The notes under the pieces: generated by a model | The model's database searches: none | The model's input: only the letters and a program-made list of their open reading frames with translations | What the model was told of the DNA's origin: nothing | Source of the DNA: Ralstonia pickettii DTP0602 | Lineage (GTDB): Bacteria > Pseudomonadota > Gammaproteobacteria > Burkholderiales > Burkholderiaceae | NCBI GenBank assembly: GCA_000471925.1 | Contig: CP006667.1 | Coordinates: 2,046,001 to 2,110,000, forward strand | Reading direction: 5' to 3' | DNA: 64,000 bases | Part shown: positions 1-64,000 of the stretch, piece after piece | Layout: the number at the start of each line of letters is the position of its first letter | How positions within the stretch are numbered: position 1 is the first letter of the stretch | Program-made: the position numbers and the translations under genes

Positions 1-138
1 GACCGGGCAGATGCGGCCTGTCATCAGTTGCTGGAGGACAAGAACGCTGCCGAGGTCGGCCTCGGTGATGCCGTCACAGGCACCTACCGTCTGATGTACG
101 CGGCCACGAACACCGCATCGATCGGGCAAGGGATTTGA
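1..138 (+). CDS. 3' end of an unidentified gene (partial)
   Basis: An open frame enters from the left edge and stops at TGA 136-138, giving 45 residues ending in SIGQGI. No domain is recognisable in so short a tail. The stop lies only 2 bases before the ATG of the next gene, so the two were probably co-transcribed in one catabolic operon. The codon usage is GC-rich like its neighbour. Function unknown. Confidence 0.6.
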   Translation, partial: DRADAACHQLLEDKNAAEVGLGDAVTGTYRLMYAATNTASIGQGI

Positions 139-140
139 AA

Positions 141-1661
141 ATGACAACGAAAATGGTCACTGACGTACTGGTCATCGGAGCAGGAGGGGCCGGTCTGGCC
201 GCCGCCTACGAAGCCGCGAAGATCGGGCGTAATGTGGTGATACTGGAGAAGAACCCACAGCCCGGCGGCTCCACGTCCTGGTCTGTCGGCTCCGTCACGG
301 CAACCAACACGCCGCATCAACGCAGCGCGGGCATCCAGGACAGTGCCGACGCGCACTTCGAGGACCTGGCGCTGCACGCTGGCGCACTGGCTCCGCGCGA
401 CAACCTGAAATTGCGGCGGATTCTGGTCGACCACAGCAGCGACATGCTGCAGTGGCTGATCAACTTGGGCGTGGTGTTTGTCGGGCCTCAGGAGGAACCT
501 CCGCATCGTGTGGCACGTATGCACAACGTGGTGCCCAATTCCAAATCCTTTGCTTACCACCTGACCCGGCACTGCAAGGCCATGGGGGTGGATATCCTGG
601 TGAACACCCGTACAAGTGGCTTCATTGTCGAGGACGGCCGTGTGATCGGTGTCCAGGCCGAAGGGCCTGACGGTCGCAAGCGTCGAATCGTCGCCCGGCA
701 TGGCGTTGTCCTGGCCTCTGGTGACTACAGCGGTGCGGAGGATCTCAAGCGCAGTCTGGCGTCAGAGGCGGTCGTTCCGGTCGAGCCGGTCAACCCGACG
801 GCGACCGGCGACGGCCATCGCATGGCGCTGGCAATCGGCGCCCGCATCATCAACGGCGACATCGTCCGCGGGCCAATCATGCGATTTATCCCGCCTACCC
901 GACGCAATCTCGTGCAGCGGCTGCCTCCGGCCAGCGCTATCGCCCGGCCCATCGCCTGGGCCATGAAGCATCTTCCCCAGAAGGTGCTACGGCCCTTCCT
1001 GATGAGTTTCCTGACCACCGCGCTGGGTCCTTCGCCGGATCTGCTGCGCCAGGGCGGCATTCTGATCAACCAGCAGGGACGTCGCTTCACCGATGAACTG
1101 GGAGCGCCCGCAGCCGATGTCGCGCGCCAGCCCAACAAGGTCGCATGGATCGTCATGGACGAGGCGATGGCCAGCAAGTTCAAGCAGTGGCCATTCTTTG
1201 TCTCGACCGCTCCGGGCGTGGCCTACGCGTATTTGAAGGACTACGAGCGCAACCGGCCGGACATATTCCACCGCGCCAGCACCCTGGAAGGCCTGGCCGA
1301 CAGTATGGGGGTGCCTGCAACTGCGCTGCGTGATGCTGTCAAGAACTACAACGCCTCGCCGGAGAGAGGTGGCCGGCCAGCATTAAATACAGGGCCCTAC
1401 TACGCGCTGGGTCCCATCAAGAGCTACGTGGTGTTCACCGACGGGGGCCTGCTCGTGAGCGAGCGGCTGGAAGTGCTGGACGGCAACGACGCACCTATCC
1501 CGGGGCTGTACGCCGCCGGATCGGCCGGGCAGGGCGGGCTACTGCTCGAAGGTCATGGACACCATCTCGGCTGGGCTTTCGTGTCGGGCCGAATTGCGGG
1601 GCGCAATGCAGCATCCTCGCCAGCAACCACTACTGTTTCATCCACTCCAGTGAGTATCTGA
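141..1661 (+). CDS. FAD-dependent oxidoreductase (FAD_binding_2 / fumarate reductase-ketosteroid dehydrogenase type)
   Basis: The 506-residue protein opens with a Rossmann dinucleotide-binding motif, VIGAGGAGLAAAYEA, followed by the acidic ribose-binding end VVILEK. It closes with the family signature IPGLYAAGSAGQGGLLLEGH near the C-terminus. This architecture fits soluble flavoproteins of the fumarate reductase flavoprotein / 3-ketosteroid dehydrogenase superfamily, which move hydride between substrate and FAD. I chose ATG 141, not the in-frame TTG 135, because AAGGGA sits at the right distance upstream. The gene starts 2 bases after the previous stop and ends 1 base before the next start, so it is central to a catabolic operon. 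The substrate cannot be told from sequence; the neighbour suggests an unsaturated or dicarboxylic acid. Confidence 0.85.
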   Translation: MTTKMVTDVLVIGAGGAGLAAAYEAAKIGRNVVILEKNPQPGGSTSWSVGSVTATNTPHQRSAGIQDSADAHFEDLALHAGALAPRDNLKLRRILVDHSSDMLQWLINLGVVFVGPQEEPPHRVARMHNVVPNSKSFAYHLTRHCKAMGVDILVNTRTSGFIVEDGRVIGVQAEGPDGRKRRIVARHGVVLASGDYSGAEDLKRSLASEAVVPVEPVNPTATGDGHRMALAIGARIINGDIVRGPIMRFIPPTRRNLVQRLPPASAIARPIAWAMKHLPQKVLRPFLMSFLTTALGPSPDLLRQGGILINQQGRRFTDELGAPAADVARQPNKVAWIVMDEAMASKFKQWPFFVSTAPGVAYAYLKDYERNRPDIFHRASTLEGLADSMGVPATALRDAVKNYNASPERGGRPALNTGPYYALGPIKSYVVFTDGGLLVSERLEVLDGNDAPIPGLYAAGSAGQGGLLLEGHGHHLGWAFVSGRIAGRNAASSPATTTVSSTPVSI

Positions 1662-1662
1662 A

Positions 1663-2364
1663 ATGAGCCGAATCGGTCTGTTCGTACCGTCGTCCAACAC
1701 CACCGTCGAACCGGAGTTCTATCGCGCGCTGCCGCCGCATGTCACCCTGCATGTGGCGAGGCTGTACCTGACGCAGATCGCGACGGACTCCATTGAGAAC
1801 GTCGTGCGTGATATTGAAACCCAGGCTCGCAACCTGAGCAGCGCGGATGTCGACGTTTTGGTGCTTGGCGCAACGGCTCCAAGTTTTCTCAAAGGATTGG
1901 GCTATGACCGCGAGGTCACCCGGCGCATCGAAGAGGCTTCGGGAAAGCCAGCCACCACGACCTCCACGGCGTTGGTGGACGCCTTGCACCATATGGGCAT
2001 AGCCCGGGTCGCACTGGGTGCTGCCTATGACGATCGCGTAAACGGCATTGCCAAAGGCTTTTTGGAGGCAAGCGGCTTCGAAGTTGTCCATGCCAAAGGT
2101 CTCGGCCTTGTCGACAACCTGGTCGTCGGACGTCTGGAGGCCAGCAGCGCGCGAGACCTGGCACGCGAAATCGACAGGCCGGAGGCTCAGGCTATCGTTC
2201 TGGCCTGCACCAACTGGAAGACGATGGACGTACTCGCGGAATTGGAGCAGGAGCTGGGCAAGCCGGTCATCTCCACCACGCAGGTCAGCATTTGGGCCGC
2301 GTTGCGGATGATTGGCGAGAAGGAGGCCATCGAAGGGTACGGATCCCTGCTGCGCACAATGTAA
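1663..2364 (+). CDS. Asp/Glu racemase-superfamily enzyme, arylmalonate decarboxylase / maleate isomerase-like
   Basis: The 233-residue protein starts IGLFVPSSNTTVEPEF, typical of maleate cis-trans isomerases and arylmalonate decarboxylases. These enzymes use one or two cysteines in a two-fold pseudo-symmetric fold. The second catalytic position is kept (LACTNWKTMD), but the first is GATAPSF, without Cys. Maleate isomerases need both cysteines; arylmalonate decarboxylases have Gly at the first site and one Cys. The enzyme may therefore be a decarboxylase or a diverged isomerase. ATG 1663 is one base after the flavoprotein stop, so the two are translationally linked and probably share a substrate. 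Confidence 0.75.
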   Translation: MSRIGLFVPSSNTTVEPEFYRALPPHVTLHVARLYLTQIATDSIENVVRDIETQARNLSSADVDVLVLGATAPSFLKGLGYDREVTRRIEEASGKPATTTSTALVDALHHMGIARVALGAAYDDRVNGIAKGFLEASGFEVVHAKGLGLVDNLVVGRLEASSARDLAREIDRPEAQAIVLACTNWKTMDVLAELEQELGKPVISTTQVSIWAALRMIGEKEAIEGYGSLLRTM

Positions 2365-2501
2365 ATGCGATTTTTGGCCGGATAGCCGCGCCGCGTTGGC
2401 GTGGGCGGCCGTCCCCCGTCGCCTTCTGCGAGCCGGCCTCACCTGAATGCCTTCGACGTCCCCCTCGAATCGTTGCCGCAACGCCTTCCTCAAAAACACC
2501 A

Positions 2502-4040
2502 ATGAACGCATCTTCCACCCCCGACTCCGGAATCCATGTCTTGGGCATCGTGGGCACCGGCGCCATGGGCCGCGGCATCGCGCAGATTGCCGCCCAGGCT
2601 GGCCTGACCGTCAACCTGTACGACGCCAACCCGCAAGCTGTGGCCGCCGCCCGCCAGCACCTGCAGGACACGCTGGCCAAGCTCGCCGACAAGGGCAAGA
2701 TCAGCGCAGCCGATGCCGAGGCCACGCTGGCCCGCGTCAAGCCCTGCGGCGCGGTCGAAGACCTGGCTGGCTGCGACATGGTGCTGGAAGCCATCGTCGA
2801 GAAGCTGGAGGTCAAGCGCGACCTGATCGCAAGGCTCGAAGCCGTGCTGCGTGAAGACGCCATCATTGCCTCGAACACGTCTTCGCTGTCGATCACCGCG
2901 ATCGCCGTGGGTGCCAAGCACCCAGGCCGGATCGCCGGCTACCACTTCTTCAACCCCGTGCCGCTGATGAAGGTGGTCGAGGTCATCGACGGCCTGTCGG
3001 GCAACCCGGCGGTGGGCGACGCGCTGATGGCGCTGTCGCGCCGCATGGGCCATACGCCGGTGCGCTGCAAGGACATGCCGGGCTTTATCGTCAATCATGC
3101 CGGCCGCGGCATGAATATCGAAGGCCTGAAGGTGGCGCAGGAAGGCGTGGCCGAGTTTGCCGACATCGACAACATCATGCGCGAGCAGGCCGGTTTCCGC
3201 ATGGGGCCGTTCGAGCTGATGGACCTGACTGGGCTGGACGTGTCGCACCCGGTGATGGAATCGATCTACAACCAGTTCTACCAGGAACCGCGCTACCGTC
3301 CCTCGCCGATCACGGCGATCCGCTCGGTCGGCGGACTGGTCGGCCGCAAGGCTGGCGCCGGTTTCTATTCCTACGCCGATGGCCAGAAGCAGGTGCCCGC
3401 CGCTGCCGTGGTGCCTAGCGCCCGCCCGTCGAGCGTCTGGGTCAGCCACGAGAGCGAGCGCGGCCACGCGATGGTGACCAAGCTGCTGGGCGCGCTGGGC
3501 GTGACCCCGGAAGGTGGCAACAAGCCGTCGGCCGACGCGCTGATCATCGTCACGCCGCTGGGCCTGGACGCCACCACCAGCGCGCTGCAACAGGGCCTGG
3601 ACCCGGCCCGCACCGTCGCCATCGACACGCTGCTGCCGTTCGAGGCCACCAAGCGCCGCACGCTGATGACCACGCCGGCCACCAGCGCCGCTGCGCGTGA
3701 CGCCGCGCACGGCCTCTTTGCCAGCGACGGCGTGCCGGTCACGCTGATCCGCGACTCGGCCGGCTTTGTCGCGCAGCGCGTGCTCTGCTGCATCATCAAT
3801 ATCGCCAGCGATATCGCGCAGCAGCGCATCGCCACGCCGGCCGACATTGACCTCGCCGTCAACCTGGGCCTGGGCTACCCCAAGGGCCCGCTGGCGCTCG
3901 GCGACGCGGTCTGCCCGCAGCTGGTGCTGGAGACCCTGCGCAATATGGAAGCGCTGACCGGCGACATGCGCTACCGCCCGAGCCCGTGGCTGTGGCGCCG
4001 TGCTGGTCTCGGCATGTCGCTCTTGATGGACGAGGCTTGA
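2502..4040 (+). CDS. paaH: 3-hydroxyacyl-CoA dehydrogenase (two C-terminal domains, PaaH/PaaC type)
   Basis: The 512-residue cytoplasmic enzyme oxidises a 3-hydroxyacyl-CoA with NAD. It has the N-terminal motif GIVGTGAMGRGIAQ, the family block GRIAGYHFFNPVPLMKVVEV, and two 3HCDH C-terminal modules: one around GFIVNHAGRGMNIEGLKVAQ, the second around FVAQRVLCCIINIASDIAQQ. This tandem arrangement and the length match the phenylacetate-pathway type (about 505 residues). ATG 2502 is chosen because MNASSTPDSG leads directly into the Rossmann fold; upstream sequence in frame is unrelated. It lies 137 bases after the racemase-like gene with no other gene between them, so it may share that operon or have its own promoter. 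Confidence 0.88.
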   Translation: MNASSTPDSGIHVLGIVGTGAMGRGIAQIAAQAGLTVNLYDANPQAVAAARQHLQDTLAKLADKGKISAADAEATLARVKPCGAVEDLAGCDMVLEAIVEKLEVKRDLIARLEAVLREDAIIASNTSSLSITAIAVGAKHPGRIAGYHFFNPVPLMKVVEVIDGLSGNPAVGDALMALSRRMGHTPVRCKDMPGFIVNHAGRGMNIEGLKVAQEGVAEFADIDNIMREQAGFRMGPFELMDLTGLDVSHPVMESIYNQFYQEPRYRPSPITAIRSVGGLVGRKAGAGFYSYADGQKQVPAAAVVPSARPSSVWVSHESERGHAMVTKLLGALGVTPEGGNKPSADALIIVTPLGLDATTSALQQGLDPARTVAIDTLLPFEATKRRTLMTTPATSAAARDAAHGLFASDGVPVTLIRDSAGFVAQRVLCCIINIASDIAQQRIATPADIDLAVNLGLGYPKGPLALGDAVCPQLVLETLRNMEALTGDMRYRPSPWLWRRAGLGMSLLMDEA

Positions 4041-4058
4041 TACGCCGCCTTGGCACCG

Positions 4059-4676
4059 ATGACCAAGTACGCAGTGCAGCCAGAGGCCGCTCTCCGTTCG
4101 ATCATCCTCCAATCGCCAGCGTACGCGCGTGTCCATCTGCGCGGACTGCGCTTTCCGTTCCCCGTGGTTGCAGAGGTCATCGAAGGCGATTGTGAGCTAA
4201 ACGTGCCGGGTCAGATGCGGGCAAACCAGGACAGTGTGTTGCACTCGATCCGGCCGCTCGAATCGCCACGCCTTGTGCTGGCGGAGCGGGCCCGCGTAGC
4301 GTTCCGCCAGCTACCCGGCCAGCCGGTGCAGTCTGATGCAAGAGAGCGTCCACACAAGCCGATCGCATGCATCGTGGCGCTCGCCGTGTTCCAGTCACCG
4401 CAAAAGCCGTGGCGGCTCGCAACGGCCTCGCGAGAGCTCCGCATCGATCACCCCGGGCGACTGTCCCGAACGTTGATGAGTGAAGGCGAAAGCTTCGTCG
4501 ACCTGGTGGCGACGCAGCGCCTGATGCGCGCGCTGTTCGACCTGGCTGAAGGGGACTGCCAAGCCGCGAGGGCCGGATTCTATGGCTTCCCGGATCGCGC
4601 TCGGCTTGAAGATGCAATTTTTGATCGCTTCGGGGTGGACCCTTCATTGCTGCATCGCCTACTGAACATCCGCTAG
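4059..4676 (+). CDS. Possible diverged AraC-like regulator
   Basis: The 205-residue protein has a C-terminal segment that reads like a worn AraC helix-turn-helix pair: DHPGRLSRTLMSEGESFVDL followed by RARLEDAIFDRFGVDPSLLH. The N-terminal part (VHLRGLRFPFPVVAEVIEGD) could be a small sensor domain. It starts 18 bases after the dehydrogenase gene, with no clear ribosome-binding site; an in-frame TTG at 4050 is an alternative. The assignment rests on pattern only. It could be a local regulator of the upstream catabolic genes or a decaying gene. Confidence 0.4.
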   Translation: MTKYAVQPEAALRSIILQSPAYARVHLRGLRFPFPVVAEVIEGDCELNVPGQMRANQDSVLHSIRPLESPRLVLAERARVAFRQLPGQPVQSDARERPHKPIACIVALAVFQSPQKPWRLATASRELRIDHPGRLSRTLMSEGESFVDLVATQRLMRALFDLAEGDCQAARAGFYGFPDRARLEDAIFDRFGVDPSLLHRLLNIR

Positions 4677-5016
4677 CAAAGTCGAGCAACCTGCCATTGA
4701 CGGCCAGTAGCGACGACTTGGCGGCCGACCGCCTTGCTACTGGTCCTCGTGCCGAGGGAGTCCGTCGGAGGAGCCGCGCAAACCAGCCCGCCTTCCGGAA
4801 CAGCAGAACGCACAGAACAGAGATGACGCCTGTCACGAGAGTCGCAGAGCATGCAGCCGTCTCCCTCGGAATATGACAGCCGTCAGGGATAGATAATTTC
4901 ACCATCATGAAATAACCTGGCCAGCAGACTCCGTGCTGACTTGACTGGGCCTCCATGCCACGACCGCTCCCTATCTGACTCCTTTTTCGCGGGCGACAAT
5001 TCACACCATTCACCAG
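4677..5016. other. Intergenic region without a supported gene
   Basis: About 340 bases between the AraC-like gene and the HTH gene. I see no convincing coding frame and no clear promoter. It may carry the control region of the HTH gene. Confidence 0.4.
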
Positions 5017-5280
5017 TTGGGCGACCGCATTCGAGCAACCCGCGCAGGGGAAGGGATGCCCATTGAGCAGGCAGCGAGGCATTGCGGGATCTCCATCGGC
5101 ATGCTGTCCAAGCTGGAGAACGGCAAGGGCGTCAATCTCGAGCACGCCCTGCGTGTGATGGACGGACTAGGTTTGACGATGCTGGTCGTTCCCAAGGCGC
5201 ATGCGCCTTTGCTCGAACAGGCAGCGGCCCAGATCGGCGAGGATGCGACCAGGGAACAGCATGCCTGGCGGGACGAGTAG
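5017..5280 (+). CDS. Small XRE-family helix-turn-helix protein (HipB-like)
   Basis: The 87-residue protein contains a Cro/C1-type HTH: GDRIRATRAGEGMPIEQAAR, then HCGISIGMLSKLENGKGVNL. The tail (LTMLVVPK) is as in HipB-like antitoxins and antitoxin-like regulators. No ATG exists; the frame starts at TTG 5017, and IHQ-type residues precede it in frame without a standard start, so the true start is uncertain or lost. No HipA-like toxin follows, so this is an orphan regulator or the remnant of a pair. Confidence 0.6.
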   Translation: MGDRIRATRAGEGMPIEQAARHCGISIGMLSKLENGKGVNLEHALRVMDGLGLTMLVVPKAHAPLLEQAAAQIGEDATREQHAWRDE

Positions 5281-5537
5281 TGCCGCGATCAGGATGGGCG
5301 TTATTCTCGGATACGGTCCTCGATCGGTGCGGAAATGCCATTGGCTTGGCGTGCGGATGTGCCTTCCGCTTTGCTGAGGGGTATCGTCCCGATTCGGCTT
5401 GGTGACGACGGCTTCGACGGTTTGGGTCGCGCCGTTGGCGTACGCCTCGCTTACAGTTGCTGCGCACGTTTTGCATCCTCCGGTCGGACGTGCCCGGTCT
5501 CCAGGCCGGCCAGATCCCTAAGACCACAATTGCCGGA

Positions 5538-6212
5538 TCAATAATCAGCCCAGGCGATTGGGGGGCTGGGGTTGGTCCAGCCATTCTCGAACACCATCTC
5601 GTCCAGGGATTGCCGTCTGGCCCAGCCTTCCTGTTCCAGCATCGGCTTCTCATAGAAGGTTTCGACCTGGCCGAGGCACAGCACAGCCACTGGCCGGGCA
5701 CCGGGCGGCAGCCGCAGCAGTCGGCCAAGCTGTTCAGGGTCGAACAAGGAAACCCAGCCCACGCCGATTCCTTCCGCGCGCGCAGCAAGCCAGAGGTTCT
5801 GGATGGCGCAGGCCACCGAAGCGAGGTCCATGTCCGGCATGGTGCGCCGACCGAAGATATGCCGCTCACGTCCATCCATCAGCGCTGCCACCAGGACTTC
5901 CCCGCAGTCCAGGACGCCCTCCACCTTGAGTCGCATGAACTCGTCCTGGCGTTCGCCCAGGGCGAACGCGGTGCGCTGGCGTTCGGCATCGACCAGAGCC
6001 TGGACCTGCGTTCTCAGGCTCCTGTCAGTGATGCGGATGAAGCGCCAGGGTTGCATGAAGCCGACGCTGGGGCCGAGATGCGCCGCGTGCAACAAGCGTT
6101 CTAGCAATGCAGGATCGAGCGGGTCCGGCCGAAAGTGGCGCATGTCGCGACGCTCCCGGATGACGCGATAGACGGCGGCAATTTCACTGTCGCTGTAGCA
6201 ATAAGGGTTCAT
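5538..6212 (-). CDS. bluB: 5,6-dimethylbenzimidazole synthase BluB
   Basis: The 224-residue flavoprotein of the nitroreductase fold cuts FMNH2 to make 5,6-dimethylbenzimidazole, the lower ligand of cobalamin. Diagnostic blocks are RERRDMRHFRPDPLDPALL, HLGPSVGFMQPWRFIRI and GVGWVSLFDPEQL, and the length is normal for BluB. The start is the ATG at 6212 (MNPYCYSDSE), although the frame stays open upstream. No other cobalamin gene and no recognisable B12 riboswitch is present, so it is an isolated copy beside a recombinase module. It could be a chromosomal edge gene next to an insertion. Confidence 0.9.
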   Translation of the reverse strand: MNPYCYSDSEIAAVYRVIRERRDMRHFRPDPLDPALLERLLHAAHLGPSVGFMQPWRFIRITDRSLRTQVQALVDAERQRTAFALGERQDEFMRLKVEGVLDCGEVLVAALMDGRERHIFGRRTMPDMDLASVACAIQNLWLAARAEGIGVGWVSLFDPEQLGRLLRLPPGARPVAVLCLGQVETFYEKPMLEQEGWARRQSLDEMVFENGWTNPSPPIAWADY

Positions 6213-6321
6213 GGCTTGATTAACGCGGCGGTGGCGCTTGGGCTGGAGGGAAAGTAGCAATGGAGGTTTGCCGTGACGATCGATAGCTTTGCCCTGTGCG
6301 TTTTGCCGATGCTGGCTCATC

Positions 6322-7560
6322 CTAGGACTTGCTGGTCCAACCGATGCGGTGCCGCTCTTGGGTGGCCTGATGCCGCGCATCCTCTTCGCTGTGCAGGTAG
6401 CCGCTGGTGGTGGCGATCGAGGCATGGCCAAAATTGTCCCGCACAAAGCGCAGGTCGACCTGCTGGTCGGTCATGTGTGAGCCGGCGGTGTGGCGCAGCC
6501 AGTGGGCCGAGGCGCTGGCCAGGACATCGGCCTGCGCCTTCCATTCGGGCCCGCGCGACCGCAGGCGCCCGGCCGCCATGCCGAACACCTCCTTCAAAAT
6601 CAGGTGCAGCGCCCCGCGCGACAGGGCCTTGTCGCGACCCGTCTCACGGCCGATGACGGGCAGCAGCAGCGGGCGCGTTTCCCCAGGCTGCGGGGTCGGC
6701 GCCAGGCCGTGGGCGCGGCGGTAGCGCGCCAGTTCGGCGATCAGCTCGTCGGAGGCCGGCACCAGCCGGGCCTTGTTGCCTTTGCCGGTCACCTCCAGCC
6801 ACCAGCGCTCGATGCCCTGGGCATCGCGCCGGCAGAAGAACGCCCCCATGGGGGTGCCCGTCACCTCGGCGGCCCGCAGCCCGCCCAGGTAGAGCACCGT
6901 CAGCACCCAGCGGCAGCGCGCGGCATGCAGGCGCTCGCGCTCGGTGTCCACCGGCATCGCCTCGACGGTTTCCTTGACGGTCGCCCACAGCTCGTGACTG
7001 AGGTAGCGCGTGATCCGTGGCCGGCTGGGGGCGCGTCGGCGCCGGGCCAGCGCGAGCGGGTTGCCGGCCAGGTAGCCGGCTTCGGTCAGCCAGGCGAAGA
7101 GCGCGTTCAGGATCACCATCGCGTGGCGCACGCTGGCGGGCGACAGCGGCCCGGCAAACGGGCGCCAGTCCGGATGACTGCGCGCGAGTTTCTTGCTGCC
7201 GGCCAACACCCAGCGCGCGGCCGGCTGCGGGTCGGCCAGGAAGCGTTCATAAACGAGCAGGTCTTCGTGAGTCAGTGAAGACAGTGGCTTGCCGAGTTGC
7301 AGCACGCCCCACAGGATCAGTCGCTCCACCTCGCGGCGGTAGGCAGGGAGCGTCGCCGCGCTGTCGGCATAGCGCGCCAGCCACGCGGTGACGGCGGCCA
7401 GGTCGTCGGTCGCGGCAATGCGGGTGGCCGAGGCCGGTGCGCGGTTGCTGCCGTCGCGCCCGGACAGTGCCGGCGGCAGCCGCAGCTGCTCCAGCGGCGT
7501 GGGCAGGGCGGCGACGAGGCCGGGCGTCGGCGGGGAGGGCGGATGGGCGGGGGATTCCAA
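6322..7560 (-). CDS. Tyrosine site-specific recombinase (TnpS-like)
   Basis: The 412-residue integrase has an N-terminal core-binding domain and a catalytic domain with the full active-site set: Arg in YLGGLRAAEV, Lys in GKGNKARLVP, HxxR in HWLRHTAGSH, His in NFGHASIATT and the nucleophile Tyr in GYLHSEE. It starts at TTG (complement of 7558-7560). It is transcribed away from a KfrA-like gene, with a 38-bp palindrome between them. In Tn4651-type Tn3 transposons a recombinase (TnpS) and a coiled-coil KfrA-like protein (TnpT) are arranged divergently around the resolution site, so I infer a cointegrate-resolution role. An island integrase is the alternative; no tRNA attachment site is visible. 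Confidence 0.85.
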   Translation of the reverse strand: MESPAHPPSPPTPGLVAALPTPLEQLRLPPALSGRDGSNRAPASATRIAATDDLAAVTAWLARYADSAATLPAYRREVERLILWGVLQLGKPLSSLTHEDLLVYERFLADPQPAARWVLAGSKKLARSHPDWRPFAGPLSPASVRHAMVILNALFAWLTEAGYLAGNPLALARRRRAPSRPRITRYLSHELWATVKETVEAMPVDTERERLHAARCRWVLTVLYLGGLRAAEVTGTPMGAFFCRRDAQGIERWWLEVTGKGNKARLVPASDELIAELARYRRAHGLAPTPQPGETRPLLLPVIGRETGRDKALSRGALHLILKEVFGMAAGRLRSRGPEWKAQADVLASASAHWLRHTAGSHMTDQQVDLRFVRDNFGHASIATTSGYLHSEEDARHQATQERHRIGWTSKS

Positions 7561-7592
7561 GGTCGAGTCAGCGTGGGGAGGCGGTTCGAGCC

Positions 7593-7630
7593 CATATTAT
7601 AGACATAAGCGCAGTTATGTCTAAAGTATG
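7593..7630. other. Palindromic recombination-core-like site between recombinase and KfrA-like gene
   Basis: Two 16-base arms (7593-7608 and 7615-7630) match as inverted repeats at 14 of 16 positions around a 6-base spacer. The inner nine bases, TAGACATAA and TTATGTCTA, are perfect. Two inverted arms with a 6-8 base spacer is the layout of tyrosine-recombinase crossover sites such as dif. An operator for the KfrA-like protein is the other reading. Confidence 0.6.
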
Positions 7631-7640
7631 CGGCCTAGAA

Positions 7641-7670
7641 TTGGCTTTGCTACGTATTACGGTGTAATAT
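7641..7670 (+). promoter_or_regulatory. Candidate promoter and operator of the KfrA-like gene
   Basis: TTGGCT at 7641-7646 and TAATAT at 7665-7670 are separated by 18 bases. The -10 region lies in a perfect palindrome, TATTAC-ggt-GTAATA (7655-7669). KfrA proteins repress their own promoter, so this is a plausible autoregulatory operator. It also supports the downstream start at 7700. Confidence 0.4.
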
Positions 7671-7699
7671 TTATCATAACTTTTCTGTCTTTAATCCCC

Positions 7700-8902
7700 A
7701 TGGCCGCTGCCGACCTGGATCTGACCGACGCCGCGCTGCAAACCGACCTGGCCGAGCTGCGCAGCCGCTTTCCCGAGACCCGCGCGCTGTACCGCGAGGT
7801 CTGCGGCCTGCTGTTCTTCCGCTACGGCGTCACGCCCACCGCCAACAAGCTCTACAGCCTGGTGCGCAAGGGCAGCATGGGCACGCCCGCCGAGGTGCTG
7901 CAGGGGTTCTGGCAGGAACTGCGCGGGCGCACCCGCGTAACCATCGACCATCCCGACTTGCCGGAGGCGTTGAAGGACATCGCGGCCGGGGCGGTGCAGA
8001 CCATCTGGCAGGCCGCCAACGAGGCCGCCACCGGCGAGCTGGCCACGCTGCGCGCCGAGGCCCGCCATGCTGTGAGCGTCGCCGAGGCCGAGCGCGACGC
8101 GGCGCGGACCGAGACCGCGGGCGCGCGGGAGGAGGCGGCGGCCCTCGCGGCGCAGCTGGCCGAAGCGCGCGCGGCGCACGACGCGGTGCAGGCGGCGCTG
8201 GCGGCGGAGCGGCAGGTCCACGCCGCGACCCAGGCCAAGTTGGAAGCGGGGCGGGCGGAGCTGGACGCCGCCGGGCGGCAACTGGCGGAGTTGCGCACCC
8301 AATTCTCGACCGAGCTCGAGCGTGCCCGGGAGCAGGTGACCCTCGCCCAGGAACGGGCCGAGGCCAGCGAGCGGCGCGCCTTACGCGAACTGGACGCGGA
8401 GCGCACCGCGCGCCAGCAGAGCGAGCGCACGGCCGAAGCGTTGCGCGGCGAACTGGTGGCGGCGCGTAGCGAGGCCCGCGACGCGGCGGTGGCGCAGGCC
8501 GAGGTCCGCGCCCGGCTTGAAGCGCAGGCCGCCGCGCTCGCCGATCGGCTCGCCGGCGCCGAGCAGGCGCAGCGCAAAGCGGCGCACGACCTGGACGCGG
8601 TGCAGGCAGAGTTGGGCGCGGCGCAGCGCCGGGCCGAACGGGCCGAGGCCGAAGCGGCGCTGGCGCGCCAGCTGCTGGCAGAATTGCGGATGGGGCCGCC
8701 CGAGCGAGAGGGTGGTGGGCGGCGGCGCAAGGCCGGGAGCCCGGCGCCGACCGGGCAGGCGGCGCCAGGCGCAAAACAGGACCAACAGCTGGACGAACAG
8801 CAAGACGACAAGCAGGGCGCGCCAGCCGCCGCCTTGAACCCGGATGACGGCAGCGACAGCAGTGACGACAGCAACGACAGCACCAATGACAGAAATCAAT
8901 GA
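7700..8902 (+). CDS. KfrA-like DNA-binding coiled-coil protein (TnpT-like)
   Basis: The 400-residue protein has an N-terminal KfrA-type DNA-binding domain (residues about 1-110, with YGVTPTANKLYSLVRKGSMG) and then a long Ala/Glu/Arg-rich coiled coil (about 115-340) with a charged, Asp/Ser-rich C-terminus. KfrA of plasmids binds DNA and forms filaments; TnpT of Tn4651 is a related protein that assists the recombinase at the resolution site. An ATG at 7628 is in frame but would add a hydrophobic leader and lies inside the palindrome, so 7700 is preferred. The last 17 bases overlap the next gene. Confidence 0.8.
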   Translation: MAAADLDLTDAALQTDLAELRSRFPETRALYREVCGLLFFRYGVTPTANKLYSLVRKGSMGTPAEVLQGFWQELRGRTRVTIDHPDLPEALKDIAAGAVQTIWQAANEAATGELATLRAEARHAVSVAEAERDAARTETAGAREEAAALAAQLAEARAAHDAVQAALAAERQVHAATQAKLEAGRAELDAAGRQLAELRTQFSTELERAREQVTLAQERAEASERRALRELDAERTARQQSERTAEALRGELVAARSEARDAAVAQAEVRARLEAQAAALADRLAGAEQAQRKAAHDLDAVQAELGAAQRRAERAEAEAALARQLLAELRMGPPEREGGGRRRKAGSPAPTGQAAPGAKQDQQLDEQQDDKQGAPAAALNPDDGSDSSDDSNDSTNDRNQ

Positions 8903-9161
8903 GCGGGCGGCGGCGATCCGCTGGATCCAGGCGGAGATGGCCGACTACGGGCTGACCATGGAGGAGCTGGCAGCGGCGGGGTGCTTCGATCCGCCGCCTC
9001 CTCCGCCACCGCCCCCACCGCCACCCGCACCCGCGCCACCGCCCGTGGTCTGCTACCGCAACGCCGCGGGGCAGAGTTGGGACGGGCAGGGCGACATGCC
9101 CGACTGGCTGCGGCGGGCGGTCAATGCGGGGCAGAGCGTGGAGTTTTACCGGGTTGGATAG
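8886..9161 (+). CDS. Short H-NS-like nucleoid protein with polyproline linker
   Basis: The 91-residue protein begins with a short helical stretch (IRWIQAEMADYGLTMEELAA), common at the start of beta-proteobacterial H-NS paralogues. A run of 12 prolines plus Pro/Ala-rich sequence follows, then an H-NS-type AT-hook-like DNA-binding motif, YRNAAGQSWDGQGDMPDWL. The usual long oligomerisation coiled coil is absent. The start overlaps the KfrA-like gene by 17 bases, which implies translational coupling. A stretch of proline codons of this kind normally needs EF-P. Confidence 0.7.
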   Translation: MTEINERAAAIRWIQAEMADYGLTMEELAAAGCFDPPPPPPPPPPPPAPAPPPVVCYRNAAGQSWDGQGDMPDWLRRAVNAGQSVEFYRVG

Positions 9162-9633
9162 AAGTGCGCGCAGGCTGTTCCGGCCTATTTCGGAGTGGCT
9201 TTCTTTGTGATAGCGGACTCCCTTTCTTGATCAGGGCCCTAACGGACTTGCGGCATGGAGAACGGACGATGCTTAAGATTACTCGTATTCGCCGGTCATT
9301 CTCGGAGGGAATTCGTACTTTACGTGCGAAATCGCGGCGGTACTGATCGAAAGGATCCTTCGTGACCCAAAAGCCTTATGGCAAGCCGCATCCAGAGCGG
9401 CCACCGGCAGATTGCGCATGCAAAGCACGAGGACTCTCTTCGAGTAGTGCGACGTTATTCGACAGCAGCGTGCGCGGCGGCCTTCCTAAGGCTAACGGGG
9501 CGCAATGCAAGCTGCTTTGTGCTGGTCAACGGAAGAACAATGCAATGCACGCTGGAGTTGTGAAGCCCTTGGACCAGCAAAGCGTGTATGGGACGGCGGC
9601 CGGTGGCAGTCCCCCTTTAAAAGTGAGCAAAGT
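9162..9633. other. Non-coding stretch with a copy of a Tn3-end-like repeat
   Basis: No supported gene lies in these 470 bases. Positions 9314-9333 (CGTACTTTACGTGCGAAATC) match 18 of 20 bases of the repeat at 16668 and 16753, in the same orientation. The region probably joins old transposon ends to the left edge of the nitrile-pathway cluster. Confidence 0.4.
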
Positions 9634-10404
9634 ATGGTGGAATCCGAACTGGAGCGCGCCCTAGCGCAACTTGGCATCGAGGGAAATCGCGCTCGATTTT
9701 ATCTGGCAGCCCTAGAGTTAGGTGAGGCCACGATAGCAGATGTATCTCACCACGCGGGTATTGCGCGCACCAATGCCTACGAGGTCATGCAGCGTTTAGT
9801 CTCTGAGGGCCTAATTTCCCGCATTGAGCGAAAGAGCAAGGTGTTTGTTCAAGCTCAAGATCCGTTCGTAATCTTGCGCCGAATCGAGCAGCAACGACAA
9901 ATAGCGGCTGACATTGTCCCGCAGCTACGAATGCTCCATCACCAAGCCGGACATAAACCGCGTGTTCGATACTTTGAAGGGCTAGAAGGCATTACGGAAG
10001 TGCTGTACGACACGCTTTCATGCCGAAGCGGAGAGTTGCGCGGCATTTTGGCCATGGCGGAGTTGATGGAGACACCAGGACTAGATGTCATGAACCGCTA
10101 CATTGCAGCTCGCACGAAAGCGGAAATCCGGTTGCGCGTAATCCGATCCGAGAGTCGAGAAACCGCGGCGATTTGGCCGGCTTCACGCGCGGAGCGCCGT
10201 GAATTGCGGTATGCGCCGACGGGGCTTGACCTCGGCATGACTTCATATATCTACGACGACAAAGTGGCCTACATTTCCTCCCGTCGTGAGCACTTTGCAC
10301 TATGTATCGAAAGTGCGGAATTCGCTGCTTTTCAAGCCGCGCTGTTCGATGGATTGTGGATGATATCGAGAGAGGTCAACAGTGACACGCACGGAGCCGC
10401 GTGA
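9634..10404 (+). CDS. TrmB-family HTH transcriptional regulator
   Basis: The 256-residue protein has an N-terminal winged helix of the TrmB type (LERALAQLGIEGNRARFYLA, then HAGIARTNAYEVMQRLVSEG) followed by a coiled linker and a C-terminal ligand domain (about residues 105-245). ATG 9634 gives the usual N-terminus; the frame is open further up without homology. It lies 246 bases upstream of, and in the same direction as, the transporter-nitrilase-aldoxime dehydratase genes. It is the likely regulator of that pathway, sensing an aldoxime, nitrile or product. Confidence 0.75.
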   Translation: MVESELERALAQLGIEGNRARFYLAALELGEATIADVSHHAGIARTNAYEVMQRLVSEGLISRIERKSKVFVQAQDPFVILRRIEQQRQIAADIVPQLRMLHHQAGHKPRVRYFEGLEGITEVLYDTLSCRSGELRGILAMAELMETPGLDVMNRYIAARTKAEIRLRVIRSESRETAAIWPASRAERRELRYAPTGLDLGMTSYIYDDKVAYISSRREHFALCIESAEFAAFQAALFDGLWMISREVNSDTHGAA

Positions 10405-10541
10405 TCAGACTGCTTTCAGGTTGTGCTGCAAAAGAGCGGTAGCGATGGCCGTATGCGAGGAGATGCCTGCTAACTGGGCATGAAGGATGCGAGTTTCGTA
10501 TGCCGTCGTAGTACACAAAATATCTATGTAAAACAATAACT

Positions 10542-10604
10542 TAGGCAATTACCTAGACATTTTTTCTGGTTTGTTTTGACGGAGCTGTTCCCGCCTCCTA
10601 GCAT
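10542..10604 (+). promoter_or_regulatory. Candidate promoter and operator of the aldoxime/nitrile operon
   Basis: TTGACG (10576-10581) and TAGCAT (10599-10604) are 17 bases apart. A near-palindrome, TAGGCAATTACCTA (10542-10555), lies 20 bases upstream of the -35 box, a normal activator position. The TrmB-like protein encoded just upstream is the obvious candidate to bind it. Confidence 0.35.
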
Positions 10605-10650
10605 CCGCTTACTCGGATCGCAATTGTGAGTGATCCATTGAGGAGGGAAC

Positions 10651-12297
10651 GTGAACCACAGACCAGACTTATCCAATCAAACCAAGAAGCACGAACGACT
10701 CGTCATCGTCGGATCAACACTCGGCACGTTGTTCGAGTGGTACGACTTTTTCCTTTACGGCGCGGTTGCGTCGGTCTTTTCCAAGCAGTTCTTCGCACCA
10801 CTGTCGCCGTCGAGCGCTTACCTGTTTGCCCTTATTGCATTCGGAGTGGGCTTTGCTGTTCGCCCGCTCGGAGCATTGCTGTTCGGTCGACTTGGTGACC
10901 TCGTGGGACGCAAGTACACCTTCCTGATGACCATCATTTTGATGGGTGGCGCCACGTTCTGCGTAGGCCTGTTGCCGACCTACGCGCAGGCGGGCATCTG
11001 GGCGCCAATACTCTTATTGGCCCTTCGTGTTTTGCAGGGGCTTGGCCTCGGTGGTGAGTACGGCGGTGCGGCGATCTATGTTGCGGAACATGCTAGTCCA
11101 GGTAAGAAGGGGCGCAATACCAGCTGGATCCAGATGACCGGCGCTGGCGGTACGATTCTCGCGCTTGCTGTTGTGTTTGCATGCAGGTCGTATTTCGGCG
11201 ATGAATTCGAAGAGTGGGCATGGCGTATCCCGTTCCTTCTTTCGGCGCTGATGCTGGCAGTCTCGATCTACATTCGGACGGTCCTGCATGAGTCGCCCGT
11301 GTATGAACGGATGAAGGCAGAAGGCAAGACTTCGAAGCGTCCCATCAAGGAAACTTTCGGCAGTTGGGCCAATGTAAAGGCGATGCTGATCGCGCTGTTT
11401 GGTCTCGTCATGGGAGTCACGACTGTCCTCTACACTGGGCAAACCTATTCGTTCTTCTTCATGATGGAGACACTTCGTCTTGACATTGGCACGGCAAGCT
11501 TCCTGAATGTGACGTCGCTGGTGCTCGTTTTGCCCATGATGTGGATCGCGGCCGCGGTGTCGGACAAAATTGGACGGAAGAAAGTCATCCTCACGGGTTG
11601 TCTGCTCGCCTCCCTGACACTGTTTCCTATTTTCCGGGGCATCACCCATTACGCAAATCCAGGGCTAGAAGCGGCGACGCAGAACCATCCAGTCACGGTG
11701 TACGCCGCAGCGTCGACTTGCAGTTTCCAGATCGACCTGCTCGGGAAGAATCCCCCAACGACCGAGTGCGACAAGATCAAAGCAATGTTGGCTAAATCGG
11801 GCGTCCCGTATACGAATGTTGAATCTGCTGCGGAGCGACCTACCGTGACGATTGGCACTACATCAATTGTCGGCTTTGATGGTGCGGCTATGCACGGAGC
11901 CCTGGAGCGAGCTGGCTATGCGCACCGTGCTGATCCGGCGCAGGTGAACCGCCCAATGGTGATCTTGCTGTTGGTAGTCCTGTGCGCCTACTTTGCTATG
12001 GTCTATGCCCCACTGGCAGCCGCTCTCGTGGAGATGTTCCCGGCGCGTGTGAGATACACCGCTCTCTCATTTCCATATCACGTAGGCAATGGCATATTCG
12101 GCGGTTTCTTTCCCGCAATGGCATTTGCAATGGTCACTGCGACTGGTGACATCTACTTCGGACTTTGGTACCCAGTGGTATTTGCAGCGCTGACATTTGT
12201 CATTGGAGCGTTGTTCCTGAGGGAACAGCCCGAACAGGAAGTGCCTGATGTTCCCGTTCCGGTCACCCAAATCGAAAGCCGTGGCTATCCCAACTGA
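10651..12297 (+). CDS. MFS transporter, metabolite:H+ symporter (MHS) family
   Basis: The 548-residue inner-membrane protein has about 12 transmembrane helices. It carries the MHS hallmark GTLFEWYDFFLYG near the N-terminus, the loop FGRLGDLVGRKYTF, and LQGLGLGGEYGGA. A large soluble insertion of roughly 100 residues (about 330-430) sits between helices 8 and 9, seen in a subset of longer MHS proteins. The start is GTG 10651 with a strong GAGGAGG site upstream. It is the first gene of the pathway operon and probably imports the aldoxime, nitrile or related acid. Confidence 0.85.
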   Translation: MNHRPDLSNQTKKHERLVIVGSTLGTLFEWYDFFLYGAVASVFSKQFFAPLSPSSAYLFALIAFGVGFAVRPLGALLFGRLGDLVGRKYTFLMTIILMGGATFCVGLLPTYAQAGIWAPILLLALRVLQGLGLGGEYGGAAIYVAEHASPGKKGRNTSWIQMTGAGGTILALAVVFACRSYFGDEFEEWAWRIPFLLSALMLAVSIYIRTVLHESPVYERMKAEGKTSKRPIKETFGSWANVKAMLIALFGLVMGVTTVLYTGQTYSFFFMMETLRLDIGTASFLNVTSLVLVLPMMWIAAAVSDKIGRKKVILTGCLLASLTLFPIFRGITHYANPGLEAATQNHPVTVYAAASTCSFQIDLLGKNPPTTECDKIKAMLAKSGVPYTNVESAAERPTVTIGTTSIVGFDGAAMHGALERAGYAHRADPAQVNRPMVILLLVVLCAYFAMVYAPLAAALVEMFPARVRYTALSFPYHVGNGIFGGFFPAMAFAMVTATGDIYFGLWYPVVFAALTFVIGALFLREQPEQEVPDVPVPVTQIESRGYPN

Positions 12298-12307
12298 GGA
12301 TTCTTTC

Positions 12308-13270
12308 ATGTCTAGAAAATTCAACGTCGCTGTCGTCCAAGCAGCACCTGTTTCGTTTGATCTTGATGCCAGTGTTGAGAGGGTCGAGTGTCTGACGCGA
12401 GAAGCAAGCGATCGTAATGCAAAGTTGGTCCTCTTTCCGGAGGCATTCCTCTCGGCGTATCCTCGTGGCATGAGCTTTGATACGACAGTCGGCTATCGGG
12501 GCAAGGATGGTCGTGATTGGTATCGGCGCTATTGGGACAGTTCCGTAGACGTACCTGGTCCAGTTGTGGATAGGCTATCAAGCATTGCGCGCAAATATGC
12601 AGTACATCTAGTTATCGGGGTGATCGAACGCGATGGCGGAACACTGTACTGCACCGCGCTGTTTTTCGGGCCGGATGGTGCGTTCCTTGGTAAGCACCGT
12701 AAACTTGGTCCGACAGGGTCGGAGCGCCTCGTGTGGGGTCGAGGTGACGGATCCACCATGCCGGTGTTCGACACGGGCATCGGGAAGATCGGTGCTGCTA
12801 TCTGCTGGGAGAACTATATGCCGCTATTCCGGACGGCTATGTACGCCAAAGGCGTCGAAATTTACTGCGTGCCGACCGCAGATGGACGCGATACCTGGTT
12901 GCCGACGATGCGTCATATTGCGCTTGAAGGTCGATGCTATGTGCTATCTAGCAATCAATTCGCCCGTCGTTCGGACTACCCGGCCGACTATCCGGCGTTT
13001 CAAGATCAGCCGCTCGATGCCGTCGTTTCGGTCGGTGGCAGCTGCATTGTCGATCCTCTTGGTAATGTATTGGCAGGCCCGAATTTCGAGGGGGAGGGCG
13101 TGCTTGTGGCCGAGATCGACCTTGCAGAAATTCCTCGCGCATGTTTCGACTACGATGTGGTCGGGCACTATGCGCGTCCAGATGTCTTTCGCCTGCTTGT
13201 GAATGAATCGCAGCAATCGACGGTAGCCCGTCTCCACACAAACTTTCCCGCGATTGAGGTTGAGCAATGA
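12308..13270 (+). CDS. Nitrilase (nitrile to carboxylic acid)
   Basis: The 320-residue carbon-nitrogen hydrolase carries the complete catalytic triad: Glu45 in LFPEAFL, Lys132 in KHRKLGPT, Cys166 in AAICWENY. The ALEGRCYVLSSNQF block and the length are typical of true nitrilases rather than amidases. ATG 12308 lies 10 bases after the transporter stop with GAGGA in between. Its stop overlaps the start of the aldoxime dehydratase gene (ATGA). Nitrilase and aldoxime dehydratase side by side form the aldoxime-nitrile pathway, which turns aldoximes into acids. Confidence 0.9.
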   Translation: MSRKFNVAVVQAAPVSFDLDASVERVECLTREASDRNAKLVLFPEAFLSAYPRGMSFDTTVGYRGKDGRDWYRRYWDSSVDVPGPVVDRLSSIARKYAVHLVIGVIERDGGTLYCTALFFGPDGAFLGKHRKLGPTGSERLVWGRGDGSTMPVFDTGIGKIGAAICWENYMPLFRTAMYAKGVEIYCVPTADGRDTWLPTMRHIALEGRCYVLSSNQFARRSDYPADYPAFQDQPLDAVVSVGGSCIVDPLGNVLAGPNFEGEGVLVAEIDLAEIPRACFDYDVVGHYARPDVFRLLVNESQQSTVARLHTNFPAIEVEQ

Positions 13271-14343
13271 GTGTGCGTATTGAATATCCCCGTTCGATCC
13301 CGGCCCGGCGGCCCGGAGACTTCAAGCCCGCGGCACCAAAATTCCAAGTCCAGTGGGACGCACCGGTGGTGACAGTCGTCTCGGACTACCTCGCCCTGCA
13401 AAGGGATGTGAAAGACATGCAGGGCGAACAAGACTTCTTCTCGCGCGTGCGCGATGCATTCGAACGCGAATGGGGGCCGGATTCGTTTGAGGAAATGCGC
13501 GGCATCGATGAGCGCGGGGCTGTCAATTCCGTAGTTGTAGGGTACTGGACTGACCTGACCCGCTACTCGCTCTGGAAGTGTCACGATCCATTCAATGCCT
13601 GGTTTTCCCATTCTAATCGCGCAAGCGAGGGGGTGGGTTACTGGCGGGAGACCCTAATCGTCCCTGTGGAACGCTTTGAGACGATTTTTTCCGAATCAAT
13701 ATACCGTGCAGGTATTGCGTGTACGAAAAATAGCCGGCTGGAGCCGATGTTTACCGCTGGATATTTTGGAGCAATGCGAGACCGTATAGCGATCTCGGCG
13801 ATTGATCCATTGAGTTCCCCTTACGGAAACATTGCGCCTGCGGCAAGTTTCAAGGGAGGGCCGGGTCAACGCGTCCGCATTGATGTTCCCACTAACCTCG
13901 TCAGCATAAGAACAGGCCAGTTTTGGCAAAACGCGAAAGATGATCAACTTGACGATTATGTGACCAACCTTCAGCCGAAGCTGGACTCCGGGGTGAAATA
14001 TCTTCAAGATAATTCAGAAGGCACCGGATGTGTGTCTCTAAGATCGCTTGTTAACCTTGATCGGCAAGGCAACGAGCTGATGGAAACATCTAAGCACGGG
14101 TACTTTCTGTCGCTGGCTCATCTAGAAGATTGGGCTGCCAGCCACAAGAGTCATCTGGACATCTTCCAGCATGCGCTTGCGATGCGGAGAAAGTACGGCG
14201 CAGCCCGCTCCGTTGTAACCTGGCACGAGGTATTCGCAATTGGCACAACGCCCTCATTCGAATATATTAACTGCCATGCTGACACTGGACTTCTACGATT
14301 CGCGAACGATTGGGGGGCTATTGTGTCGCCGATGGTAGTATAG
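13267..14343 (+). CDS. oxdA: Aldoxime dehydratase (haem-containing, Oxd family)
   Basis: The 358-residue enzyme dehydrates aldoximes to nitriles on a haem b iron. It has the family features: the block GYWRETLIVPVERFETIF, a C-terminal haem-binding stretch with His293/His296 (ASHKSHLDIF) and the acid-base His320 in TWHEVFA. The family's catalytic Ser in an IRSGQ motif reads IRTGQ here (Thr216), a conservative change. It overlaps the nitrilase by 4 bases, so the two are translationally coupled, and the nitrile made here is the nitrilase's likely substrate. Cytoplasmic. Confidence 0.88.
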   Translation: MSVRIEYPRSIPARRPGDFKPAAPKFQVQWDAPVVTVVSDYLALQRDVKDMQGEQDFFSRVRDAFEREWGPDSFEEMRGIDERGAVNSVVVGYWTDLTRYSLWKCHDPFNAWFSHSNRASEGVGYWRETLIVPVERFETIFSESIYRAGIACTKNSRLEPMFTAGYFGAMRDRIAISAIDPLSSPYGNIAPAASFKGGPGQRVRIDVPTNLVSIRTGQFWQNAKDDQLDDYVTNLQPKLDSGVKYLQDNSEGTGCVSLRSLVNLDRQGNELMETSKHGYFLSLAHLEDWAASHKSHLDIFQHALAMRRKYGAARSVVTWHEVFAIGTTPSFEYINCHADTGLLRFANDWGAIVSPMVV

Positions 14344-14360
14344 AGCGTTAGAATTCGTCG

Positions 14361-14414
14361 GTGCCCAGCCATGTCGAATCGATTAAGTTCTATTCGATAT
14401 ATATTGCTGGGCAC
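14361..14414. terminator. Large hairpin downstream of oxdA
   Basis: GTGCCCAGC (14361-14369) pairs with GCTGGGCAC (14406-14414), and inside it TCGAAT pairs with ATTCGA. It begins 17 bases after the oxdA stop and could end the operon transcript, but no T-run follows. Confidence 0.4.
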
Positions 14415-14604
14415 GTTCACCACGCTTGATGGACTCTGTCGGCCTGCCTGACTTCCTGAGATCAAATAGGTTTCACCACTCATCGTGGCATGGTTGCCAC
14501 CATTTCCCTTGATAGGAGCACGGCCATCACTGCTAGGGATGCTCTGCACAATTAGCCGGCGGATGTGCTTGCAATGAATCGTCGAGCCAGCGAGCATGTA
14601 GCGC

Positions 14605-15249
14605 ATGAAGCAAACTGACCTTGGACTGAACTTGTCGACCAAGCGCACCCGTAAGCGCGAATTCCTGGACGAGATGAACCGTGTGGTGCCGTGGGCCGAT
14701 CTGGTGATGCTGATCGCTCCGTACGCCCCGGAAGGCAAGCGCGGCCGTCCTCCGTTTGCGGTCGAGGCAATGCTGCGCATCCACTTCCTTCAGCAATGGT
14801 TCGGCCTGTCGGACCCGGCGATGGAAGAAGCGCTGCATGACGTGCCGCTGTATCGGGAGTTCGCCGGGTTGGACAACTGGACGGTGCGACTTCCCGGCGA
14901 GAGCACCATCTTGCGGTTCCGTCATTTGCTGGAGAAGCACAAGCTGGCTGCTCAGATCCTCGCGCTGGTCAACGACATCCTTCGCGACAAGGGCCTGATG
15001 CTACGCGCGGGCACGGTGGTGGACGCGACCCTGATCAGCGCACCGAGCTCGACCAAGAATGCCGCGGGCGAACGCGACCCGGAGATGCACCAGAGCAAGA
15101 AAGGAAACCAGTGGTATTTCGGCATGAAAGCTCATATCGGCGTCGATGCCGAAAGCGGGCTGGTGCACACGGTGCGAGGCACGCCTGGCAACGTCAGCGC
15201 TGTGCTCGAAGCCAATAGTGAGGGGTGGCCGGGATTCGCAAATATGTGA
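14605..15249 (+). pseudogene. IS5-family transposase, C-terminally truncated
   Basis: The N-terminal 200 or so residues are normal for IS5-family enzymes: GRPPFAVEAMLRIHFLQQWF, TVRLPGESTILRFRHLLE, and the first catalytic Asp in GTVVDATLISAPSSTKN. The frame then leaves the family just after GNVSAVLEANS, exactly where a long palindrome begins, and stops at 15249. The second Asp and the Glu of the DDE triad are missing, so it cannot transpose. The left end of the element probably lies near 14535 (GCTCTGCACAA). Confidence 0.8.
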
Positions 15250-15283
15250 CGCCTCACATATTTTCGAATCCCGGCCGGCCCTC
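15220..15283. repeat. 64-bp near-perfect palindrome
   Basis: Arms 15220-15249 and 15254-15283 are inverted repeats with 27 of 30 matches (the inner 23 bases have one mismatch) around the 4-base loop CGCC. It marks the point where the IS5 transposase is cut off. The right arm resembles a tRNA T-arm (TTCGAATCCCGGCC), but no tRNA folds here. Confidence 0.8.
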
Positions 15284-15349
15284 TATATGTCCTGGCGCAG
15301 GGTCTGCCTGTTCGACCTTATCACGGAGTCCAAGCGGCAGGGCTTCGCC

Positions 15350-15386
15350 CTGGATGCAGGATCGGCGCAGCCGATCCTGCATCCAG
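15350..15386. repeat. Perfect 17-bp-stem hairpin
   Basis: CTGGATGCAGGATCGGC (15350-15366) is followed by the loop GCA and its exact reverse complement (15370-15386). A smaller hairpin, GGGC-TTC-GCCC, lies directly upstream (15340-15350). No T-run follows, so it is not a standard terminator. Confidence 0.75.
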
Positions 15387-15533
15387 TCCCAACCATTGAA
15401 AAAATCCCACTGCCTTTTGAGCAGTGAGGGTATCAGTACAGCGGTATCCGGGACGCCTTCGTTGTGAGGTCAGTGAGAATGCACGGCTTCTTGAAGAATG
15501 GGAGTTGTGTCAGGTCCGAATTGGGCCCACTCT

Positions 15534-16439
15534 CTATGCAAGAAAACGCTTTCTGGAGCGATTTCCTTTGCCCAAGTTGCATTCGTTGCAGAGCGTTTGA
15601 AGGTTCGAGAGGATGGTCAGCCCGCCTGTGGAAAACGGCACGATGTGGTCAACGTGGAGCGTGACTCCGTTCGTGGGAGACCTGCCGCAGCTACAACATC
15701 TTCCATCATCGCGCTCGAGGACTTGAAAGCGAAGCCCCAAGGGAATGGCACGTTCTCCCAGGAGGCCCTTCTTGTTGGGCACCAGCTTCGAGCGCACCGA
15801 CTCTGTCGAGTTCCAACGCCAGGTAAACGAGTTGTCGAACCGAGGCATACAAGCGAATTGATACCCCTTGTTACCTTGGAAATGGCCTTTCAGGAGGGCA
15901 ACGGAAATAAAGCTTCCCAGGAACTGCTCGGGTGTGGTGTCGAGAAATACCCGGCGGCGACTACAAAAGGTGCCGAACTCAACTTCGAGGTTGTCCGTGA
16001 CGGGTATGCCGCAGCGCAAGAGGACGTCAGCAAAGAGTCTCGCCTTTGCCTGCCTGATATTGAGTGCCGCGTTCGGATCACTGGTGCGTCCTTCAGAGAA
16101 CTTTATGCGCTGAGACAGCGAGACGATACCGCCGGCATCGACTGTGGTTGTAAAGTTCAGGCTGAACAGCATGCCTGTTGTCGAGAACGCAAAAAGTCGG
16201 TAGTGATTGAGAGGGTTGAGGTACAGCTGAATGCTGAGCGGAAGCTCTGTACCGCCGATGGTGACGTTGTACTCGTGGACGCCCCGAAGCAATTGCCATC
16301 CTGCTGGTCGTGACCCACTTGGCCCTTTCGCAGGGGAGACGTTGAGCGTCAGTTCTCCCAGGCGAATCGCAGGCTTGGGCATGCGGGCTTCACGCAGGGT
16401 TGCGGCCAGTTCGGAGATGTATTTCGGGGTACGAGGCAT
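15534..16439 (-). CDS. HNH endonuclease-domain protein
   Basis: The 301-residue protein carries a C-terminal HNH nuclease: paired cysteines CCSCGR, the catalytic DHIVPFSTGG, then LQTLCNECNLGKGNR (residues about 245-292). The N-terminal 220 residues are unlike known nuclease partners and may be a specificity domain. The start at 16439 has AAGGA upstream on the minus strand. It stands alone between IS5 and Tn3 debris. It could be a defence or mobile-element nuclease; target unknown. Confidence 0.75.
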   Translation of the reverse strand: MPRTPKYISELAATLREARMPKPAIRLGELTLNVSPAKGPSGSRPAGWQLLRGVHEYNVTIGGTELPLSIQLYLNPLNHYRLFAFSTTGMLFSLNFTTTVDAGGIVSLSQRIKFSEGRTSDPNAALNIRQAKARLFADVLLRCGIPVTDNLEVEFGTFCSRRRVFLDTTPEQFLGSFISVALLKGHFQGNKGYQFACMPRFDNSFTWRWNSTESVRSKLVPNKKGLLGERAIPLGLRFQVLERDDGRCCSCGRSPTNGVTLHVDHIVPFSTGGLTILSNLQTLCNECNLGKGNRSRKRFLA

Positions 16440-16564
16440 GTTTTCCTTACATAAAGTTGAGTCTTGAATGGAGCCGAGGCTGGTTCGTGCAAGCCGCGCG
16501 TGACTTGGTGGCGGGGAGGAGGCCCTGTCAGTTCAGCTTGCTGTCGAGACTTTCATGGAGTCAT

Positions 16565-16777
16565 CGTACTTTTGGTGCGAAATCTGGCGCTTGGAAGCTG
16601 GAAAGCCGCTTGCCGCAAGGCTTTCCAGATTACGTCGCTGTAGGCACCGCTGTCGAGATGGGGTAGTCGTCCTTTTCGTGCAAAATCTTACGGTTTTCTT
16701 CAAATTTTCGTTTTGAATCAATGGGTTGAGAATCCGCCGTTTTCGCAAGTGCCGTCCTTTTCGTGCAAAACCTTACG
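16565..16777 (+). repeat. Three direct copies of a 25-bp repeat, one of them a Tn3-type terminal repeat
   Basis: Copies lie at 16565-16589 (degenerate, 20 of 25), 16668-16692 and 16753-16777 (24 of 25 to each other). The core is CGTCCTTTTCGTGCAAAA followed by YCTTACG. The middle copy is preceded by GGGG (16660-16663), so 16660-16692 looks like a Tn3-family terminal inverted repeat with its outer end to the left. That fits the transposase C-terminus lying to its right on the minus strand. Confidence 0.6.
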
Positions 16778-16780
16778 CAT

Positions 16781-16965
16781 TCAAGCTGCCGGACCAGCCA
16801 CGCCGAGCTGTGTCCGATAGTCCGCCAGCGATTGCTGCTGGGCGTCGAACCGTCCGGTGACCTTGGCTAGCTCGTCCACTTGTTGCTGTACCGCGGAGCG
16901 TAGGGCATCGCGCTCGGCATCCGCGCGGGCTTGATCGACGCGGGCTTGGTTCAGCCCGGCACCCG
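16781..16965 (-). pseudogene. C-terminal fragment of a coiled-coil (KfrA/TnpT-like) protein
   Basis: About 60 residues (RADAERDALRSAVQQQVDEL and onward, ending GVAGPAA) read like the tail of a KfrA-type coiled coil. It has no start of its own and is fused to the end of the Tn3 transposase fragment. It probably remains from a second TnpT-like gene. Confidence 0.4.
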
Positions 16966-16991
16966 CATATCGGGGAAGATCTCGATTCTTG

Positions 16992-17462
16992 CTACACCGC
17001 ACGACGCTTCGGTGCCACCTCGAGCACGCTGTCTTGATACAGGTCGATCGGAAAGCTCATGATGCCCCGGAAATTCACATGCGCGAAATGCGCGGGCCCC
17101 ATGCGGCGCAGCCAGTCATCTTCAATCCGTTGCCCTTTGTGGCGCCAAGCATCGGCCGTCGTTTGCATACGCTGGGTGTTCCAGGCAATCACCAGGTTCG
17201 TCAGCAGCGTCAGCGATCCGGAAATCGCGATCATTTCGTCCTGACGGCGCCCGCGATTATGGTGTACCTTGCTCGAGTAAATGGCACGCTGAAGCTGGTG
17301 CACCGACTCCCCTCGGTTGAGTAGCGTGCGCAACTCCCGACGAAACTCGGCGTTGCTGAAAAAATCGCACAAGAAGAGTGTGCGCAGCATCTTGCCCAGA
17401 TGATCAGCTGCCCGATGGATAGGGTCGCCTTGGGCGGCGCTGCCGAACCGCTGCAGCCCCAT
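16992..17462 (-). pseudogene. tnpA: Tn3-family transposase, C-terminal fragment
   Basis: The 156 residues match the end of Tn3-type TnpA: LNRGESVHQLQRAIYSSKVH with the last catalytic Glu, ISGSLTLLTNLVIAWNTQRM, and the closing HFAHVNFRGIMSFP. All earlier parts of the roughly 1000-residue enzyme are missing. The fragment points toward the GGGG-starting terminal repeat at 16660, as in an intact Tn3 transposon end. Confidence 0.85.
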
Positions 17463-17489
17463 CTTGGTCAGGGGCGATTGGGGGCCCTG

Positions 17490-17633
17490 AACGACGTCAA
17501 CGCCGAACGAGAAGCTCCCATCGCCTGCTGGACGGTATCGAGCTCATCCACATGATTGCCAAGGGCCAAATGCAATGCGCCGAAGGGAGCAGTCTGTCCG
17601 CTGCAGAGCAGTTCTATTCCCTGGCAACATAAG
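17490..17633 (+). pseudogene. IS6-family transposase, C-terminal fragment
   Basis: The frame ending at TAA 17631-17633 reads LLDGIELIHMIAKGQMQ, then a tail ending SAAEQFYSLAT. This is the characteristic end of IS6/IS240-type transposases. Only about 45 residues remain, directly after the Tn3 fragment. Confidence 0.7.
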
Positions 17634-17937
17634 CCCAATCAACCCGCCGGGTTCTTCGTCCTCGCTGGCTTACTTCGACAGAACCGCGGCGAGACCGAAT
17701 CCGCTGGTGCGGCAACGCGCCACGTCAAAGTCTGTGACCCGCGAAACCCCCGCTACAGGGGTGACCGTGCTTTCGGTGCTGATTGACACGGTTTCAGCAA
17801 GAAAACGGTTCTATATCAACGAGTTATGCAAGGAGCAGGCCAAGCACCGCCGAATTGATCCGGTAGCGCGGAAATAACCCGTCGTCGAGCAACTCCGCTT
17901 CCACCGGGGCCTCGGTCGTCCACTGCCGCTGCAGCAG
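17634..17937. other. Short non-coding junction between IS6 and IS66 remnants
   Basis: About 300 bases without a supported gene. A short stretch near 17947 (LLAEIQRQFGL in another frame) may be a frameshifted piece of the IS66 transposase N-terminus. Confidence 0.3.
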
Positions 17938-19515
17938 TTGGCCTGCTGGCGGAGATCCAGCGACAGTTTGGACTGGCAACGCGGTGATAGCCGCCGGCCT
18001 GCCCCGACTGGGGGATGGCGCGATGCGTACCGACCGCCGAACATATCACGGGCGCATGGCGCCCCCCAATCCAAACGCTTCGCGCCAAGCAGCGAGAAGA
18101 TCAAGGACCGCGTGTTCGACGAAGCCGAACAAATGGCCGCTGCGGCGCCGGCCAACGACGATGAGGACGAAGCGCTCGCCCCGCCGGACACGGGGCTGCC
18201 AGAGCCCGATAAGCCCGCAGGCCGCAAACGTGGCCGCAAGCCGCTGCCGGCGGAGTTGCCGCGCCAGCGCATCGAGTATGACCTGACCGAAGACCAGAAG
18301 ATCTGCCCGTGCTGCCAGGGCTCGATGCACCGCTTGGGCGAGGAAGTCAGCGAGCAGTTGCACATCGAAGCAAAGGTCTCCGTACTGCAGCACGTCCGCT
18401 TCAAATACGCGTGTCGGCACTGCGAGCGCAATGCCGAACGCACGCCGGTGGTGACCGCGCCGATGCCAGCGCAACCACTGCCGGGCAGCAACGCAAGCCC
18501 GGCAATGCTGGCGACAGTGACCATCGGCAAGTACGTTGACGGCACGCCGCTGTATCGCATGGAAGATGCGCTCGGGCGCGCCGGCATTGAAGTTGGCCGT
18601 GGCACGCTGGCCAACTGGATCATCCGGCCTGCCGAGCTGCATTACAGCCGGCTGTATGAGGCGCTGCGCCGCACGCTGCTATCGCAGCCACTGATCCATG
18701 CGGACGAGACAACGGTGCAGGTGCTCAAGGAGGAAGGCAAGGCCGCGCAAAGCAAATCATATATGTGGGTCTACCGCAGCGCGGAGGACTGCGGGGAACC
18801 CGTGGTGCTGTTCGATTACCAGCCAGGGCGCGGACAGGAGTACCCGCAGGCGTTTCTCGCCGGCTACGAGGGCATGCTGATGACCGACGGCTACAGCGCG
18901 TGGCGCACGCTTGAGGGCGTGACCCACTTCGGCTGCCTGGCGCATGCGAGACGCGCGTTTGTCGATGCGCTCAAGGGGCAGAAGAAGCTTGGCGGGCACG
19001 CCGCGCAGGCGCTCGAATACTTCAAGGCCCTCTACCAGGTCGAGGCGCTCGCCAAGGCTGAGTTGCCCGAAGGACAATCGCGCGCTGACTACACGTATCG
19101 GCTGCGCCAGCAGCATAGCGTACCGCTCCTGACGGCGTTCAAGGCGTGGCTGGACGAGCAGGCCCCGCGGGTGTTGCCAGAGAGCCTGCTGGGCAAGGCG
19201 ATCGTCTACACGCGGAATCAGTGGGAATACTTGAGCCGCTATGTTGTCGATGGGCGTGCGCCCGTGGACAACAACGTCATCGAACGAGACGTTAGGCCGT
19301 TTGCAACCGCGAGAAGGTCCTGGCTGTTCAGCGACACGGTCGCCGGCGCGAAGGCCAGCGCGATGGTCTATAGCCTGATGCTCACGTGCCGGGCCTGCGG
19401 CGTTGAGCCGTACGCCTATCTGCTGCACGTACTAACCGAATTGCCGCAGCGCGCCCCGGACGCGGACGTCATCGACCTGCTGCCGTTCAGCTTCGTCGCA
19501 GCGTCTGCCGCCTGA
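17938..19515 (+). CDS. tnpC: IS66-family transposase (TnpC), N-terminus probably damaged
   Basis: From about residue 45 the protein is a standard IS66 transposase: KRFAPSSEKIKDRVFDEAEQ, a Cys-rich zinc-binding region (CPCC ... CRHCE), the DDE domain with HADETTVQV, MTDGYSAW and APVDNNVIERDVRPFATARR, and a C-terminal domain. The first 45 residues (from TTG 17938) do not resemble the family, so the true start has been lost or shifted. The partner genes tnpA and tnpB are absent, so it is probably immobile. Confidence 0.8.
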   Translation: MACWRRSSDSLDWQRGDSRRPAPTGGWRDAYRPPNISRAHGAPQSKRFAPSSEKIKDRVFDEAEQMAAAAPANDDEDEALAPPDTGLPEPDKPAGRKRGRKPLPAELPRQRIEYDLTEDQKICPCCQGSMHRLGEEVSEQLHIEAKVSVLQHVRFKYACRHCERNAERTPVVTAPMPAQPLPGSNASPAMLATVTIGKYVDGTPLYRMEDALGRAGIEVGRGTLANWIIRPAELHYSRLYEALRRTLLSQPLIHADETTVQVLKEEGKAAQSKSYMWVYRSAEDCGEPVVLFDYQPGRGQEYPQAFLAGYEGMLMTDGYSAWRTLEGVTHFGCLAHARRAFVDALKGQKKLGGHAAQALEYFKALYQVEALAKAELPEGQSRADYTYRLRQQHSVPLLTAFKAWLDEQAPRVLPESLLGKAIVYTRNQWEYLSRYVVDGRAPVDNNVIERDVRPFATARRSWLFSDTVAGAKASAMVYSLMLTCRACGVEPYAYLLHVLTELPQRAPDADVIDLLPFSFVAASAA

Positions 19516-19568
19516 ACGACGACCGACCGCACCCGAGGCGCCGATCGGCCAAATGGGAGCACTCGCCC

Positions 19569-19913
19569 GTTACCCGGTAACTGGCGAGCCTACCGGCTCG
19601 CCTTGAAATAGAGATCCCATTGCTCCGAATCCGGATCGAGCCGGCGCACGATGGCGTCGTCGGCTCGCGCGATCAGCCGCTCCAGCACCTCTCGCTTCGT
19701 TACCGCGTAACGGCGTGCCAGCCGCGCGAGCGCGAGATCCGCTTCGCTACTTACCCACATGTCCAGCCGACGTTCTCCGTTGCCGTTCTTGCCCGCCGTC
19801 GCGCGCCTTGCCCGATAGGCCGCCTGCCGCTGAGCTGTCGTCTGCGCCATCCTGCACTCCCCTCGTCATGGTTACCCGGTAACGTTCCCGTCTTGCATAC
19901 GTTAACGGGAAAC
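19569..19913. promoter_or_regulatory. Cluster of GTTACC-type palindromes around a small regulator gene
   Basis: GTTACCCGGTAAC occurs at 19569-19581 and 19871-19883, GTTACCGCGTAAC at 19699-19711 inside the gene, and a degraded GTTAACGGGAAAC at 19901-19913. The copy at 19871 lies about 20 bases upstream of the start of the minus-strand gene. The pattern fits autoregulation by the protein encoded between them. Confidence 0.5.
19590..19850 (-). CDS. Small basic protein, probable ribbon-helix-helix-like DNA binder
   Basis: The 86-residue protein has a basic N-terminus (MAQTTAQRQAAYRARRATAG) followed by RRLDMWVSSEADLALARLAR and a helix-rich REVLERLIARADD segment, a pattern seen in ribbon-helix-helix repressors. 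A start at 19850 with AGGGGAG upstream is well placed. Its stop lies in a perfect hairpin, GGCGAGCC-tacc-GGCTCGCC (19584-19603). It sits between the IS66 transposase and the defence remnants, surrounded by palindromes it may bind. Confidence 0.55.
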   Translation of the reverse strand: MAQTTAQRQAAYRARRATAGKNGNGERRLDMWVSSEADLALARLARRYAVTKREVLERLIARADDAIVRRLDPDSEQWDLYFKASR

Positions 19914-19944
19914 GGTTCGACTCAACAAGGTGTGCTGAATTTAG

Positions 19945-21639
19945 CGCTTACACAAGTTGGACCCAACGCTTGGGCCATTGGCGAAGAAGCCGCCAGAGCT
20001 GCCGCAGGCATTGCCTGAGAAGGCTAAAGCTATCGACTTCACTAAGCTAGCCAAGGTAATCCGAGTTGACTTTGTTGCAGCCCAGCGAGGCCTAGGAACC
20101 GAAGAGGCCGAGTCGCGTTCGGCATCTGGTACCCATCGCGTTGGCATGTTCTCAACTCAATTGCTGAAGTACGCTAGGCAGCACCTCAATGTGGCGACTT
20201 CAAGCCAGGGCCATCATCCCGACCTTGTTGGAGCAATTGCCCAGGCTCAACTTGAGCTGGATGCACGAATCAAGACGGCTTTGACACCGTCTATTGAGCA
20301 CGTGAAAAAGCTGGGCTACCCCACGCTTCATGATCCTCAAGAAATTCACTTTCGCACGCGCATCCAAACCGGCGACCTGCTCGATCACAGCACGGCCGTT
20401 CAGTACCGCCTCGATGACACGCTAGCAGACGTCTTCCTTCCAGAGTATTCGATTGGTCTGGGCTATCAAAATCTCCAATCGCTGAGCTACCAACTGGTGT
20501 CGTTTCGCGATTCTCGCTTGAATCCCAAGGAGGGAAGTCCCGCGGCAGTTCACTTGGTCATGGTGGAGGAACCTGAGGCACACTTACACGTTCAAGTACA
20601 GCGAATCTTCACCCAGCGAGCGATGGATCTGATTACTCCTGCTGAGCAGGAGTACATGCATCTGAGCAGCCAACTGATCGTCAGCACGCACGCCAGCCAC
20701 TTAGCTCATGCTGAAAACTTCGACCGCCTGCGATATGTCCGGCGGACGGTTCCGTCCAAGCCGGGGGATTTGCCATGCTCTGACGTCATTAACCTCGCCA
20801 CCGCGTTCAAGACAGACAAGAAGACGCGCATGTTTGCCGAGCGGTACTTTCGCGTGCAGCATACGGACCTGCTTTTCGCTGACGCTGCCATCTTTGTGGA
20901 GGGCGCTGCAGAACGGATGCTCGTCCCGCTGTTCATCGAGCGCGATTTTCCCGAGCTTGATCGCCGCTACATCTCCTTCCTAGACATCGGCGGCCGGCAT
21001 GCACATCGACTGCGCCCGCTCGTAGAGAGGCTGGGTATCCCGACCGTGGTAATTACTGACATCGACCCGGTCCGCGTTGAGAAGACTGACGGGGGTAGAA
21101 CCGTTCGGAAGGCCACGGCGATCGATGACCCAACGAAGCTGGAATGCGGTAACGATACATTGAATTCGTGGCATCCAAAGGAAAAGCAGCTTCACCTTCT
21201 AGCGGTCCCGGCGGAGAAGGAACATACCTGGACCAATGGCAACGGCGGCCGTGTCCGCTTCGCTTGGCAGACTCCAGTCCCCAAGGACGGTCCCTGGCCC
21301 AGTTCGTTCGAAGACTCTCTTGTGCTTTCCAATATCGAATGGTTCAGGAGGCTGGGCGACGCCCAAGCCAAGGGGTCTGCCCTTGGCGAAGCGCCTCCGG
21401 AGAAGCTCCGCGGTCCGCTAGCGGCAGTCGTTGAGGCTGTCCAGAAAAGGCCAGAACCTAACGAGCTCTGCGTCGAGCTGCATGCCCTGTTGCGAGACGG
21501 ATTCAATAAGGGAGAATTCGCTGCCACCATGTTCGAGCAAATCAGTGAGGAGGAAGAGGTGGCATGTCCCGCCTACATCGGTGAAGCACTTGCTTGGCTT
21601 GACAAGGAACTCGCGCCTCTGAAAAAGGAGACGCTCTGA
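19945..21639 (+). pseudogene. gajA: GajA-like OLD-family nuclease, N-terminally truncated (Gabija)
   Basis: About 560 residues of an OLD-family ATPase-TOPRIM nuclease remain. Visible parts are the ATPase signature region (YQNLQSL), Walker B plus H-loop (HLVMVEEPEAHLHVQ, then STHASHLAH), and the TOPRIM domain with FVEGAAERMLVPLFIE (Glu315) and VITDID (Asp368/Asp370). The P-loop at the N-terminus is missing because the frame enters from IS66-linked DNA at about 19945. The next gene is a truncated UvrD-like helicase overlapping by 1 base, the gajA-gajB order of the Gabija antiphage system. Without the P-loop it should be inactive. Confidence 0.75.
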
Positions 21640-21986
21640 TGGCCGACCAGCTCGCAAGCCTTAATGACCGCGACGCCGGCGTCGTTGACGAGATTGTTGG
21701 ATATGTGACCAGTGCACCTCCAAGGAGCTTCTTCCTATTCGCTGGAGCAGGCTCAGGAAAAACTCGGACGCTTGTTGCCGCGCTCCGGAAGCTCACCGGT
21801 ATTGGTCCAAAGGAAGAGCAACCTCTAGCCACGCCGAAGGAACTCGACCTGCGCTTTGCCCGCGAGATGAGGGCGAAGTCCCAGACAATACGAGTCATCA
21901 CGTACACAAAGAACGCTGCCTTGGTTATGAGAACATCCATCGATGCGTTGGGCTTGCGGTCAATTTGCGGCTCAGCAACCATTTGA
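21639..21986 (+). pseudogene. gajB: GajB-like UvrD-family helicase, C-terminally truncated (Gabija)
   Basis: Only the first 95 or so residues are helicase-like: Walker A GAGSGKT at 36-42 and VITYT at about 88, as in GajB. The sequence then changes abruptly and stops after 115 residues; a full protein is roughly 500. The start ATG shares its A with the gajA stop (TGATG). The deletion joins it to a reversed SRAP gene fragment. Confidence 0.7.
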
Positions 21987-21995
21987 TCGCCCGGC

Positions 21996-22344
21996 AGCAG
22001 CCGCAGGAACGCTTGTCGGCTTTCACCGTCAGCATGGTGAACGAGTAAATGTCATCCGGCCGATCCCTCCAAAGGCCGGCTAGCCCAAACGCAGGCTCGT
22101 CGGTCAGCCAGATCTTTTACCGCGTCGACTTGGCCCCGGCTTCGTAGTTCGGCTCATAAACGGCCGTGGCCGGTAACGGCAAGATGCAGCCCATGGACGC
22201 GCACACCACAAGGTACACCGTATGGACATGCGGGGCTGGAGCTAGACCTTCCCGACAGGCCGTTGCCTTCCCGGACGTTGGGCGTTGGTAGTTGGCTGGC
22301 CGCTCGATGTTGCGAAGCGGCCAGTCGACATTGACAAACAACAA
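21996..22344 (-). pseudogene. SRAP (YedK/HMCES-type) protein, broken
   Basis: On the minus strand the sequence reads NVDWPLRNIERPANYQR, then a middle ending ATAVYEPNYEAGAKSTR, a stop, and KIWLTDEPAFGLAGLWRDRP with YSFTMLTVKAD. These are blocks of the SOS-response-associated peptidase family, which crosslinks to abasic sites. A TAA stands where Trp is expected, and both the N-terminal catalytic Cys and the C-terminus are lost. Confidence 0.65.
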
Positions 22345-22469
22345 GGGGATAAAGCTCCCTCGTAAAAACAGCGAAGACCAGTTAGCCTTGCCATCCTCTG
22401 TTGTAGGGGCTGTAGTCAGCGGGACCTCAGGCTAGTAACGTTGAATTGGCATCCAACGAGACACTCTCG

Positions 22470-22913
22470 CTATCGCAGCTCACATCGCATGCCAAGCGCC
22501 GATGCTTGGGCCGCGCGCTGGACTGCGGGCGATGACTTCACCTCCAGTGGCACTTTTTCATCCGCAACAAGCGAGAATCCCCAGCGAGCGAAGTAAGCGG
22601 GAGCCACCGTGGAGAAGAGATAGGCGTCTCGTGCTTCTGTGCCGCGAGCCCGCATCAATAGTGTTTCAACCAGACACCCTGCAATGCCTCTGTCTCGGTA
22701 ATCAGGTTCCACTGCTACTGAGCGAATTAGAACGCTCGAGCCGTGATGCTCCGCAGCTGCACATCCAATAATGCGGCCTTCATACAGCGCAACTTGGAAG
22801 TCCTCGATTATCTTGAATGTATCCGAGGTGGGGAGGCCGCATCGATCAAGCAATGCAGCTATGTGATGCCAATCTGAACGAAAGGCCGAACGTAAAACAA
22901 CGTCGGTCAGCAT
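22470..22913 (-). CDS. GNAT-family N-acetyltransferase, ArsN2-like
   Basis: The 147-residue protein has the GNAT acetyl-CoA-binding pattern (RSVAVEPDYRDRGIAGCLVE) and an ArsN2-like opening (LDRCGLPTSDTF) and closing part (YFARWGFSLVADEKVPLEVK, then a Ser/Ala-rich end). ArsN2 proteins occur with arsenic-resistance genes and are thought to modify arsenic-containing or stress compounds. Start ATG 22913 is chosen; the open frame upstream has no homology. No ars genes are nearby. Confidence 0.7.
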   Translation of the reverse strand: MLTDVVLRSAFRSDWHHIAALLDRCGLPTSDTFKIIEDFQVALYEGRIIGCAAAEHHGSSVLIRSVAVEPDYRDRGIAGCLVETLLMRARGTEARDAYLFSTVAPAYFARWGFSLVADEKVPLEVKSSPAVQRAAQASALGMRCELR

Positions 22914-23109
22914 GATGATGTAACTCCTGCGTGCGTCCTCTTCGGCCAAGAAGGCCGGTGGCGCGCATCTAATAATATTGAAGGCAACTATGTTGCCTTC
23001 TTTGCATGTCATTCCGGCAGTCATGCCACCGCCGATGGACTGTTCGCAAAGGCTATCATCGACCGAGTGGGCGGTCTGTAAGCGATTGTGATTGACGTTC
23101 TCTGCATCG

Positions 23110-23356
23110 CGTCGACGGCCCACCGAATTGCTGATTTTCGGTAATGCGCAGGGTGGCGCGCCTCTGATGGAGTGTGCGCAGTCGATCGGCATTGATCTGC
23201 CCTTGAAACTCGTGGTCGGACGCTGATGGGCGGACTGGGGCCAGTTACAACGATCCGGCGTTTCTCGCACAGCGGCGCGGTGTGCCCCAATGCCCCGCCG
23301 CAGGCAACTTGCGCGAAACCCTGTCGCGTTTGATTGGCGCGGCCGTGGCGCCGTAA
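23110..23356 (+). pseudogene. DUF302 protein, frameshifted
   Basis: One frame reads RPTELLIFGNAQGGAPLMEC and GIDLPLKLVVGR then stops; a second frame continues SYNDPAFLAQRRGVPQCPAA and ends LIGAAVAP at TAA 23354. Together they make a DUF302 domain with a frameshift near 23215. The start is not clear. DUF302 proteins are small and often found near metal-stress genes. Confidence 0.7.
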
Positions 23357-23751
23357 AAGCGTTCGAAGCCGGATTCCAGGAAGGCGCGAGCTCCTACGAC
23401 GCACTAACCTTGCCCGGCTCAGGCAAATAGAAAAGGCCCTCGGCCGGGGTGGTCGAGGGCTAGAAGTGGTAGCGGGTAGATCGCAGAACCACCCGAACGG
23501 AAGGACCGACCGGGTTTGGGTGTATTCACATCACTCATATTGGTGATGTTGGTTCGGAGCGACAGCCAGGGTGAAGCTGTTGCGCTGTTGCCGTCACAGG
23601 AGTGGATACAAAGCCTTACAAGACGCTCAAGCCGCAGTGGTCACCGTGACAACCTACCGTCGTTACACAAGGTAACCGGCTTTAGGTTCTGCTCCTACCG
23701 GACAGGGCGAGAACGCCCTAAGGTGTGAGCATCATTCGACGGAACAGCATC
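23357..23751. other. Intergenic region with a GC-rich hairpin
   Basis: GCCCTCG (23436-23442) pairs with CGAGGGC (23454-23460), and a smaller AGGGCG-agaa-CGCCCT lies at 23704-23719 upstream of the next gene. Nothing else is recognisable. Confidence 0.4.
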
Positions 23752-24057
23752 ATGCAGAAGATCTTGGCGGTTTGTGTAATCGCAGCCGCCTCCGCGCTTG
23801 CCTCAAGCGCTGCGCAAGCAAGAGTAGACGTCGGAATTGGCATCGGTATTCCAGGTGTCGTAGTTGCAGCACCTCCGCCCCCGGTGTACTACGAGCCGGC
23901 TCCTGTCTACGTTGCGCCGCGCCCAGTGGTAGTGGCGCCTGGTTATTACTACGACGATTGGCAAGCACGCGCATGGCGTGAGCAGCGGTGGAGGGAGCGC
24001 GAGTGGCGGGAGCGCCATCGCAAGTGGCACCGTTGGCACGATGACGAAGACGATTGA
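23752..24057 (+). CDS. Small exported PXPV-repeat protein
   Basis: The 101-residue protein has a signal peptide (MQKILAVCVIAAASALASSA, cleavage near Ala-Gln-Ala), a Val/Pro-rich middle with PPPPVYYEPAPVYVAPRPVV, and a basic, Trp/Arg/His-rich tail (WREREWRERHRKWHRWHDDE). Such small periplasmic or surface proteins are common in Burkholderiales and have no known function. ATG 23752 is preferred because it begins the signal peptide. Confidence 0.7.
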   Translation: MQKILAVCVIAAASALASSAAQARVDVGIGIGIPGVVVAAPPPPVYYEPAPVYVAPRPVVVAPGYYYDDWQARAWREQRWREREWRERHRKWHRWHDDEDD

Positions 24058-24282
24058 AGCCGATTCTCAGGGCGACGCGGTAAGTAAGCGTTGGGCTTTT
24101 CTTCGGCGCGCCCGAAAATGGTGCGTCTTGCGTGGTGCGTCTTGCGCAACCGCGTCCGGCTGTGCTGCCACCCCTGGAAACCGAAGTGGTGCCCGTCCTG
24201 CGGCAGCAGATGGCCCGGGCACTGGACGTAAGCGGCGCTGCCACACATGACCCCGTGGCGCGAGGCCGGCCGCCTCCCGCCG

Positions 24283-24732
24283 CTAGCCGCGCCGCCTGTC
24301 CTCATGCCGCGTCAGGCATTTCTGGAGGAAGCGGAACAGGTTGGTCCCGCAGTGCACGTGGACGCGTGGCAGGCCAAAGGGGTCGTCATCGACGCGTGCC
24401 AGGCCACGCTGCGTCAGCGTGGCATTGTCGTGGCCCGCCTCGCGCGCCATCTCCCGGTGCGCCGCCTGCTGTTCGCCATATGGATAGCAGAAGGCCGTGA
24501 CCGGCCCTGCCACCAGGTCCTCCAGGTCCGCCTTGGAAGCTGCGATCTGCCGGCGGGCTTCGGCCAGCGGCACCGCCGGCAGGTGTACATGGTCGATCGT
24601 ATGGGCACCGGCTTCATTGCCGAGGCGGGCCCATTCGCGTATCTCCGCCGCATTCATCAGCGGAGCAGGCGGCTATCCATGGCTGGCGTCCCAGATGTTG
24701 CTGTCGTCGATCTGGCACCGGCTTTAATGGCT
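24283..24732 (-). pseudogene. Polysaccharide deacetylase-family protein, fragment
   Basis: The minus strand encodes EWARLGNEAGAHTIDHVHLP and VAGPVTAFCYPYGEQQ, NodB-homology motifs with the metal-binding His pair. Upstream in the same frame DDSNIWDASHG is followed by a TAG where Trp is expected, and the N-terminal catalytic Asp motif is missing. The gene is therefore broken. Confidence 0.7.
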
Positions 24733-24838
24733 TTCTCCCGCAATGTGATCCATCCCTGACAATACACTCAGCCATGCTTGTCGCGTGACGTTGCATTGAC
24801 TAGAGTGAGTTCTTCTTCCGTCATAACAGGTGACAGTT

Positions 24839-25840
24839 ATGGTCGTTCGGAGAACCGAGAGTCGCATTCCGAGCCAACTCCAGGCTTCCGATCTGGGGTC
24901 GGCCGTAGTCTCGGGCGACGGCCATTGCGCGCTGGTTTCCTTTGTCACCTCTCCCATCGTTGTCAATCGCGATAACGTCTACGTCGTGTTCGTGACCGAT
25001 CCGGCGCTTGCTGCGTCGGCCGCGTTGTATGAATGGACGATGTCCCTGGATGGCGGCGCGCCTGACGTGCGCACCACGCCGCATGGCGAGCTGAGCTGCC
25101 GTCCGCCCGCAAGCGGCAGCCTGCATCTGCTGGTCCGCATCCTCGATGCCGGGAGCGCCGAGCAGGCACGGCTTGAAATGACGCAGGACGTGGTCGGAAC
25201 CAGCGCGGCACTCGAAGCGCTGATCGAGAGCGCACGTAACGAGCAAGGCCCGACGGTGGTCAATCCCGATGTCGCGCGCGAGCTGGTCAACGAGCACAAC
25301 CACTACTACCAGAATGTTGCGCTCGGCACGCCTGAGCCGGGCGATGGCTTCAAGACCTTCGTGTTCACGATGGTGCATGACGGCGCGCTCGAACAGGATC
25401 CCGACAACCGCAGGCAACGGCTGGACCGCATCGCCGCGTCACTGAACGACGCGGAGGGCGATTTCGCCACGCTCGCCGCGGGAGGATTCGGCGTCTGCGC
25501 GATCCGGATGGGGCTGCTCGCCATGACCACGCCGACCAGCGCGGGGGCGTCGCCCGCCCTGGCCTGGACCGAGCTGCCGGAGTCGGGCGCACCGCATGCT
25601 TCGGCCGAAGCGCAGCTTCGCCAGGCGCTCGGCGCGCTGGACGTGGACACGCGAACGGACCTGTTCAACCGCGCCCGCTTTCCCAAAAGCAATATTACCC
25701 AGTGCGGTCGCATTCTCGAGACCTTGCGCGACCGCTATTTCGGCGGCGTTGCGTTCAACGACGTGCTTACCGGCATGTCGGGCACGCGCGCGCACTGGAT
25801 CGTTCGCCACTATCGGGAAGGGCCGTTGCATCACGAGTGA
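24839..25840 (+). CDS. First gene of the six-gene giant-protein operon; unknown function
   Basis: The 333-residue protein has no signal peptide. Its N-terminal 110 residues look beta-rich and Ig-like (SFVTSPIVVNRDNVYVVFVT, LYEWTMSLDGG, LHLLVRILDAG). From about residue 120 it is more helical, with VVNPDVARELVNEHNHYYQN and GDGFKTFVFTMVHDGALEQD. I recognise no enzyme motif. ATG 24839 is preferred over GTG 24830 because AGGTG is 6 bases before it. The next gene follows after 33 bases. It may be a scaffold or adaptor of the system. Confidence 0.7.
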   Translation: MVVRRTESRIPSQLQASDLGSAVVSGDGHCALVSFVTSPIVVNRDNVYVVFVTDPALAASAALYEWTMSLDGGAPDVRTTPHGELSCRPPASGSLHLLVRILDAGSAEQARLEMTQDVVGTSAALEALIESARNEQGPTVVNPDVARELVNEHNHYYQNVALGTPEPGDGFKTFVFTMVHDGALEQDPDNRRQRLDRIAASLNDAEGDFATLAAGGFGVCAIRMGLLAMTTPTSAGASPALAWTELPESGAPHASAEAQLRQALGALDVDTRTDLFNRARFPKSNITQCGRILETLRDRYFGGVAFNDVLTGMSGTRAHWIVRHYREGPLHHE

Positions 25841-25873
25841 AATAAGAAGGGCTAACCACTCCGGTGAGGGACC

Positions 25874-27988
25874 ATGCCAACCACCAGGCGGAACCAGACG
25901 GGGAATACCACGGCTTTGCAGGGGATCCCGCCGAACACACCGGGGGGAAGCGGCACGCCAGGCGGCGGTGGCGGCGGGACCGCGGTGAACCGCCCCGCGC
26001 CCGCGCCGACGGGGCCGGCGCCATTGCTCGGCGAGCCCGAATTCATTCCGCAGCACACCTTCATCTCGGCGGCGCAGCCGAACGACAACGGCTTTATCGC
26101 CAATGCGCTCAACTTCCACAACAACGTGTCGCTCCGCCCCAGGACGGTCGGCTCGATCGAGGAAATCCTGGAACTGCTTGCCAACCCGGCGGAAACGGGA
26201 AGCGGCGTGCTCGACCGCATCCGCATCGTGTCGCACTTTTTCGTGCCGGACCCGGGCGAGCCCGACCAGCCCAGCAATATGGGGATCAACTTCCTGCGCA
26301 ACGGGGGGCGCGGCGCGCTGAAGCGGTTCTTCGAGGGCTTCGCGCAAAGCAGCATCGCGGGCCTGCGCGCGCTGCTGGTCTTTGACCTGGTCGGCGGCCA
26401 GAGCGCGCTCACCATCTTCAACAGCCCTGAAACGCTGGTGCTGTCGGCGGTCCGTGCGGCCGGGCAGGGCGCGGCGGTCGACGCGGTATTTCCCCCGGCG
26501 GGCACGCCCTCGGACAACAAGAAGGAATTCGTTATTTTGCACGCCGCCAGATGGGTGCTGGCCCACGGCATGTCCGGCATCGCCGATGCTACCTTGCGGG
26601 CCAATCTGACGAGCGCCTACGACCTGCTGCTCACCGATCTGCGTCCCCGGCTGATAGCCGCCCCCGACAACGTGCCCGGCCCGCAGCTCGATGCCCTGGC
26701 CGCCGCCATCGCGGGCCTTGCCAATCTGGGCGGCGCACAAGTCGTAAGCCCCGCGAACCTGGCGCGCTATGCCGCCAACGTGGCGGCGGGACTGGCCGCG
26801 TTCGCTGGCGATGCTTTCCGCAACAAGATGCTGGCGGTGCGACCCCGTTTCGACCGCTTTACCACCATCGACATCCGCGGCTGCCGGGCGGGCACGGACA
26901 TGGCCTACCTTGCCGCGGTGCAGGCGTTCTTCGGCCGTACGGGCTCGGTGCGTCCGGTCGTGACAGCCCCCAATTTCTTCCAGCGCTTCAACCAGATTTC
27001 CGCGACGACGATGCATGGCCAGCCGCCGCAAGGCCTGGCCGCGACGATCAACGGCCTGCACAATTCCGGAATTCCGCCGACCTATACCGCGGCCCAGGTC
27101 CGCACGCAGTTCGGCGTGTGGGCGGATGGCTTCGGCATCGGCGCGGCCCATCTGACGTTCTGGCACACGACCTTCCAGCTCGGCGTGCTGGAATTCTGCA
27201 AGTTGCAATGGCGCGCCGGCATCCCGGCGCGGCGCGTCACCATCTCGCGGCTCGATGCGCTGCCGGGCGTCGCCTTCGCGGACCTGTTCAACCGGCTGGG
27301 CGATATTTTCCTGGTTCGCGTGGCGCAGCGGCCCACGGCTGCGCAACTCGGTGTCATCTCGCCAAAACTGGGGAACCTGAATACCTGGACGACGCAGCTC
27401 GATGCCGCCATCGACCCCACATCCACGGCAGCGCAGCTGAGCGCGCACTTCACCAACTACAAGACCATCTATGAAGCGGTGGAGGCGCGCATGAGCAACG
27501 CGTCCTTCCACAATTCCCCGCAGCGCATCGTTCCGCCCACCGAGCCGGCCAGCTTTACCGTGGCAAAGGCCACGACGATGCGGACGAACCTGAGGAACTT
27601 CATCCAGACCAACGCCAATTCCATCTTCGCGCCGGTACGCGTGTTCCTGGCCGCCGCGGATGCCAATACCCAGGATGCGCCGGCACGCATGCGTTACTTC
27701 CTGGCGCTCGGCCTGGTGTTCCAGCTGGCGCACACCACCAGCGTCGATTTCAATGTGCAGATCCTGGTGCTGCTCGACGACGGCACCGGGGGCGGGCCGC
27801 ACCACGAGGCAATCCGGCACTGGATGCGCGCGGGCTGGCGCGGCGTTGCGCCGCCCACCATCGCGCCCGGCCTCGATTTCAATCTTGCCCGCCATTCGCA
27901 ATGGGTGGTGTCCGACCGGACGCAGGGACCCGCGGGCGTGTGTCCGCACCCCAGCTATATGTCCCACATCGTCACGCAACCGGCATGA
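25874..27988 (+). CDS. Operon protein 2 (704 aa); possible caspase/CHAT-like fold
   Basis: The protein starts with a Gly/Pro-rich tail (residues 1-50). Two blocks stand out. RIRIVSHFF has His121 at the end of a strand, followed by SNMGINFLRNGG. Later TTIDIRGCRAGTDMAYLAAV has Cys337 at the end of another strand. That His-then-Gly-Cys layout recalls clan CD peptidase relatives (CHAT, DUF4347). The remainder (about 380-700) is helical with no known motif. A GAGGGA site precedes ATG 25874. The fold assignment is inference; the protein may be catalytic or structural. Confidence 0.7.
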   Translation: MPTTRRNQTGNTTALQGIPPNTPGGSGTPGGGGGGTAVNRPAPAPTGPAPLLGEPEFIPQHTFISAAQPNDNGFIANALNFHNNVSLRPRTVGSIEEILELLANPAETGSGVLDRIRIVSHFFVPDPGEPDQPSNMGINFLRNGGRGALKRFFEGFAQSSIAGLRALLVFDLVGGQSALTIFNSPETLVLSAVRAAGQGAAVDAVFPPAGTPSDNKKEFVILHAARWVLAHGMSGIADATLRANLTSAYDLLLTDLRPRLIAAPDNVPGPQLDALAAAIAGLANLGGAQVVSPANLARYAANVAAGLAAFAGDAFRNKMLAVRPRFDRFTTIDIRGCRAGTDMAYLAAVQAFFGRTGSVRPVVTAPNFFQRFNQISATTMHGQPPQGLAATINGLHNSGIPPTYTAAQVRTQFGVWADGFGIGAAHLTFWHTTFQLGVLEFCKLQWRAGIPARRVTISRLDALPGVAFADLFNRLGDIFLVRVAQRPTAAQLGVISPKLGNLNTWTTQLDAAIDPTSTAAQLSAHFTNYKTIYEAVEARMSNASFHNSPQRIVPPTEPASFTVAKATTMRTNLRNFIQTNANSIFAPVRVFLAAADANTQDAPARMRYFLALGLVFQLAHTTSVDFNVQILVLLDDGTGGGPHHEAIRHWMRAGWRGVAPPTIAPGLDFNLARHSQWVVSDRTQGPAGVCPHPSYMSHIVTQPA

Positions 27989-27997
27989 GGCAAAGGC

Positions 27998-30900
27998 ATG
28001 GCTGACGCGCTGCAGAACATCCTCACCGGCGCCGGCCTGGCGATCGCACCGCTGCGCGAGATCGACACGCCCGACAAGGCGGTCGTGTTCTTCCGGCAGC
28101 TCGGTTATGAATTGCCCGCAGGCGCCTTCGGCAGCGCGCTCTCCACCCTGGGCACCGAGGCTACGGGACTGGTGGCGGCCGTCGATACGCTGGCCAATTC
28201 CACCGGCGAAGCCGGCGTCGCCGCCGCGATCGTCAACCTGCTCGGCAAGCTCGGCACCACCATCGATGCGATCCGGCAGCTGCATGTGCAGGTGCAGGCC
28301 GGCGGCGGCGCCGGCGTGCCGGATATCGGGGACCTGCCGCGTCGCCTGACGGATTTCCTGGTGCTGGACTATCTCCACGCGCAACGGCCCGAAGCCCATG
28401 GCGTCTTTCATCTGCTCGGCCTGATCGAGCACGAGCCCGGCGCGGCAAGCGGGACGCCGGCGCGGCTGATCAACTGGGACCGGTTCGGCAAGTTCATCAC
28501 CGAGCCGGGCAGCATCGCCAACGAGGTCTACCAGTGGGACACCGATTTCAATGTCGGCAAGTTCCTCGGCCGCCTCGAACAGATCATGCGCGCGGCCGGC
28601 CTGCGCGGCGGCTTCTACGGTCAGGCCGACGCCACGCGCACGGCGCTGGCCAACACCGGAGCCGACCTTGCCGAGCTGCGCGTTCCGCTGCTGCAGAAAG
28701 GACTGACGCCGGTGACTTACAGCCAGTTCGGCATCACGTTCTCTCCCGCCGAGCCCGCCGGGGGCAAGAAGCGAGGCATCGCGCTGCTGCCCTACCTGAT
28801 GGGGACCACCAGCTTCGATTTCGGCGTCTGCGAACGCGGCGAGCTCGTGTTCGATGCCTCGGGCGAGATCCGTGGCGTGGGCGTCGTCATCCGTCCGCCC
28901 TTCAACGCCGAGGGCATGCTGAACCTGACCGGCGCCTTCAGCGCCGCGCTTACCATCCGGGAAAAACCGGCCCAGGCCGAAGAGCTGGTGCTGATCGGCT
29001 CGCGCGGGGGCACGCGGCTGTCGATCGAGGGGCTTGGCATCAAGTGGTTTATCGCGGGCGACGCGCAGCAAGTGGACGTCGGCGTCGAGGGCCAGGCCCA
29101 GGCCCTGCGGCTGGTGATCGCGCCGGGCGAGGGCGATGGCTTTCTCCAGAAGATGCTGTCCGGCGTAAACATCCAGGCGGAAGCGGGCTTCGGCTTCGGC
29201 ATGAGCCTGCAATCCGGGTTCACCTTCCACGGCGGGGCGAAGTTGGGCCTTGAACTCGGCACCCACCTCGAGATGGGGCCGGTCAAGATCGAGGCGCTGC
29301 GCTTCGCTTTGGCTCCGAGCGCGAGCGACGTCGCGCTCGAGGCCGGCGCGGTGCTGAAATTCGAGCTCGGGCCGCTGCAGGCCGTGGTTGAGAACATCGG
29401 CCTGCGCACGGTGGTGCGCTTTGCGCCCGGCAATATCGGCCCGGCCGACCTCGGGGTCGAATTCAAGCCGCCCAACGGGGTAGGCCTGTCGCTTGAGGCC
29501 GGCGGCTTCAAGGGGGGCGGCTACCTGATGTTCGATGTCGACAAGGGCGAGTATGCCGGTGCGCTCGAACTCGATTTCCAGGGCCTGTTCTCGGCCAAGG
29601 CCATCGGCATCATCAATACCAAACAGCCGGACGGCTCGCCGGGCTTCTCGCTGCTGATCGTGATCGCGGCGGAATTCACGCCGATCCAGCTCAGCTTCGG
29701 CTTTACCCTGAACGGCGTGGGCGGGATCATCGGCCTGAACCGCACCATCGCGGTGTCGGCGCTGGTGGAAGGGGTCCGCACCAATGCCATCAAGAGCATC
29801 CTGTTCCCGCAGGACGTGGTGGCCAACATCAATCGCATCATCAGCGATATCCGGCAGTTCTTCCCGCCGCTGGACGATCATTTCGTGGTCGGGCCGATGG
29901 CCAAGCTGGGCTGGGGAACGCCCTCGATCATCACGGTGGAGCTGGGGCTGCTGCTCGACCTCCCCAATCCGATGTTCGCCATCGTTGGCGTGCTGCGCGC
30001 GGTGCTTCCCGCCGAGGACGCGCCGATCCTCAGGCTCCAGGTCAACTTTATCGGGGTGCTCGACTTCGATCGCGGCTATCTGTTCTTCCGCGCCGACCTG
30101 GTCGATTCGCGGCTGCTGGTCTACACCATTACCGGCAGCATGGCGCTGCTGGTGTCCTGGGGAGAACAGAAGACCTTCGCCCTCAGTGTCGGCGGCTTCC
30201 ATCCGGATTTCCGCGACATCCCGACCATTCCGGCGCTGCCGGACGGCCTGCGCAACATGGCGCGCATCGGCATCAGCCTGCTGTCCGACGACAATCCGCG
30301 CCTGAAGGTGGAATCGTACTTCGCCGTCACCGCCAACACGGTGCAGTTCGGCGCAAAGGTCGAGCTCTATGCGGAGGCGATGGGATTCAACGTCTACGGC
30401 TTCCTCGGCTACGACGTCCTGTTCCAGTTCGAGCCGTTCCGCTTTATCGCGCGGCTGTATGGCGGCATTGCGCTGCGCGAGGATACCTCCGTCATCGCCG
30501 GCATCAATATCACCGCGCAACTGTCGGGGCCTACGCCGTGGGATGCGAGGGGCGAAGCCAGCCTGACCATCCTGTTCTTTGACATCAGCGTCGATTTCCA
30601 TGTCACCTGGGGCGATCCGGCGCCGGCCATCGGCAACCAGACCGAGGACCTGCTGGAGCGGCTCCAACGCGAGATCGCCGACACGCGCAACTGGCGTGCG
30701 GAACTGCCGGCCAACCATCACCTGCACGTCAGCCTGCGCAAGATCGACGAGGCGGACAGCGCTTCGCTGCTGGTCATCCACCCCATGGGCGTGCTGACCT
30801 TCAGCCAGCGCTCGTTTCCGCTCGAGAACTACCTGATCGAGAAATTCGGCAACAAGGCACCGCTGAACGTCAACAAGTTCCGGCTCAGCAATGTCAATGC

Positions 30901-31438
30901 CAACGGGGGGGACATTCCCGCCAACTTCCAGGACACGCGCGAGCAGTTCGCGCCCGGCGAGTTCAGCAAGCTGAGCGACAGTGACAAGCTCTCGCGCCGC
31001 TCGTTCGAGGCGCTGCCCAGCGGCTTTTCGCTGACGGGAACGGGCGATCTCGTGGTACCGCTGCCGGTCCGGCGCGACGTGTCGTACGAACTGAACTACC
31101 TGCACCGCAAGGTCGTGCGCCTGGAGTTCCGGGGCCTCGTGCAGATCGCCCTGCGTGCGTATGACCGGCTGGTCAAGGGCAGCGCGGTGCGCAGGTCGGC
31201 GCTGGCGTTCCAGCAGACCCGGCCGTCGATGAACGCGCCGGAGGCGGTGGTCCTGCCGGAAGAGGACTTTGCCCTCGCCAATGTGTCGGACTTGAAGCCG
31301 CACTTGGCGGGCGCGGGCGGCGCACTGATCTTCAAGACCCAGGCCGAGGCCGCGCAGCGCCAGCAGGAGCTGATCCGCAGCAATCCGGCGCTGGCGGGAC
31401 AGGTCCAGGTTGTATCCCGATTCGAATTGAACTCCTGA
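27998..31438 (+). CDS. Operon protein 3 (1146 aa), DUF6603-like repetitive beta-strand protein
   Basis: Residues about 230-930 are a long series of alternating hydrophobic beta strands with Gly-rich turns, for example FGFGMSLQSGFTFHGGAKLG, VGLSLEAGGFKGGGYLMFDV and ESYFAVTANTVQFGAKVELY. This resembles the DUF6603 family of large bacterial proteins of unknown function. The first 200 residues are helical; the last 180 are mixed (ENYLIEKFGNKAPLNVNKFR). No signal peptide is visible. A long continuous sheet could form a groove for lipids or a structural rod; both are inference. It starts 9 bases after gene 2 with AAAGG upstream. Confidence 0.75.
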   Translation: MADALQNILTGAGLAIAPLREIDTPDKAVVFFRQLGYELPAGAFGSALSTLGTEATGLVAAVDTLANSTGEAGVAAAIVNLLGKLGTTIDAIRQLHVQVQAGGGAGVPDIGDLPRRLTDFLVLDYLHAQRPEAHGVFHLLGLIEHEPGAASGTPARLINWDRFGKFITEPGSIANEVYQWDTDFNVGKFLGRLEQIMRAAGLRGGFYGQADATRTALANTGADLAELRVPLLQKGLTPVTYSQFGITFSPAEPAGGKKRGIALLPYLMGTTSFDFGVCERGELVFDASGEIRGVGVVIRPPFNAEGMLNLTGAFSAALTIREKPAQAEELVLIGSRGGTRLSIEGLGIKWFIAGDAQQVDVGVEGQAQALRLVIAPGEGDGFLQKMLSGVNIQAEAGFGFGMSLQSGFTFHGGAKLGLELGTHLEMGPVKIEALRFALAPSASDVALEAGAVLKFELGPLQAVVENIGLRTVVRFAPGNIGPADLGVEFKPPNGVGLSLEAGGFKGGGYLMFDVDKGEYAGALELDFQGLFSAKAIGIINTKQPDGSPGFSLLIVIAAEFTPIQLSFGFTLNGVGGIIGLNRTIAVSALVEGVRTNAIKSILFPQDVVANINRIISDIRQFFPPLDDHFVVGPMAKLGWGTPSIITVELGLLLDLPNPMFAIVGVLRAVLPAEDAPILRLQVNFIGVLDFDRGYLFFRADLVDSRLLVYTITGSMALLVSWGEQKTFALSVGGFHPDFRDIPTIPALPDGLRNMARIGISLLSDDNPRLKVESYFAVTANTVQFGAKVELYAEAMGFNVYGFLGYDVLFQFEPFRFIARLYGGIALREDTSVIAGINITAQLSGPTPWDARGEASLTILFFDISVDFHVTWGDPAPAIGNQTEDLLERLQREIADTRNWRAELPANHHLHVSLRKIDEADSASLLVIHPMGVLTFSQRSFPLENYLIEKFGNKAPLNVNKFRLSNVNANGGDIPANFQDTREQFAPGEFSKLSDSDKLSRRSFEALPSGFSLTGTGDLVVPLPVRRDVSYELNYLHRKVVRLEFRGLVQIALRAYDRLVKGSAVRRSALAFQQTRPSMNAPEAVVLPEEDFALANVSDLKPHLAGAGGALIFKTQAEAAQRQQELIRSNPALAGQVQVVSRFELNS

Positions 31439-31446
31439 GGCACGAG

Positions 31447-34400
31447 ATGGCGATCGAAGTCGCGAGATACCAGTTCCAGTCGTGGGCGCGCAAAGGCATC
31501 TCCGCCCGGATCAGCGAGCAGGACACGCTGGGGAATCCGGCGGCCGCGCTGCCGCCGGGCGAGCGCGCCTCGGTACCGATCGGCGTGTCCATCAATGGCG
31601 CGCCGCAGACGCCGAAGCCATTCGCGCTGATCGGCTCGGGCGATATCGTCGGCATCCAGCGCGACATGGTGGTGCGCACCGAGCCGCGCAACTGGATCAC
31701 CAACTTCGAGCCCAACTACCTGGCCTTTATCGAGTTCTATGACGAGGATTTTCCCTGGCGCTACACACCGGCCCGGCCCGACGGCGAACGGCTGCGCCCG
31801 TGGATCCAGTTGCTGGTGCTGGAAGAGGGGGAGTTCGAGCGCGACGACCGCCGCCTGCCGCTGCCGGTGGTGACGATCAAGCGCAAGGAGGCGCTGCCGC
31901 CCGCGGACGAAAGCTGGCTGTTCGCGCATGTCCATACCGAGCAGGACATCGGGGCCAGCGAGCTGTCGGGGCTTGAGCAATACCTGAAGTCGCTGCAGGA
32001 GGCGGTCGCCAGCGATCCGGACAAGATCTACAGCCGGCTGCTGTCGCCGCGGCACCTCGCGCCGAACCGGGCTTACCAGGCTTTCCTGGTGCCGGCCTTC
32101 GAGGTCGGCCGCCTGGCCGGCCTGGGGCGCAAGACGGCCGGCATCCCTGCCCAGAAGCCGGCATGGGACGCCACCACCACCAGCGTGGAGCTGCCGTTCT
32201 ATTTCGACTGGTCGTTCCGCACGGGTGAGAACACCGATTTCGAATCGCTGGTTGAGCTGCTCCAGCCGCGCATCCTCGATGCCAGGATCGGCATCCGCTC
32301 GATGGACTGCGCCGAGCCGGGTTTCGTCGTGGTCGACGGGCAGGGCCGCGAGCGGCTGCCTCCGCCTGTCGGACTGCCTGCCGCCGCGCCGCTCGTCCAG
32401 GGGCTCGAAGGCGCGCTGAAGACGGACCGCACGCAATCCCTGCCGCCAGTGTTCACGCCGAACGCATTCCAGGACGAATTGCAGATCCTGGTCAACCTGC
32501 CGGAGACCATCCAGGCCACCAACGCGCCACCGGGTTCGGACGAGTCCTTCCTGAACGATCCCATCGTGACGCTGCCGTTCTACGGGCAGAACCATGCCCG
32601 GCAGCACAAGGCGGACAAGGTGCTGCTCGATACCAGCAAGGACGGGTGGCTGCACGACCTGAACCGGGATCCGCGCACCCGTGTGCCGGCCGCGTTCGGT
32701 ACCTCGGTGGTCCAGAAGAACCAGGAAGCCTTCATGCAGCGCGCGTGGCAGCAGGTACAGAAGGTCCACGAGGCGAACCACACCATGCGGCAGTACCAGT
32801 TCGTGCTGCAGGTGAGTTCGCTGTACTCGTCGGCATTCTTTGCCCGGCTCGAGCCCGCCAATCTTATCGCTGTCACCATGCCGGTCCACGCCAAGGTGCT
32901 CGGCAGCCCCACCACCATTCGCCAGCAGCTGACGGAGAGCCGCCTGGCCGCGCCAGTGTTCAGTGCGCCCGTGCGCCGCATGATCCGTCCCGGCGGCCGG
33001 CTGGCACGGCGCTTCAGCCTGAACCCGGTCGGGCTGGCGCTGGCCACGGTGGTTGGCGCGCTCAACGACGGACGGGTGACGCCGGCCCCGCCGCGTTCCG
33101 TGCCGGAGGGCATTCCGTCGCTGGAGGACGTCGCGAAGGCCATCCAGCCGCGCACTTTCCCGGGCTGGCTGCGCTGGCTGATCCGCAACCGCAGCGTGGC
33201 GTTGCTGATCGCCCTCGCGCTCGTGCTGCTGCTCGGCCTGATGGCCGGGGCCTGGGTGCTTGCCGCCCTGGGCGCTGTCGCAGCGGTCGCGGCGTTCTTC
33301 TGGCTGGACCAGCAGGCGCGCCGGATCGACGCGGCCGCAACGCTTACCGACCCGGAGAAGGCGCTCGCGTCCGTGCAGCAGGTGGCGCCGCGTCCGGACT
33401 TCACCGTAGCGCTGGACCTGGACGAGGGACAGGCCGCGCCCGCGGCGACACCGGGGCCGACACCCGCCGCCGACAGCATCGAGGCGCGCAACTTCCGCAT
33501 GGCCGCCATCCGGCTGCAGCAGCGCGCCGGGGTGCGCACGCCGCCCAAGGCGCCGCTGCCGGCGTTCGACCTGGCCAACGGCAATGCCAGGCTGCGGCAC
33601 GCCATCGACCCGCGCGTGTCGTTTCCGCGGCGGCTGTCGGCCTTCGTCAAGCTGCCGCGATGGACCTTCGACGAGCCCGAGGAGATCGTCGACGCGATGG
33701 CCCATCCGGACTTCGAGGATCCGATGTACAGCTACCTGCGCGATATCAGCAAGGAGCTGCTGATCCCGAACCTGCAGCTGATTCCGCCCAATACCATCTC
33801 GCTGCTGGAGACCAACCCGAAGTTCATCGAATCCTATATGGTCGGCCTCAATCACGAGATGGGGCGCGAGTTGCTGTGGCGCGAGTATCCGACCGACCTG
33901 CGCGGCAGTTATTTCCGGCAGTTCTGGGAGGTCAAGGGCGTGAGCAATCCCGACACGCCGGCGGATGCCGAGCAGCTGAAGGACATCACCAAGATCCACG
34001 CATGGCCGGTGGCGAGCCGGCTGGGCGCGCACAAGCCGCCGCCGGGCCCGCGTGCCGATGTCCAGCCCGGCGAGAAGCAGGTGGTGCTGGTGGTGCGCGG
34101 CGAGTTGCTCAAGCGCTATCCCAACACGGTGGTCTACGCGCAGAAAGCCATCGATGACGGCAAGGGCAACAACGTGCTGCGCGAGAGCGATCCCACGCCG
34201 CACCAGCTCGATATCGAGTTCAAGTTCCCGCTGTTTCGCGCCGAGATCGAACCGGACCTGCGCTTCTTCGGCTTCGACCTGACCACGGACAAGGCCAAGG
34301 GCGAGGTCGACAGCATCGACTTCCCCGGCGACAAGCGGGGCTGGTTCTTCGTGCTTCAGGAGGTGCCGGGCGAGCCGCGCTTCGGCATGGACATCAGCTA

Positions 34401-34662
34401 CAAGCCCACGCGCAACGCCACCCCGCAGACCTCCGACGATCCGCTCGATACCTGGGCCAATCTGGCCTGGAACTGCTTTGGTGCCGCCGAGCCGGCCTTC
34501 GTGCCGCGCGCGCCCGCGCCGGTTTTTCCCCGCCCGGATACGGCCGAATTCAGCCAGCATCCGTGGGGCGTCACGTCGGCGCAGATGGCCTACGCCCTGT
34601 TCCAGAATCCGGTGATGGTAGCCGTCCACGCAGGTGAAATGCTGGAGCTGACGCATGCCTGA
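31447..34662 (+). CDS. Operon protein 4 (1071 aa) with a central transmembrane hairpin; unknown function
   Basis: Residues 1-560 are soluble, with blocks such as FEPNYLAFIEFYDEDFPWRY, AFLVPAFEVGRLAGLG and LPFYFDWSFRTGENTDFESL. Residues 583-620 form two adjacent hydrophobic helices (DNA about 33193-33306), so the protein is probably anchored in a membrane. The C-terminal part holds YMVGLNHEMGRELLWREYPT and SYFRQFWEV. I have an impression of similar blocks in uncharacterised large proteins of other phyla but cannot name a family. It starts 8 bases after gene 3 and overlaps gene 5 by 8 bases. Confidence 0.72.
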   Translation: MAIEVARYQFQSWARKGISARISEQDTLGNPAAALPPGERASVPIGVSINGAPQTPKPFALIGSGDIVGIQRDMVVRTEPRNWITNFEPNYLAFIEFYDEDFPWRYTPARPDGERLRPWIQLLVLEEGEFERDDRRLPLPVVTIKRKEALPPADESWLFAHVHTEQDIGASELSGLEQYLKSLQEAVASDPDKIYSRLLSPRHLAPNRAYQAFLVPAFEVGRLAGLGRKTAGIPAQKPAWDATTTSVELPFYFDWSFRTGENTDFESLVELLQPRILDARIGIRSMDCAEPGFVVVDGQGRERLPPPVGLPAAAPLVQGLEGALKTDRTQSLPPVFTPNAFQDELQILVNLPETIQATNAPPGSDESFLNDPIVTLPFYGQNHARQHKADKVLLDTSKDGWLHDLNRDPRTRVPAAFGTSVVQKNQEAFMQRAWQQVQKVHEANHTMRQYQFVLQVSSLYSSAFFARLEPANLIAVTMPVHAKVLGSPTTIRQQLTESRLAAPVFSAPVRRMIRPGGRLARRFSLNPVGLALATVVGALNDGRVTPAPPRSVPEGIPSLEDVAKAIQPRTFPGWLRWLIRNRSVALLIALALVLLLGLMAGAWVLAALGAVAAVAAFFWLDQQARRIDAAATLTDPEKALASVQQVAPRPDFTVALDLDEGQAAPAATPGPTPAADSIEARNFRMAAIRLQQRAGVRTPPKAPLPAFDLANGNARLRHAIDPRVSFPRRLSAFVKLPRWTFDEPEEIVDAMAHPDFEDPMYSYLRDISKELLIPNLQLIPPNTISLLETNPKFIESYMVGLNHEMGRELLWREYPTDLRGSYFRQFWEVKGVSNPDTPADAEQLKDITKIHAWPVASRLGAHKPPPGPRADVQPGEKQVVLVVRGELLKRYPNTVVYAQKAIDDGKGNNVLRESDPTPHQLDIEFKFPLFRAEIEPDLRFFGFDLTTDKAKGEVDSIDFPGDKRGWFFVLQEVPGEPRFGMDISYKPTRNATPQTSDDPLDTWANLAWNCFGAAEPAFVPRAPAPVFPRPDTAEFSQHPWGVTSAQMAYALFQNPVMVAVHAGEMLELTHA

Positions 34663-37600
34663 GTTCAACGAACAGCTCGAAGCCATCGCCGTGGTGCGCA
34701 CAAACTGCCGCCGGCATGAAGACGACCTTTACACAGCGCGCATCGGCCTCGCCGGCGTCAGGAAGCAGATACGGCGGGCGGAGCAGGGGCAAACGAGCGC
34801 GCAGCCGGATGGGGATGGTGATGCGGCGATACTGCGGGCGCAGGTGGCGGAAACCCAGGCACGCCTCGCGGCAACACGGGAAGCGGTGCGCAAGACCGAA
34901 GCCTGGCTCGCGCGCCTGCGCGAGCAGGAACGGCTGGTGGCGCACCTGGAGCAGCATATCGCCGCGGCTGGCCGCAGGTCTGCCAGCCTGCGCGAACAGC
35001 TGGAAGCGTCGAACCGGCGCGCGCCGCCCGACAAGGAAGAGATCGCCGGGCTGGAAACGGAACTCGCGCGGATCGGGCACACCGGCGACAATCTCCGGGC
35101 GAGCCTGTCCGCAGCGAGCGACCAACTGGGCCGCCTGCGCCAGCAGGAGGACGAGCACCAGGTCAGGCTCACGGCCGGAAGGGCCGACATGGAGGCGCAG
35201 CGGCAATCCCTGGCTGGAGCGCAGGGCCGGCTTGCCGAACTGCTGCAGCCCGCCTTTGCGGACCTGGAGACCCTGAAGGCGAGAGAGCGCGAGCTGCAAT
35301 CCGCCATCGCGCAGGCCAGCGGCAGCCTGGGCCGCTGCAAGGCGGAACTGGGCGGCCTGGTCGGCGGCCTGTACACGGACCCGCATCCCCGCAAGGCGCT
35401 GGCCCGCCTTGATGACGGGACGCCGTTCCTGCTGTTCCCGGTGCGCATCGAGTCGATCTTCGTGCCGACAGGACGCGGTACCGAGCTATGGGTCCGAATC
35501 TATCCGGACGACATCGTCGTGCACACGCACGAGGCCACGCTGACCGATACCGAGGTGGCGGCGGGCGAGCTGTATTGGGTCGAGCTGGTCGCTGCCGAGC
35601 ACCTGCGCGACGAACGCGACCGGCGCCGTCAGGCAGCGTGGCGGCATGTCGTGCAACTCCTCGGCGGCTCGCGCGCGGCCTGGGTGGCCCGGCAGACGCG
35701 TCCGCTGGACTGGTCCGCGCTGGCGGCCGGGGGCGCCACGCAGAACCTGGTCGCCTTCCTGCTGGCCGCGCAGGCGGATTTCTTCGATGGCCTGCTCGCG
35801 CTGCCGCTGCCGGGGGCGGTGCGCCTGGCACTGCAGCAGGCCGTGGCCGAGGAAGATGGCGATGCCTTCATCAGGCTGGTGGAGGCGCAGAAGTGGGGCG
35901 AGCGGGTGAACGAAGCCGTGCGCACGCAGATTGCCGCCTTCCCCGAACACGACCTGACCAAGACCGATGCCTGGACACGCGCGCCCCGTACCCGCGTGCT
36001 GCCGGACCGCTTCGTCTTGCTGCTCTATGGCAGCGAGACGGGGGCGCCGCGCGAGGTTCCCGGCGCGCTGGTGCCGGACACGCTGACGTTGGGCCCCGAT
36101 CCGCTTGACGCCAAGGCAGCGTTCAAGGATCCCGACGGTGCGCTGACGTTTGGCGGCGAGTTCGACTGGATGTCGGACTTCGACAAGGCGGTCGAACAGG
36201 GCATGGCGTTTCGCGTGCCGCTGTCGGCGGAGGAGGCGAGCAATGGCTTTGCCCGGATCTGCGTGCTGGGCGTGATGCTGTCGGCCAGTGCGGCCGACGG
36301 CGCGGCGATGCTGGAGGAGCTGATCGCCAACCACCAGTTCAGCCCCAAGGGATTCAGCCTGGTAGCGCAAGGCACGCCGACCAACAACACCGAGCGCGAC
36401 GGCAGCGGCTATTCCGACAACGATCCCTACGACGACCTGGCCTTTTTTACTGAGGCCGGCCCGCCGGCCTTCGACCCGGCGCACGCCGATCCGCGCAAGC
36501 GCCAGACCGATGGCAGGCAGATCGCCGACGTGCTGGGGATCGCCTACGGACCGCTGCAGACCGTGCGCCGCGCCGACGGCACCGATCTGCTCGAAGCGAC
36601 CGCGATGAACGCGGCGCTGTTTCCGGCCACGCTGGGATACTGGCTGCGGACCTGGATGTCGCCGGTGATCAAGCCCGCGACAGCCAGGCTGGTGCGCAGC
36701 TTCTTTTCCAGCTACGTGACCGGCCGCGGGCCGGTGCCGGCAATACGCGTGGGCGACCAGCCTTACGGCATCCTCGTCACCAGCGATCTGTCGCGCTGGA
36801 AATACCCGGCTCGCGAGGGCGGCATTGCGGGTGTGCTGCTGTTCGACGAGCTGACGCCGTTCCTGGAAGACCTGCACGCGCTGCTGGCCCGCTTCGACAA
36901 GACCTGGCACGGCATCGCGGCCACGCTCCCGTTCGCGGGCAAGCCCGGCACCGATCCCTCCGAGGTGCTGATGCACCTGCTCGGGCTGCATCCCACCTCG
37001 GTCGAGTTCTACCAGCGCATCGGCTATAGCGACGAGTACCTGCGCAACCTGGACAGCTTCAGGGATCGCGGCCGCTACGCCAACGAGCTCGCCTCGCTGA
37101 TCTACTCGATGCCGGCCAGTGCTCGCCTGTATCTCGAGAACCTGGGCTTTCCGCCGCAGATGAGCGATGTCAGCCGCATGAAGAGCCTGCACGTGCTGTG
37201 GCAGCACTACACCACTGCGCTGGATGCGCCCAACCTGGTCGACAGCAGGCCGCCATCGGAAAGCGCCCGGCTTGCGCTCAACTATGTCGACTGGCTGGCC
37301 AGGGCGGGCAGCTTCGACACCATCCTCAAGGAACAGTTCGACGGCGCCAGGCCGTCGTCGCTGCTCTACCTGATGCTGCGCAACGCCGTCCTGCTGCAAC
37401 TTCATCATGGCGCCTACGACTGGTTGCGCGCGCGCGGCGATTTCGAGCCGGCGCTCGAACAGGCGGTGCGCGCCACGACGCTGCCCGGGATGCGCGCGGC
37501 GTCGCCTACGCTGTCGAAGCTGGAGGTCATGTCCGCCAGGGTGGGGGCGGTCCAGCCGGGCCACGCGCTGGCAGCGGCCTCGGTCGCCGATGCGATCTGG

Positions 37601-40447
37601 CGCGGCTATGAGGTGGCCGACGTCGAGGCTGGCTTCGTCGCCGAACAGAAGCAGGCCCTGGCGGTGCTTGCCGATGCCACCACCGCGGCGCTGGAGCGCG
37701 CCTTTGTCGAGCATCTCGACTGTTGCCAGTACCGGCTGGATGCGTGGGAAACCGGCCTGTTCACACAGCGGCTGGCGCAGCAGCGCCGCCTTGGCGCCGA
37801 CGACCGCCGCACCGGCATCTATCTTGGCGCCTTTGGCTGGGTGGAGAGCGTCAAGCCGGCAACCAAGGTCTTCCTGGCGTCGGAATCGTTGCCAGAGTCG
37901 CTGCGTCCTGACGATGCGCGGCCAATCCTGGAGGAAGACGATGCCGTCGCGGTTCCCGGCGCGGCACCTGGATCAAAGCGCGGCGGCTTCATGCATGCGC
38001 CGTCGATCAACCACGCGGCGGCCGGCGCAGTGCTGCGCAACGCCTATCTGAGCCACGCCGATCCGGCCAGGGCGGAGATGTTCTCGGTCAACCTCTCGTC
38101 CGAGCGGGTGCGGCGCGCGGATTTCGTGCTGCAGGGCATGCGCAACGGGCAAGCGATCGAGGCGCTGCTGGGCTACCAGTTCGAGCGCGGGCTGCATGAC
38201 CGCACTTCCGCCAGCGCGGCGCGCGGAGATGTGCCCGTGCTCGAACTCAACCAGTTCATTCTTCCTTACCGCCAGGCCTTTCCTTTCGAGGCGCGCGAAG
38301 TGGTGCAGGCCGGCACCGGCGATCCCAGCGACGCGCTGCCCGCCTACAGCGTGGTCAACGGCTTGCGCCTCGCCACGGCGGCGATGTCGGCCGCCGACGG
38401 CTATGGGTTGTCCGCCATCCTGCCCGCTGCGCAGCGGCCCGATGCGCAGCAGGGCGCGGCCGTCCTGGCCGAGCGCGATGCGTTACGCGACACGCTGGAC
38501 GCGGTCAAGGACCTGCTGATGGCGGAGAACGCCTATCAGCTGGTGCAAGGCAATTTCGATCGGGTCGGGGCGGTCTCGCTGGCGCAGAAAGAAGCGCGGG
38601 TGCCGCCGGCGCTGCAGGTCATCGACACGCCGCGGGGGACGGAATTCACGTTTACCAACCGGCTGACCGTGCATTTCGATGATCTCGACCCAGCGACGGT
38701 GCAGGCCAATCCCTGGCCCGAGATGCCTATGACGCCGCGGGCGCGCGCCGAGACGGGCTTGAACCACTGGCTCGGCTCGATCCTGGCGCCGTCTCCGGCC
38801 AAGGTCCTGTGCGAAATAGCGCGCGAAGGCGGTGCCGACAGGCATGCCGTGAGCCTGGCGGATCTGGGCATCCAGCCCCTGGACTTCGTCTGCATAACCT
38901 CCATTGCGCCGGAAGGCACCGGCGGCGCGACCGAGCTGGAAACCCGGATCGCCTACCAGTACCGGCGCGCCCATGGCATTGACGACGACGAAGCGGTGCG
39001 CGTGGCGTTCAACCCACCAGTCGCATCAGGCGAGCGCACGTTCGCGCAGTTGTTCCCACTGGCGCGCCAGCTACGCGCGATGGTGGCAGAGAGCCGGGCG
39101 GCCAACGCTCGGGATTTCATGCCGGCCGCCGGCGGCAAGGCGACGGCGATTCCGGTGGACAAGGACAATCCGGACGGCTACGACACCGCCGACCTGCGCG
39201 CCCGCGTGCAGGGGGCCTTCGATATGCTCAAGACCCTGGCCGATGCCCTCGACGGTGCCGTTGCGCCCAGCGTGCAACTGGTGCTGCTGAACGATCCGGA
39301 TGACCCCGCCGACGACGAGTCGTTTTCCGGCAAGCTTGGCGCCGCTTTCGACAAGCTGGAGGAAGCCGAACTGGAGTTCACCGACGACAAGGCGCTGACG
39401 GTCGCTTTCCTGGTTTCCGACGCCGAGACGCTTGCCGCGACCCTGCGCGCCGTCGCGGATTTCGGAGTCAGCGACGCGTTCCCGCCGCAGGCCGATCTCA
39501 CTGCGGCCGCGGCGAGGTCGGAACTTCTGGCGCGCGCGCACCGCATCGCCCGGCGCCTGCGGCGAAGCGTCCAGAAAGACGGCGTGCTGGACCGTGCCGG
39601 CGAACTGATCGGCAAGGCCACGCCGGCAACACCGGTCGCCGAGCAGGTCCGGCTCTTGCTCGAGGCGGGCAAGCTGGTGTTCGGGGAAACCTTGCGGATC
39701 CTGCCGGCCTTCCATTGCTACAACGATGCCGACCTTGCGCTGGCGGACTCGGCGCGCGGGCAGCTTCTGGCGCACGCGGTCGCGGCAGTGCCGGGCGCGA
39801 GCGCCGGCGAGATCGTCGACGAGTGGCTGCAGGCGCTGGCGCGCGTGCGCCCCCAGGTGCATCGCTGGGAAGTCATCCGCGTGCTGGCAGAGGCGATGAA
39901 CGATGTCGCGCTCGACATGCTGCCGGTACAGGTGCCCCATCGCAACCAGGATAGCTGGCTGGCGGTGGAGTTCCCGGAGAAGGATCCGCTCGACCCGTCC
40001 CGGGCTTTCGGGATTTCTCGCGATACCTTGTCGATCGCCGCGCACGGCGCCTCCGCGTTCAAGCCCGGCATGCGCCAACGGGCCATCCTGCTCGACGAAT
40101 GGACCGAGGAGATTCCGATGGAGCAGGAGATCACCGGCATTTCGTTCCGCTTCAACCAGCCCAACGCGGCGCCGCCGCAGACTTTGTTGCTCGCGGTGAC
40201 GCCGGAAGAAACCGGTTCATGGAGCTGGGACGCCTTGGCCGGCACGCTAGTCGATACGCTGGGCCGCGCCAAACGGCGCGCGGTGGAGCCGGCGCAGCTG
40301 GAGAAGCAGGGCCTGATATGGAATGCGTTCGCGCCGGCGTTGGTGTCGGAGTTCAGCACATTGATGGAGGCCGACGTATCACTCGACCTGATGCTGATGC
40401 TGGACTATATGCAACTGACCGAGTTCTACGCCGCGGGCACGCGGTGA
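34655..40447 (+). CDS. Operon protein 5 (1930 aa), coiled-coil N-terminus; unknown function
   Basis: Residues 1-215 are a long coiled coil (AQVAETQARLAATREAVRKT, ELARIGHTGDNLRASLSAAS). From about 255 a large soluble body follows: PFLLFPVRIESIFVPTG, ELWVRIYPDDIVVHTHEATL, then at 650-700 NAALFPATLGYWLRTWM and GRGPVPAIRVGDQPYGIL. No catalytic motif is evident. The start overlaps the end of gene 4 (ATGCCTGA), so the two are translationally coupled. Size and architecture suggest a structural or assembly component. It is the largest gene in the window. Confidence 0.72.
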   Translation: MPEFNEQLEAIAVVRTNCRRHEDDLYTARIGLAGVRKQIRRAEQGQTSAQPDGDGDAAILRAQVAETQARLAATREAVRKTEAWLARLREQERLVAHLEQHIAAAGRRSASLREQLEASNRRAPPDKEEIAGLETELARIGHTGDNLRASLSAASDQLGRLRQQEDEHQVRLTAGRADMEAQRQSLAGAQGRLAELLQPAFADLETLKARERELQSAIAQASGSLGRCKAELGGLVGGLYTDPHPRKALARLDDGTPFLLFPVRIESIFVPTGRGTELWVRIYPDDIVVHTHEATLTDTEVAAGELYWVELVAAEHLRDERDRRRQAAWRHVVQLLGGSRAAWVARQTRPLDWSALAAGGATQNLVAFLLAAQADFFDGLLALPLPGAVRLALQQAVAEEDGDAFIRLVEAQKWGERVNEAVRTQIAAFPEHDLTKTDAWTRAPRTRVLPDRFVLLLYGSETGAPREVPGALVPDTLTLGPDPLDAKAAFKDPDGALTFGGEFDWMSDFDKAVEQGMAFRVPLSAEEASNGFARICVLGVMLSASAADGAAMLEELIANHQFSPKGFSLVAQGTPTNNTERDGSGYSDNDPYDDLAFFTEAGPPAFDPAHADPRKRQTDGRQIADVLGIAYGPLQTVRRADGTDLLEATAMNAALFPATLGYWLRTWMSPVIKPATARLVRSFFSSYVTGRGPVPAIRVGDQPYGILVTSDLSRWKYPAREGGIAGVLLFDELTPFLEDLHALLARFDKTWHGIAATLPFAGKPGTDPSEVLMHLLGLHPTSVEFYQRIGYSDEYLRNLDSFRDRGRYANELASLIYSMPASARLYLENLGFPPQMSDVSRMKSLHVLWQHYTTALDAPNLVDSRPPSESARLALNYVDWLARAGSFDTILKEQFDGARPSSLLYLMLRNAVLLQLHHGAYDWLRARGDFEPALEQAVRATTLPGMRAASPTLSKLEVMSARVGAVQPGHALAAASVADAIWRGYEVADVEAGFVAEQKQALAVLADATTAALERAFVEHLDCCQYRLDAWETGLFTQRLAQQRRLGADDRRTGIYLGAFGWVESVKPATKVFLASESLPESLRPDDARPILEEDDAVAVPGAAPGSKRGGFMHAPSINHAAAGAVLRNAYLSHADPARAEMFSVNLSSERVRRADFVLQGMRNGQAIEALLGYQFERGLHDRTSASAARGDVPVLELNQFILPYRQAFPFEAREVVQAGTGDPSDALPAYSVVNGLRLATAAMSAADGYGLSAILPAAQRPDAQQGAAVLAERDALRDTLDAVKDLLMAENAYQLVQGNFDRVGAVSLAQKEARVPPALQVIDTPRGTEFTFTNRLTVHFDDLDPATVQANPWPEMPMTPRARAETGLNHWLGSILAPSPAKVLCEIAREGGADRHAVSLADLGIQPLDFVCITSIAPEGTGGATELETRIAYQYRRAHGIDDDEAVRVAFNPPVASGERTFAQLFPLARQLRAMVAESRAANARDFMPAAGGKATAIPVDKDNPDGYDTADLRARVQGAFDMLKTLADALDGAVAPSVQLVLLNDPDDPADDESFSGKLGAAFDKLEEAELEFTDDKALTVAFLVSDAETLAATLRAVADFGVSDAFPPQADLTAAAARSELLARAHRIARRLRRSVQKDGVLDRAGELIGKATPATPVAEQVRLLLEAGKLVFGETLRILPAFHCYNDADLALADSARGQLLAHAVAAVPGASAGEIVDEWLQALARVRPQVHRWEVIRVLAEAMNDVALDMLPVQVPHRNQDSWLAVEFPEKDPLDPSRAFGISRDTLSIAAHGASAFKPGMRQRAILLDEWTEEIPMEQEITGISFRFNQPNAAPPQTLLLAVTPEETGSWSWDALAGTLVDTLGRAKRRAVEPAQLEKQGLIWNAFAPALVSEFSTLMEADVSLDLMLMLDYMQLTEFYAAGTR

Positions 40448-40456
40448 GGGGAACCT

Positions 40457-42277
40457 ATGCCAAACACCAGACTGACACTGTCGCAACTCACCGGCGCCGA
40501 GCGCTTCCGCTTGCCACGGGTAGTGGCGTTCAACCGGCTCGAATCGCGGCCGCGCACCCTCGATTTCACGCGCAGCCTGCGCGCGGAGGTGCGCGATCCG
40601 CTCTGGATGCTGACCCGCCAGTGGCAGTTCGGTGAGTTCCAGGGGGAGGATGCCGCCTCGCCCGTCACCTCCCGCATCGCCTACCGCCACCAGCCGATCG
40701 ACCGGGTCGCGCTGGCCGATGGCGGGGCCGCGCCCTTCGATCCGCAAGCCATCGCGCTCGAAACCTATGTCGAGCGCGAGCCGATTCCGCTGGTCCTGCG
40801 GGAACTAGTCAGTGGGGAGGTCTACAGCGATACGGTGTTCGCCGTGCGATGGGGCAAGCAATTCCTGAAACGGCTGCGCGCGGCCGGCCTGGACGGCCAC
40901 TACCCGCTGTATCTCGGCCGTTTTCCGCTGCGCGTGCTGCCGGTGGCCCCGCCACCGGGCGATCCCGCGCGCAAGGTCGAGGACACCGACGCCGAGCAGG
41001 TCCGCACCGCGTTGGCGGGGCAAATCGCGGATGGCGTTGCGATCGTGCGCGCCGTACAGGCAGGCACGCATGACGGCTGGCTCGACGGCGAACCCGGCGG
41101 CGACAAGGACCAGCTCAAGAGCATCGCGGCAGCGTTCGCGCAATCCTGCACCGCCGCCATCGGCCGCATGTTCGCGCAGCCGGAAGAGGCGGGCGGTGCC
41201 GCCTGGCTGCCCAATCATCTCGAATACCGCTTTGCGCTCGCCGGGCCGCCCGAGCCGGATGCGGCCGAGCCGGTGCTGCTGGCCGAGCAGTACCACGAGG
41301 GGCGACTGGACTGGTACTCGTTCGACCTGGTCGGCGGCCGCAAGCTGCCGCTCGAGGACGACCCCGCTCCGGCGGCGCCGCCGGAGGAAGTCGAATCCTT
41401 CCTGCCCGGCCCGGTCCGCTTCAAAGGCCAGCCGCGGCCGCGCTTCTGGGAGATGGAGGAGTCGCAGACCGATTTCGGCAAGATCGAGACCTCGGCGACC
41501 GGGCTGCTTCATCTGATGCTCGCCGAGTTTGGCCTGATCTATTCCAACGACTGGTTTATGCTGCCGCATCCGATGCCGGTCAATACGCTCTGCGAAATCC
41601 GCGGCATCGTGGTGGACGATACCTTCGGGCGGCACACCTATATCCGTCCGGCAGGCCGGGCACCGGAAACCGCCTGGCAGCGCTTCGCGCTGTTCCACCT
41701 CACCGAGCGCGACCGCCGCGACGCGGCCAGCCGCTTCTACCTGGTGCCCGCGGTCGGCCACGTCCTCGAAAGCCCGCCGATCGAGCGCGTCAATTTCATG
41801 CGCGATGAAATGGCTAACATGGCGTGGGGCGTTGAAAGCATCGTGCCTTCGCAGATGGGGACGGGGATGAGCGGCAATGACCAGTCGCGCGTCCGTGAGC
41901 CCGCCCCGGCCGCCGCGGCAAGCGAGGAAGCGAAGATTCGCTACCTTGCCGGCAGCACGTCCCCCAGGAACTGGATACCCTTCATCCCCGTGCATCTGGA
42001 GGACAGCGTGAGTGAAGTCCGCCTGCAGCGCGCCCGGATGGCGGGTGCCGCACCGCCCCGTGGCCGGTTGCTGCGCGAACCCGGCTCGCCGTACTTCATC
42101 GAGGAGGAAGAGATCCCGCGTGCCGGCATCTATGTCGAGCGGTCCTGGCAACGTGCGCGCTGGATCGGTGGGCGCACGCTCACCTGGGTCGGCCGGCGCA
42201 AGTCCGCCGGCCGCGGCGAGGGGTGGAGCGAACTCGTGTTTGACCGAATCATCGAGCGCACGACGCAGGATGCCTAG
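40457..42277 (+). CDS. Operon protein 6 (606 aa); unknown function
   Basis: The most striking block is RDPLWMLTRQWQFGEFQGED (residues 46-66), near an N-terminal region RLPRVVAFNRLESRPRTLDF. Later blocks are RLDWYSFDLVGGRKLPLEDD and FGLIYSNDWFMLPHPMPVNT. There is no signal peptide, membrane segment or known active site. GAGGGGAA lies before ATG 40457, 9 bases after gene 5. It ends the operon; a T8 run at 42362-42369 after GGCGCC may contribute to termination. Confidence 0.72.
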   Translation: MPNTRLTLSQLTGAERFRLPRVVAFNRLESRPRTLDFTRSLRAEVRDPLWMLTRQWQFGEFQGEDAASPVTSRIAYRHQPIDRVALADGGAAPFDPQAIALETYVEREPIPLVLRELVSGEVYSDTVFAVRWGKQFLKRLRAAGLDGHYPLYLGRFPLRVLPVAPPPGDPARKVEDTDAEQVRTALAGQIADGVAIVRAVQAGTHDGWLDGEPGGDKDQLKSIAAAFAQSCTAAIGRMFAQPEEAGGAAWLPNHLEYRFALAGPPEPDAAEPVLLAEQYHEGRLDWYSFDLVGGRKLPLEDDPAPAAPPEEVESFLPGPVRFKGQPRPRFWEMEESQTDFGKIETSATGLLHLMLAEFGLIYSNDWFMLPHPMPVNTLCEIRGIVVDDTFGRHTYIRPAGRAPETAWQRFALFHLTERDRRDAASRFYLVPAVGHVLESPPIERVNFMRDEMANMAWGVESIVPSQMGTGMSGNDQSRVREPAPAAAASEEAKIRYLAGSTSPRNWIPFIPVHLEDSVSEVRLQRARMAGAAPPRGRLLREPGSPYFIEEEEIPRAGIYVERSWQRARWIGGRTLTWVGRRKSAGRGEGWSELVFDRIIERTTQDA

Positions 42278-42635
42278 GACCCTGGCATGTTAAAGGCAAC
42301 GCTGACCCAGTCTTTCCGCTCCGTCGCATCAGGAGAATCGCAGCAGCCAGCAAGGGCGCCGTTTTTTTTCGGAGCGAACGCAGTTTGCGGCCTGCCGCTC
42401 CCGCACCGTGCGCCGTAGCTACGGGAAGGCGCATGGGACGCTGAAACGGAGCGCGGGAGCCCGTGAGAGCGTGACGGGCTAGCGCGGCAGGAAGAAAAAG
42501 GTAAGGGCCAGGGCGAAATAGACGACCAGGAGTTGCGTTCGCATTGAGAGTAGTTAGCGCGGCCGTAGCGTCCGGGGATTACTGCATTCGATCGGCTACA
42601 GCGGTACGCCAACCGAACACCGTGCCTGCTCAAAG
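42278..42635. other. Intergenic region after the operon
   Basis: GGCGCC followed by eight Ts (42356-42369) lies between the complementary segments CGCTCCG (42317) and CGGAGCG (42370). This is a weak terminator candidate. No gene is supported. Confidence 0.35.
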
Positions 42636-42947
42636 TCATGGCCTGGCATTGAGCCGCTGGCGGATCTGCCAAGCCAGCATGTCAACCGAGCGCGTGGCCG
42701 GGGCGAAACGAAAGCGACCTGGCGCGATCGACTGCCCGAGACGCATCCATCCGTCAGGGAATATGCAGACGTGCAAATCATCGTTAATGACGACAATGCC
42801 AGCCAGCCCTGGATGGGTCGTGACCCCGCGGCAGGGAATGCCGAGGCGCTCCAGATGACGTCGCACGGCAGTTGCTCGCATGGGACACCTTGGTTGGGGC
42901 CCATATTCTGGGTCCAGCGCCGGCGGCAGGTCGGTGCGCACGCCCAC
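42636..42947 (-). CDS. Hypothetical 103-residue protein
   Basis: The frame ends with a coherent stretch (RRHLERLGIPCRGVTTHPGL, IVVINDDLHVCIFPDGWMRL) that looks protein-like, while its start (MGVRTDLPPALDPEYG) is uncertain. It lies directly downstream of a DUF1643 fragment on the same strand. No family recognised; it may be a remnant. Confidence 0.35.
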   Translation of the reverse strand: MGVRTDLPPALDPEYGPQPRCPMRATAVRRHLERLGIPCRGVTTHPGLAGIVVINDDLHVCIFPDGWMRLGQSIAPGRFRFAPATRSVDMLAWQIRQRLNARP

Positions 42948-42989
42948 CGACGGACTCTGTGCCAGGCGCGAAGCGTCAACACCCCTCGG

Positions 42990-43201
42990 GCCGCGAGATC
43001 AAAATCAGAGCCACCCCTGCAGCACCGCGTGATCGTCGGGTCGTTGACTTGGTGGTCGGCCGTCGATGGGTTGAGCATGATGAAGCCCAGCGTCGGCCGG
43101 CTGGCATCCCAGTGGCGCCAGAGGCGATAGCGGTATTGCTCGCAGTCGGAGGGGAGGCAGCCGGCCTCGCCGTCGAGGGTCTGGGTTGTCATGTGCTTCA
43201 T
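42990..43201 (-). pseudogene. DUF1643-family fragment
   Basis: From the ATG at 43201 the sequence reads QYRYRLWRHWDASRPTLGFI and MLNPSTADHQVNDPTITRC, the hallmark of DUF1643. It then leaves the family after about 70 residues, where a full protein would be about 150. It is divergent from the small gene at 43235. Confidence 0.65.
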
Positions 43202-43234
43202 GCTACGATCCTTGCAACGGAGAGGGGCGCCACC

Positions 43235-43474
43235 ATGAGCGAAGTCAGTACGTACCAGTATCGCGGCCATGCGATTCAAATTGCGGTAACTGAGAAGGGC
43301 GGGAATTGCTCGCTGAGCGTCCAGATTGCTTGTGCGGCAGAAGGGCATCTGCCCGTCTCGTCTTGGACGGGAAAGGAAGCGGGTACCGTCGAAGCTGTGG
43401 TAGGTCGCTCGCTTTCTCGCGCTAAACGGGTAGTCGATGTGTCGCTCGGCGAAGCTGCCGAATGTGGCAGGTAG
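43235..43474 (+). CDS. Small conserved-looking hypothetical protein
   Basis: The 79-residue protein (MSEVSTYQYRGHAIQIAVTE ...) has a strong GGAGAGGGG site before ATG 43235. It has the composition of a small soluble beta-rich protein. No known domain. It is transcribed divergently from the DUF1643 fragment with 33 bases between starts. Confidence 0.5.
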   Translation: MSEVSTYQYRGHAIQIAVTEKGGNCSLSVQIACAAEGHLPVSSWTGKEAGTVEAVVGRSLSRAKRVVDVSLGEAAECGR

Positions 43475-43545
43475 CATGATCCAACCCGTGCCGGTCGGAC
43501 ACTTTGGTTTGATGATGAACTCGGTCATGACAGCTCCTGCTCCGC

Positions 43546-43854
43546 TTGCCGCTCAAAGTACTGGGGTATCGTGTCGAACTGGAAGAAATCGACGCCCATC
43601 TGCGCGCTGTTTCCGGCGCCGATGTCGTCGGCTCTGTTGCCTGGCCGCTGGCGGACGGCATGGCGCGCGGCATTGTCTGCTTTGTCGGCGCTTTAACCAT
43701 CGATGCCGAGCAGGTCATCAACGCGCTCAGGACTCGGATTCCGCCGTACATGCTCCCAAGCCGGGTCATTCCCCTGGAAAGCATGCCGCTCAATTTGAGT
43801 GGCAAAGTTGACCGACGGGCGCTGCATCAATGGCTCGAAGACTCCGCCGCATGA
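43546..43854 (+). pseudogene. AMP-binding (adenylation) enzyme, C-terminal fragment
   Basis: LGYRVELEEIDAHLRAVSGA is the hinge motif that opens the C-terminal subdomain of acyl/aminoacyl adenylating enzymes, and PLNLSGKVDRRAL near the end holds the catalytic Lys motif. The 400-residue N-terminal domain is missing, so only about 100 residues of a ligase or NRPS-type A domain remain. Confidence 0.7.
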
Positions 43855-44404
43855 TGCCGATCTCACCCCAGGCCGAACACGAGGCACCATCGGCTCACGG
43901 CAAAGTGCCAGATACCCCCGTCTGCCGCGCTTTCGCATTCCTGCTATCGACGCGTCGGAGCCATTCATCGCGCGTGCCCAAACGACAAGCGGGCAATTGT
44001 TCATCCTGTTGTCGGCCATGCTGGTCGTCACGCCCCATTTCGGCGGCTGGGCGGCGGCGCTGGCCATCGGCGCGGCCATGGCGTGCTGCTGTCAGGCCAA
44101 ATTCGCGTGACGTCATCCTGCTTGCCGCCACCTGGACCAGCGCTTTCCTTTACACAGGACCGGAACCTATGCAAGGCGACCTTCCGTTTTTTCGGCCCAA
44201 GGCCCCGTTTCGCTCGGCGCCTCGGCCCAACGCAAACGGATCAACAATTTTCTCCGTCCTTGTAATCCAGTTCCCATCTGCTAGCTTGTCTAGATAACGT
44301 TCGCAGCAGCAAAGAGCAGCGCAGCAAACCGTCGCACGCCCACAGAGTGTCCAGAGCCTTTCGAGGACGACATGCCGTCCTCCCACCATGGATTGGAGGC
44401 ATCA
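43855..44404. other. Decayed region before the GMC oxidoreductase gene
   Basis: One plus-strand frame from about 43925 to 44108 encodes a hydrophobic stretch (LFILLSAMLVVTPHFGGWAA) that may be the tail of a small membrane protein, without a valid start. The last 100 bases hold the hairpin GGACG-acatg-CGTCC (44364-44378) and GGAGG before ATG 44405. Confidence 0.3.
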
Positions 44405-46156
44405 ATGACCGCCGTTTCCAGCTCGCCGAACTTTGCGCATGGCTATCCCACTCCCGGCCCCCAGATCTCCACCCCGCAGAAGGTGATGGATTACGTGTTC
44501 TTCCTGTCTGAAACCGGGTGGAAACAGGTTCGGGAGGAAGAGCAGTTCGACTACATCGTCATCGGCACCGGCTTTTGTGCGCTTGCGTTCTGCGAGCGCA
44601 TCCTGGCGGCGACGCCGAAGACGCGCATCCTGATGGTGGAGCGCGGCCCGTTCTTCCTCCCCGAGCACTTTCAGAACCTCCCGATTCCCTACCAGCACAC
44701 CCTCGGCGGCTTGACGGAAACCTTCCCCTGGACGCTCTCCAGCCAGACGGCCAACCAGCCCAGCGGGCATATCAACTGGCAGCATGGCATGGTGCCCTTC
44801 TTCGGGGGACGCAGCATCATGTGGAGCGCCTGGTGCCCCCGCCCCACGCGCGATGAGATGGCCTTCTGGCCGGAGCAGACCATCGCCGCCGCCGAAGCCC
44901 GCTTCGCTTCGGCCGAAACCCTGCTCAACGTGGTGCCCGCCGACAAGATCGACGCCGCCTCCGGACCTGAACTGCAGAGCATCATCGCCCGCCAGCGGCC
45001 AACCTACGGCATCATGCAGACCGCCCTGCAGGAGATGCTGAACGAGAAAATCGGCCTGATCGAGTCGGCGACCCGCTGGATGCCAGCGCCCCTCGCGGCG
45101 GGGGCGGGCGATGCGAGTGGGGTGGACTTCGCCAAGTTCTCCACCCCGGCGGTGATCATGGAGTTGGCCTCGAAGCAGGCCGATCTGGCAGCGGCCGGCA
45201 CCGGCAGCCCCCTTCGCATCGTGACGAACTGCATCGTCGAGCGTATCCACCAACAGGACGGTGTGGCCACCGCGCTGGATACTTCACGCGGGATGCTCAA
45301 CGTCGGCCACGCCAAGGTGATCCTGGCCATGGGCACGCTGCCGCCCACCACGCTCCTTCTCAACTCCTTCCCGCAGATGAAGCGGGCCGGGGATCGTTTC
45401 ACCGCGCACTTCATCACCTCGGTGGTCGCCCGCGTGCCGCGAAAGGACTTCGACTTCGGCCATCGCATTGGCGAACTGGAGCTGGCGGCGATCTACCTCG
45501 CCGGCAAGAACAAGGACAACAACATGCAGTACCACGTCCAGCTCTCAGTGCTCTCCGACCGGGAGCCGGAGAAGAATGCCCAGAAAGCAGCCCGCTACAT
45601 GCCGGATGTCGTGGCGACGGCCTCGATTGCACAATTGCGCTCCTCCGAGGACTACCTCGTTTTCGTTTGCGCGGTGCTGGGCGAAATGGACTATCGCAAC
45701 CCGAAGAACTACTTCCACCTCAACGGGCAGGCGGATCCCACCACCAACGTGACACTGCAGGTGCTCGCCAACGAAAACGACCGGATGACCTGGGACACCA
45801 TGGACACAGGCACATTCCAGATGATGGAGCGCGTCTTCGCCCCCAAGGGCAATGTGGAGTACTGGCACGGCGATCCGAATACCGGCACTTGGTCCTCCGA
45901 GCGCCCCTCCATTGAGGAGCGGCGGGTCGGCGGCCTGGTCCACGAGGGCTCCACGCTGTGGATCGGCGCCGGCGACGAGGGTGTGGTGGGCCTGGACTAT
46001 CGCCCCAACGGCGTCGAAAACGTCTTTGTGACCGGCGGCGCCCTGTGGCCCGCCAGTGGTTCCTGGAACCCCACGATGACCATGGTGGCACTGGCCCAGG
46101 ATCTCGCCGACCAGCAGCTCGGACTCTCTTCAGCGCCCTGCGACGCGCCGGCTTGA
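44405..46156 (+). CDS. GMC-like FAD-dependent oxidoreductase
   Basis: The 583-residue protein has the nucleotide-binding motif DYIVIGTGFCALAFCERIL (residues 49-67) and a C-terminal VFVTGGALWPASGSWNPTMT typical of GMC-type enzymes near the FAD. The family's second catalytic His is not obvious in that segment. GMC enzymes oxidise alcohols or sugars. No signal peptide is seen. ATG 44405 follows GGAGG; an ATG at 44372 is a weaker choice. The stop is 3 bases before the PAS-cupin gene, so the two form one unit. Confidence 0.8.
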   Translation: MTAVSSSPNFAHGYPTPGPQISTPQKVMDYVFFLSETGWKQVREEEQFDYIVIGTGFCALAFCERILAATPKTRILMVERGPFFLPEHFQNLPIPYQHTLGGLTETFPWTLSSQTANQPSGHINWQHGMVPFFGGRSIMWSAWCPRPTRDEMAFWPEQTIAAAEARFASAETLLNVVPADKIDAASGPELQSIIARQRPTYGIMQTALQEMLNEKIGLIESATRWMPAPLAAGAGDASGVDFAKFSTPAVIMELASKQADLAAAGTGSPLRIVTNCIVERIHQQDGVATALDTSRGMLNVGHAKVILAMGTLPPTTLLLNSFPQMKRAGDRFTAHFITSVVARVPRKDFDFGHRIGELELAAIYLAGKNKDNNMQYHVQLSVLSDREPEKNAQKAARYMPDVVATASIAQLRSSEDYLVFVCAVLGEMDYRNPKNYFHLNGQADPTTNVTLQVLANENDRMTWDTMDTGTFQMMERVFAPKGNVEYWHGDPNTGTWSSERPSIEERRVGGLVHEGSTLWIGAGDEGVVGLDYRPNGVENVFVTGGALWPASGSWNPTMTMVALAQDLADQQLGLSSAPCDAPA

Positions 46157-46159
46157 GCC

Positions 46160-47065
46160 ATGCCCAGCGCCGATCGAAACAACCAGATGCTCCCGACCGA
46201 TCCGCCGATGGGTGTGGGCGACGTGCTCGACAAAGCCGACGGCGTCTACTTCTGCATCAAGGACCACGACTCTGTCTTCCTTTGGGTGAACCAGAACTTT
46301 GCGGATCTGGTGGGACAGAGCAAGGATGCCTTGATCGGCAGCGCCGATTCCCGCGCAGCCCATGTGGCACACGACAAGGCGGTGATGGCGAGCGGCCAGC
46401 CCCTGCTGAACTTCCACGAAACCATCGATGTGCCGACGGCGGACGGCGGAACGACCGCCCTGGAAATCGTGACGCAAAAGGGCCTGCTGCGAAAGAAGGG
46501 AGGGACAGAGATCATTGGGATCACCGTCTGCTTCTCCAAACGATTCCCCGCCGCCGACGAGGAGGCGGATAATCTGATCCAGAAGCTCGAGCTCACCCCC
46601 ACTGGCGTAGGCGGGCACTTTGCGCCGGGGCCAGGCAGCGGGGAAGGGGTGCGCAGCGCATCCCTGCCCGAGCGCTTCGCAGGCGATCGCCACTTCTACT
46701 CCACTAACTACTACCTGCTGAAAGAGGGAGAACTGCTCCGTCTCCATGCCCTGAACCAGGACGAGCAGTGGTTCTACCACCAGGGGAGTGCGGTGCGGCT
46801 GCACATTTTTTCCCCCGACGGGACCTACTCCACCATCGACATCGGTGCGGATCTGGATCAGGGACAGGTCTTGCAGGCAGTTGCTCCGCATAACCACTGG
46901 TTCGGAGCGGAACTTCTGGGGCCCGGTTACGTGCTGGTGAGCTGCAGTCTGGCGCCCGGCTACGACCCTCGCGACAGCGTCAACCCGACCGCCGATCAGC
47001 TTGCCGACCTGAGACAGGCTTTTCCTGCACAAGCCGATCTGATCCAGAAGCTGGCTCTCGACTGA
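46160..47065 (+). CDS. PAS domain fused to a DUF985 cupin
   Basis: The 301-residue protein has an N-terminal PAS domain (about 15-130: VLDKADGVYFCIKDHDSVFL ... IIGITVCFSKRF) and a C-terminal DUF985 cupin barrel (about 138-290: STNYYLLKEGELLRLHAL, DEQWFYHQGSAVRLHIFSPD, AVAPHNHWFGAELL). A sensory domain joined to this cupin is unusual. It follows the oxidoreductase by 3 bases, so it may sense or modify the same small molecule. DUF985 proteins have no settled function. Confidence 0.8.
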   Translation: MPSADRNNQMLPTDPPMGVGDVLDKADGVYFCIKDHDSVFLWVNQNFADLVGQSKDALIGSADSRAAHVAHDKAVMASGQPLLNFHETIDVPTADGGTTALEIVTQKGLLRKKGGTEIIGITVCFSKRFPAADEEADNLIQKLELTPTGVGGHFAPGPGSGEGVRSASLPERFAGDRHFYSTNYYLLKEGELLRLHALNQDEQWFYHQGSAVRLHIFSPDGTYSTIDIGADLDQGQVLQAVAPHNHWFGAELLGPGYVLVSCSLAPGYDPRDSVNPTADQLADLRQAFPAQADLIQKLALD

Positions 47066-47187
47066 ACCGCCCGATCATGAAATGGCCTACCCCCCTTTTC
47101 TCCAAGGTGGGCCTTCAAGCCTGTGGCCGCGATCCCCGGCCTAGAGCCGCAGTTCACCCAGCGTCCGTCCGCACTGGCCCAGCATTG

Positions 47188-47604
47188 ATCAAGGCGCTGC
47201 ATGGCGCCAAGTGGCACCTGTGGCACGGCTGCCCCTATCCGGCGTTGCGCCGATTGGAAAGCCTCGGCTGGGATCTGGAAGCTGAGGCCAGCCCCGAACA
47301 GGCCAAACTCCTCGGCAAGCTCGAGGAGTTCATTGTCTACCTCGACAACAACCGGCACTTCATCGTGAACTACGGTGACCGCTATCGGCATGGGGAGCCC
47401 ATTGCATCGGGGTTCGTTGAGTCGGCCGTCAACCAGGTGGTCAGCACGCGATTCGTCAAACGGCAGCAGATGGCCTGGCGGCCTCGGCACGCGCACAACC
47501 TGCTGCAAATCCGGACCGCCGTACTCAATAACCAGCTTCGGTCTTACGTTGAACGATGGTATCCCTCCATTTCTCAAGGCGAGGGCCACCGCCTTGCCGC
47601 TTAG
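47188..47604 (+). pseudogene. ISKra4-family transposase, C-terminal fragment
   Basis: ALHGAKWHLWHGCPYPALRR, then a middle with YLDNNRHFIVNYGDRYRHGE and PIASGFVESAVNQVVSTRFV, is the end of an ISKra4-type transposase. The N-terminal two-thirds are missing, so only about 135 residues remain. Confidence 0.75.
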
Positions 47605-47936
47605 TCAGCCCCCGGTTTGGCGCGGTCTCCGAGCAGGGCCAGAGCAGGGCCGCGCCGCGCTCGCTGACGCACGAACAAGGGTCAGGGAGTTGTTTGGCGA
47701 ATTGATCGAGGGGCGCTGAGTTCTCAGCCCCTGTGAGCGATAGCGAACCGAATCCCTTCCAGGGCAGCGCCTCCCTCACACCCAAAATCACTAGACTCGC
47801 ACGATAGGTACAGCCGTTTGCCGCTGCGGTTTGCGTGCGTGGTCCGACAGAGCATTGCAGCATATCGGCGCGCCTACGGAATTGCTCCCGTTCTGCGGAT
47901 CGGGCAATGCCTTCTGGCTAAGTGATAGAGGTCGTG
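47605..47936. other. Intergenic region after the ISKra4 fragment
   Basis: About 330 bases, likely the outer end of the transposon remnant and the control region of the acyltransferase gene. No gene or clear promoter is seen. Confidence 0.3.
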
Positions 47937-49037
47937 ATGAAAAAGCTCGAAGCACTGGAAAGCATCCGAGGATTCTCCGCAGCGTATGTATTCGTGCACC
48001 ACCTGCACCCTTTCCCCGGCACAATCTTCGAGTGGCTATTCCGATTTGGGCAGGAAGCGGTTATCTTGTTCTTCCTTGTGTCCGGGTTCGTCATCTACCA
48101 CTCATGTGCGTCGGCGAAGCGGCCGCAGACAGTCGCATCATTTCTGCGTGCACGGGCGATCCGCATTTATCCCATCTTCCTTGTGGCGCTGCTGCTGGCC
48201 GCGCTGGTCGCCGCCTTAACGGACCGCGCGGACTGCATCCAGCCGACTTCGCTGATGGCGAACCTGCTCATGTTGCAGGATCTGCCTACTATCAAGCACG
48301 GTGCCTGGTTCGCTCCGTTCTGCTCAAACATCGCGCTGTGGTCGCTGTCGTATGAGTGGTGGTTCTATCTCGGATTTGCGTGGCTGTTTCTGCGGCCTTT
48401 GCGCCTGTCCGTGACGGTGCAACGCTGGATCGTGGCAAGTATCAGCCTGTTTGGCACTGCGAGCTATCTCGTGTATCCGAGCCAGCCTGCACTGTTTGCA
48501 AGCTACTTTGCAATCTGGTGGGCTGGACTGGAACTGGCGCGGCAGTATCGGGAGGAATCCGCGCTCACCTTTCGCGCGCAGCGGTTCCCTCTGCTGCTCG
48601 TCGCGGCAAGCGCAGTGATATGGCTGATCCCTGCGATTCACGCCCTGGTCATGCATGCCTATATATCGCCCGGGCTGGAACCGTTCGGCCAGATTCGCCA
48701 CTTCGGTGCCGCACTGTTGTTCCTGGTGGCCGGCATTGCCCTGTCACGCGTGGCGTCGCTCCCGCGGCGACCGCTCCTGTTGTGCAGCAAGCTGGCACCG
48801 ATCTCCTACGGCCTGTATGCCACGCACTATCCCATCTTGAATTTCGTAAGCTCGCTGGATCTGGGCAAGCTGCAGACGTTCGCCGTGGCAACGCCTATCG
48901 CGTTGCTTGTCGCCTATCTGGTCGAGATTGTCATGCAGCCCAGAATCTCCGCACTATTTTCCGGACGCTCCCGCAGGCAGCCCACGCCCCGAGCGACGCT
49001 TGAAAGCGATTCAGGACGATCAAAGGAAAAGATTTAG
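47937..49037 (+). CDS. Acyltransferase-3 family membrane protein
   Basis: The 366-residue inner-membrane protein has about 10 hydrophobic segments and the family motifs LESIRGFSAAYVFVHHLHPF (catalytic His pair region), FFLVSGFVIYHS and RARAIRIYPIFLVALLL. These enzymes O-acetylate surface sugars such as LPS or capsule. AGAGG lies before ATG 47937. It is a single gene; its substrate is unknown. It lies between transposon remnants and may be a cargo gene. Confidence 0.85.
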   Translation: MKKLEALESIRGFSAAYVFVHHLHPFPGTIFEWLFRFGQEAVILFFLVSGFVIYHSCASAKRPQTVASFLRARAIRIYPIFLVALLLAALVAALTDRADCIQPTSLMANLLMLQDLPTIKHGAWFAPFCSNIALWSLSYEWWFYLGFAWLFLRPLRLSVTVQRWIVASISLFGTASYLVYPSQPALFASYFAIWWAGLELARQYREESALTFRAQRFPLLLVAASAVIWLIPAIHALVMHAYISPGLEPFGQIRHFGAALLFLVAGIALSRVASLPRRPLLLCSKLAPISYGLYATHYPILNFVSSLDLGKLQTFAVATPIALLVAYLVEIVMQPRISALFSGRSRRQPTPRATLESDSGRSKEKI

Positions 49038-49207
49038 CGGGATTATGCCAATCTAGAATCAGTTGAGCCACCGTAGGAATTTAGGCGAGGTGCTGGTTTG
49101 CGTCATGTCGCTTACAGCGCCCTATGTACCCGCATAGACTTCTCAGTTGCCCATGATGCTGTGGGGAGAGCTTCCAGCTCGTTTGCCGCCGGGCCTTCGG
49201 TCGGCCG

Positions 49208-50429
49208 TTGGACCGGTTTGCTGCCGTTCCGCGCAATCTCCTTCGGTACCTGTGCGAAGCTTTCTCCGCGCCGCTGCTGTCGATTGCCAACCTGAAGACG
49301 CTGTACCAACGACGCCCGACGTTGTACGAGCATCAGCAATGGGTCAAGGAGCACCTTGGCATCAAGGCGCTCGATGTCACCAGCCAGGCCGCTTTGCTGG
49401 AGATGCTCCGCGTGCAAGCTGCCGCAGCGGCACACGTGGATGAACTTGTAACCACCGCCCAGCGATGGCTCTACGATCGCTGCCGCCTCATTCCCGGCCA
49501 GCGCCAGATCACCGACTTGGCACGGCATGCATTTTCCGCCTACGAGGCGCAAATGCTGGCAGCGGTCAACCGCGCAGTGCCGGCAGCCACGCTGCAGCAC
49601 TGCATGGAATCCGTCCGCAGTCCACGGGCTGACGGCTCTGCAACACACCTCGAGTGGATCAAGGCGCCCTCCAGGCGGAACGGCCCCAAGAACCTCGCTG
49701 AAACGCTGGACAAGGTCCGCTACCTGAAGTCCCTCGCTGTGCACGAGTGGAACCTGGATGACATCGCGTTGCCCAAACTGCGTGCCTATGCGCAGAAGGT
49801 ACAAGCAAGGCGCCCGGCCAAGACCAAAGCACTGAAGGAGAGCACCCAGGCGCTTGAACTGGTGTGCTTTCTACGGATGAGTTTGCTGGAACTCACCGAT
49901 ATCGCGATGCACCAGATCAGCCGACGCAGCCAGGATCTGTTCCGACGCGCGGCCAGCACGGCGCAGTCGACGCACACCCGTTCTGCCGTGGAAGACAGGC
50001 AGCAGGCGCTCAAGGCCAAGGCCGTTCTGCAAGACAAGAGCAAGTCCACCAAGCAGCGAGTGGATGAAGCCCTGAAGCACCTGGCCATCGTCACCGACGC
50101 GGCGCAATCGAGCTTTGCGTCACACGTGCGCCGCGGCGCAGACCGGTGACCATCAGCGGGTTCACGCTCTGCTGTCGGGCCTGGAAGACCTGGAATTCGG
50201 CGGCAGGGAGGACGATCCCGGCTTTGCGAACCTCAAGGCGTGGCGCGACATGCAGACGAGGAAGCTCAATGCTCTGCCAGAAGACTTTGTGGAGACCGGC
50301 GTTGGCACGGCGTGGCATGACCTCGTCCATGACCCTGACCCAAAGCGCGGCTATCAGGCCTTCGCTGCCTGCACGATGATGTCGCTACGAAAGAGCCTGC
50401 GTCGGGGCAGCGTATGGATTGACTGTTAG
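49208..50429 (+). pseudogene. tnpA: Tn3-family transposase, N-terminal part, frameshifted
   Basis: Two frames together read as the N-terminal third of a Tn3 TnpA: LYQRRPTLYEHQQWVKEHLG and ALELVCFLRMSLLELTDIAM in the first, then after a shift near 50150, VHALLSGLEDLEFGGREDDP, PGFANLKAWRDMQTRKLNAL and LRKSLRRGSVWID. It is cut at 50429 by the IS21 remnant. The very N-terminus is also missing. It may be the other part of the C-terminal fragment at 17 kb or a separate copy. Confidence 0.75.
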
Positions 50430-50465
50430 CGGCGGTGTAAAACCGCTCATAAACGGCGGCGCAAG

Positions 50466-50508
50466 GTTGAGCGTAACGCTCAACAATAAAGGGGCCGCAG
50501 GCCCCTTT
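50466..50508. terminator. Two perfect hairpins at the IS21-remnant end
   Basis: GTTGAGCGTAACGCTCAAC (50466-50484) is a 9-bp inverted repeat around one base. AAAGGGGCC-gca-GGCCCCTTT (50488-50508) is a 9-bp stem with A/T-rich flanks and can act as a bidirectional terminator. They separate the IS21 genes from the Tn3 fragment. Confidence 0.6.
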
Positions 50509-50541
50509 GGTTTCGAATCGACGTGATGCGCGCGGCGGACG

Positions 50542-50763
50542 TCAGAACGGGTCGTGCGGATCGTCGTCCGGCGGATGGTGATGGGTCTGACGGTCTTGCC
50601 GGGTCAGGTCCTGGATCTGGCACGCGTAGTACGAACTGACGACTTCGCGCAGATCGTCGAGCAGTTCGAACACGGCGAGTGCCTGCTCGGGGGTCCAGTC
50701 GTCAGGCACGATGAACGGCAAGCCGCGCCGGCGGCCCGAGGGGGGCAACGGGGTGTGGCTCAT
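50542..50763 (-). CDS. Small accessory protein of an IS21-family element
   Basis: The 73-residue protein (LPFIVPDDWTPEQALAVFEL, LDDLREVVSSYYACQIQDLT) starts inside the stop of istB (ATGA overlap), so the two are translationally coupled. Similar small genes follow istB in some IS21 relatives of Burkholderiales. The role is unknown. Confidence 0.6.
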   Translation of the reverse strand: MSHTPLPPSGRRRGLPFIVPDDWTPEQALAVFELLDDLREVVSSYYACQIQDLTRQDRQTHHHPPDDDPHDPF

Positions 50764-51545
50764 TCAGAGGCTCCTTTTTCCGTGATGACCTTCTTCGCTG
50801 CCCGCTGTCGGGAGCGGGACTCGGTGCGCTCGCGCGCTTCCTTCAGGCGATAGGACTCGCCCTCGATCGCGATGACCTCGGCGCGATGCACCAGCCGGTC
50901 GACCAGCGAGACGACACAGGCGGCGTTCGGGAACACCTCCGACCATTGCCCAAACGGCTTGTTGGTCGTGACGATCGTACTGCGGGTCTCATAGCGGCGG
51001 CTGATCAGCTCGAACAGCAGGTCGGCATGACGGTTCGAGTACGAGAGGTAGCCGACTTCGTCGATCACCAGCACGTCTGGCGCGGCGTAGCGGTGCAGGC
51101 GCTTGCGCAAGGCGGAGTCGCTGTCGAGCGCCGCCAGCTCGCCGAGTATTTGCCCCGCGGAGGTGAACAGTACCGTGTGGCCATGGATGAGCGCCTGGTG
51201 TGCCACGTTCTGTGCGAGCGTCGACTTGCCCACGCCGTTCGGGCCAATGAACACCACGTTGGTCGCCTCCTTGAGGAAGGCGAGCGACATCAACTCCTCG
51301 ATGGCCGCGCGATCGATGCGTTCGGGCCATTTCCAGTCGAAGTCGCTCAGGGCCTTGAACCTGCCCAGCCGCGCGGCACGCACGCGCCGCTGCAGCGAGC
51401 GGTGGGCGCGCTCGTGTTCTTCCCACTGGATGAGCGGGGCGACCCAGTCGGCATCGCCCACCTCGGACCAGTGCTCCACCAGCCCGTTCAGGCGCAAGGC
51501 TTGCGCGCGTGCGCGCAGGGAGTCAGCGAGGGTCATGATCATCAT
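50760..51545 (-). CDS. istB: IS21-family ATP-binding protein IstB
   Basis: The 261-residue AAA+ protein has Walker A GPNGVGKST, Walker B LVIDEVGYL, and the family N-terminus (LRLNGLVEHW). IstB helps the IstA transposase select and bind target DNA. The istA gene that should lie upstream is missing; the sequence just beyond 51545 already belongs to a recombinase fragment. The element is therefore an immobile IS21 half. Several ATGs cluster at the start; 51545 is the outermost. Confidence 0.85.
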   Translation of the reverse strand: MMIMTLADSLRARAQALRLNGLVEHWSEVGDADWVAPLIQWEEHERAHRSLQRRVRAARLGRFKALSDFDWKWPERIDRAAIEELMSLAFLKEATNVVFIGPNGVGKSTLAQNVAHQALIHGHTVLFTSAGQILGELAALDSDSALRKRLHRYAAPDVLVIDEVGYLSYSNRHADLLFELISRRYETRSTIVTTNKPFGQWSEVFPNAACVVSLVDRLVHRAEVIAIEGESYRLKEARERTESRSRQRAAKKVITEKGASE

Positions 51546-51559
51546 TTTCCTCTGGTCAG

Positions 51560-52364
51560 TTGATCGTAGGTATCGAGCCGGTGCGGCTGCACCATCGAAC
51601 CAATCTGCTACCGCTTACCGCAGATCATCTGCGCCAGTTCTTCACCGAGATGCTCCAGCGATGGAGTGTCGCCAGCGCCGGAACGTTGGCCGGCGCGCTG
51701 CGTAGCTACCTCCGGTATCGCGCCACACACGGCGACGCTGTGAATCACTTGATCTCGGCGATCGCTCGCCCGCCGAACTGGCGACTGGCACCGTTACCGC
51801 AAACGCTCACGGCGGCCGAGACGACCAGACTGCTCGGCGCATTCGGCCCCGGCGTTGCTTCGGCACGGCGCGGCTACGCGATGGTCCGGTGTCTCGTGGA
51901 CCTAGGTCTGAGATCCAGCGAAGTCGTTGGCCTGAGCCTCGATGACATCGACTGGAAGAGCGGCACCGTGAGGCTGTGCCGGAACAAGTCGCGGCGAGTC
52001 GGACAGATTGCCGCTACCGCACAGCACGGGAAGTGCGATTGCCTCCTACCTCCAACATGAGCGGCCTTCATGCGCAGGTCGTCATCTTTTCGTGCGCTGT
52101 CGCGCCCCGGTGGAGCAACCGATCGGGGCAGCAACGGTGCGACGTGTCGTTCTCGAGGCTTTTCAACGCTGCGGGCTACCCCCAGTGCGGGCGCACGCGT
52201 TGCGCAACACGCACGCGGAACGCCTGCTCGATCATGGCGGAACGCTCAAGGACGTGGCCGACATCCTGCGTCATCGTGAGCTCAACACCACGATGATCTA
52301 CGCGAAGGTGAACAATTCCAGCCTTGCCGAAGTTGCCATGCCGTGGCCGGGGAGCGCGTCATGA
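51560..52364 (+). pseudogene. Tyrosine recombinase (RitA-like), truncated and frameshifted
   Basis: The first frame has VDLGLRSSEVVGLSLDDIDW (catalytic Arg) and KSRRVGQ; after a shift near 52005 the second frame has ALRNTHAERLLDHGG (HxxR) and ILRHRELNTTMIYAKVN (His and Tyr). The N-terminal domain is cut by the IS21 remnant. Its stop overlaps the next recombinase start (ATGA), as in RIT trios. It matches RitA of the nearby RIT element in order and motifs, so I read it as an older, dead RIT copy. Confidence 0.75.
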
Positions 52365-53161
52365 GCATTGACAACACCACCATGCTCGCTGCAGTGCAGC
52401 GGTATCTGGATGAGCGCCGCGGACTCGGTTTCAAGATGCGTTGCGGCAGCGAACTGCTACGATTCGCGCGTTACGCGGATGCCCGTGGCCATCGGGGCCC
52501 GTTGACACTCGACCTCCAGCTCGACTGGGCACAAGACGGGGTGCTGGGCTGCGGCCCAGCGACGTGGCACCGGCGGTTGAAGGTCCTGCGGCCGTTTTCG
52601 AAGCACTACCGGCAGTTCGAGCCGGAGTCGGTCGTTCCCGATGCTTTCACGTTTGGACGGGGCCATCAACGGCTGGCGCCACACATCTATTTCGAGTACG
52701 AGATCGTCGCCTTGCTGCAGGCAGCAGGCCAGCTGACACCAATCGGCGGCCTGCGGCCCGTCACGTATCAGACGTTGTTCGGGTTGCTTGCGTCGACCGG
52801 GATTAGGGTATCGGAGGCACGCAACCTGCGAGCTGACGACGTCGACTTGCGCAACGGCTGGATTTCTATTCGGCAGACGAAGTATCGGAAGTCGCGCCGC
52901 TTACCCTTGCATCCCAGCGTGGTGCAAGCCTTGCGGGAGTACGAGATCATTCGCGATTGCATCGTGCCACGTACTGCCGGCATGGCCTTTTTTCTGAGTC
53001 AGTCAGGAACTCCGCTGACTCAATCGATCGTCAACCACACCTTCGGACTGTTGCGCCGCAAGTTGGCCTGGGTGCCCCGCGGTGGGCATCCGATGCCTCG
53101 CATCCATGACATGAGGCATAATTCCGCGCCGCGAATTATTCCGAGTACTTCTTACAGATAG
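52361..53161 (+). pseudogene. Tyrosine recombinase (RitB-like), truncated by the RIT element
   Basis: About 250 residues are a normal recombinase: FGLLASTGIRVSEARNLRAD (Arg), TKYRKSRRLPLHPS (Lys), MPRIHDMRHN (HxxR). The frame runs into the left terminal repeat of the RIT element at 53117, immediately after this motif, and ends 15 codons later. The C-terminal His and Tyr are lost. No continuation is visible beyond the right end of the RIT element. Confidence 0.8.
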
Positions 53162-53214
53162 CCGAGCCGTATGGCAAATCCCGTGGTTGGGAGTGCATGC
53201 GACTCGGCATAATC
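53117..53214 (+). repeat. Left terminal inverted repeat of the RIT element
   Basis: This 98-bp segment matches the reverse complement of 57590-57687. The central stretch from CGCGAATTATTCCG to AAATCCCGTGGTT is identical; differences cluster in one outer base and in a short inner segment. It ends with GACTCGGCATAATC. Confidence 0.85.
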
Positions 53215-53298
53215 AGAGGCTCTTCAGAAACGCCAAGACACGATCCTCGGGCTGGTACCGCACCGGGCGCACACCGGCGCTCACGGTCTTCGCCAGAG
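53213..53298 (-). pseudogene. 3' end of ritC, separated by the IS630 insertion
   Basis: The minus strand reads LAKTVSAGVRPVRYQPEDRV then LAFLKSL and stop at 53213-53215, inside the terminal repeat. Joined at CTAG to the main part of ritC (ending KE-LV at 54460), it restores the frame as KELALAKTVSAG. Confidence 0.75.
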
Positions 53299-54435
53299 CT
53301 AGTGCAATGTTCCATTCTGTTTGGAACTTAAGCGGCGGTTGGCGCGAATGACCTTCTGTAGGATGTCGCGAGCGCTCTTGGTCCAGATGAACGGCTTGGG
53401 GTTGGTGTTGTGGTGAGCGATGTACTCGTTGATGGCGTCGACCAGTTCCGGCACGCTGGTGAATACGCCGCGGCGAAGTCGCTCGGTCGTGATGTCGCGA
53501 AAGAACCGCTCGACCATGTTCAGCCATGACGCCGAGGTGGGCGTGAAGTGCATGTTGATGCGCGGATGCTTGGCCAGCCAGTCTTGCACCGCAGGATGCT
53601 TGTGGGTGGCGTAGTTGTCGGCGATCAGATGCAGCGTTTTGTCCTTGGGCGTCTCGCGGTCGATCTTGCGCAGGAACTTCAGCCACTCGGTATGGCGGTG
53701 GCGCTGCTGGCACTGGGCGATGACCTGGCCATCGAGCACGTTGAGCGCGGCAAACAGCGTGGTCGTGCCGTTGCGCTTGTAGTCGTGCGTCATGGTGGCC
53801 GCACGTCCCTTCTTCAACGGCAAGCCGGGCTGCGTGCGATCCAGCGCCTGCACCTGGCTCTTCTCATCGCAGCACAGCACCAGCGCGTGCTCGGGTGGCG
53901 ACATGTAGAGGCCAACGATGTCTTCAAGCTTCTCGACGAACCGCGGATCGCGCGAGACCTTGAAGCCGCGCACGATGTGCGGCTTCAACCCGTGGGCGTG
54001 CCAATGGCGCATGACGGTGCTGGCGCTCACGCCCAACTCGGCGGCCATCTTGCGCGTGCTCCAGTGCGTGGCCGCCACGGGCTTCGTTTGAGTGGTCAGC
54101 TCCACCAGCCGCGCCGTGTCCACCTTCACCGGCGGCGCACCGCGCGGCAAGTCGCGTTCGATACCGGCCAGCCCCGATTGGGCATACCGCTCACGCCAAC
54201 GCGAGACCTGCACGCGTCCGACTCCCAACTGCTCGGCGATGTCCTTGTTCTGCAATCCGTTGGCGGCCAGCAGCACAATGCGCGCGCGCTGCGCCAGCCT
54301 CACGCTCGTGAGCTTCGACCGAACCAGCCTCGTCAACTTGGTTCGCTCCTCGTCGGTCAACATGATCTCGGGGGCAACTCGCACTCGCTCTCTCCACGCT
54401 GTATCGCAGTAGGGCATTGGAGACGCCGAATTCAT
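53299..54435 (-). CDS. IS630-family transposase
   Basis: The 378-residue protein has N-terminal HTH domains (LAQRARIVLLAANGLQNKDI, GVGRVQVSRWRERY) and a C-terminal DDE domain: the first Asp in LVLCCDEKSQVQALDRTQPG, the second in LIADNYATHKHP, and Glu in SWLNMVERFFRDIT. Length and motifs are complete, so it may be active. A start at the Met seven residues in (MPYCDTAW) is also possible. The stop lies in the left inverted end. Confidence 0.9.
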   Translation of the reverse strand: MNSASPMPYCDTAWRERVRVAPEIMLTDEERTKLTRLVRSKLTSVRLAQRARIVLLAANGLQNKDIAEQLGVGRVQVSRWRERYAQSGLAGIERDLPRGAPPVKVDTARLVELTTQTKPVAATHWSTRKMAAELGVSASTVMRHWHAHGLKPHIVRGFKVSRDPRFVEKLEDIVGLYMSPPEHALVLCCDEKSQVQALDRTQPGLPLKKGRAATMTHDYKRNGTTTLFAALNVLDGQVIAQCQQRHRHTEWLKFLRKIDRETPKDKTLHLIADNYATHKHPAVQDWLAKHPRINMHFTPTSASWLNMVERFFRDITTERLRRGVFTSVPELVDAINEYIAHHNTNPKPFIWTKSARDILQKVIRANRRLSSKQNGTLH

Positions 54436-54468
54436 ATAAGTTCCATCAAGAACAGAACGCTACACTAG
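53299..54468 (-). mobile_element. IS630-family insertion sequence
   Basis: Both ends carry CTAG (53299-53302, 54465-54468), consistent with the TA duplication that IS630 elements make. Imperfect inverted ends of about 30 bases follow (CTAGTGCAATGTTCC at the left, CTAGTGTAGCGTTC on the reverse strand at the right, both running to GGAACTTA). It lies in the 3' end of ritC. Confidence 0.8.
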
Positions 54469-55377
54469 TTCCTTCAACTTCAAATCGGCGTGCACGTACA
54501 TTGCGGTCGTCTCCACTGATTCATGCCCAAGCCACAGGGCGAGAACGGAACGGCCAACGCCGTGCTGTAGCAGATCCATTGCCAGTGTGTGTCTCAGGCA
54601 GTGGGGCGTTATGTGCTTGCGAGCCAGTGAGGGGCAGTGACGCCGGGCGGTTGCCAGGTGTTTCCCAAGCACATATTGCAGTCCGTCATGGCTGAGTTCT
54701 GTGCCCCGGGCATTGGGGAAGACGGGATCATCGGGGGCGCCGTGACGCTCTCTCAACCAGCTACGCAGCACTGTGACAGTCTCCTTGCGCAGCGGCGTAC
54801 AGCGGACCTTGCGCCCCTTTCCGAGACAACGGACGTGGGCGCCGGGGCCGAGTACGATGTCCTGGCAGCGGAGGCCGATGAGTTCGGCGGCACGCAGTCC
54901 CGTTTGCACCGCGAGCAGCAGCATTGCATGATCGCGTCGTCCAGTCCAGTTGTCTAAAACCGGTGCCGCCAGCAGCGCCTCAACTTCAACTCGTGTGAGG
55001 AACTCGATTGGACGCCGAGTGTAGCGTTTATTCGGCATACCGAGCACGCGCTGAGCCACCGCGCTGTATTGTGGCTCATGCAGCGCGACGTAACGGAAGA
55101 AGGAATGGATGGCTGCCAGGCGTACATTGCGGCTGCGGGCGCTGTTCTCACGTTCCTGTTCGAGATGGTCGAGGAACGCGCCGATTAAAGGCGCATCGAG
55201 TTCCGGCACCGTCAAGTCCGAAGGGGCCTTGTGAAGTCGTTCCTGTGCATAGTGCAGCAGCAGGCGAAAGGTGTCGCGATAGCTCAGAATGGTGTGTGGA
55301 CTGGCTTGCCGCTGGCGCATCAGCCGATCGGTAAAAAACGCTTCCAGAAGAGCTGGGAAGCCGAATGTATCGTTCAT
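54460..55377 (-). pseudogene. ritC: ritC, third RIT recombinase, interrupted near its 3' end
   Basis: From ATG 55377 (MNDTFGFPALLEAF), which overlaps the ritB stop (ATGA), the frame encodes a tyrosine recombinase with Arg in VQTGLRAAELIGL, Lys in GKGRKVRCTP, HxxR in PHCLRHTLAM and WLGHESVETTAMYVH with the catalytic Tyr. All catalytic residues are before the IS630 insertion; only about 28 C-terminal residues are displaced. It may therefore keep some activity. The frame is open upstream to 55722 but that part is antisense to ritB. Confidence 0.8.
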
Positions 55378-56306
55378 GGCCGCTGTCCCCCCCTTGCTCC
55401 TTCCACCCTTCGCAACGCTTGTCGCAATAGCTGAGGAGTGGCGGTCAGGTACCAGTAGGTATCCGAGATATGCGTATGCCCGAGGTAGGTGGATAGTTCG
55501 GGCAGGTGCTTCTCGACGTCGATGCCGCGGCGATACCATCCGATCAGCGTGTTGATGGCTAACCGGTGGCGGAAGTCCAGCAGCCGGGGCCCTCGTGAGT
55601 CCCCCGCTTGGCGCAAGCCGATCTGGCGCGACAGGTTGACAAACGTGTAGCGTACGCTCCACTCGGTCAGACGAATGCCACGGTCGGACAGGAAGAAACT
55701 TGGGCTTTGTGGGTTGGGACACAGACGATCGCGCCGAGTGGCGTAGCGCTGCAGGGCACGTTGCGTGGAAGGATGGACCGGTAAGTAGCGCGACTTGCCG
55801 AACTTGGCGCCATGAATCGTCAATACTCCGCTCGCAAGATCCACTGCATCACGATCAAGCTGTAATGGCTCGTTGGTGCGCATGCCAGTAACCGCGTACA
55901 AGCCAAATAGCGTGGAATACGTGAGTGGCCGCAGCCCGATGATGGACGGCAGCTGTTGTGCCGCATGGATGAGGCGGATGACTTCCTCATCGCGGTATAT
56001 GTACGGAGACGACCGGGCTTGTCGATAAGGGAGCAGGTCCGGCGGTGGCACAACGGTGCGCGGATCAGTTGCGCTGCAGTACTGCGCGAAACGGCGCACC
56101 ATGCCGAGGCGATTCGCCCACTGCGCTTGTGCGCTCTCTGGCTGAGTGGCCCACTGCAATGCCAGCTCTGTCGTGATGTATGTGGCGCCGGCGTGTTCTG
56201 CAAAATCGACGAACCGTTGCAGCATTCGGCCTGTCAGACGTAGCTTGACTCCGAGGGCGCGGCGCACGCCAAGATACTCATTGAGGGAGGTTCGTAACGT
56301 GCTCAT
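55374..56306 (-). CDS. ritB: ritB, second RIT tyrosine recombinase
   Basis: The 310-residue protein has Arg in YAVTGMRTNEPLQL, Lys in FGKSRYLPVHPS and a C-terminal YLGHTHISDTYWYLTATP with His and the nucleophile Tyr. The box II His is replaced: LLDFRHRL stands where most recombinases have HDLRH. That could make it catalytically weak or an accessory subunit. The start ATG 56306 shares one base with the ritA stop (TAATG), so the trio is translationally coupled. Confidence 0.85.
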   Translation of the reverse strand: MSTLRTSLNEYLGVRRALGVKLRLTGRMLQRFVDFAEHAGATYITTELALQWATQPESAQAQWANRLGMVRRFAQYCSATDPRTVVPPPDLLPYRQARSSPYIYRDEEVIRLIHAAQQLPSIIGLRPLTYSTLFGLYAVTGMRTNEPLQLDRDAVDLASGVLTIHGAKFGKSRYLPVHPSTQRALQRYATRRDRLCPNPQSPSFFLSDRGIRLTEWSVRYTFVNLSRQIGLRQAGDSRGPRLLDFRHRLAINTLIGWYRRGIDVEKHLPELSTYLGHTHISDTYWYLTATPQLLRQALRRVEGARGGQRP

Positions 56307-57538
56307 TAGACACCCCCCGGCCAAGGTTGCGCGATACCTCGCAGTGCCCGGATATCCACCTTTGCATAGATCTGCGTGGTGTCGGGTTGGACATGGCGTA
56401 GTAACTGACCGATCTCGTCCAGAGAAGCACCCTTACGCAACATGTTTGTGGCGAGGGAATGACGCAGCAGATGGGCTCCTTTGAATGCCGGATCGAACCC
56501 AGCACGCGCGAGCGCTCGGCGCACTACATCGCAAATGGCGGCGGATCCGGAGAATCCACATCGCGGTGCCTTCATGCGGACGAAGACGCGCCGCGTCAGG
56601 CAAGGAGGGCGAACGTAACGGAGATAATGAACCAGTGCCGAGCCGACATCTCGCGGCAGCGGCAATCGTTCTGGGCGGTCGCCTTTGCCGTGTACAACGA
56701 ACTCGCCAGCCTGCCAGTCGAAATCATCCAGGGTCATCGCAACCACTTCGCCAGCGCGCAAACCGAGCCGGGCCAGAAACAGAAGGATCGTGAAGTCGCG
56801 CTGGCCTATCAGGGTTCCGCGGTCACAGCAGGTGAGCAGACGTTCGATCTGATCGCTCGTGAGCGAGATGGGTAGGTGCGACAACCGCCAGTTCGCGACG
56901 GTCGGCACCGCAGCAGCGAGATCCAAAGCGATGGCGCCTCGCTGATGCAGAAAGCGCAAAAAGCTACGCAACGCCGTGACCATCAACTTGGCATAGCTTC
57001 GTCGAACATGGCGAGCTCGTTCAAGAATAAACCGATGAATATCGTGCAGACGTAGTTCGTCAAGACACGGCTCCTGGCGCCTAAAACGGTGGACAAGAAA
57101 GCGTCGCACCGTGCGCAGGTAGTTCTCCACGGTAGCGGGCTTAAGCCCGCGCTCCGAACGGAGGAATCGCGCGAAGTCGCGCTCGATCAGACCCAATGCG
57201 GTGTCGTCGATCGACTCAGGAGGCATCGGTATGCAACCGAGCCCGCGCAGATATAGGAGCAGTTGCCAACCGGTGCGCTCATCGCCGCGCCTGGTGCCAC
57301 GTCGGCGGTGGTATGCCAGAAACAGCCCAAGCCGTTCATCGTCGAGGTCGGTGACTTGCATCTTGCGACGCTGAAGCCAACCGCTGAGAGCAACGAGTAG
57401 TTGTAGCTTCGTCTGTACTGTTGACAGGGCATAACCCTGCCTTCCAAGGAACGTTGCGAATCCCTCAATATGGGCGCTCAACGGGCCCGCGCATGAACAC
57501 GTCGCCCACGCTTTGCCAACACAGTGCCGCTCTGACAT
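56306..57538 (-). CDS. ritA: ritA, first RIT tyrosine recombinase
   Basis: The 410-residue protein has a core-binding domain (ERDFARFLRSERGLKPATVE) and a catalytic domain with Arg in LARLGLRAGEVVAMTLDDFD, Lys in GKGDRPERLP, HxxR in AHLLRHSLATNML, and LLRHVQPDTTQIYAKVD with His and Tyr. All active-site residues are present. An N-terminal extension of about 130 residues (ALSTVQTKLQLLVALSGWLQ) is typical of RitA. It is the first gene, 52 bases inside the right terminal repeat. Confidence 0.88.
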   Translation of the reverse strand: MSERHCVGKAWATCSCAGPLSAHIEGFATFLGRQGYALSTVQTKLQLLVALSGWLQRRKMQVTDLDDERLGLFLAYHRRRGTRRGDERTGWQLLLYLRGLGCIPMPPESIDDTALGLIERDFARFLRSERGLKPATVENYLRTVRRFLVHRFRRQEPCLDELRLHDIHRFILERARHVRRSYAKLMVTALRSFLRFLHQRGAIALDLAAAVPTVANWRLSHLPISLTSDQIERLLTCCDRGTLIGQRDFTILLFLARLGLRAGEVVAMTLDDFDWQAGEFVVHGKGDRPERLPLPRDVGSALVHYLRYVRPPCLTRRVFVRMKAPRCGFSGSAAICDVVRRALARAGFDPAFKGAHLLRHSLATNMLRKGASLDEIGQLLRHVQPDTTQIYAKVDIRALRGIAQPWPGGV

Positions 57539-57589
57539 GGCCTGTCTCCTCCAAACTCCGGCAAACTCGCCAGCTATAGGAGACCACAG

Positions 57590-57687
57590 GATTATGCCGA
57601 GTCGCTGCCCCCCAAAACCACGGGATTTGCCATACGGCTCGGCTATCTGTAAGAAGTACTCGGAATAATTCGCGGCACGGAATTATG
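57590..57687 (-). repeat. Right terminal inverted repeat of the RIT element
   Basis: It is the inverted copy of 53117-53214. It lies upstream of ritA and probably contains the trio's promoter. The outer end on this side is CGGAATTATG at 57678-57687. Confidence 0.85.
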
Positions 57688-57846
57688 GCGAAATCCGTGA
57701 AGTCACCAGGGTATATGCCGGCTGCTCGGCCACCCGTAGTCGGTGGGGTGTTGGCCTGTTGCAACCCGCCGTGTATATCAGATCAGGTAGATTTGCCGAT
57801 GGCGGGATGCCGCCGCATGAGATGAAGAACAACAACAGGTAGAGAA

Positions 57847-58791
57847 ATGGGTCGCAGGAGAAAGGAGCCCTCGCTTAGCGAGGTGTTGATGGATGCGCCG
57901 TGGTGGGTATCCGCCGCGCTGGCCGTGGGTGCCTATATTGTGTTTCGCGCGGTCGTGCCAGCGATATTCGCGTCGAGACCGTTGTTGACGGGCATTTCCG
58001 TGTTAAGCCAGTCGTTAGCCTGGGTTCCCGCCGCCATGTTCGGCTTCCTGGGTGTGCTGTCATACATCCGTGCGCGAGGTAGGGCAGGGACCAGCAAGCA
58101 AGAAGTCCCGATCAGGGCTCGGCGCTTCCGCACGAGCCGACCGTCCTCGCCGCCCAAGTCACCCCGGTCCTCCAGTGAATCCGCCAAGTCAAAGGAGGTC
58201 GTTGGCCCGCCAGCGCGGACAGTACCCGTACCGGAGAAGCCAGAAATCAATAGCTGGACGCTGGATGCCCTCAAGCAGTTAGAGTGGAAGCGATTTGAGC
58301 TACTTTGTGTTGGGTACTACGAGGCGATGGGGTTCACGGTCAAGACCGTCCCCCATGGGCCCGATGGCGGCATCGATGCTACTTTGTACAAGGCTGGCCT
58401 GGATGTTCCCGTGGCCGTGGTCCAATGCAAAGCATGGAGTAAGCCGGTGAAGGTGGAACAGGTCCGCGCACTTGCCGGCGTCATGCACGAACACAAGGTG
58501 CGTCGAGGCGTTTTTTGGTCGTTGTCTGGCTATGTCGGGCGGCCGGTGCAGGAGTCTGCAGAGCGGGCCGGCATTCAATTACTTGATGGTGCCGGAATCG
58601 TCGAACGGATTCGCGCACTCGATCAGTATAAGCAATCGACGTTACTGAAGCAGGCGTTTCGGGGCGACTACCTGACGCCGACATGCGCTGCCTGCGGAAT
58701 CAAGATGGTGGAGAGGAAAGGGCCCGCCGGCCCATTCTGGGGTTGCCAAAACTATCCCGGTTGCAAGGTTAGACTGGCCCGCAACGTCTAG
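57847..58791 (+). CDS. Membrane-anchored Mrr-type restriction endonuclease with C-terminal zinc ribbon
   Basis: The 314-residue protein has two N-terminal hydrophobic helices (about 19-41 and 46-73), a Ser/Pro/Arg-rich linker, an Mrr_cat nuclease domain (about 140-255) and a four-Cys topoisomerase-type zinc ribbon (Cys280, 283, 300, 306). The PD-(D/E)xK site is visible as GGID (Asp177) and QCK (Gln193, Lys195). Mrr proteins cut modified or foreign DNA. Membrane anchoring suggests action on incoming DNA. It stands alone next to the RIT element. Confidence 0.85.
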   Translation: MGRRRKEPSLSEVLMDAPWWVSAALAVGAYIVFRAVVPAIFASRPLLTGISVLSQSLAWVPAAMFGFLGVLSYIRARGRAGTSKQEVPIRARRFRTSRPSSPPKSPRSSSESAKSKEVVGPPARTVPVPEKPEINSWTLDALKQLEWKRFELLCVGYYEAMGFTVKTVPHGPDGGIDATLYKAGLDVPVAVVQCKAWSKPVKVEQVRALAGVMHEHKVRRGVFWSLSGYVGRPVQESAERAGIQLLDGAGIVERIRALDQYKQSTLLKQAFRGDYLTPTCAACGIKMVERKGPAGPFWGCQNYPGCKVRLARNV

Positions 58792-59150
58792 GAACCGGCT
58801 CGATCAATCATCGCCGCCACGCTCTCAGGCAACAAGGTTACTCTCGGGAAAGGCTGGTTCTTCGGCAGGCTCGAGCGCCGATTTTCTGGCCTTGATACTA
58901 GGTTGCCAGGTATGTCTCATGAACGGTCTGCGGCATCGCCAAAGCTAGTCTGCATCACTGGAGAGCCAGAGCAGCGTGGACGCCGGCAAAGACCTGCCGC
59001 CCCTATCCGGTCGGCTCTTCCCGACCCAGAGCAGTCACCCGGATTTCTACAAAGCGGCCAGTCAAGCCTGCGATCCGGGGGGGCCTTCGGCGAATAGCGC
59101 TAGCACGACAGAGAACGTCGCCCGTGTCGTGAAACGGGCCGCCGCCATCA
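58792..59150. other. Intergenic region between Mrr and PAAR genes
   Basis: About 360 bases with no supported gene; both neighbours end here (convergent). No clear terminator hairpin with a T-run was found. Confidence 0.35.
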
Positions 59151-59564
59151 CTATCCCATCATGACCGTGGAGAGGCCGATCACCTGCACCTTCGGCGGTG
59201 GCGCTTGCGGGCCGACCGGCGGAATGTCGTGGCACGTTTCGCAGAAGTCGCCCATGCGCGCGGCGGCGTGGCCGTTGATCCGTACCGTGAGGCTGCCCAT
59301 CACGACCCGTCCAAGGTTTGTCGGCGGCACCTGGAAGGTGCCCGACGTTGGGATGTGCGGCGGGACGTTTTGCGCCATCGAGCCGACCCTTGCGGCGGGT
59401 CGCCCGTTAATGCGCACGTTCGCGCTCGTGTTGATCGTGATCCTACCGTTGAAAGGAAATGGCTGCGGCGTCGGCACGGGGCCGCCTGGGCTCGGCACGA
59501 GCACCATGTGAATATCCGCGGCGTTAACGATGCTGTCGCCTAGCTTGGCGGCGGCTTGTCCCAT
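59151..59564 (-). CDS. PAAR-domain spike-tip protein
   Basis: The 137-residue protein begins MGQAAAKLGDSIVNAADIHM and has repeated PAAR-type turns (INTSANVRINGRPAARVGSM, MGSLTVRINGHAAARMGDFC). PAAR proteins form the metal-bound conical tip on spikes of type VI secretion and other contractile injection machines. It follows the gpV-like gene by 10 bases on the same strand. No other tail or sheath genes are present in the window. Confidence 0.88.
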   Translation of the reverse strand: MGQAAAKLGDSIVNAADIHMVLVPSPGGPVPTPQPFPFNGRITINTSANVRINGRPAARVGSMAQNVPPHIPTSGTFQVPPTNLGRVVMGSLTVRINGHAAARMGDFCETCHDIPPVGPQAPPPKVQVIGLSTVMMG

Positions 59565-59574
59565 GGAGTGCTCC

Positions 59575-60201
59575 TCAGTTCAAGTCGATCATCGTGGCCG
59601 AGAGCTTCATGTTCTGGCCGCCTTGCAACTGCATCATCGAGTTCGAGAGCGCGACCTTCACGCTGCCTGACGTGTTTTGCACCGTTACCTGTGCGCCGCG
59701 GATCGTCACGCTGCCCTTCGCGCTGATCTCGAGATCGCCCTCGCTGCTGATTGAGACTTTGTTGCCCGCCGTATCGATCTCGATGCGGTTCTGGTTGTTG
59801 TCGACGATGACGATACCGCCTTTGCCTTGTTGCGAATCATCGAGCGTGATCGTCTTGCCGCTCTTGGTCCGGATCACGCGCATGTCCTGTTGCCGGTCCA
59901 TTTCAACGGGCGGCGTCTGCGCGCCATCCCACAGGAAGCCGAGCACATAGACACGGCTCGCGTCGCCGTTCCCGAACGCGAGCAGCACGGTGTCGCCCTT
60001 CGCGGGCTGGAAGAACGCGCCGTAGCTAGGGCCTGCATAGAAGATCATGACCTGCAGCCATTCCGATTCGATCCGCGAGCCTTTCAGGATGAACTCCACG
60101 CGGATGCGGCCGAGGCCGGCCGGGTCTTGCGTGTCACTCACCGTGCCGGGCGTCACGCCGAGCGCTCGGCTGTCAAGCGAGAGCATTTCGCTAGGTGTCA
60201 T
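59575..60201 (-). CDS. gpV/gp5-like baseplate spike protein (VgrG-like)
   Basis: The 208-residue protein has an N-terminal OB-fold (GTVSDTQDPAGLGRIRVEFI, WLQVMIFYAGPSYGAFFQPA, KGDTVLLAFGNGDASRVYVL) and a C-terminal beta-helix-like series (VSISSEGDLEISAKGSVTIR). This is the compact spike of phage and phage-tail-like contractile systems. ATG 60201 has GGAGG at the right distance, so the upstream in-frame extension is rejected. It is paired with a PAAR gene, so the two would make a complete spike. Confidence 0.85.
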   Translation of the reverse strand: MTPSEMLSLDSRALGVTPGTVSDTQDPAGLGRIRVEFILKGSRIESEWLQVMIFYAGPSYGAFFQPAKGDTVLLAFGNGDASRVYVLGFLWDGAQTPPVEMDRQQDMRVIRTKSGKTITLDDSQQGKGGIVIVDNNQNRIEIDTAGNKVSISSEGDLEISAKGSVTIRGAQVTVQNTSGSVKVALSNSMMQLQGGQNMKLSATMIDLN

Positions 60202-61193
60202 ATGCCAGTCCTCCGTAGCTTGTTTTCGGATCAACTTTCGCCGCCGTTCAGCGGCGATAGCCAAAGTGGTAGCCGCTTCGCAGATCGAGGGCCTTCGGTT
60301 TGTGGATTGTCCGAGATTTTGCAGATGCCGTCGACTGGCCGCTCTTGGCCGGGAAGCGCCTTCCGCCAGCCGGAAGGCGGTCGGCCCTTACTGGGCCAAG
60401 GCGCGGCGATAAGGCACGATAACGTTGCGCTTGTCGTGCGTCGTCTGCGCGCCGGTGTTCGCCCCCGAGCAGCGCCATCCGGTGGAGGTGGCGGCCGCCG
60501 AGCAGGGGCAGCTGCTGCCGGGCGAGAGCAGGCCTGCGGCGCAGTTGATGTACCAGAACGCAGCGGGCGCGGCTGACGCTATACATCGCACCGGCGGCGC
60601 CCACCCTTGAACCTGGAGAATCGCTGGGCAAGTTGCGCCGCGCGGGCCGGCATACCAGCGGCGGCGCCGGCTTGCGTAGCACGCGTATCACAGGGAATAA
60701 AGCGGGGCGTCCGTCCGCTTACATAATGACGGACTGCGCCGGTTGCGGTTATGCCCGTGCGGCGCAGCGGCTCGGCTGGTGCGCCTGGCGCCCGCTGCCG
60801 AGAATCTAGCGCCAGGTTTCCGGATGGCCCCCCAGGCTGCCGCAGACATCCATCGCCATGGCCTGCAGGCACGGCTCGTTCGCTTGGCCGGACAACGCGA
60901 TGGCCGAGAAGGGCAAACCGATCTGCCCTGGGATACGGACGCTGTGCAGCGACGCCGGCCGCGCCGCGACGTCGGGCAACTGGCCTGCGGCAGATATCAT
61001 GGGCAAGACGCTCGGTGGGGCGGCAGTGCTGCTCGCACGCCGGGCGCCAATTTGATATCGATATAAACAGGGATTTTGCATGGTGTATGGGCAATAAAAC
61101 AAAACGTTAACCAATATGGGGGCGGCAGTACGAAGTCTGGCGAGGGTCCGCAGTGACCCGGCCGGCGGCAGGCAGCAACGCGGGCAACACATC
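60202..61193. other. Nearly 1 kb without a supported gene
   Basis: A minus-strand frame ending at 60388 contains a plausible tail (AFWYINCAAGLLSPGSSCPC ... RALAQ) but no start, so it may be the end of a lost gene upstream of the spike gene. The AT-rich stretch 61060-61115 may hold the promoter of the next gene. Confidence 0.3.
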
Positions 61194-61585
61194 ATGAACG
61201 GGCACAGGCTTTGCCAGATCGCCCTGGCATTGGTGGCAGGGGCGGCAATGGCCGCCAGCGGTCCGGCGCTGGGCGCTGGACGCAGCGGCGGTGGCATCAC
61301 GCTGGCGGCGGCTTTCACCACCACGGCTTTCACCATGGACGCTCGCGCGTGGCCGTCGTGGTTGGCGGCGGCTTGGGCTGGTGGGGGTATCCATACGGCT
61401 ACTGGCCCTACCCGGATTACTACACCGGGTATTACGCGCCCGAGGCGCAATACATCGAGCAGGGTGATGCGTCGGACGCGAACGCATGGTGGTACCGCTA
61501 CGACCAGCCTAGCGGCTACTACCCATACATCAAGAATTGTCCGGGCGGCTGGAAACCGGAGCCGGCCCAGTCGTCGTCCTCGTAG
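61194..61585 (+). pseudogene. Exported Gly/His/Tyr-rich protein, frameshifted
   Basis: The ATG at 61194 begins a signal peptide (QIALALVAGAAMAASGPALG). After about 30 residues the reading frame must change near 61295 to continue as HHAGGGFHHHGFHHGRSRVA and end YYPYIKNCPGGWKPEPAQSS at 61585. A one-base deletion explains this. The protein type is a small secreted His/Tyr/Trp-rich protein common in Burkholderiales. Confidence 0.65.
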
Positions 61586-61601
61586 TGCGGGAGGTCCTAC
61601 G

Positions 61602-61972
61602 ATGAAGCGGCGTTCCCTTTCCCTCCTACTTGCGGTCACGCTCGGCCTGGGTGCCTGTACGGTGATGTGCCATCGGGCCCGAGCGTGATGGTGCTCCCGG
61701 GGAGCAACAAGACGTTCGACCAGTTTCGTGGCGATGACTACAACTGTCGCCAGTTTGCGCTGGGCCAGATCGGCGGCGTGAGCTCTCAGCAAGCCGCCAA
61801 CACGCTCGATCCGATTACGGACTCGGCGGCCTTCTACGAAGATCACGCGGTAATCGGCGCCTTCTTCCAGGCTGGCGAAGCGGGGGAGAAGCGCGGGCGG
61901 GGGGGCGTTGGCACGTGCCTCGGACCCCTGCCAGTAAGCAAATTGATGGTGGCGTTCGGCGCTGACACGTAG
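61602..61972 (+). pseudogene. Small lipoprotein, frameshifted
   Basis: ATG 61602 with GGGAGG upstream gives MKRRSLSLLLAVTLGLGACT, a lipoprotein signal with the lipobox Cys. The frame stops early at 61688, while the shifted frame continues VMPSGPSVMVLPGSNKTFDQ and NCRQFALGQIGGVSSQQAAN. Two extra bases in GTGATGTGCCAT explain the break. The later part departs from the usual glycine-zipper tail. Confidence 0.65.
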
Positions 61973-62746
61973 AAGGGCGCCAGTGTAGGCCCACGTCGCG
62001 ATGATCAGAGTTCAAGAAGCGCAGTTCAACGATGCAAAAGCGACGGTGCGATGGCCGGCGGTCGCTGAATAGGTGCCGACGTCGCCGGCTAGACCGCCCT
62101 ATCCGTCAAGCCCACTTTGCTAGTGAAGCTTCAGAGCAACGGACAGCAGCTCCGCTCTGGGGTGTCTTATTCGTCGCGCGGGTATTCCCTCTGTTGAGTT
62201 TTATGCGTCCACACTATTTAATTCAACATGAATTAATTAATAAGACGCACATCGGCGAAGCGAGAGCTTGCCGCCACGTATCTGACGAGATGATGACGTC
62301 ACTCTATAGAGGCACCCGGGGCTGTTTCCCGGTCTTCGCCCAGCACAGTCGCTCTCGCATCGCTTCGCCGCCAGGAAGAACAACCGTAGGAGACTAGATG
62401 TGGATGCCTTTGTTCAACGCATGGGCTTGCCGAGGCAGGCGAACGAGCACGCTATCGGGCGCCTCGCCGAGCTCCCGCCAGAGTTCGACAATGGGGTAAA
62501 TCCATCAGGCTGAGACCGACCGAAATGACGTGACCGGTGCCATCGCGAGGTCGCCTCGATAGACAGGCCTGTGAGGCGCTGTCGGAGTCGCCAGTCATAA
62601 AAGGGCAAATCAGGGTGTGAGGTCTGTTCGAATTTCACGAACGGGCAGGGATGCTATTGCCTCCGACCTGACGAGATTCTGCGACGCGCAGCATGGGACT
62701 ATTTTCGTAGCTAAGTCAGCAATTGAAGCTGGTGGTGGAGGGACAG
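61973..62746. other. Non-coding region upstream of the porin with an AT-rich palindrome
   Basis: No gene is supported in these 770 bases. TTAATTCA and TGAATTAA (62218-62225, 62229-62236) form a perfect palindrome around ACA, nested within TGCGTC and GACGCA (62204-62209, 62244-62249). It looks like an operator or a cruciform in otherwise GC-rich DNA. Confidence 0.45.
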
Positions 62747-63838
62747 ATGTTTCTGAGGTATGGCAAGAAGCGGCAGTGTGCCAGGGCCGCTGTGGCGGCG
62801 ATCATGCTGCTTGTGGCGGCGGTCGCGAATGCGCAGGGCAGTATCACCCTTTATGGGCGAGTTGCCGGCGGCGTCGACTATATGAACAAGATCGCCACCG
62901 GAAACGGGCAAACCGGCGGCTTGCTGCGTTACGGCAGCAATCAATGGGGGGTAAGCCTGTGGGGGCTCCGGGCCAGGGAGGACTTGGGTGGAGGCCTGAG
63001 CGCGGTGATGAATCTGGAGAGCGCATTTTCATCGGGTGACGGGCTGGGAGCGGGTACAGGCCTCTTCAGCCGCTACGCTGTTGTCGGGCTTTCCAGCAAC
63101 ACATATGGAACCCTGTGGCTCGGTCGCGCCATGGGGCTGCCTGACTCGGAGGGCTGGACCCTCGATCCGATGGGCATGCAGGCCACCAGCATTGGCACAC
63201 TTCAAAATGGCAGAAGCTGGGGGTCCCGTGGTAATGCCATTACCTACACTTCACCAGACTGGGGAGGACTCTCGTTCCGGGCGCAGGCAGGCCTCAATGG
63301 TATGGCAGGCAATTTCAACGCCGGCAGGCAATTGGCTGGCAGTGTGAGTTTCGAGAACGGCCCCATTTTGATTAAGGGAATCTACGAAGAAATTCGAGAT
63401 GCCGATGGGGAATTTACCAATCTATACACTGCTTCACGCCTGTATGAGGCCGGCGCCGCGTATGTGGTGGGCAGCCTGAAGCTGTTCGGGGGCTATAGTC
63501 TCACACGCTCCGGCGGCGCAACAGTGGCAGATGCCGACAATCCGATGGCCGCCAATAAGCAGCAACAGTTCTGGTTTGGCGCGAATTACCAGGCATCGCC
63601 AGCGCTGACGCTGATTGGTGGTGCATACAGGGCAATCCGGAACCATGCTGCCGGCAATGGAACCTTGCTGGCACTGGGCGCAAATTACTATTTCTCGAAG
63701 CGCACCCTGCTTTACGGGACGGTTGGTACCGTCTTGAACGGCGGGAATGCGGTGTTCTCAGTCGAGGCCGGCAGCAACAAGCCTCTGGCGGGTGCAAGTC
63801 AGCAGGGCATCTATACCGGCATCGTGCACCGATTCTGA
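62747..63838 (+). CDS. Outer-membrane porin (Gram-negative porin, Burkholderiales type)
   Basis: The 363-residue protein has a signal peptide (RAAVAAIMLLVAAVANAQ), then the mature start GSITLYGRVAGGVDYMNKIA, alternating amphipathic strands, and the family block SRYAVVGLSSNTYGTLWLGR. It ends in Phe (GIVHRF) as trimeric porins do for BAM recognition. ATG 62747 has a GGAGGGA site and is preferred over TTG 62723. It is a general diffusion porin; solute preference unknown. Single gene, intact. Confidence 0.92.
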   Translation: MFLRYGKKRQCARAAVAAIMLLVAAVANAQGSITLYGRVAGGVDYMNKIATGNGQTGGLLRYGSNQWGVSLWGLRAREDLGGGLSAVMNLESAFSSGDGLGAGTGLFSRYAVVGLSSNTYGTLWLGRAMGLPDSEGWTLDPMGMQATSIGTLQNGRSWGSRGNAITYTSPDWGGLSFRAQAGLNGMAGNFNAGRQLAGSVSFENGPILIKGIYEEIRDADGEFTNLYTASRLYEAGAAYVVGSLKLFGGYSLTRSGGATVADADNPMAANKQQQFWFGANYQASPALTLIGGAYRAIRNHAAGNGTLLALGANYYFSKRTLLYGTVGTVLNGGNAVFSVEAGSNKPLAGASQQGIYTGIVHRF

Positions 63839-64000
63839 CTTGCAGGCATCCGACGCGATGCACGGGCAATATCGCGCTTAGGTGAGGCGACAGACCCAAT
63901 GCATCAAGCGAAAAGCTTTTGTGGTCGAAGGGGGTAGGGCAATCGACCGACGCGCAACTCATAAGGCCGCTGACTTGCTGACCCCGACCACTCTGGATCG

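Follow-up and report, generated by a model that had tools for sequence, protein, structure and literature searches.

A conserved four-protein core with an exchangeable upstream enzyme suggests an undescribed machine in Bacteria and Archaea

Four giant proteins (G3 to G6) encoded in a fixed order, together with an upstream enzyme that is swapped between loci along with the first part of G3, suggest at the sequence level an undescribed machine with interchangeable enzymes. Our preferred reading, to which we assign a probability of about 0.5, is that G3–G6 form one multi-protein core that holds, positions, and probably delivers a single exchangeable enzyme encoded upstream. The modular layout itself, a core combined with a cognate enzyme, appears nearly certain, and delivery to a place outside the producing cytosol is plausible at somewhat less than even odds. 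The core amounts to ~4,750 residues, occurs in both Bacteria and Archaea, and had no described function in the searches made; it would be a sizeable blank in the knowledge of prokaryotic machines.

The window, a stretch of 64,000 nucleotides from Ralstonia pickettii DTP0602, carries the following features:

24839..25840, + strand: G1, 333 aa from an ATG (open reading frame and alignment A10 of 7 sequences)
25874..27988, + strand: G2, 704 aa, the enzyme that fills the slot here, a predicted caspase-like (clan CD) cysteine peptidase
26234..26236, + strand: predicted catalytic His121 codon of G2, invariant in homologues
26882..26884, + strand: predicted catalytic Cys337 codon of G2, invariant in homologues
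27998..31438, + strand: G3, 1146 aa, core protein, DUF6603 (PF20248)
27998..29458, + strand: G3 residues 1–487, the variable, putatively enzyme-specific half, delimited by comparing relatives and not from the locus itself
31447..34662, + strand: G4, 1071 aa, core protein with no Pfam family (alignments A1 and A7)
33187..33315, + strand: central hydrophobic segment of G4, residues 581–623, a candidate membrane hairpin by hydrophobicity
34655..40447, + strand: G5, 1930 aa, the giant of the core (alignment A6)
34679..35329, + strand: coiled-coil N-terminus of G5, approximately residues 9–225, with weak matches to SMC, Rad50, and PspA-type coils
40457..42277, + strand: G6, 606 aa, core protein (alignment A5)

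The six open reading frames are co-directional, and their coordinates agree with the operon described in the initial annotation, both in the protein lengths and in the gaps of 33, 9, 8, -8, and 9 bp, which are exact. Ribosome-binding sites of the GAGG or GGAG type precede G2 to G6, as had been claimed for every downstream gene, and a weaker one precedes G1, which has a GTG 9 nt upstream of its ATG start. Because antisense reading frames of 1954 and 1201 aa also cross the same GC-rich stretch, length alone is insufficient as coding proof, and the earlier argument for selection stands in another form: when the five genes G1 and G3–G6 are compared with their counterparts in L003 or L002, codon position 3 differs in 0.56–0.72 of codons and position 2 in 0.16–0.33, a pattern that indicates purifying selection on these five. 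An empty insertion site could not be read: in 20 further genomes of this genus, the flank running from a GMC oxidoreductase to a cupin is matched only at its 3' end (~420 nt, itself repeated in the own genome) and by short pieces that resemble chance matches. Upstream of the operon, the window also carries a broken Gabija.

The order and strand of G3–G6 are kept in all 59 loci in which the four proteins are full-length, and the core is found in 13 bacterial phyla, as named in the sequence records, and in haloarchaea. Chitinophaga filiformis DSM 527 (L005) is one of the strains that carry the operon. Among 81 loci, many of them on contigs cut off at their ends, profile models match G3 in 78 and G5 in 76, with G4 present in 81 by construction, since the loci were gathered with G4 or DUF6603 searches. 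The distance matrices of the four core proteins correlate closely (Mantel r 0.91–0.97, with a permutation maximum of 0.164). G4 has at least 2938 and G6 at least 2409 homologues, each figure including the query and being a lower bound from 8000 scored candidates. Occurrence is sporadic (8/295, 10/216, and 4/194 genomes), a G4 relative is found in 13 of 72,556 plasmid records, and the core appears to have spread horizontally between phyla. A phage origin or prophage module was rejected on the grounds that no PHROG matches below E 0.06 and that relatives are nearly absent from viral and phage records, the sole phage hit among 50,697 being an unverified fecal scaffold and the 31 pattern matches in viral_contigs including no relative.

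The expectation that the whole set would recur in unrelated genomes thus holds for G3–G6 and fails for G1 and G2. Orthologues standing singly elsewhere, which had been named as evidence against a joint system, were found for the DUF6603 domain, whereas G3–G6 recur together. Within its own phylum, DUF6603 is carried by 9 of 398 genomes, the own genome included, and in the seven of the eight others that were examined (L090–L096, the fetched loci of other Pseudomonadota) it occurs without the core in 7/7, with a weak G4-like match in one (L094); the domain was therefore rejected as a marker of the operon. Within the own genus, five genomes carry DUF6603, and the three examined (L097–L099) all have a complete, divergent core of a kind that a search with the close G4 alignment A1 would miss.

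Immediately upstream of the core lies what we call the enzyme slot, defined as a same-strand reading frame of at least 200 aa within 250 nt, with gaps taken from the first possible start codon. Such a gene is present upstream of G3 in 84 of 97 loci versus downstream of G6 in 14 of 66, neither set being dereplicated (L008 and L120 are identical) and L001, L106, and L090–L096 being omitted. Eight enzyme classes, assigned by BLAST at 1e-3 to seeds from the same loci (named by Pfam or, for the G2 class, by motif), account for 65/84 upstream genes, mostly peptidases and PhoD-like enzymes, versus 1/14 downstream. After clustering of G4 at 90% identity, which reduces 112 loci to 101 clusters, a slot gene is present in 75 of 86 clusters and has an assigned class in 56 of those 75; the downstream control was counted per locus only. 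The same classes recur across unrelated phyla, and the G4 tree, with 63 rows, requires at least 24 class changes, where the minimum possible is 7 and the shuffle mean 36 (FastTree with a long-branch warning, omitting L001, L120, and G4 reading frames below 900 aa).

In the window, this slot is filled by G1 and G2. Co-occurrence of all six genes was rejected, because among the 81 loci the profile models match G1 in 6 and G2 in 5, and sequence comparison places both outside the core, in the slot upstream of G3. G2 has at least 15 homologues, counting itself (a lower bound from 8000 scored candidates), and its His121 and Cys337 (DIRGC) are invariant in 7/7 homologues; from their SH and GC motifs we take these residues to be the clan CD dyad. 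Since no Pfam or PDB profile match to a clan CD peptidase was obtained, we term G2 caspase-like and do not assign it to the clan, and on the two invariant residues the earlier prediction of a possible caspase-like protein is sustained. The window, L023, L041, L043, L064, and L134 are the six loci in which G1 and G2 were seen, either together or as a fusion; elsewhere another enzyme usually occupies the slot. G1 homologues precede G2-type enzymes or are fused to their N-terminus (L041 and L043), and G1 looks to be the partner of the slot enzyme in this locus.

The strongest indication that slot and core belong together comes from G3. In 8/8 pairs of loci with close cores and different enzymes, the enzyme and the first 478–489 residues of G3 change jointly at one sharp breakpoint, while identity outside the replaced part stays at up to 95%; the pairs were drawn from the closest different-class pairs and share loci, so they are not independent. 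L048, with a trypsin-like enzyme, and L058, with a tyrosinase, are 89–90% identical in G4, G5, and G6, and their G3 proteins are 24% identical before residue 489, where alignments below ~30% are near chance level, and 95% after it. At equal G4 distance, different-class pairs show an additional distance of 0.115 in G3 residues 1–400 and of 0.023 in the rest, and neither excess was reached in any of 1000 label shuffles (363 same-class versus 1394 different-class pairs, with 60 rows kept after leaving out unassigned slots and G3 or G4 reading frames outside length limits). Five same-class pairs with close cores likewise differ in this half, and in two of these one subtilase lacks the 94-residue domain described below. 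The co-replacement argues that the N-terminal half of G3 is enzyme-specific, which points to a likely contact between the two proteins and makes the idea testable by binding assays.

An undescribed domain of 94 residues is common to the trypsin-like and many of the subtilase slot enzymes, which have two unrelated peptidase folds. It is present in 13 of 18 core-bearing genomes, where 16 of 17 matches adjoin the core by position and one lies away from it (L117); one genome search was limited to 12 scored candidates for each genome, so that an empty answer lacking a positive control is uninformative. The domain is absent from the PhoD, M64, PLD, tyrosinase, galactose-oxidase, and G2 enzymes, and no docking domain shared by every slot enzyme was found. 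Because these other classes lack it, and because both enzymes of L059 and L069 carry it yet their G3 halves differ, it is not what the G3 half recognizes.

G3 is a full-length member of DUF6603, with E 1.6e-128 and 429.9 bits against a curated cut-off of 27 over profile positions 2–501 of 502, which bears out its earlier description as DUF6603-like. G1, G2, and G4–G6 have no match above the curated cut-offs in Pfam or NCBIfam and no PHROG below E 0.06, and PADLOC 2.0.0 returned for the six proteins only coiled-coil matches of G5 (JetC, LmuB, and ZorA). The statement that no component is a known secretion, conjugation, or phage part thus holds in Pfam, NCBIfam, PHROGs, PADLOC, and the viral contigs, and the libraries searched gave no structure, ATPase, channel, or secretion homology. 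PDB profile searches with G1–G6 and the 94-residue domain gave no hit with G4, nor with G3 as a single-sequence query, and otherwise weak matches, at best E 0.0035 (G3) and 0.0043 (G5), mostly to designed or generic helical bundles. The coil attributed to G5 is present but confined to about the first 225 of 1930 residues, and a reading of G5 as SMC-like or as part of Jet/Lamassu was rejected since all such matches fall within it.

A membrane-anchored protein had been listed among the parts, and the sequence of G4 supports a membrane-prone protein: of 93 homologues, 74 reach the hydrophobicity cut-off, with the segment at relative position 0.51–0.60, and the other 19 fall below it. Hydrophobic windows also occur in G3 (72/83), G5 (22/81), and G6 (8/63), so reaching the cut-off does not by itself prove a membrane segment; what distinguishes G4 from the other core proteins is the constant position. 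A crude hydrophobicity-window filter led to no accepted signal peptide, flagging 2/57 slot proteins (both judged false by eye), 2/83 G3, 1/81 G5, 0/93 G4, 0/63 G6, 0/5 G1, and 0/6 G2. Missing signal peptides fit a purely cytosolic system too.

A cytosolic alternative is an intracellular immunity or cell-death complex, in which the core would sense an invader and let go of the protease or phosphodiesterase it holds, killing or arresting the cell, with the N-terminal half of G3 acting as holder or inhibitor. The enzyme-specific exchange of G3 fits either role equally well, and the missing signal peptides, the sporadic distribution, the plasmid-borne G4 relatives, and the broken Gabija upstream are all compatible with it. 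Kaur et al. (2020) moreover describe, for NTP-dependent conflict systems (PMC7159879), trypsin- and caspase-type peptidases that exchange in the effector position. Unlike those systems, the six proteins here have no NTPase, vWA, or MoxR family, nor a STAND or nuclease family, beyond the coil-only SMC/Rad50 matches of G5 (Pfam/NCBIfam), and no PADLOC family beyond the coiled coil. Tyrosinase, galactose oxidase, M64, and PhoD would also be unusual as defence effectors, and we consider this explanation unlikely, if still a serious one.

The enzyme types found in the slot usually act outside cells, which would suit a scaffold that displays them, with a core anchored in the envelope by G4 that keeps one hydrolase or oxidase on the surface of the cell, where it would serve feeding or the processing of matrix. 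The central hydrophobic segment of G4 is in keeping with this, as are LTD and FG-GAP domains in core variants (Pfam scan) and the BGTF surface domains annotated in haloarchaeal G5, which the Pfam scan did not confirm; the missing signal peptides speak against it, and we hold it to be quite improbable. That the upstream genes are unrelated neighbours of a stand-alone core with some other function might be argued from the 19/84 slot genes with no assigned class and the 13/97 loci with no tight upstream gene. Against this stand the exchange of the G3 half together with enzyme class, the downstream control, the recurrence of classes in unrelated phyla, and the one domain common to two folds, and this reading is already disfavoured, its probability being very small.

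We return to the enzyme-carrying core, which we read from the sequences as a membrane-associated machine. The N-terminal half of G3 would serve as cognate holder (or inhibitor) of the slot enzyme, and a further contact may come from the 94-residue domain or, in this locus, from G1. The apparatus may consist of the C-terminal half of G3, which stays constant, and of G4–G6; the hydrophobic hairpin of G4 would insert into the membrane, and the enzyme, here presumably the G2 peptidase as cargo, could then act beyond the membrane or on a target cell. The boldest form of this proposal is an undescribed cross-domain protein-delivery machine that has no dedicated ATPase, works by insertion of the G4 hairpin, carries an interchangeable enzyme held by the co-exchanged G3 half, and shares no ancestry with contractile injection systems or polymorphic toxins; we offer it tentatively, with the odds clearly against it. 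If confirmed, the system would be a natural platform for exchanging proteases, phosphodiesterases, and oxidases.

Known systems resemble parts of this layout. Contractile injection systems, T6SS, and Tc toxins likewise combine a conserved apparatus with exchangeable enzyme cargo that has no signal peptides, but the six proteins match no sheath, tube, baseplate, spike, ATPase, RHS, or Tc component (Pfam, PHROGs, and NCBIfam). Polymorphic toxins also pair a constant region with a variable one that differs from effector to effector, the two meeting at a fixed breakpoint; here, in contrast, the breakpoint falls within a core protein whose gene follows that of the enzyme, the enzyme is made as a protein of its own, and Pfam gave no match to an RHS, WXG, or two-partner part. 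DUF6603 itself is a family with no given function, only one of the four core proteins belongs to it, and the literature searched yielded no paper naming DUF6603 or PF20248. The trypsin-type slot enzyme of L048 matches NARROW LEAF 1, a plant trypsin-like protease (PDB 7y77), with E 2e-4, a likeness that covers the protease only and concerns loci other than the window; among 29 scanned slot proteins, Pfam identifies NAL1_N in 8 and Nal1_C in 5.

Six plus-strand ORFs at 24839–42277, here G1 to G6, match exactly the lengths and spacing proposed in the initial annotation, according to the ORF listing of the window. Since the antisense strand of the same GC-rich stretch also holds ORFs as long as 1954 aa, coding was tested by comparison with relatives at 50–67% amino acid identity (G1, G3, G4 and G5 against locus L003 and G6 against locus L002, both from other genomes): codon position 3 differs in 0.56–0.72 of the codons and position 2 in 0.16–0.33. 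The GC content is 67.4% in the operon, compared to 60.8% upstream and 61.7% downstream. The window spans positions 2,046,001–2,110,000 of C1, one of the three contigs that make up the 8.13 Mb genome. Downstream of the operon, about 420 nt at 47182–47604 recur elsewhere in the same genome and in related genomes with ~90% identity, resembling a mobile-element remnant.

G3 is the sole protein among the six recognized by Pfam, matching DUF6603 with an E-value of 1.6e-128, which bears out its earlier description as DUF6603-like. Searches of the six against NCBIfam, PHROGs, and PADLOC returned, besides coiled-coil similarity in the N-terminal part of G5, only sub-threshold or near-chance matches, so the huge coiled-coil protein proposed earlier retains this character only in that region. 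In the PDB, profile searches found nothing for G4 and only weak matches, mostly to helical bundles, for G3, G5, and G6. The suggestion that one of the six is caspase-like is in part upheld for G2: His121 and Cys337 (in the motif DIRGC) are invariant in 7/7 homologues, a pattern that we take to be that of clan-CD (caspase-like) peptidases, but no Pfam profile or PDB match confirms this assignment. In two loci, a G1 homologue is fused to the N-terminus of the G2 homologue.

Among 8000 scored candidates for each query, G4 has at least 2938 homologues, G6 at least 2409, and G2 15, query included. A single scan of genome contigs with a G4 alignment found 400 relatives, from which 80 loci were retained. 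With our own locus added, iterated models find G3 in 78, G5 in 76, G6 in 67, G1 in 6, and G2 in 5 of 81 loci, where the G4 count of 81/81 follows from the way the loci were collected and many of the contigs are truncated. The six genes proposed as a set thus recur only in part, with G3–G6 widely together and G1 and G2 in few loci. Wherever the four core genes are all full-length (59/59 loci), they follow one another as G3-G4-G5-G6 on the same strand, the median gaps being −1, 14, and −4 nt, and the four proteins diverge in step, with correlations between their pairwise distances of r 0.91–0.97 (permutation maximum 0.164). A G4 tree built from 103 rows spans 13 bacterial phyla and requires 28 phylum changes, against a minimum of 12; these phyla come from record titles, and metagenome bins can carry wrong labels. 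The G4 of the window groups with one Acidobacteria-titled and one Methylococcaceae-titled row with full support, and haloarchaeal plasmids carry the same G3–G6 order. Occurrence is sporadic: 8/295 genomes in the class of a Chitinophaga, 10/216 for Kribbella, and 4/194 for Phormidium, each count including the core-bearing centre genome. A close G4 is found in 1/398 Pseudomonadota, namely our own genome. A divergent DUF6603 protein occurs in five other genomes among those searched in the same genus, and the three fetched (L097, L098, and L099) each hold a complete divergent core; the genus therefore contains two unlike core lineages. One genome of the Chitinophaga class has two core copies ~18 kb apart (L124 and L125).

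Immediately upstream of G3 lies a slot for an enzyme gene. Taking as the slot gene whichever same-strand ORF of ≥200 aa within 250 nt of G3 is longest, and considering core loci with 1.5 kb or more of sequence available, we found one in 84/97 loci, compared to 14/66 when the same criterion was applied downstream of G6. With classes named from Pfam matches of representatives, and the G2-like class from its motif, the 84 comprise 22 trypsin-like (S1), 15 subtilase (S8), 15 PhoD-like, 6 G2-like (the window being a seventh), 3 M64, 2 PLD, one galactose-oxidase type, one tyrosinase, and 19 unassigned proteins; the 14 downstream genes comprise one M64 and 13 unassigned. After clustering at 90% G4 identity, a slot gene is present in 75/86 clusters and could be assigned to a class in 56 of the 75. 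The motif GDSG is present in 22/22 S1 slot proteins. S1 slots occur in Pseudomonadota, Chloroflexota, Planctomycetota, Cyanobacteriota, Actinomycetota, and Bacteroidota, and PhoD slots in Bacteroidota, Ignavibacteriota, Actinomycetota, Cyanobacteriota, and haloarchaea, the phylum being that of the search group for part of the loci. Across 63 rows of the G4 tree, the slot class switches no fewer than 24 times, a number between the least possible 7 and the shuffles (mean 36, minimum 29), indicating that the slot enzyme is inherited for a while and then exchanged. On a Nocardia plasmid (L141, 19707–23417), an S8 peptidase follows the core instead of preceding it.

The exchange extends into G3. 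Two loci with different enzymes, trypsin-like in L048 (Methylococcales) and tyrosinase in L058 (Nitrosomonas ureae), share 90%, 89%, and 89% identity in G4, G5, and G6 and a single 13 kb DNA alignment of 86% identity that starts inside G3, whose identity is 24% before residue 489 (window numbering) and 95% after it. In 8/8 of the closest different-class pairs examined, which share loci, the best two-segment fit places the breakpoint within residues 478–489, with identities of 0.20–0.31 before and 0.76–0.95 after. Over 60 rows, different-class pairs exceed same-class pairs at equal G4 distance by 0.115 in residues 1–400 of G3 and by 0.023 in the rest, values reached by 0/1000 label shuffles, which ignore relatedness. 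At G4 distances below 0.2, the N-terminal distance is 0.02–0.30 in 29 same-class pairs and 0.71–0.78 in three different-class pairs. Exceptions are five same-class pairs with G4 distances below 0.4 and N-terminal distances of 0.66–0.77, two of which pair subtilases with and without an additional 94-residue domain. Most simply, the N-terminal half of G3 and the enzyme gene would be exchanged as a unit, a cassette whose two parts have to match.

The 94-residue domain (signature E..xLxNxxRxVxxxWHRxxGPAxxA) is common to trypsin-like and subtilase slot enzymes, whose folds are unrelated, being found on 22/22 S1 and 8/15 S8 proteins and absent from the other slot enzyme classes. It is mostly C-terminal, with ~270 residues following it in one L079 protein. 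It occurs in 13/18 core-bearing genomes, with 16 of 17 matches beside the core by position and one, in Chitinophaga sp. S165, apart; a search of 398 genomes of our own phylum, a weak negative, did not find it. Because the G3 half can differ between two loci whose enzymes both bear the domain, a contact of the domain with another, constant part of the core is more likely. The match away from the core in Chitinophaga sp. S165 (L117, 4291–6394) is on a trypsin-like protein that adjoins another trypsin-like ORF.

Many of the slot enzyme types work mostly outside the cytosol. By a crude hydrophobicity filter, signal peptides are nevertheless lacking in the core and slot proteins apart from a few flags (G3 2/83, G4 0/93, G5 1/81, G6 0/63, slot 2/57), and 74/93 G4 proteins have a hydrophobic segment at relative position 0.51–0.60. 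The combination of outside-type enzymes without export signals and a membrane-prone complex suggests that the enzyme may be delivered outward or displayed. Pfam finds LTD in an archaeal G6 and FG-GAP in a Streptomyces G4, but none of the BGTF surface domains annotated in haloarchaeal G5.

We consider the best explanation, with a probability of about 0.5, to be that the G3–G6 core holds and positions, and may also deliver, one exchangeable enzyme. A given core would serve a single enzyme at any time; its G3 would hold this cognate enzyme, or hold it in check, through the N-terminal half; the constant remainder of G3 with G4–G6 would take the enzyme to or across a membrane; and the slot enzyme would perform the chemistry. 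The exchange cassette adds weight to this explanation, to the modular layout of core plus cognate enzyme, which the comparisons make almost certain, and to the tentative, rather doubtful notion of an undescribed cross-domain protein-delivery machine with interchangeable enzymes. It lessens the weight of a surface scaffold for enzyme display, which seems improbable, and weakens the proposal that the upstream genes are unrelated neighbours of a stand-alone core, leaving the latter with very little credit.

The main rival, an immunity complex that acts inside the cell through a peptidase effector, appears unlikely. Exchange between trypsin- and caspase-type peptidases is a known theme in conflict systems (Kaur et al. 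2020, PMC7159879), and a disrupted Gabija system lies ~3 kb upstream of the operon:

17938–19515, IS66 transposase, just upstream of the Gabija-like pair
19957–21986, disrupted Gabija-like pair with GajA-type and GajB-type profile matches

The GajA-type protein (E-value 8e-180) lacks approximately the first 186 profile positions, and the GajB-type fragment spans approximately the first 80 of 625. Unlike the conflict systems of Kaur et al. 2020, with which it shares trypsin/caspase exchange, the operon shows no NTPase partner. In functional terms, the core of our preferred explanation resembles an apparatus whose effectors are interchangeable; as to membership, it belongs to no group tested, except for G3 in DUF6603. 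Across 5.39 million open-access papers, full-text searches returned no mention of DUF6603 or PF20248, and one search requiring four of six descriptive terms for such a gene cluster returned no paper.

Other Pseudomonadota present a second DUF6603 context, a single giant DUF6603 protein (L092–L096). In L092, L093, and L095, its ORF is ~3,250 aa long and accompanied by proteins of ~690, 345, and 1,270 aa, which in L092 have no Pfam match. A weak G4-like match in L094 (E-value 3e-5) hints at a rearranged cousin of the core.
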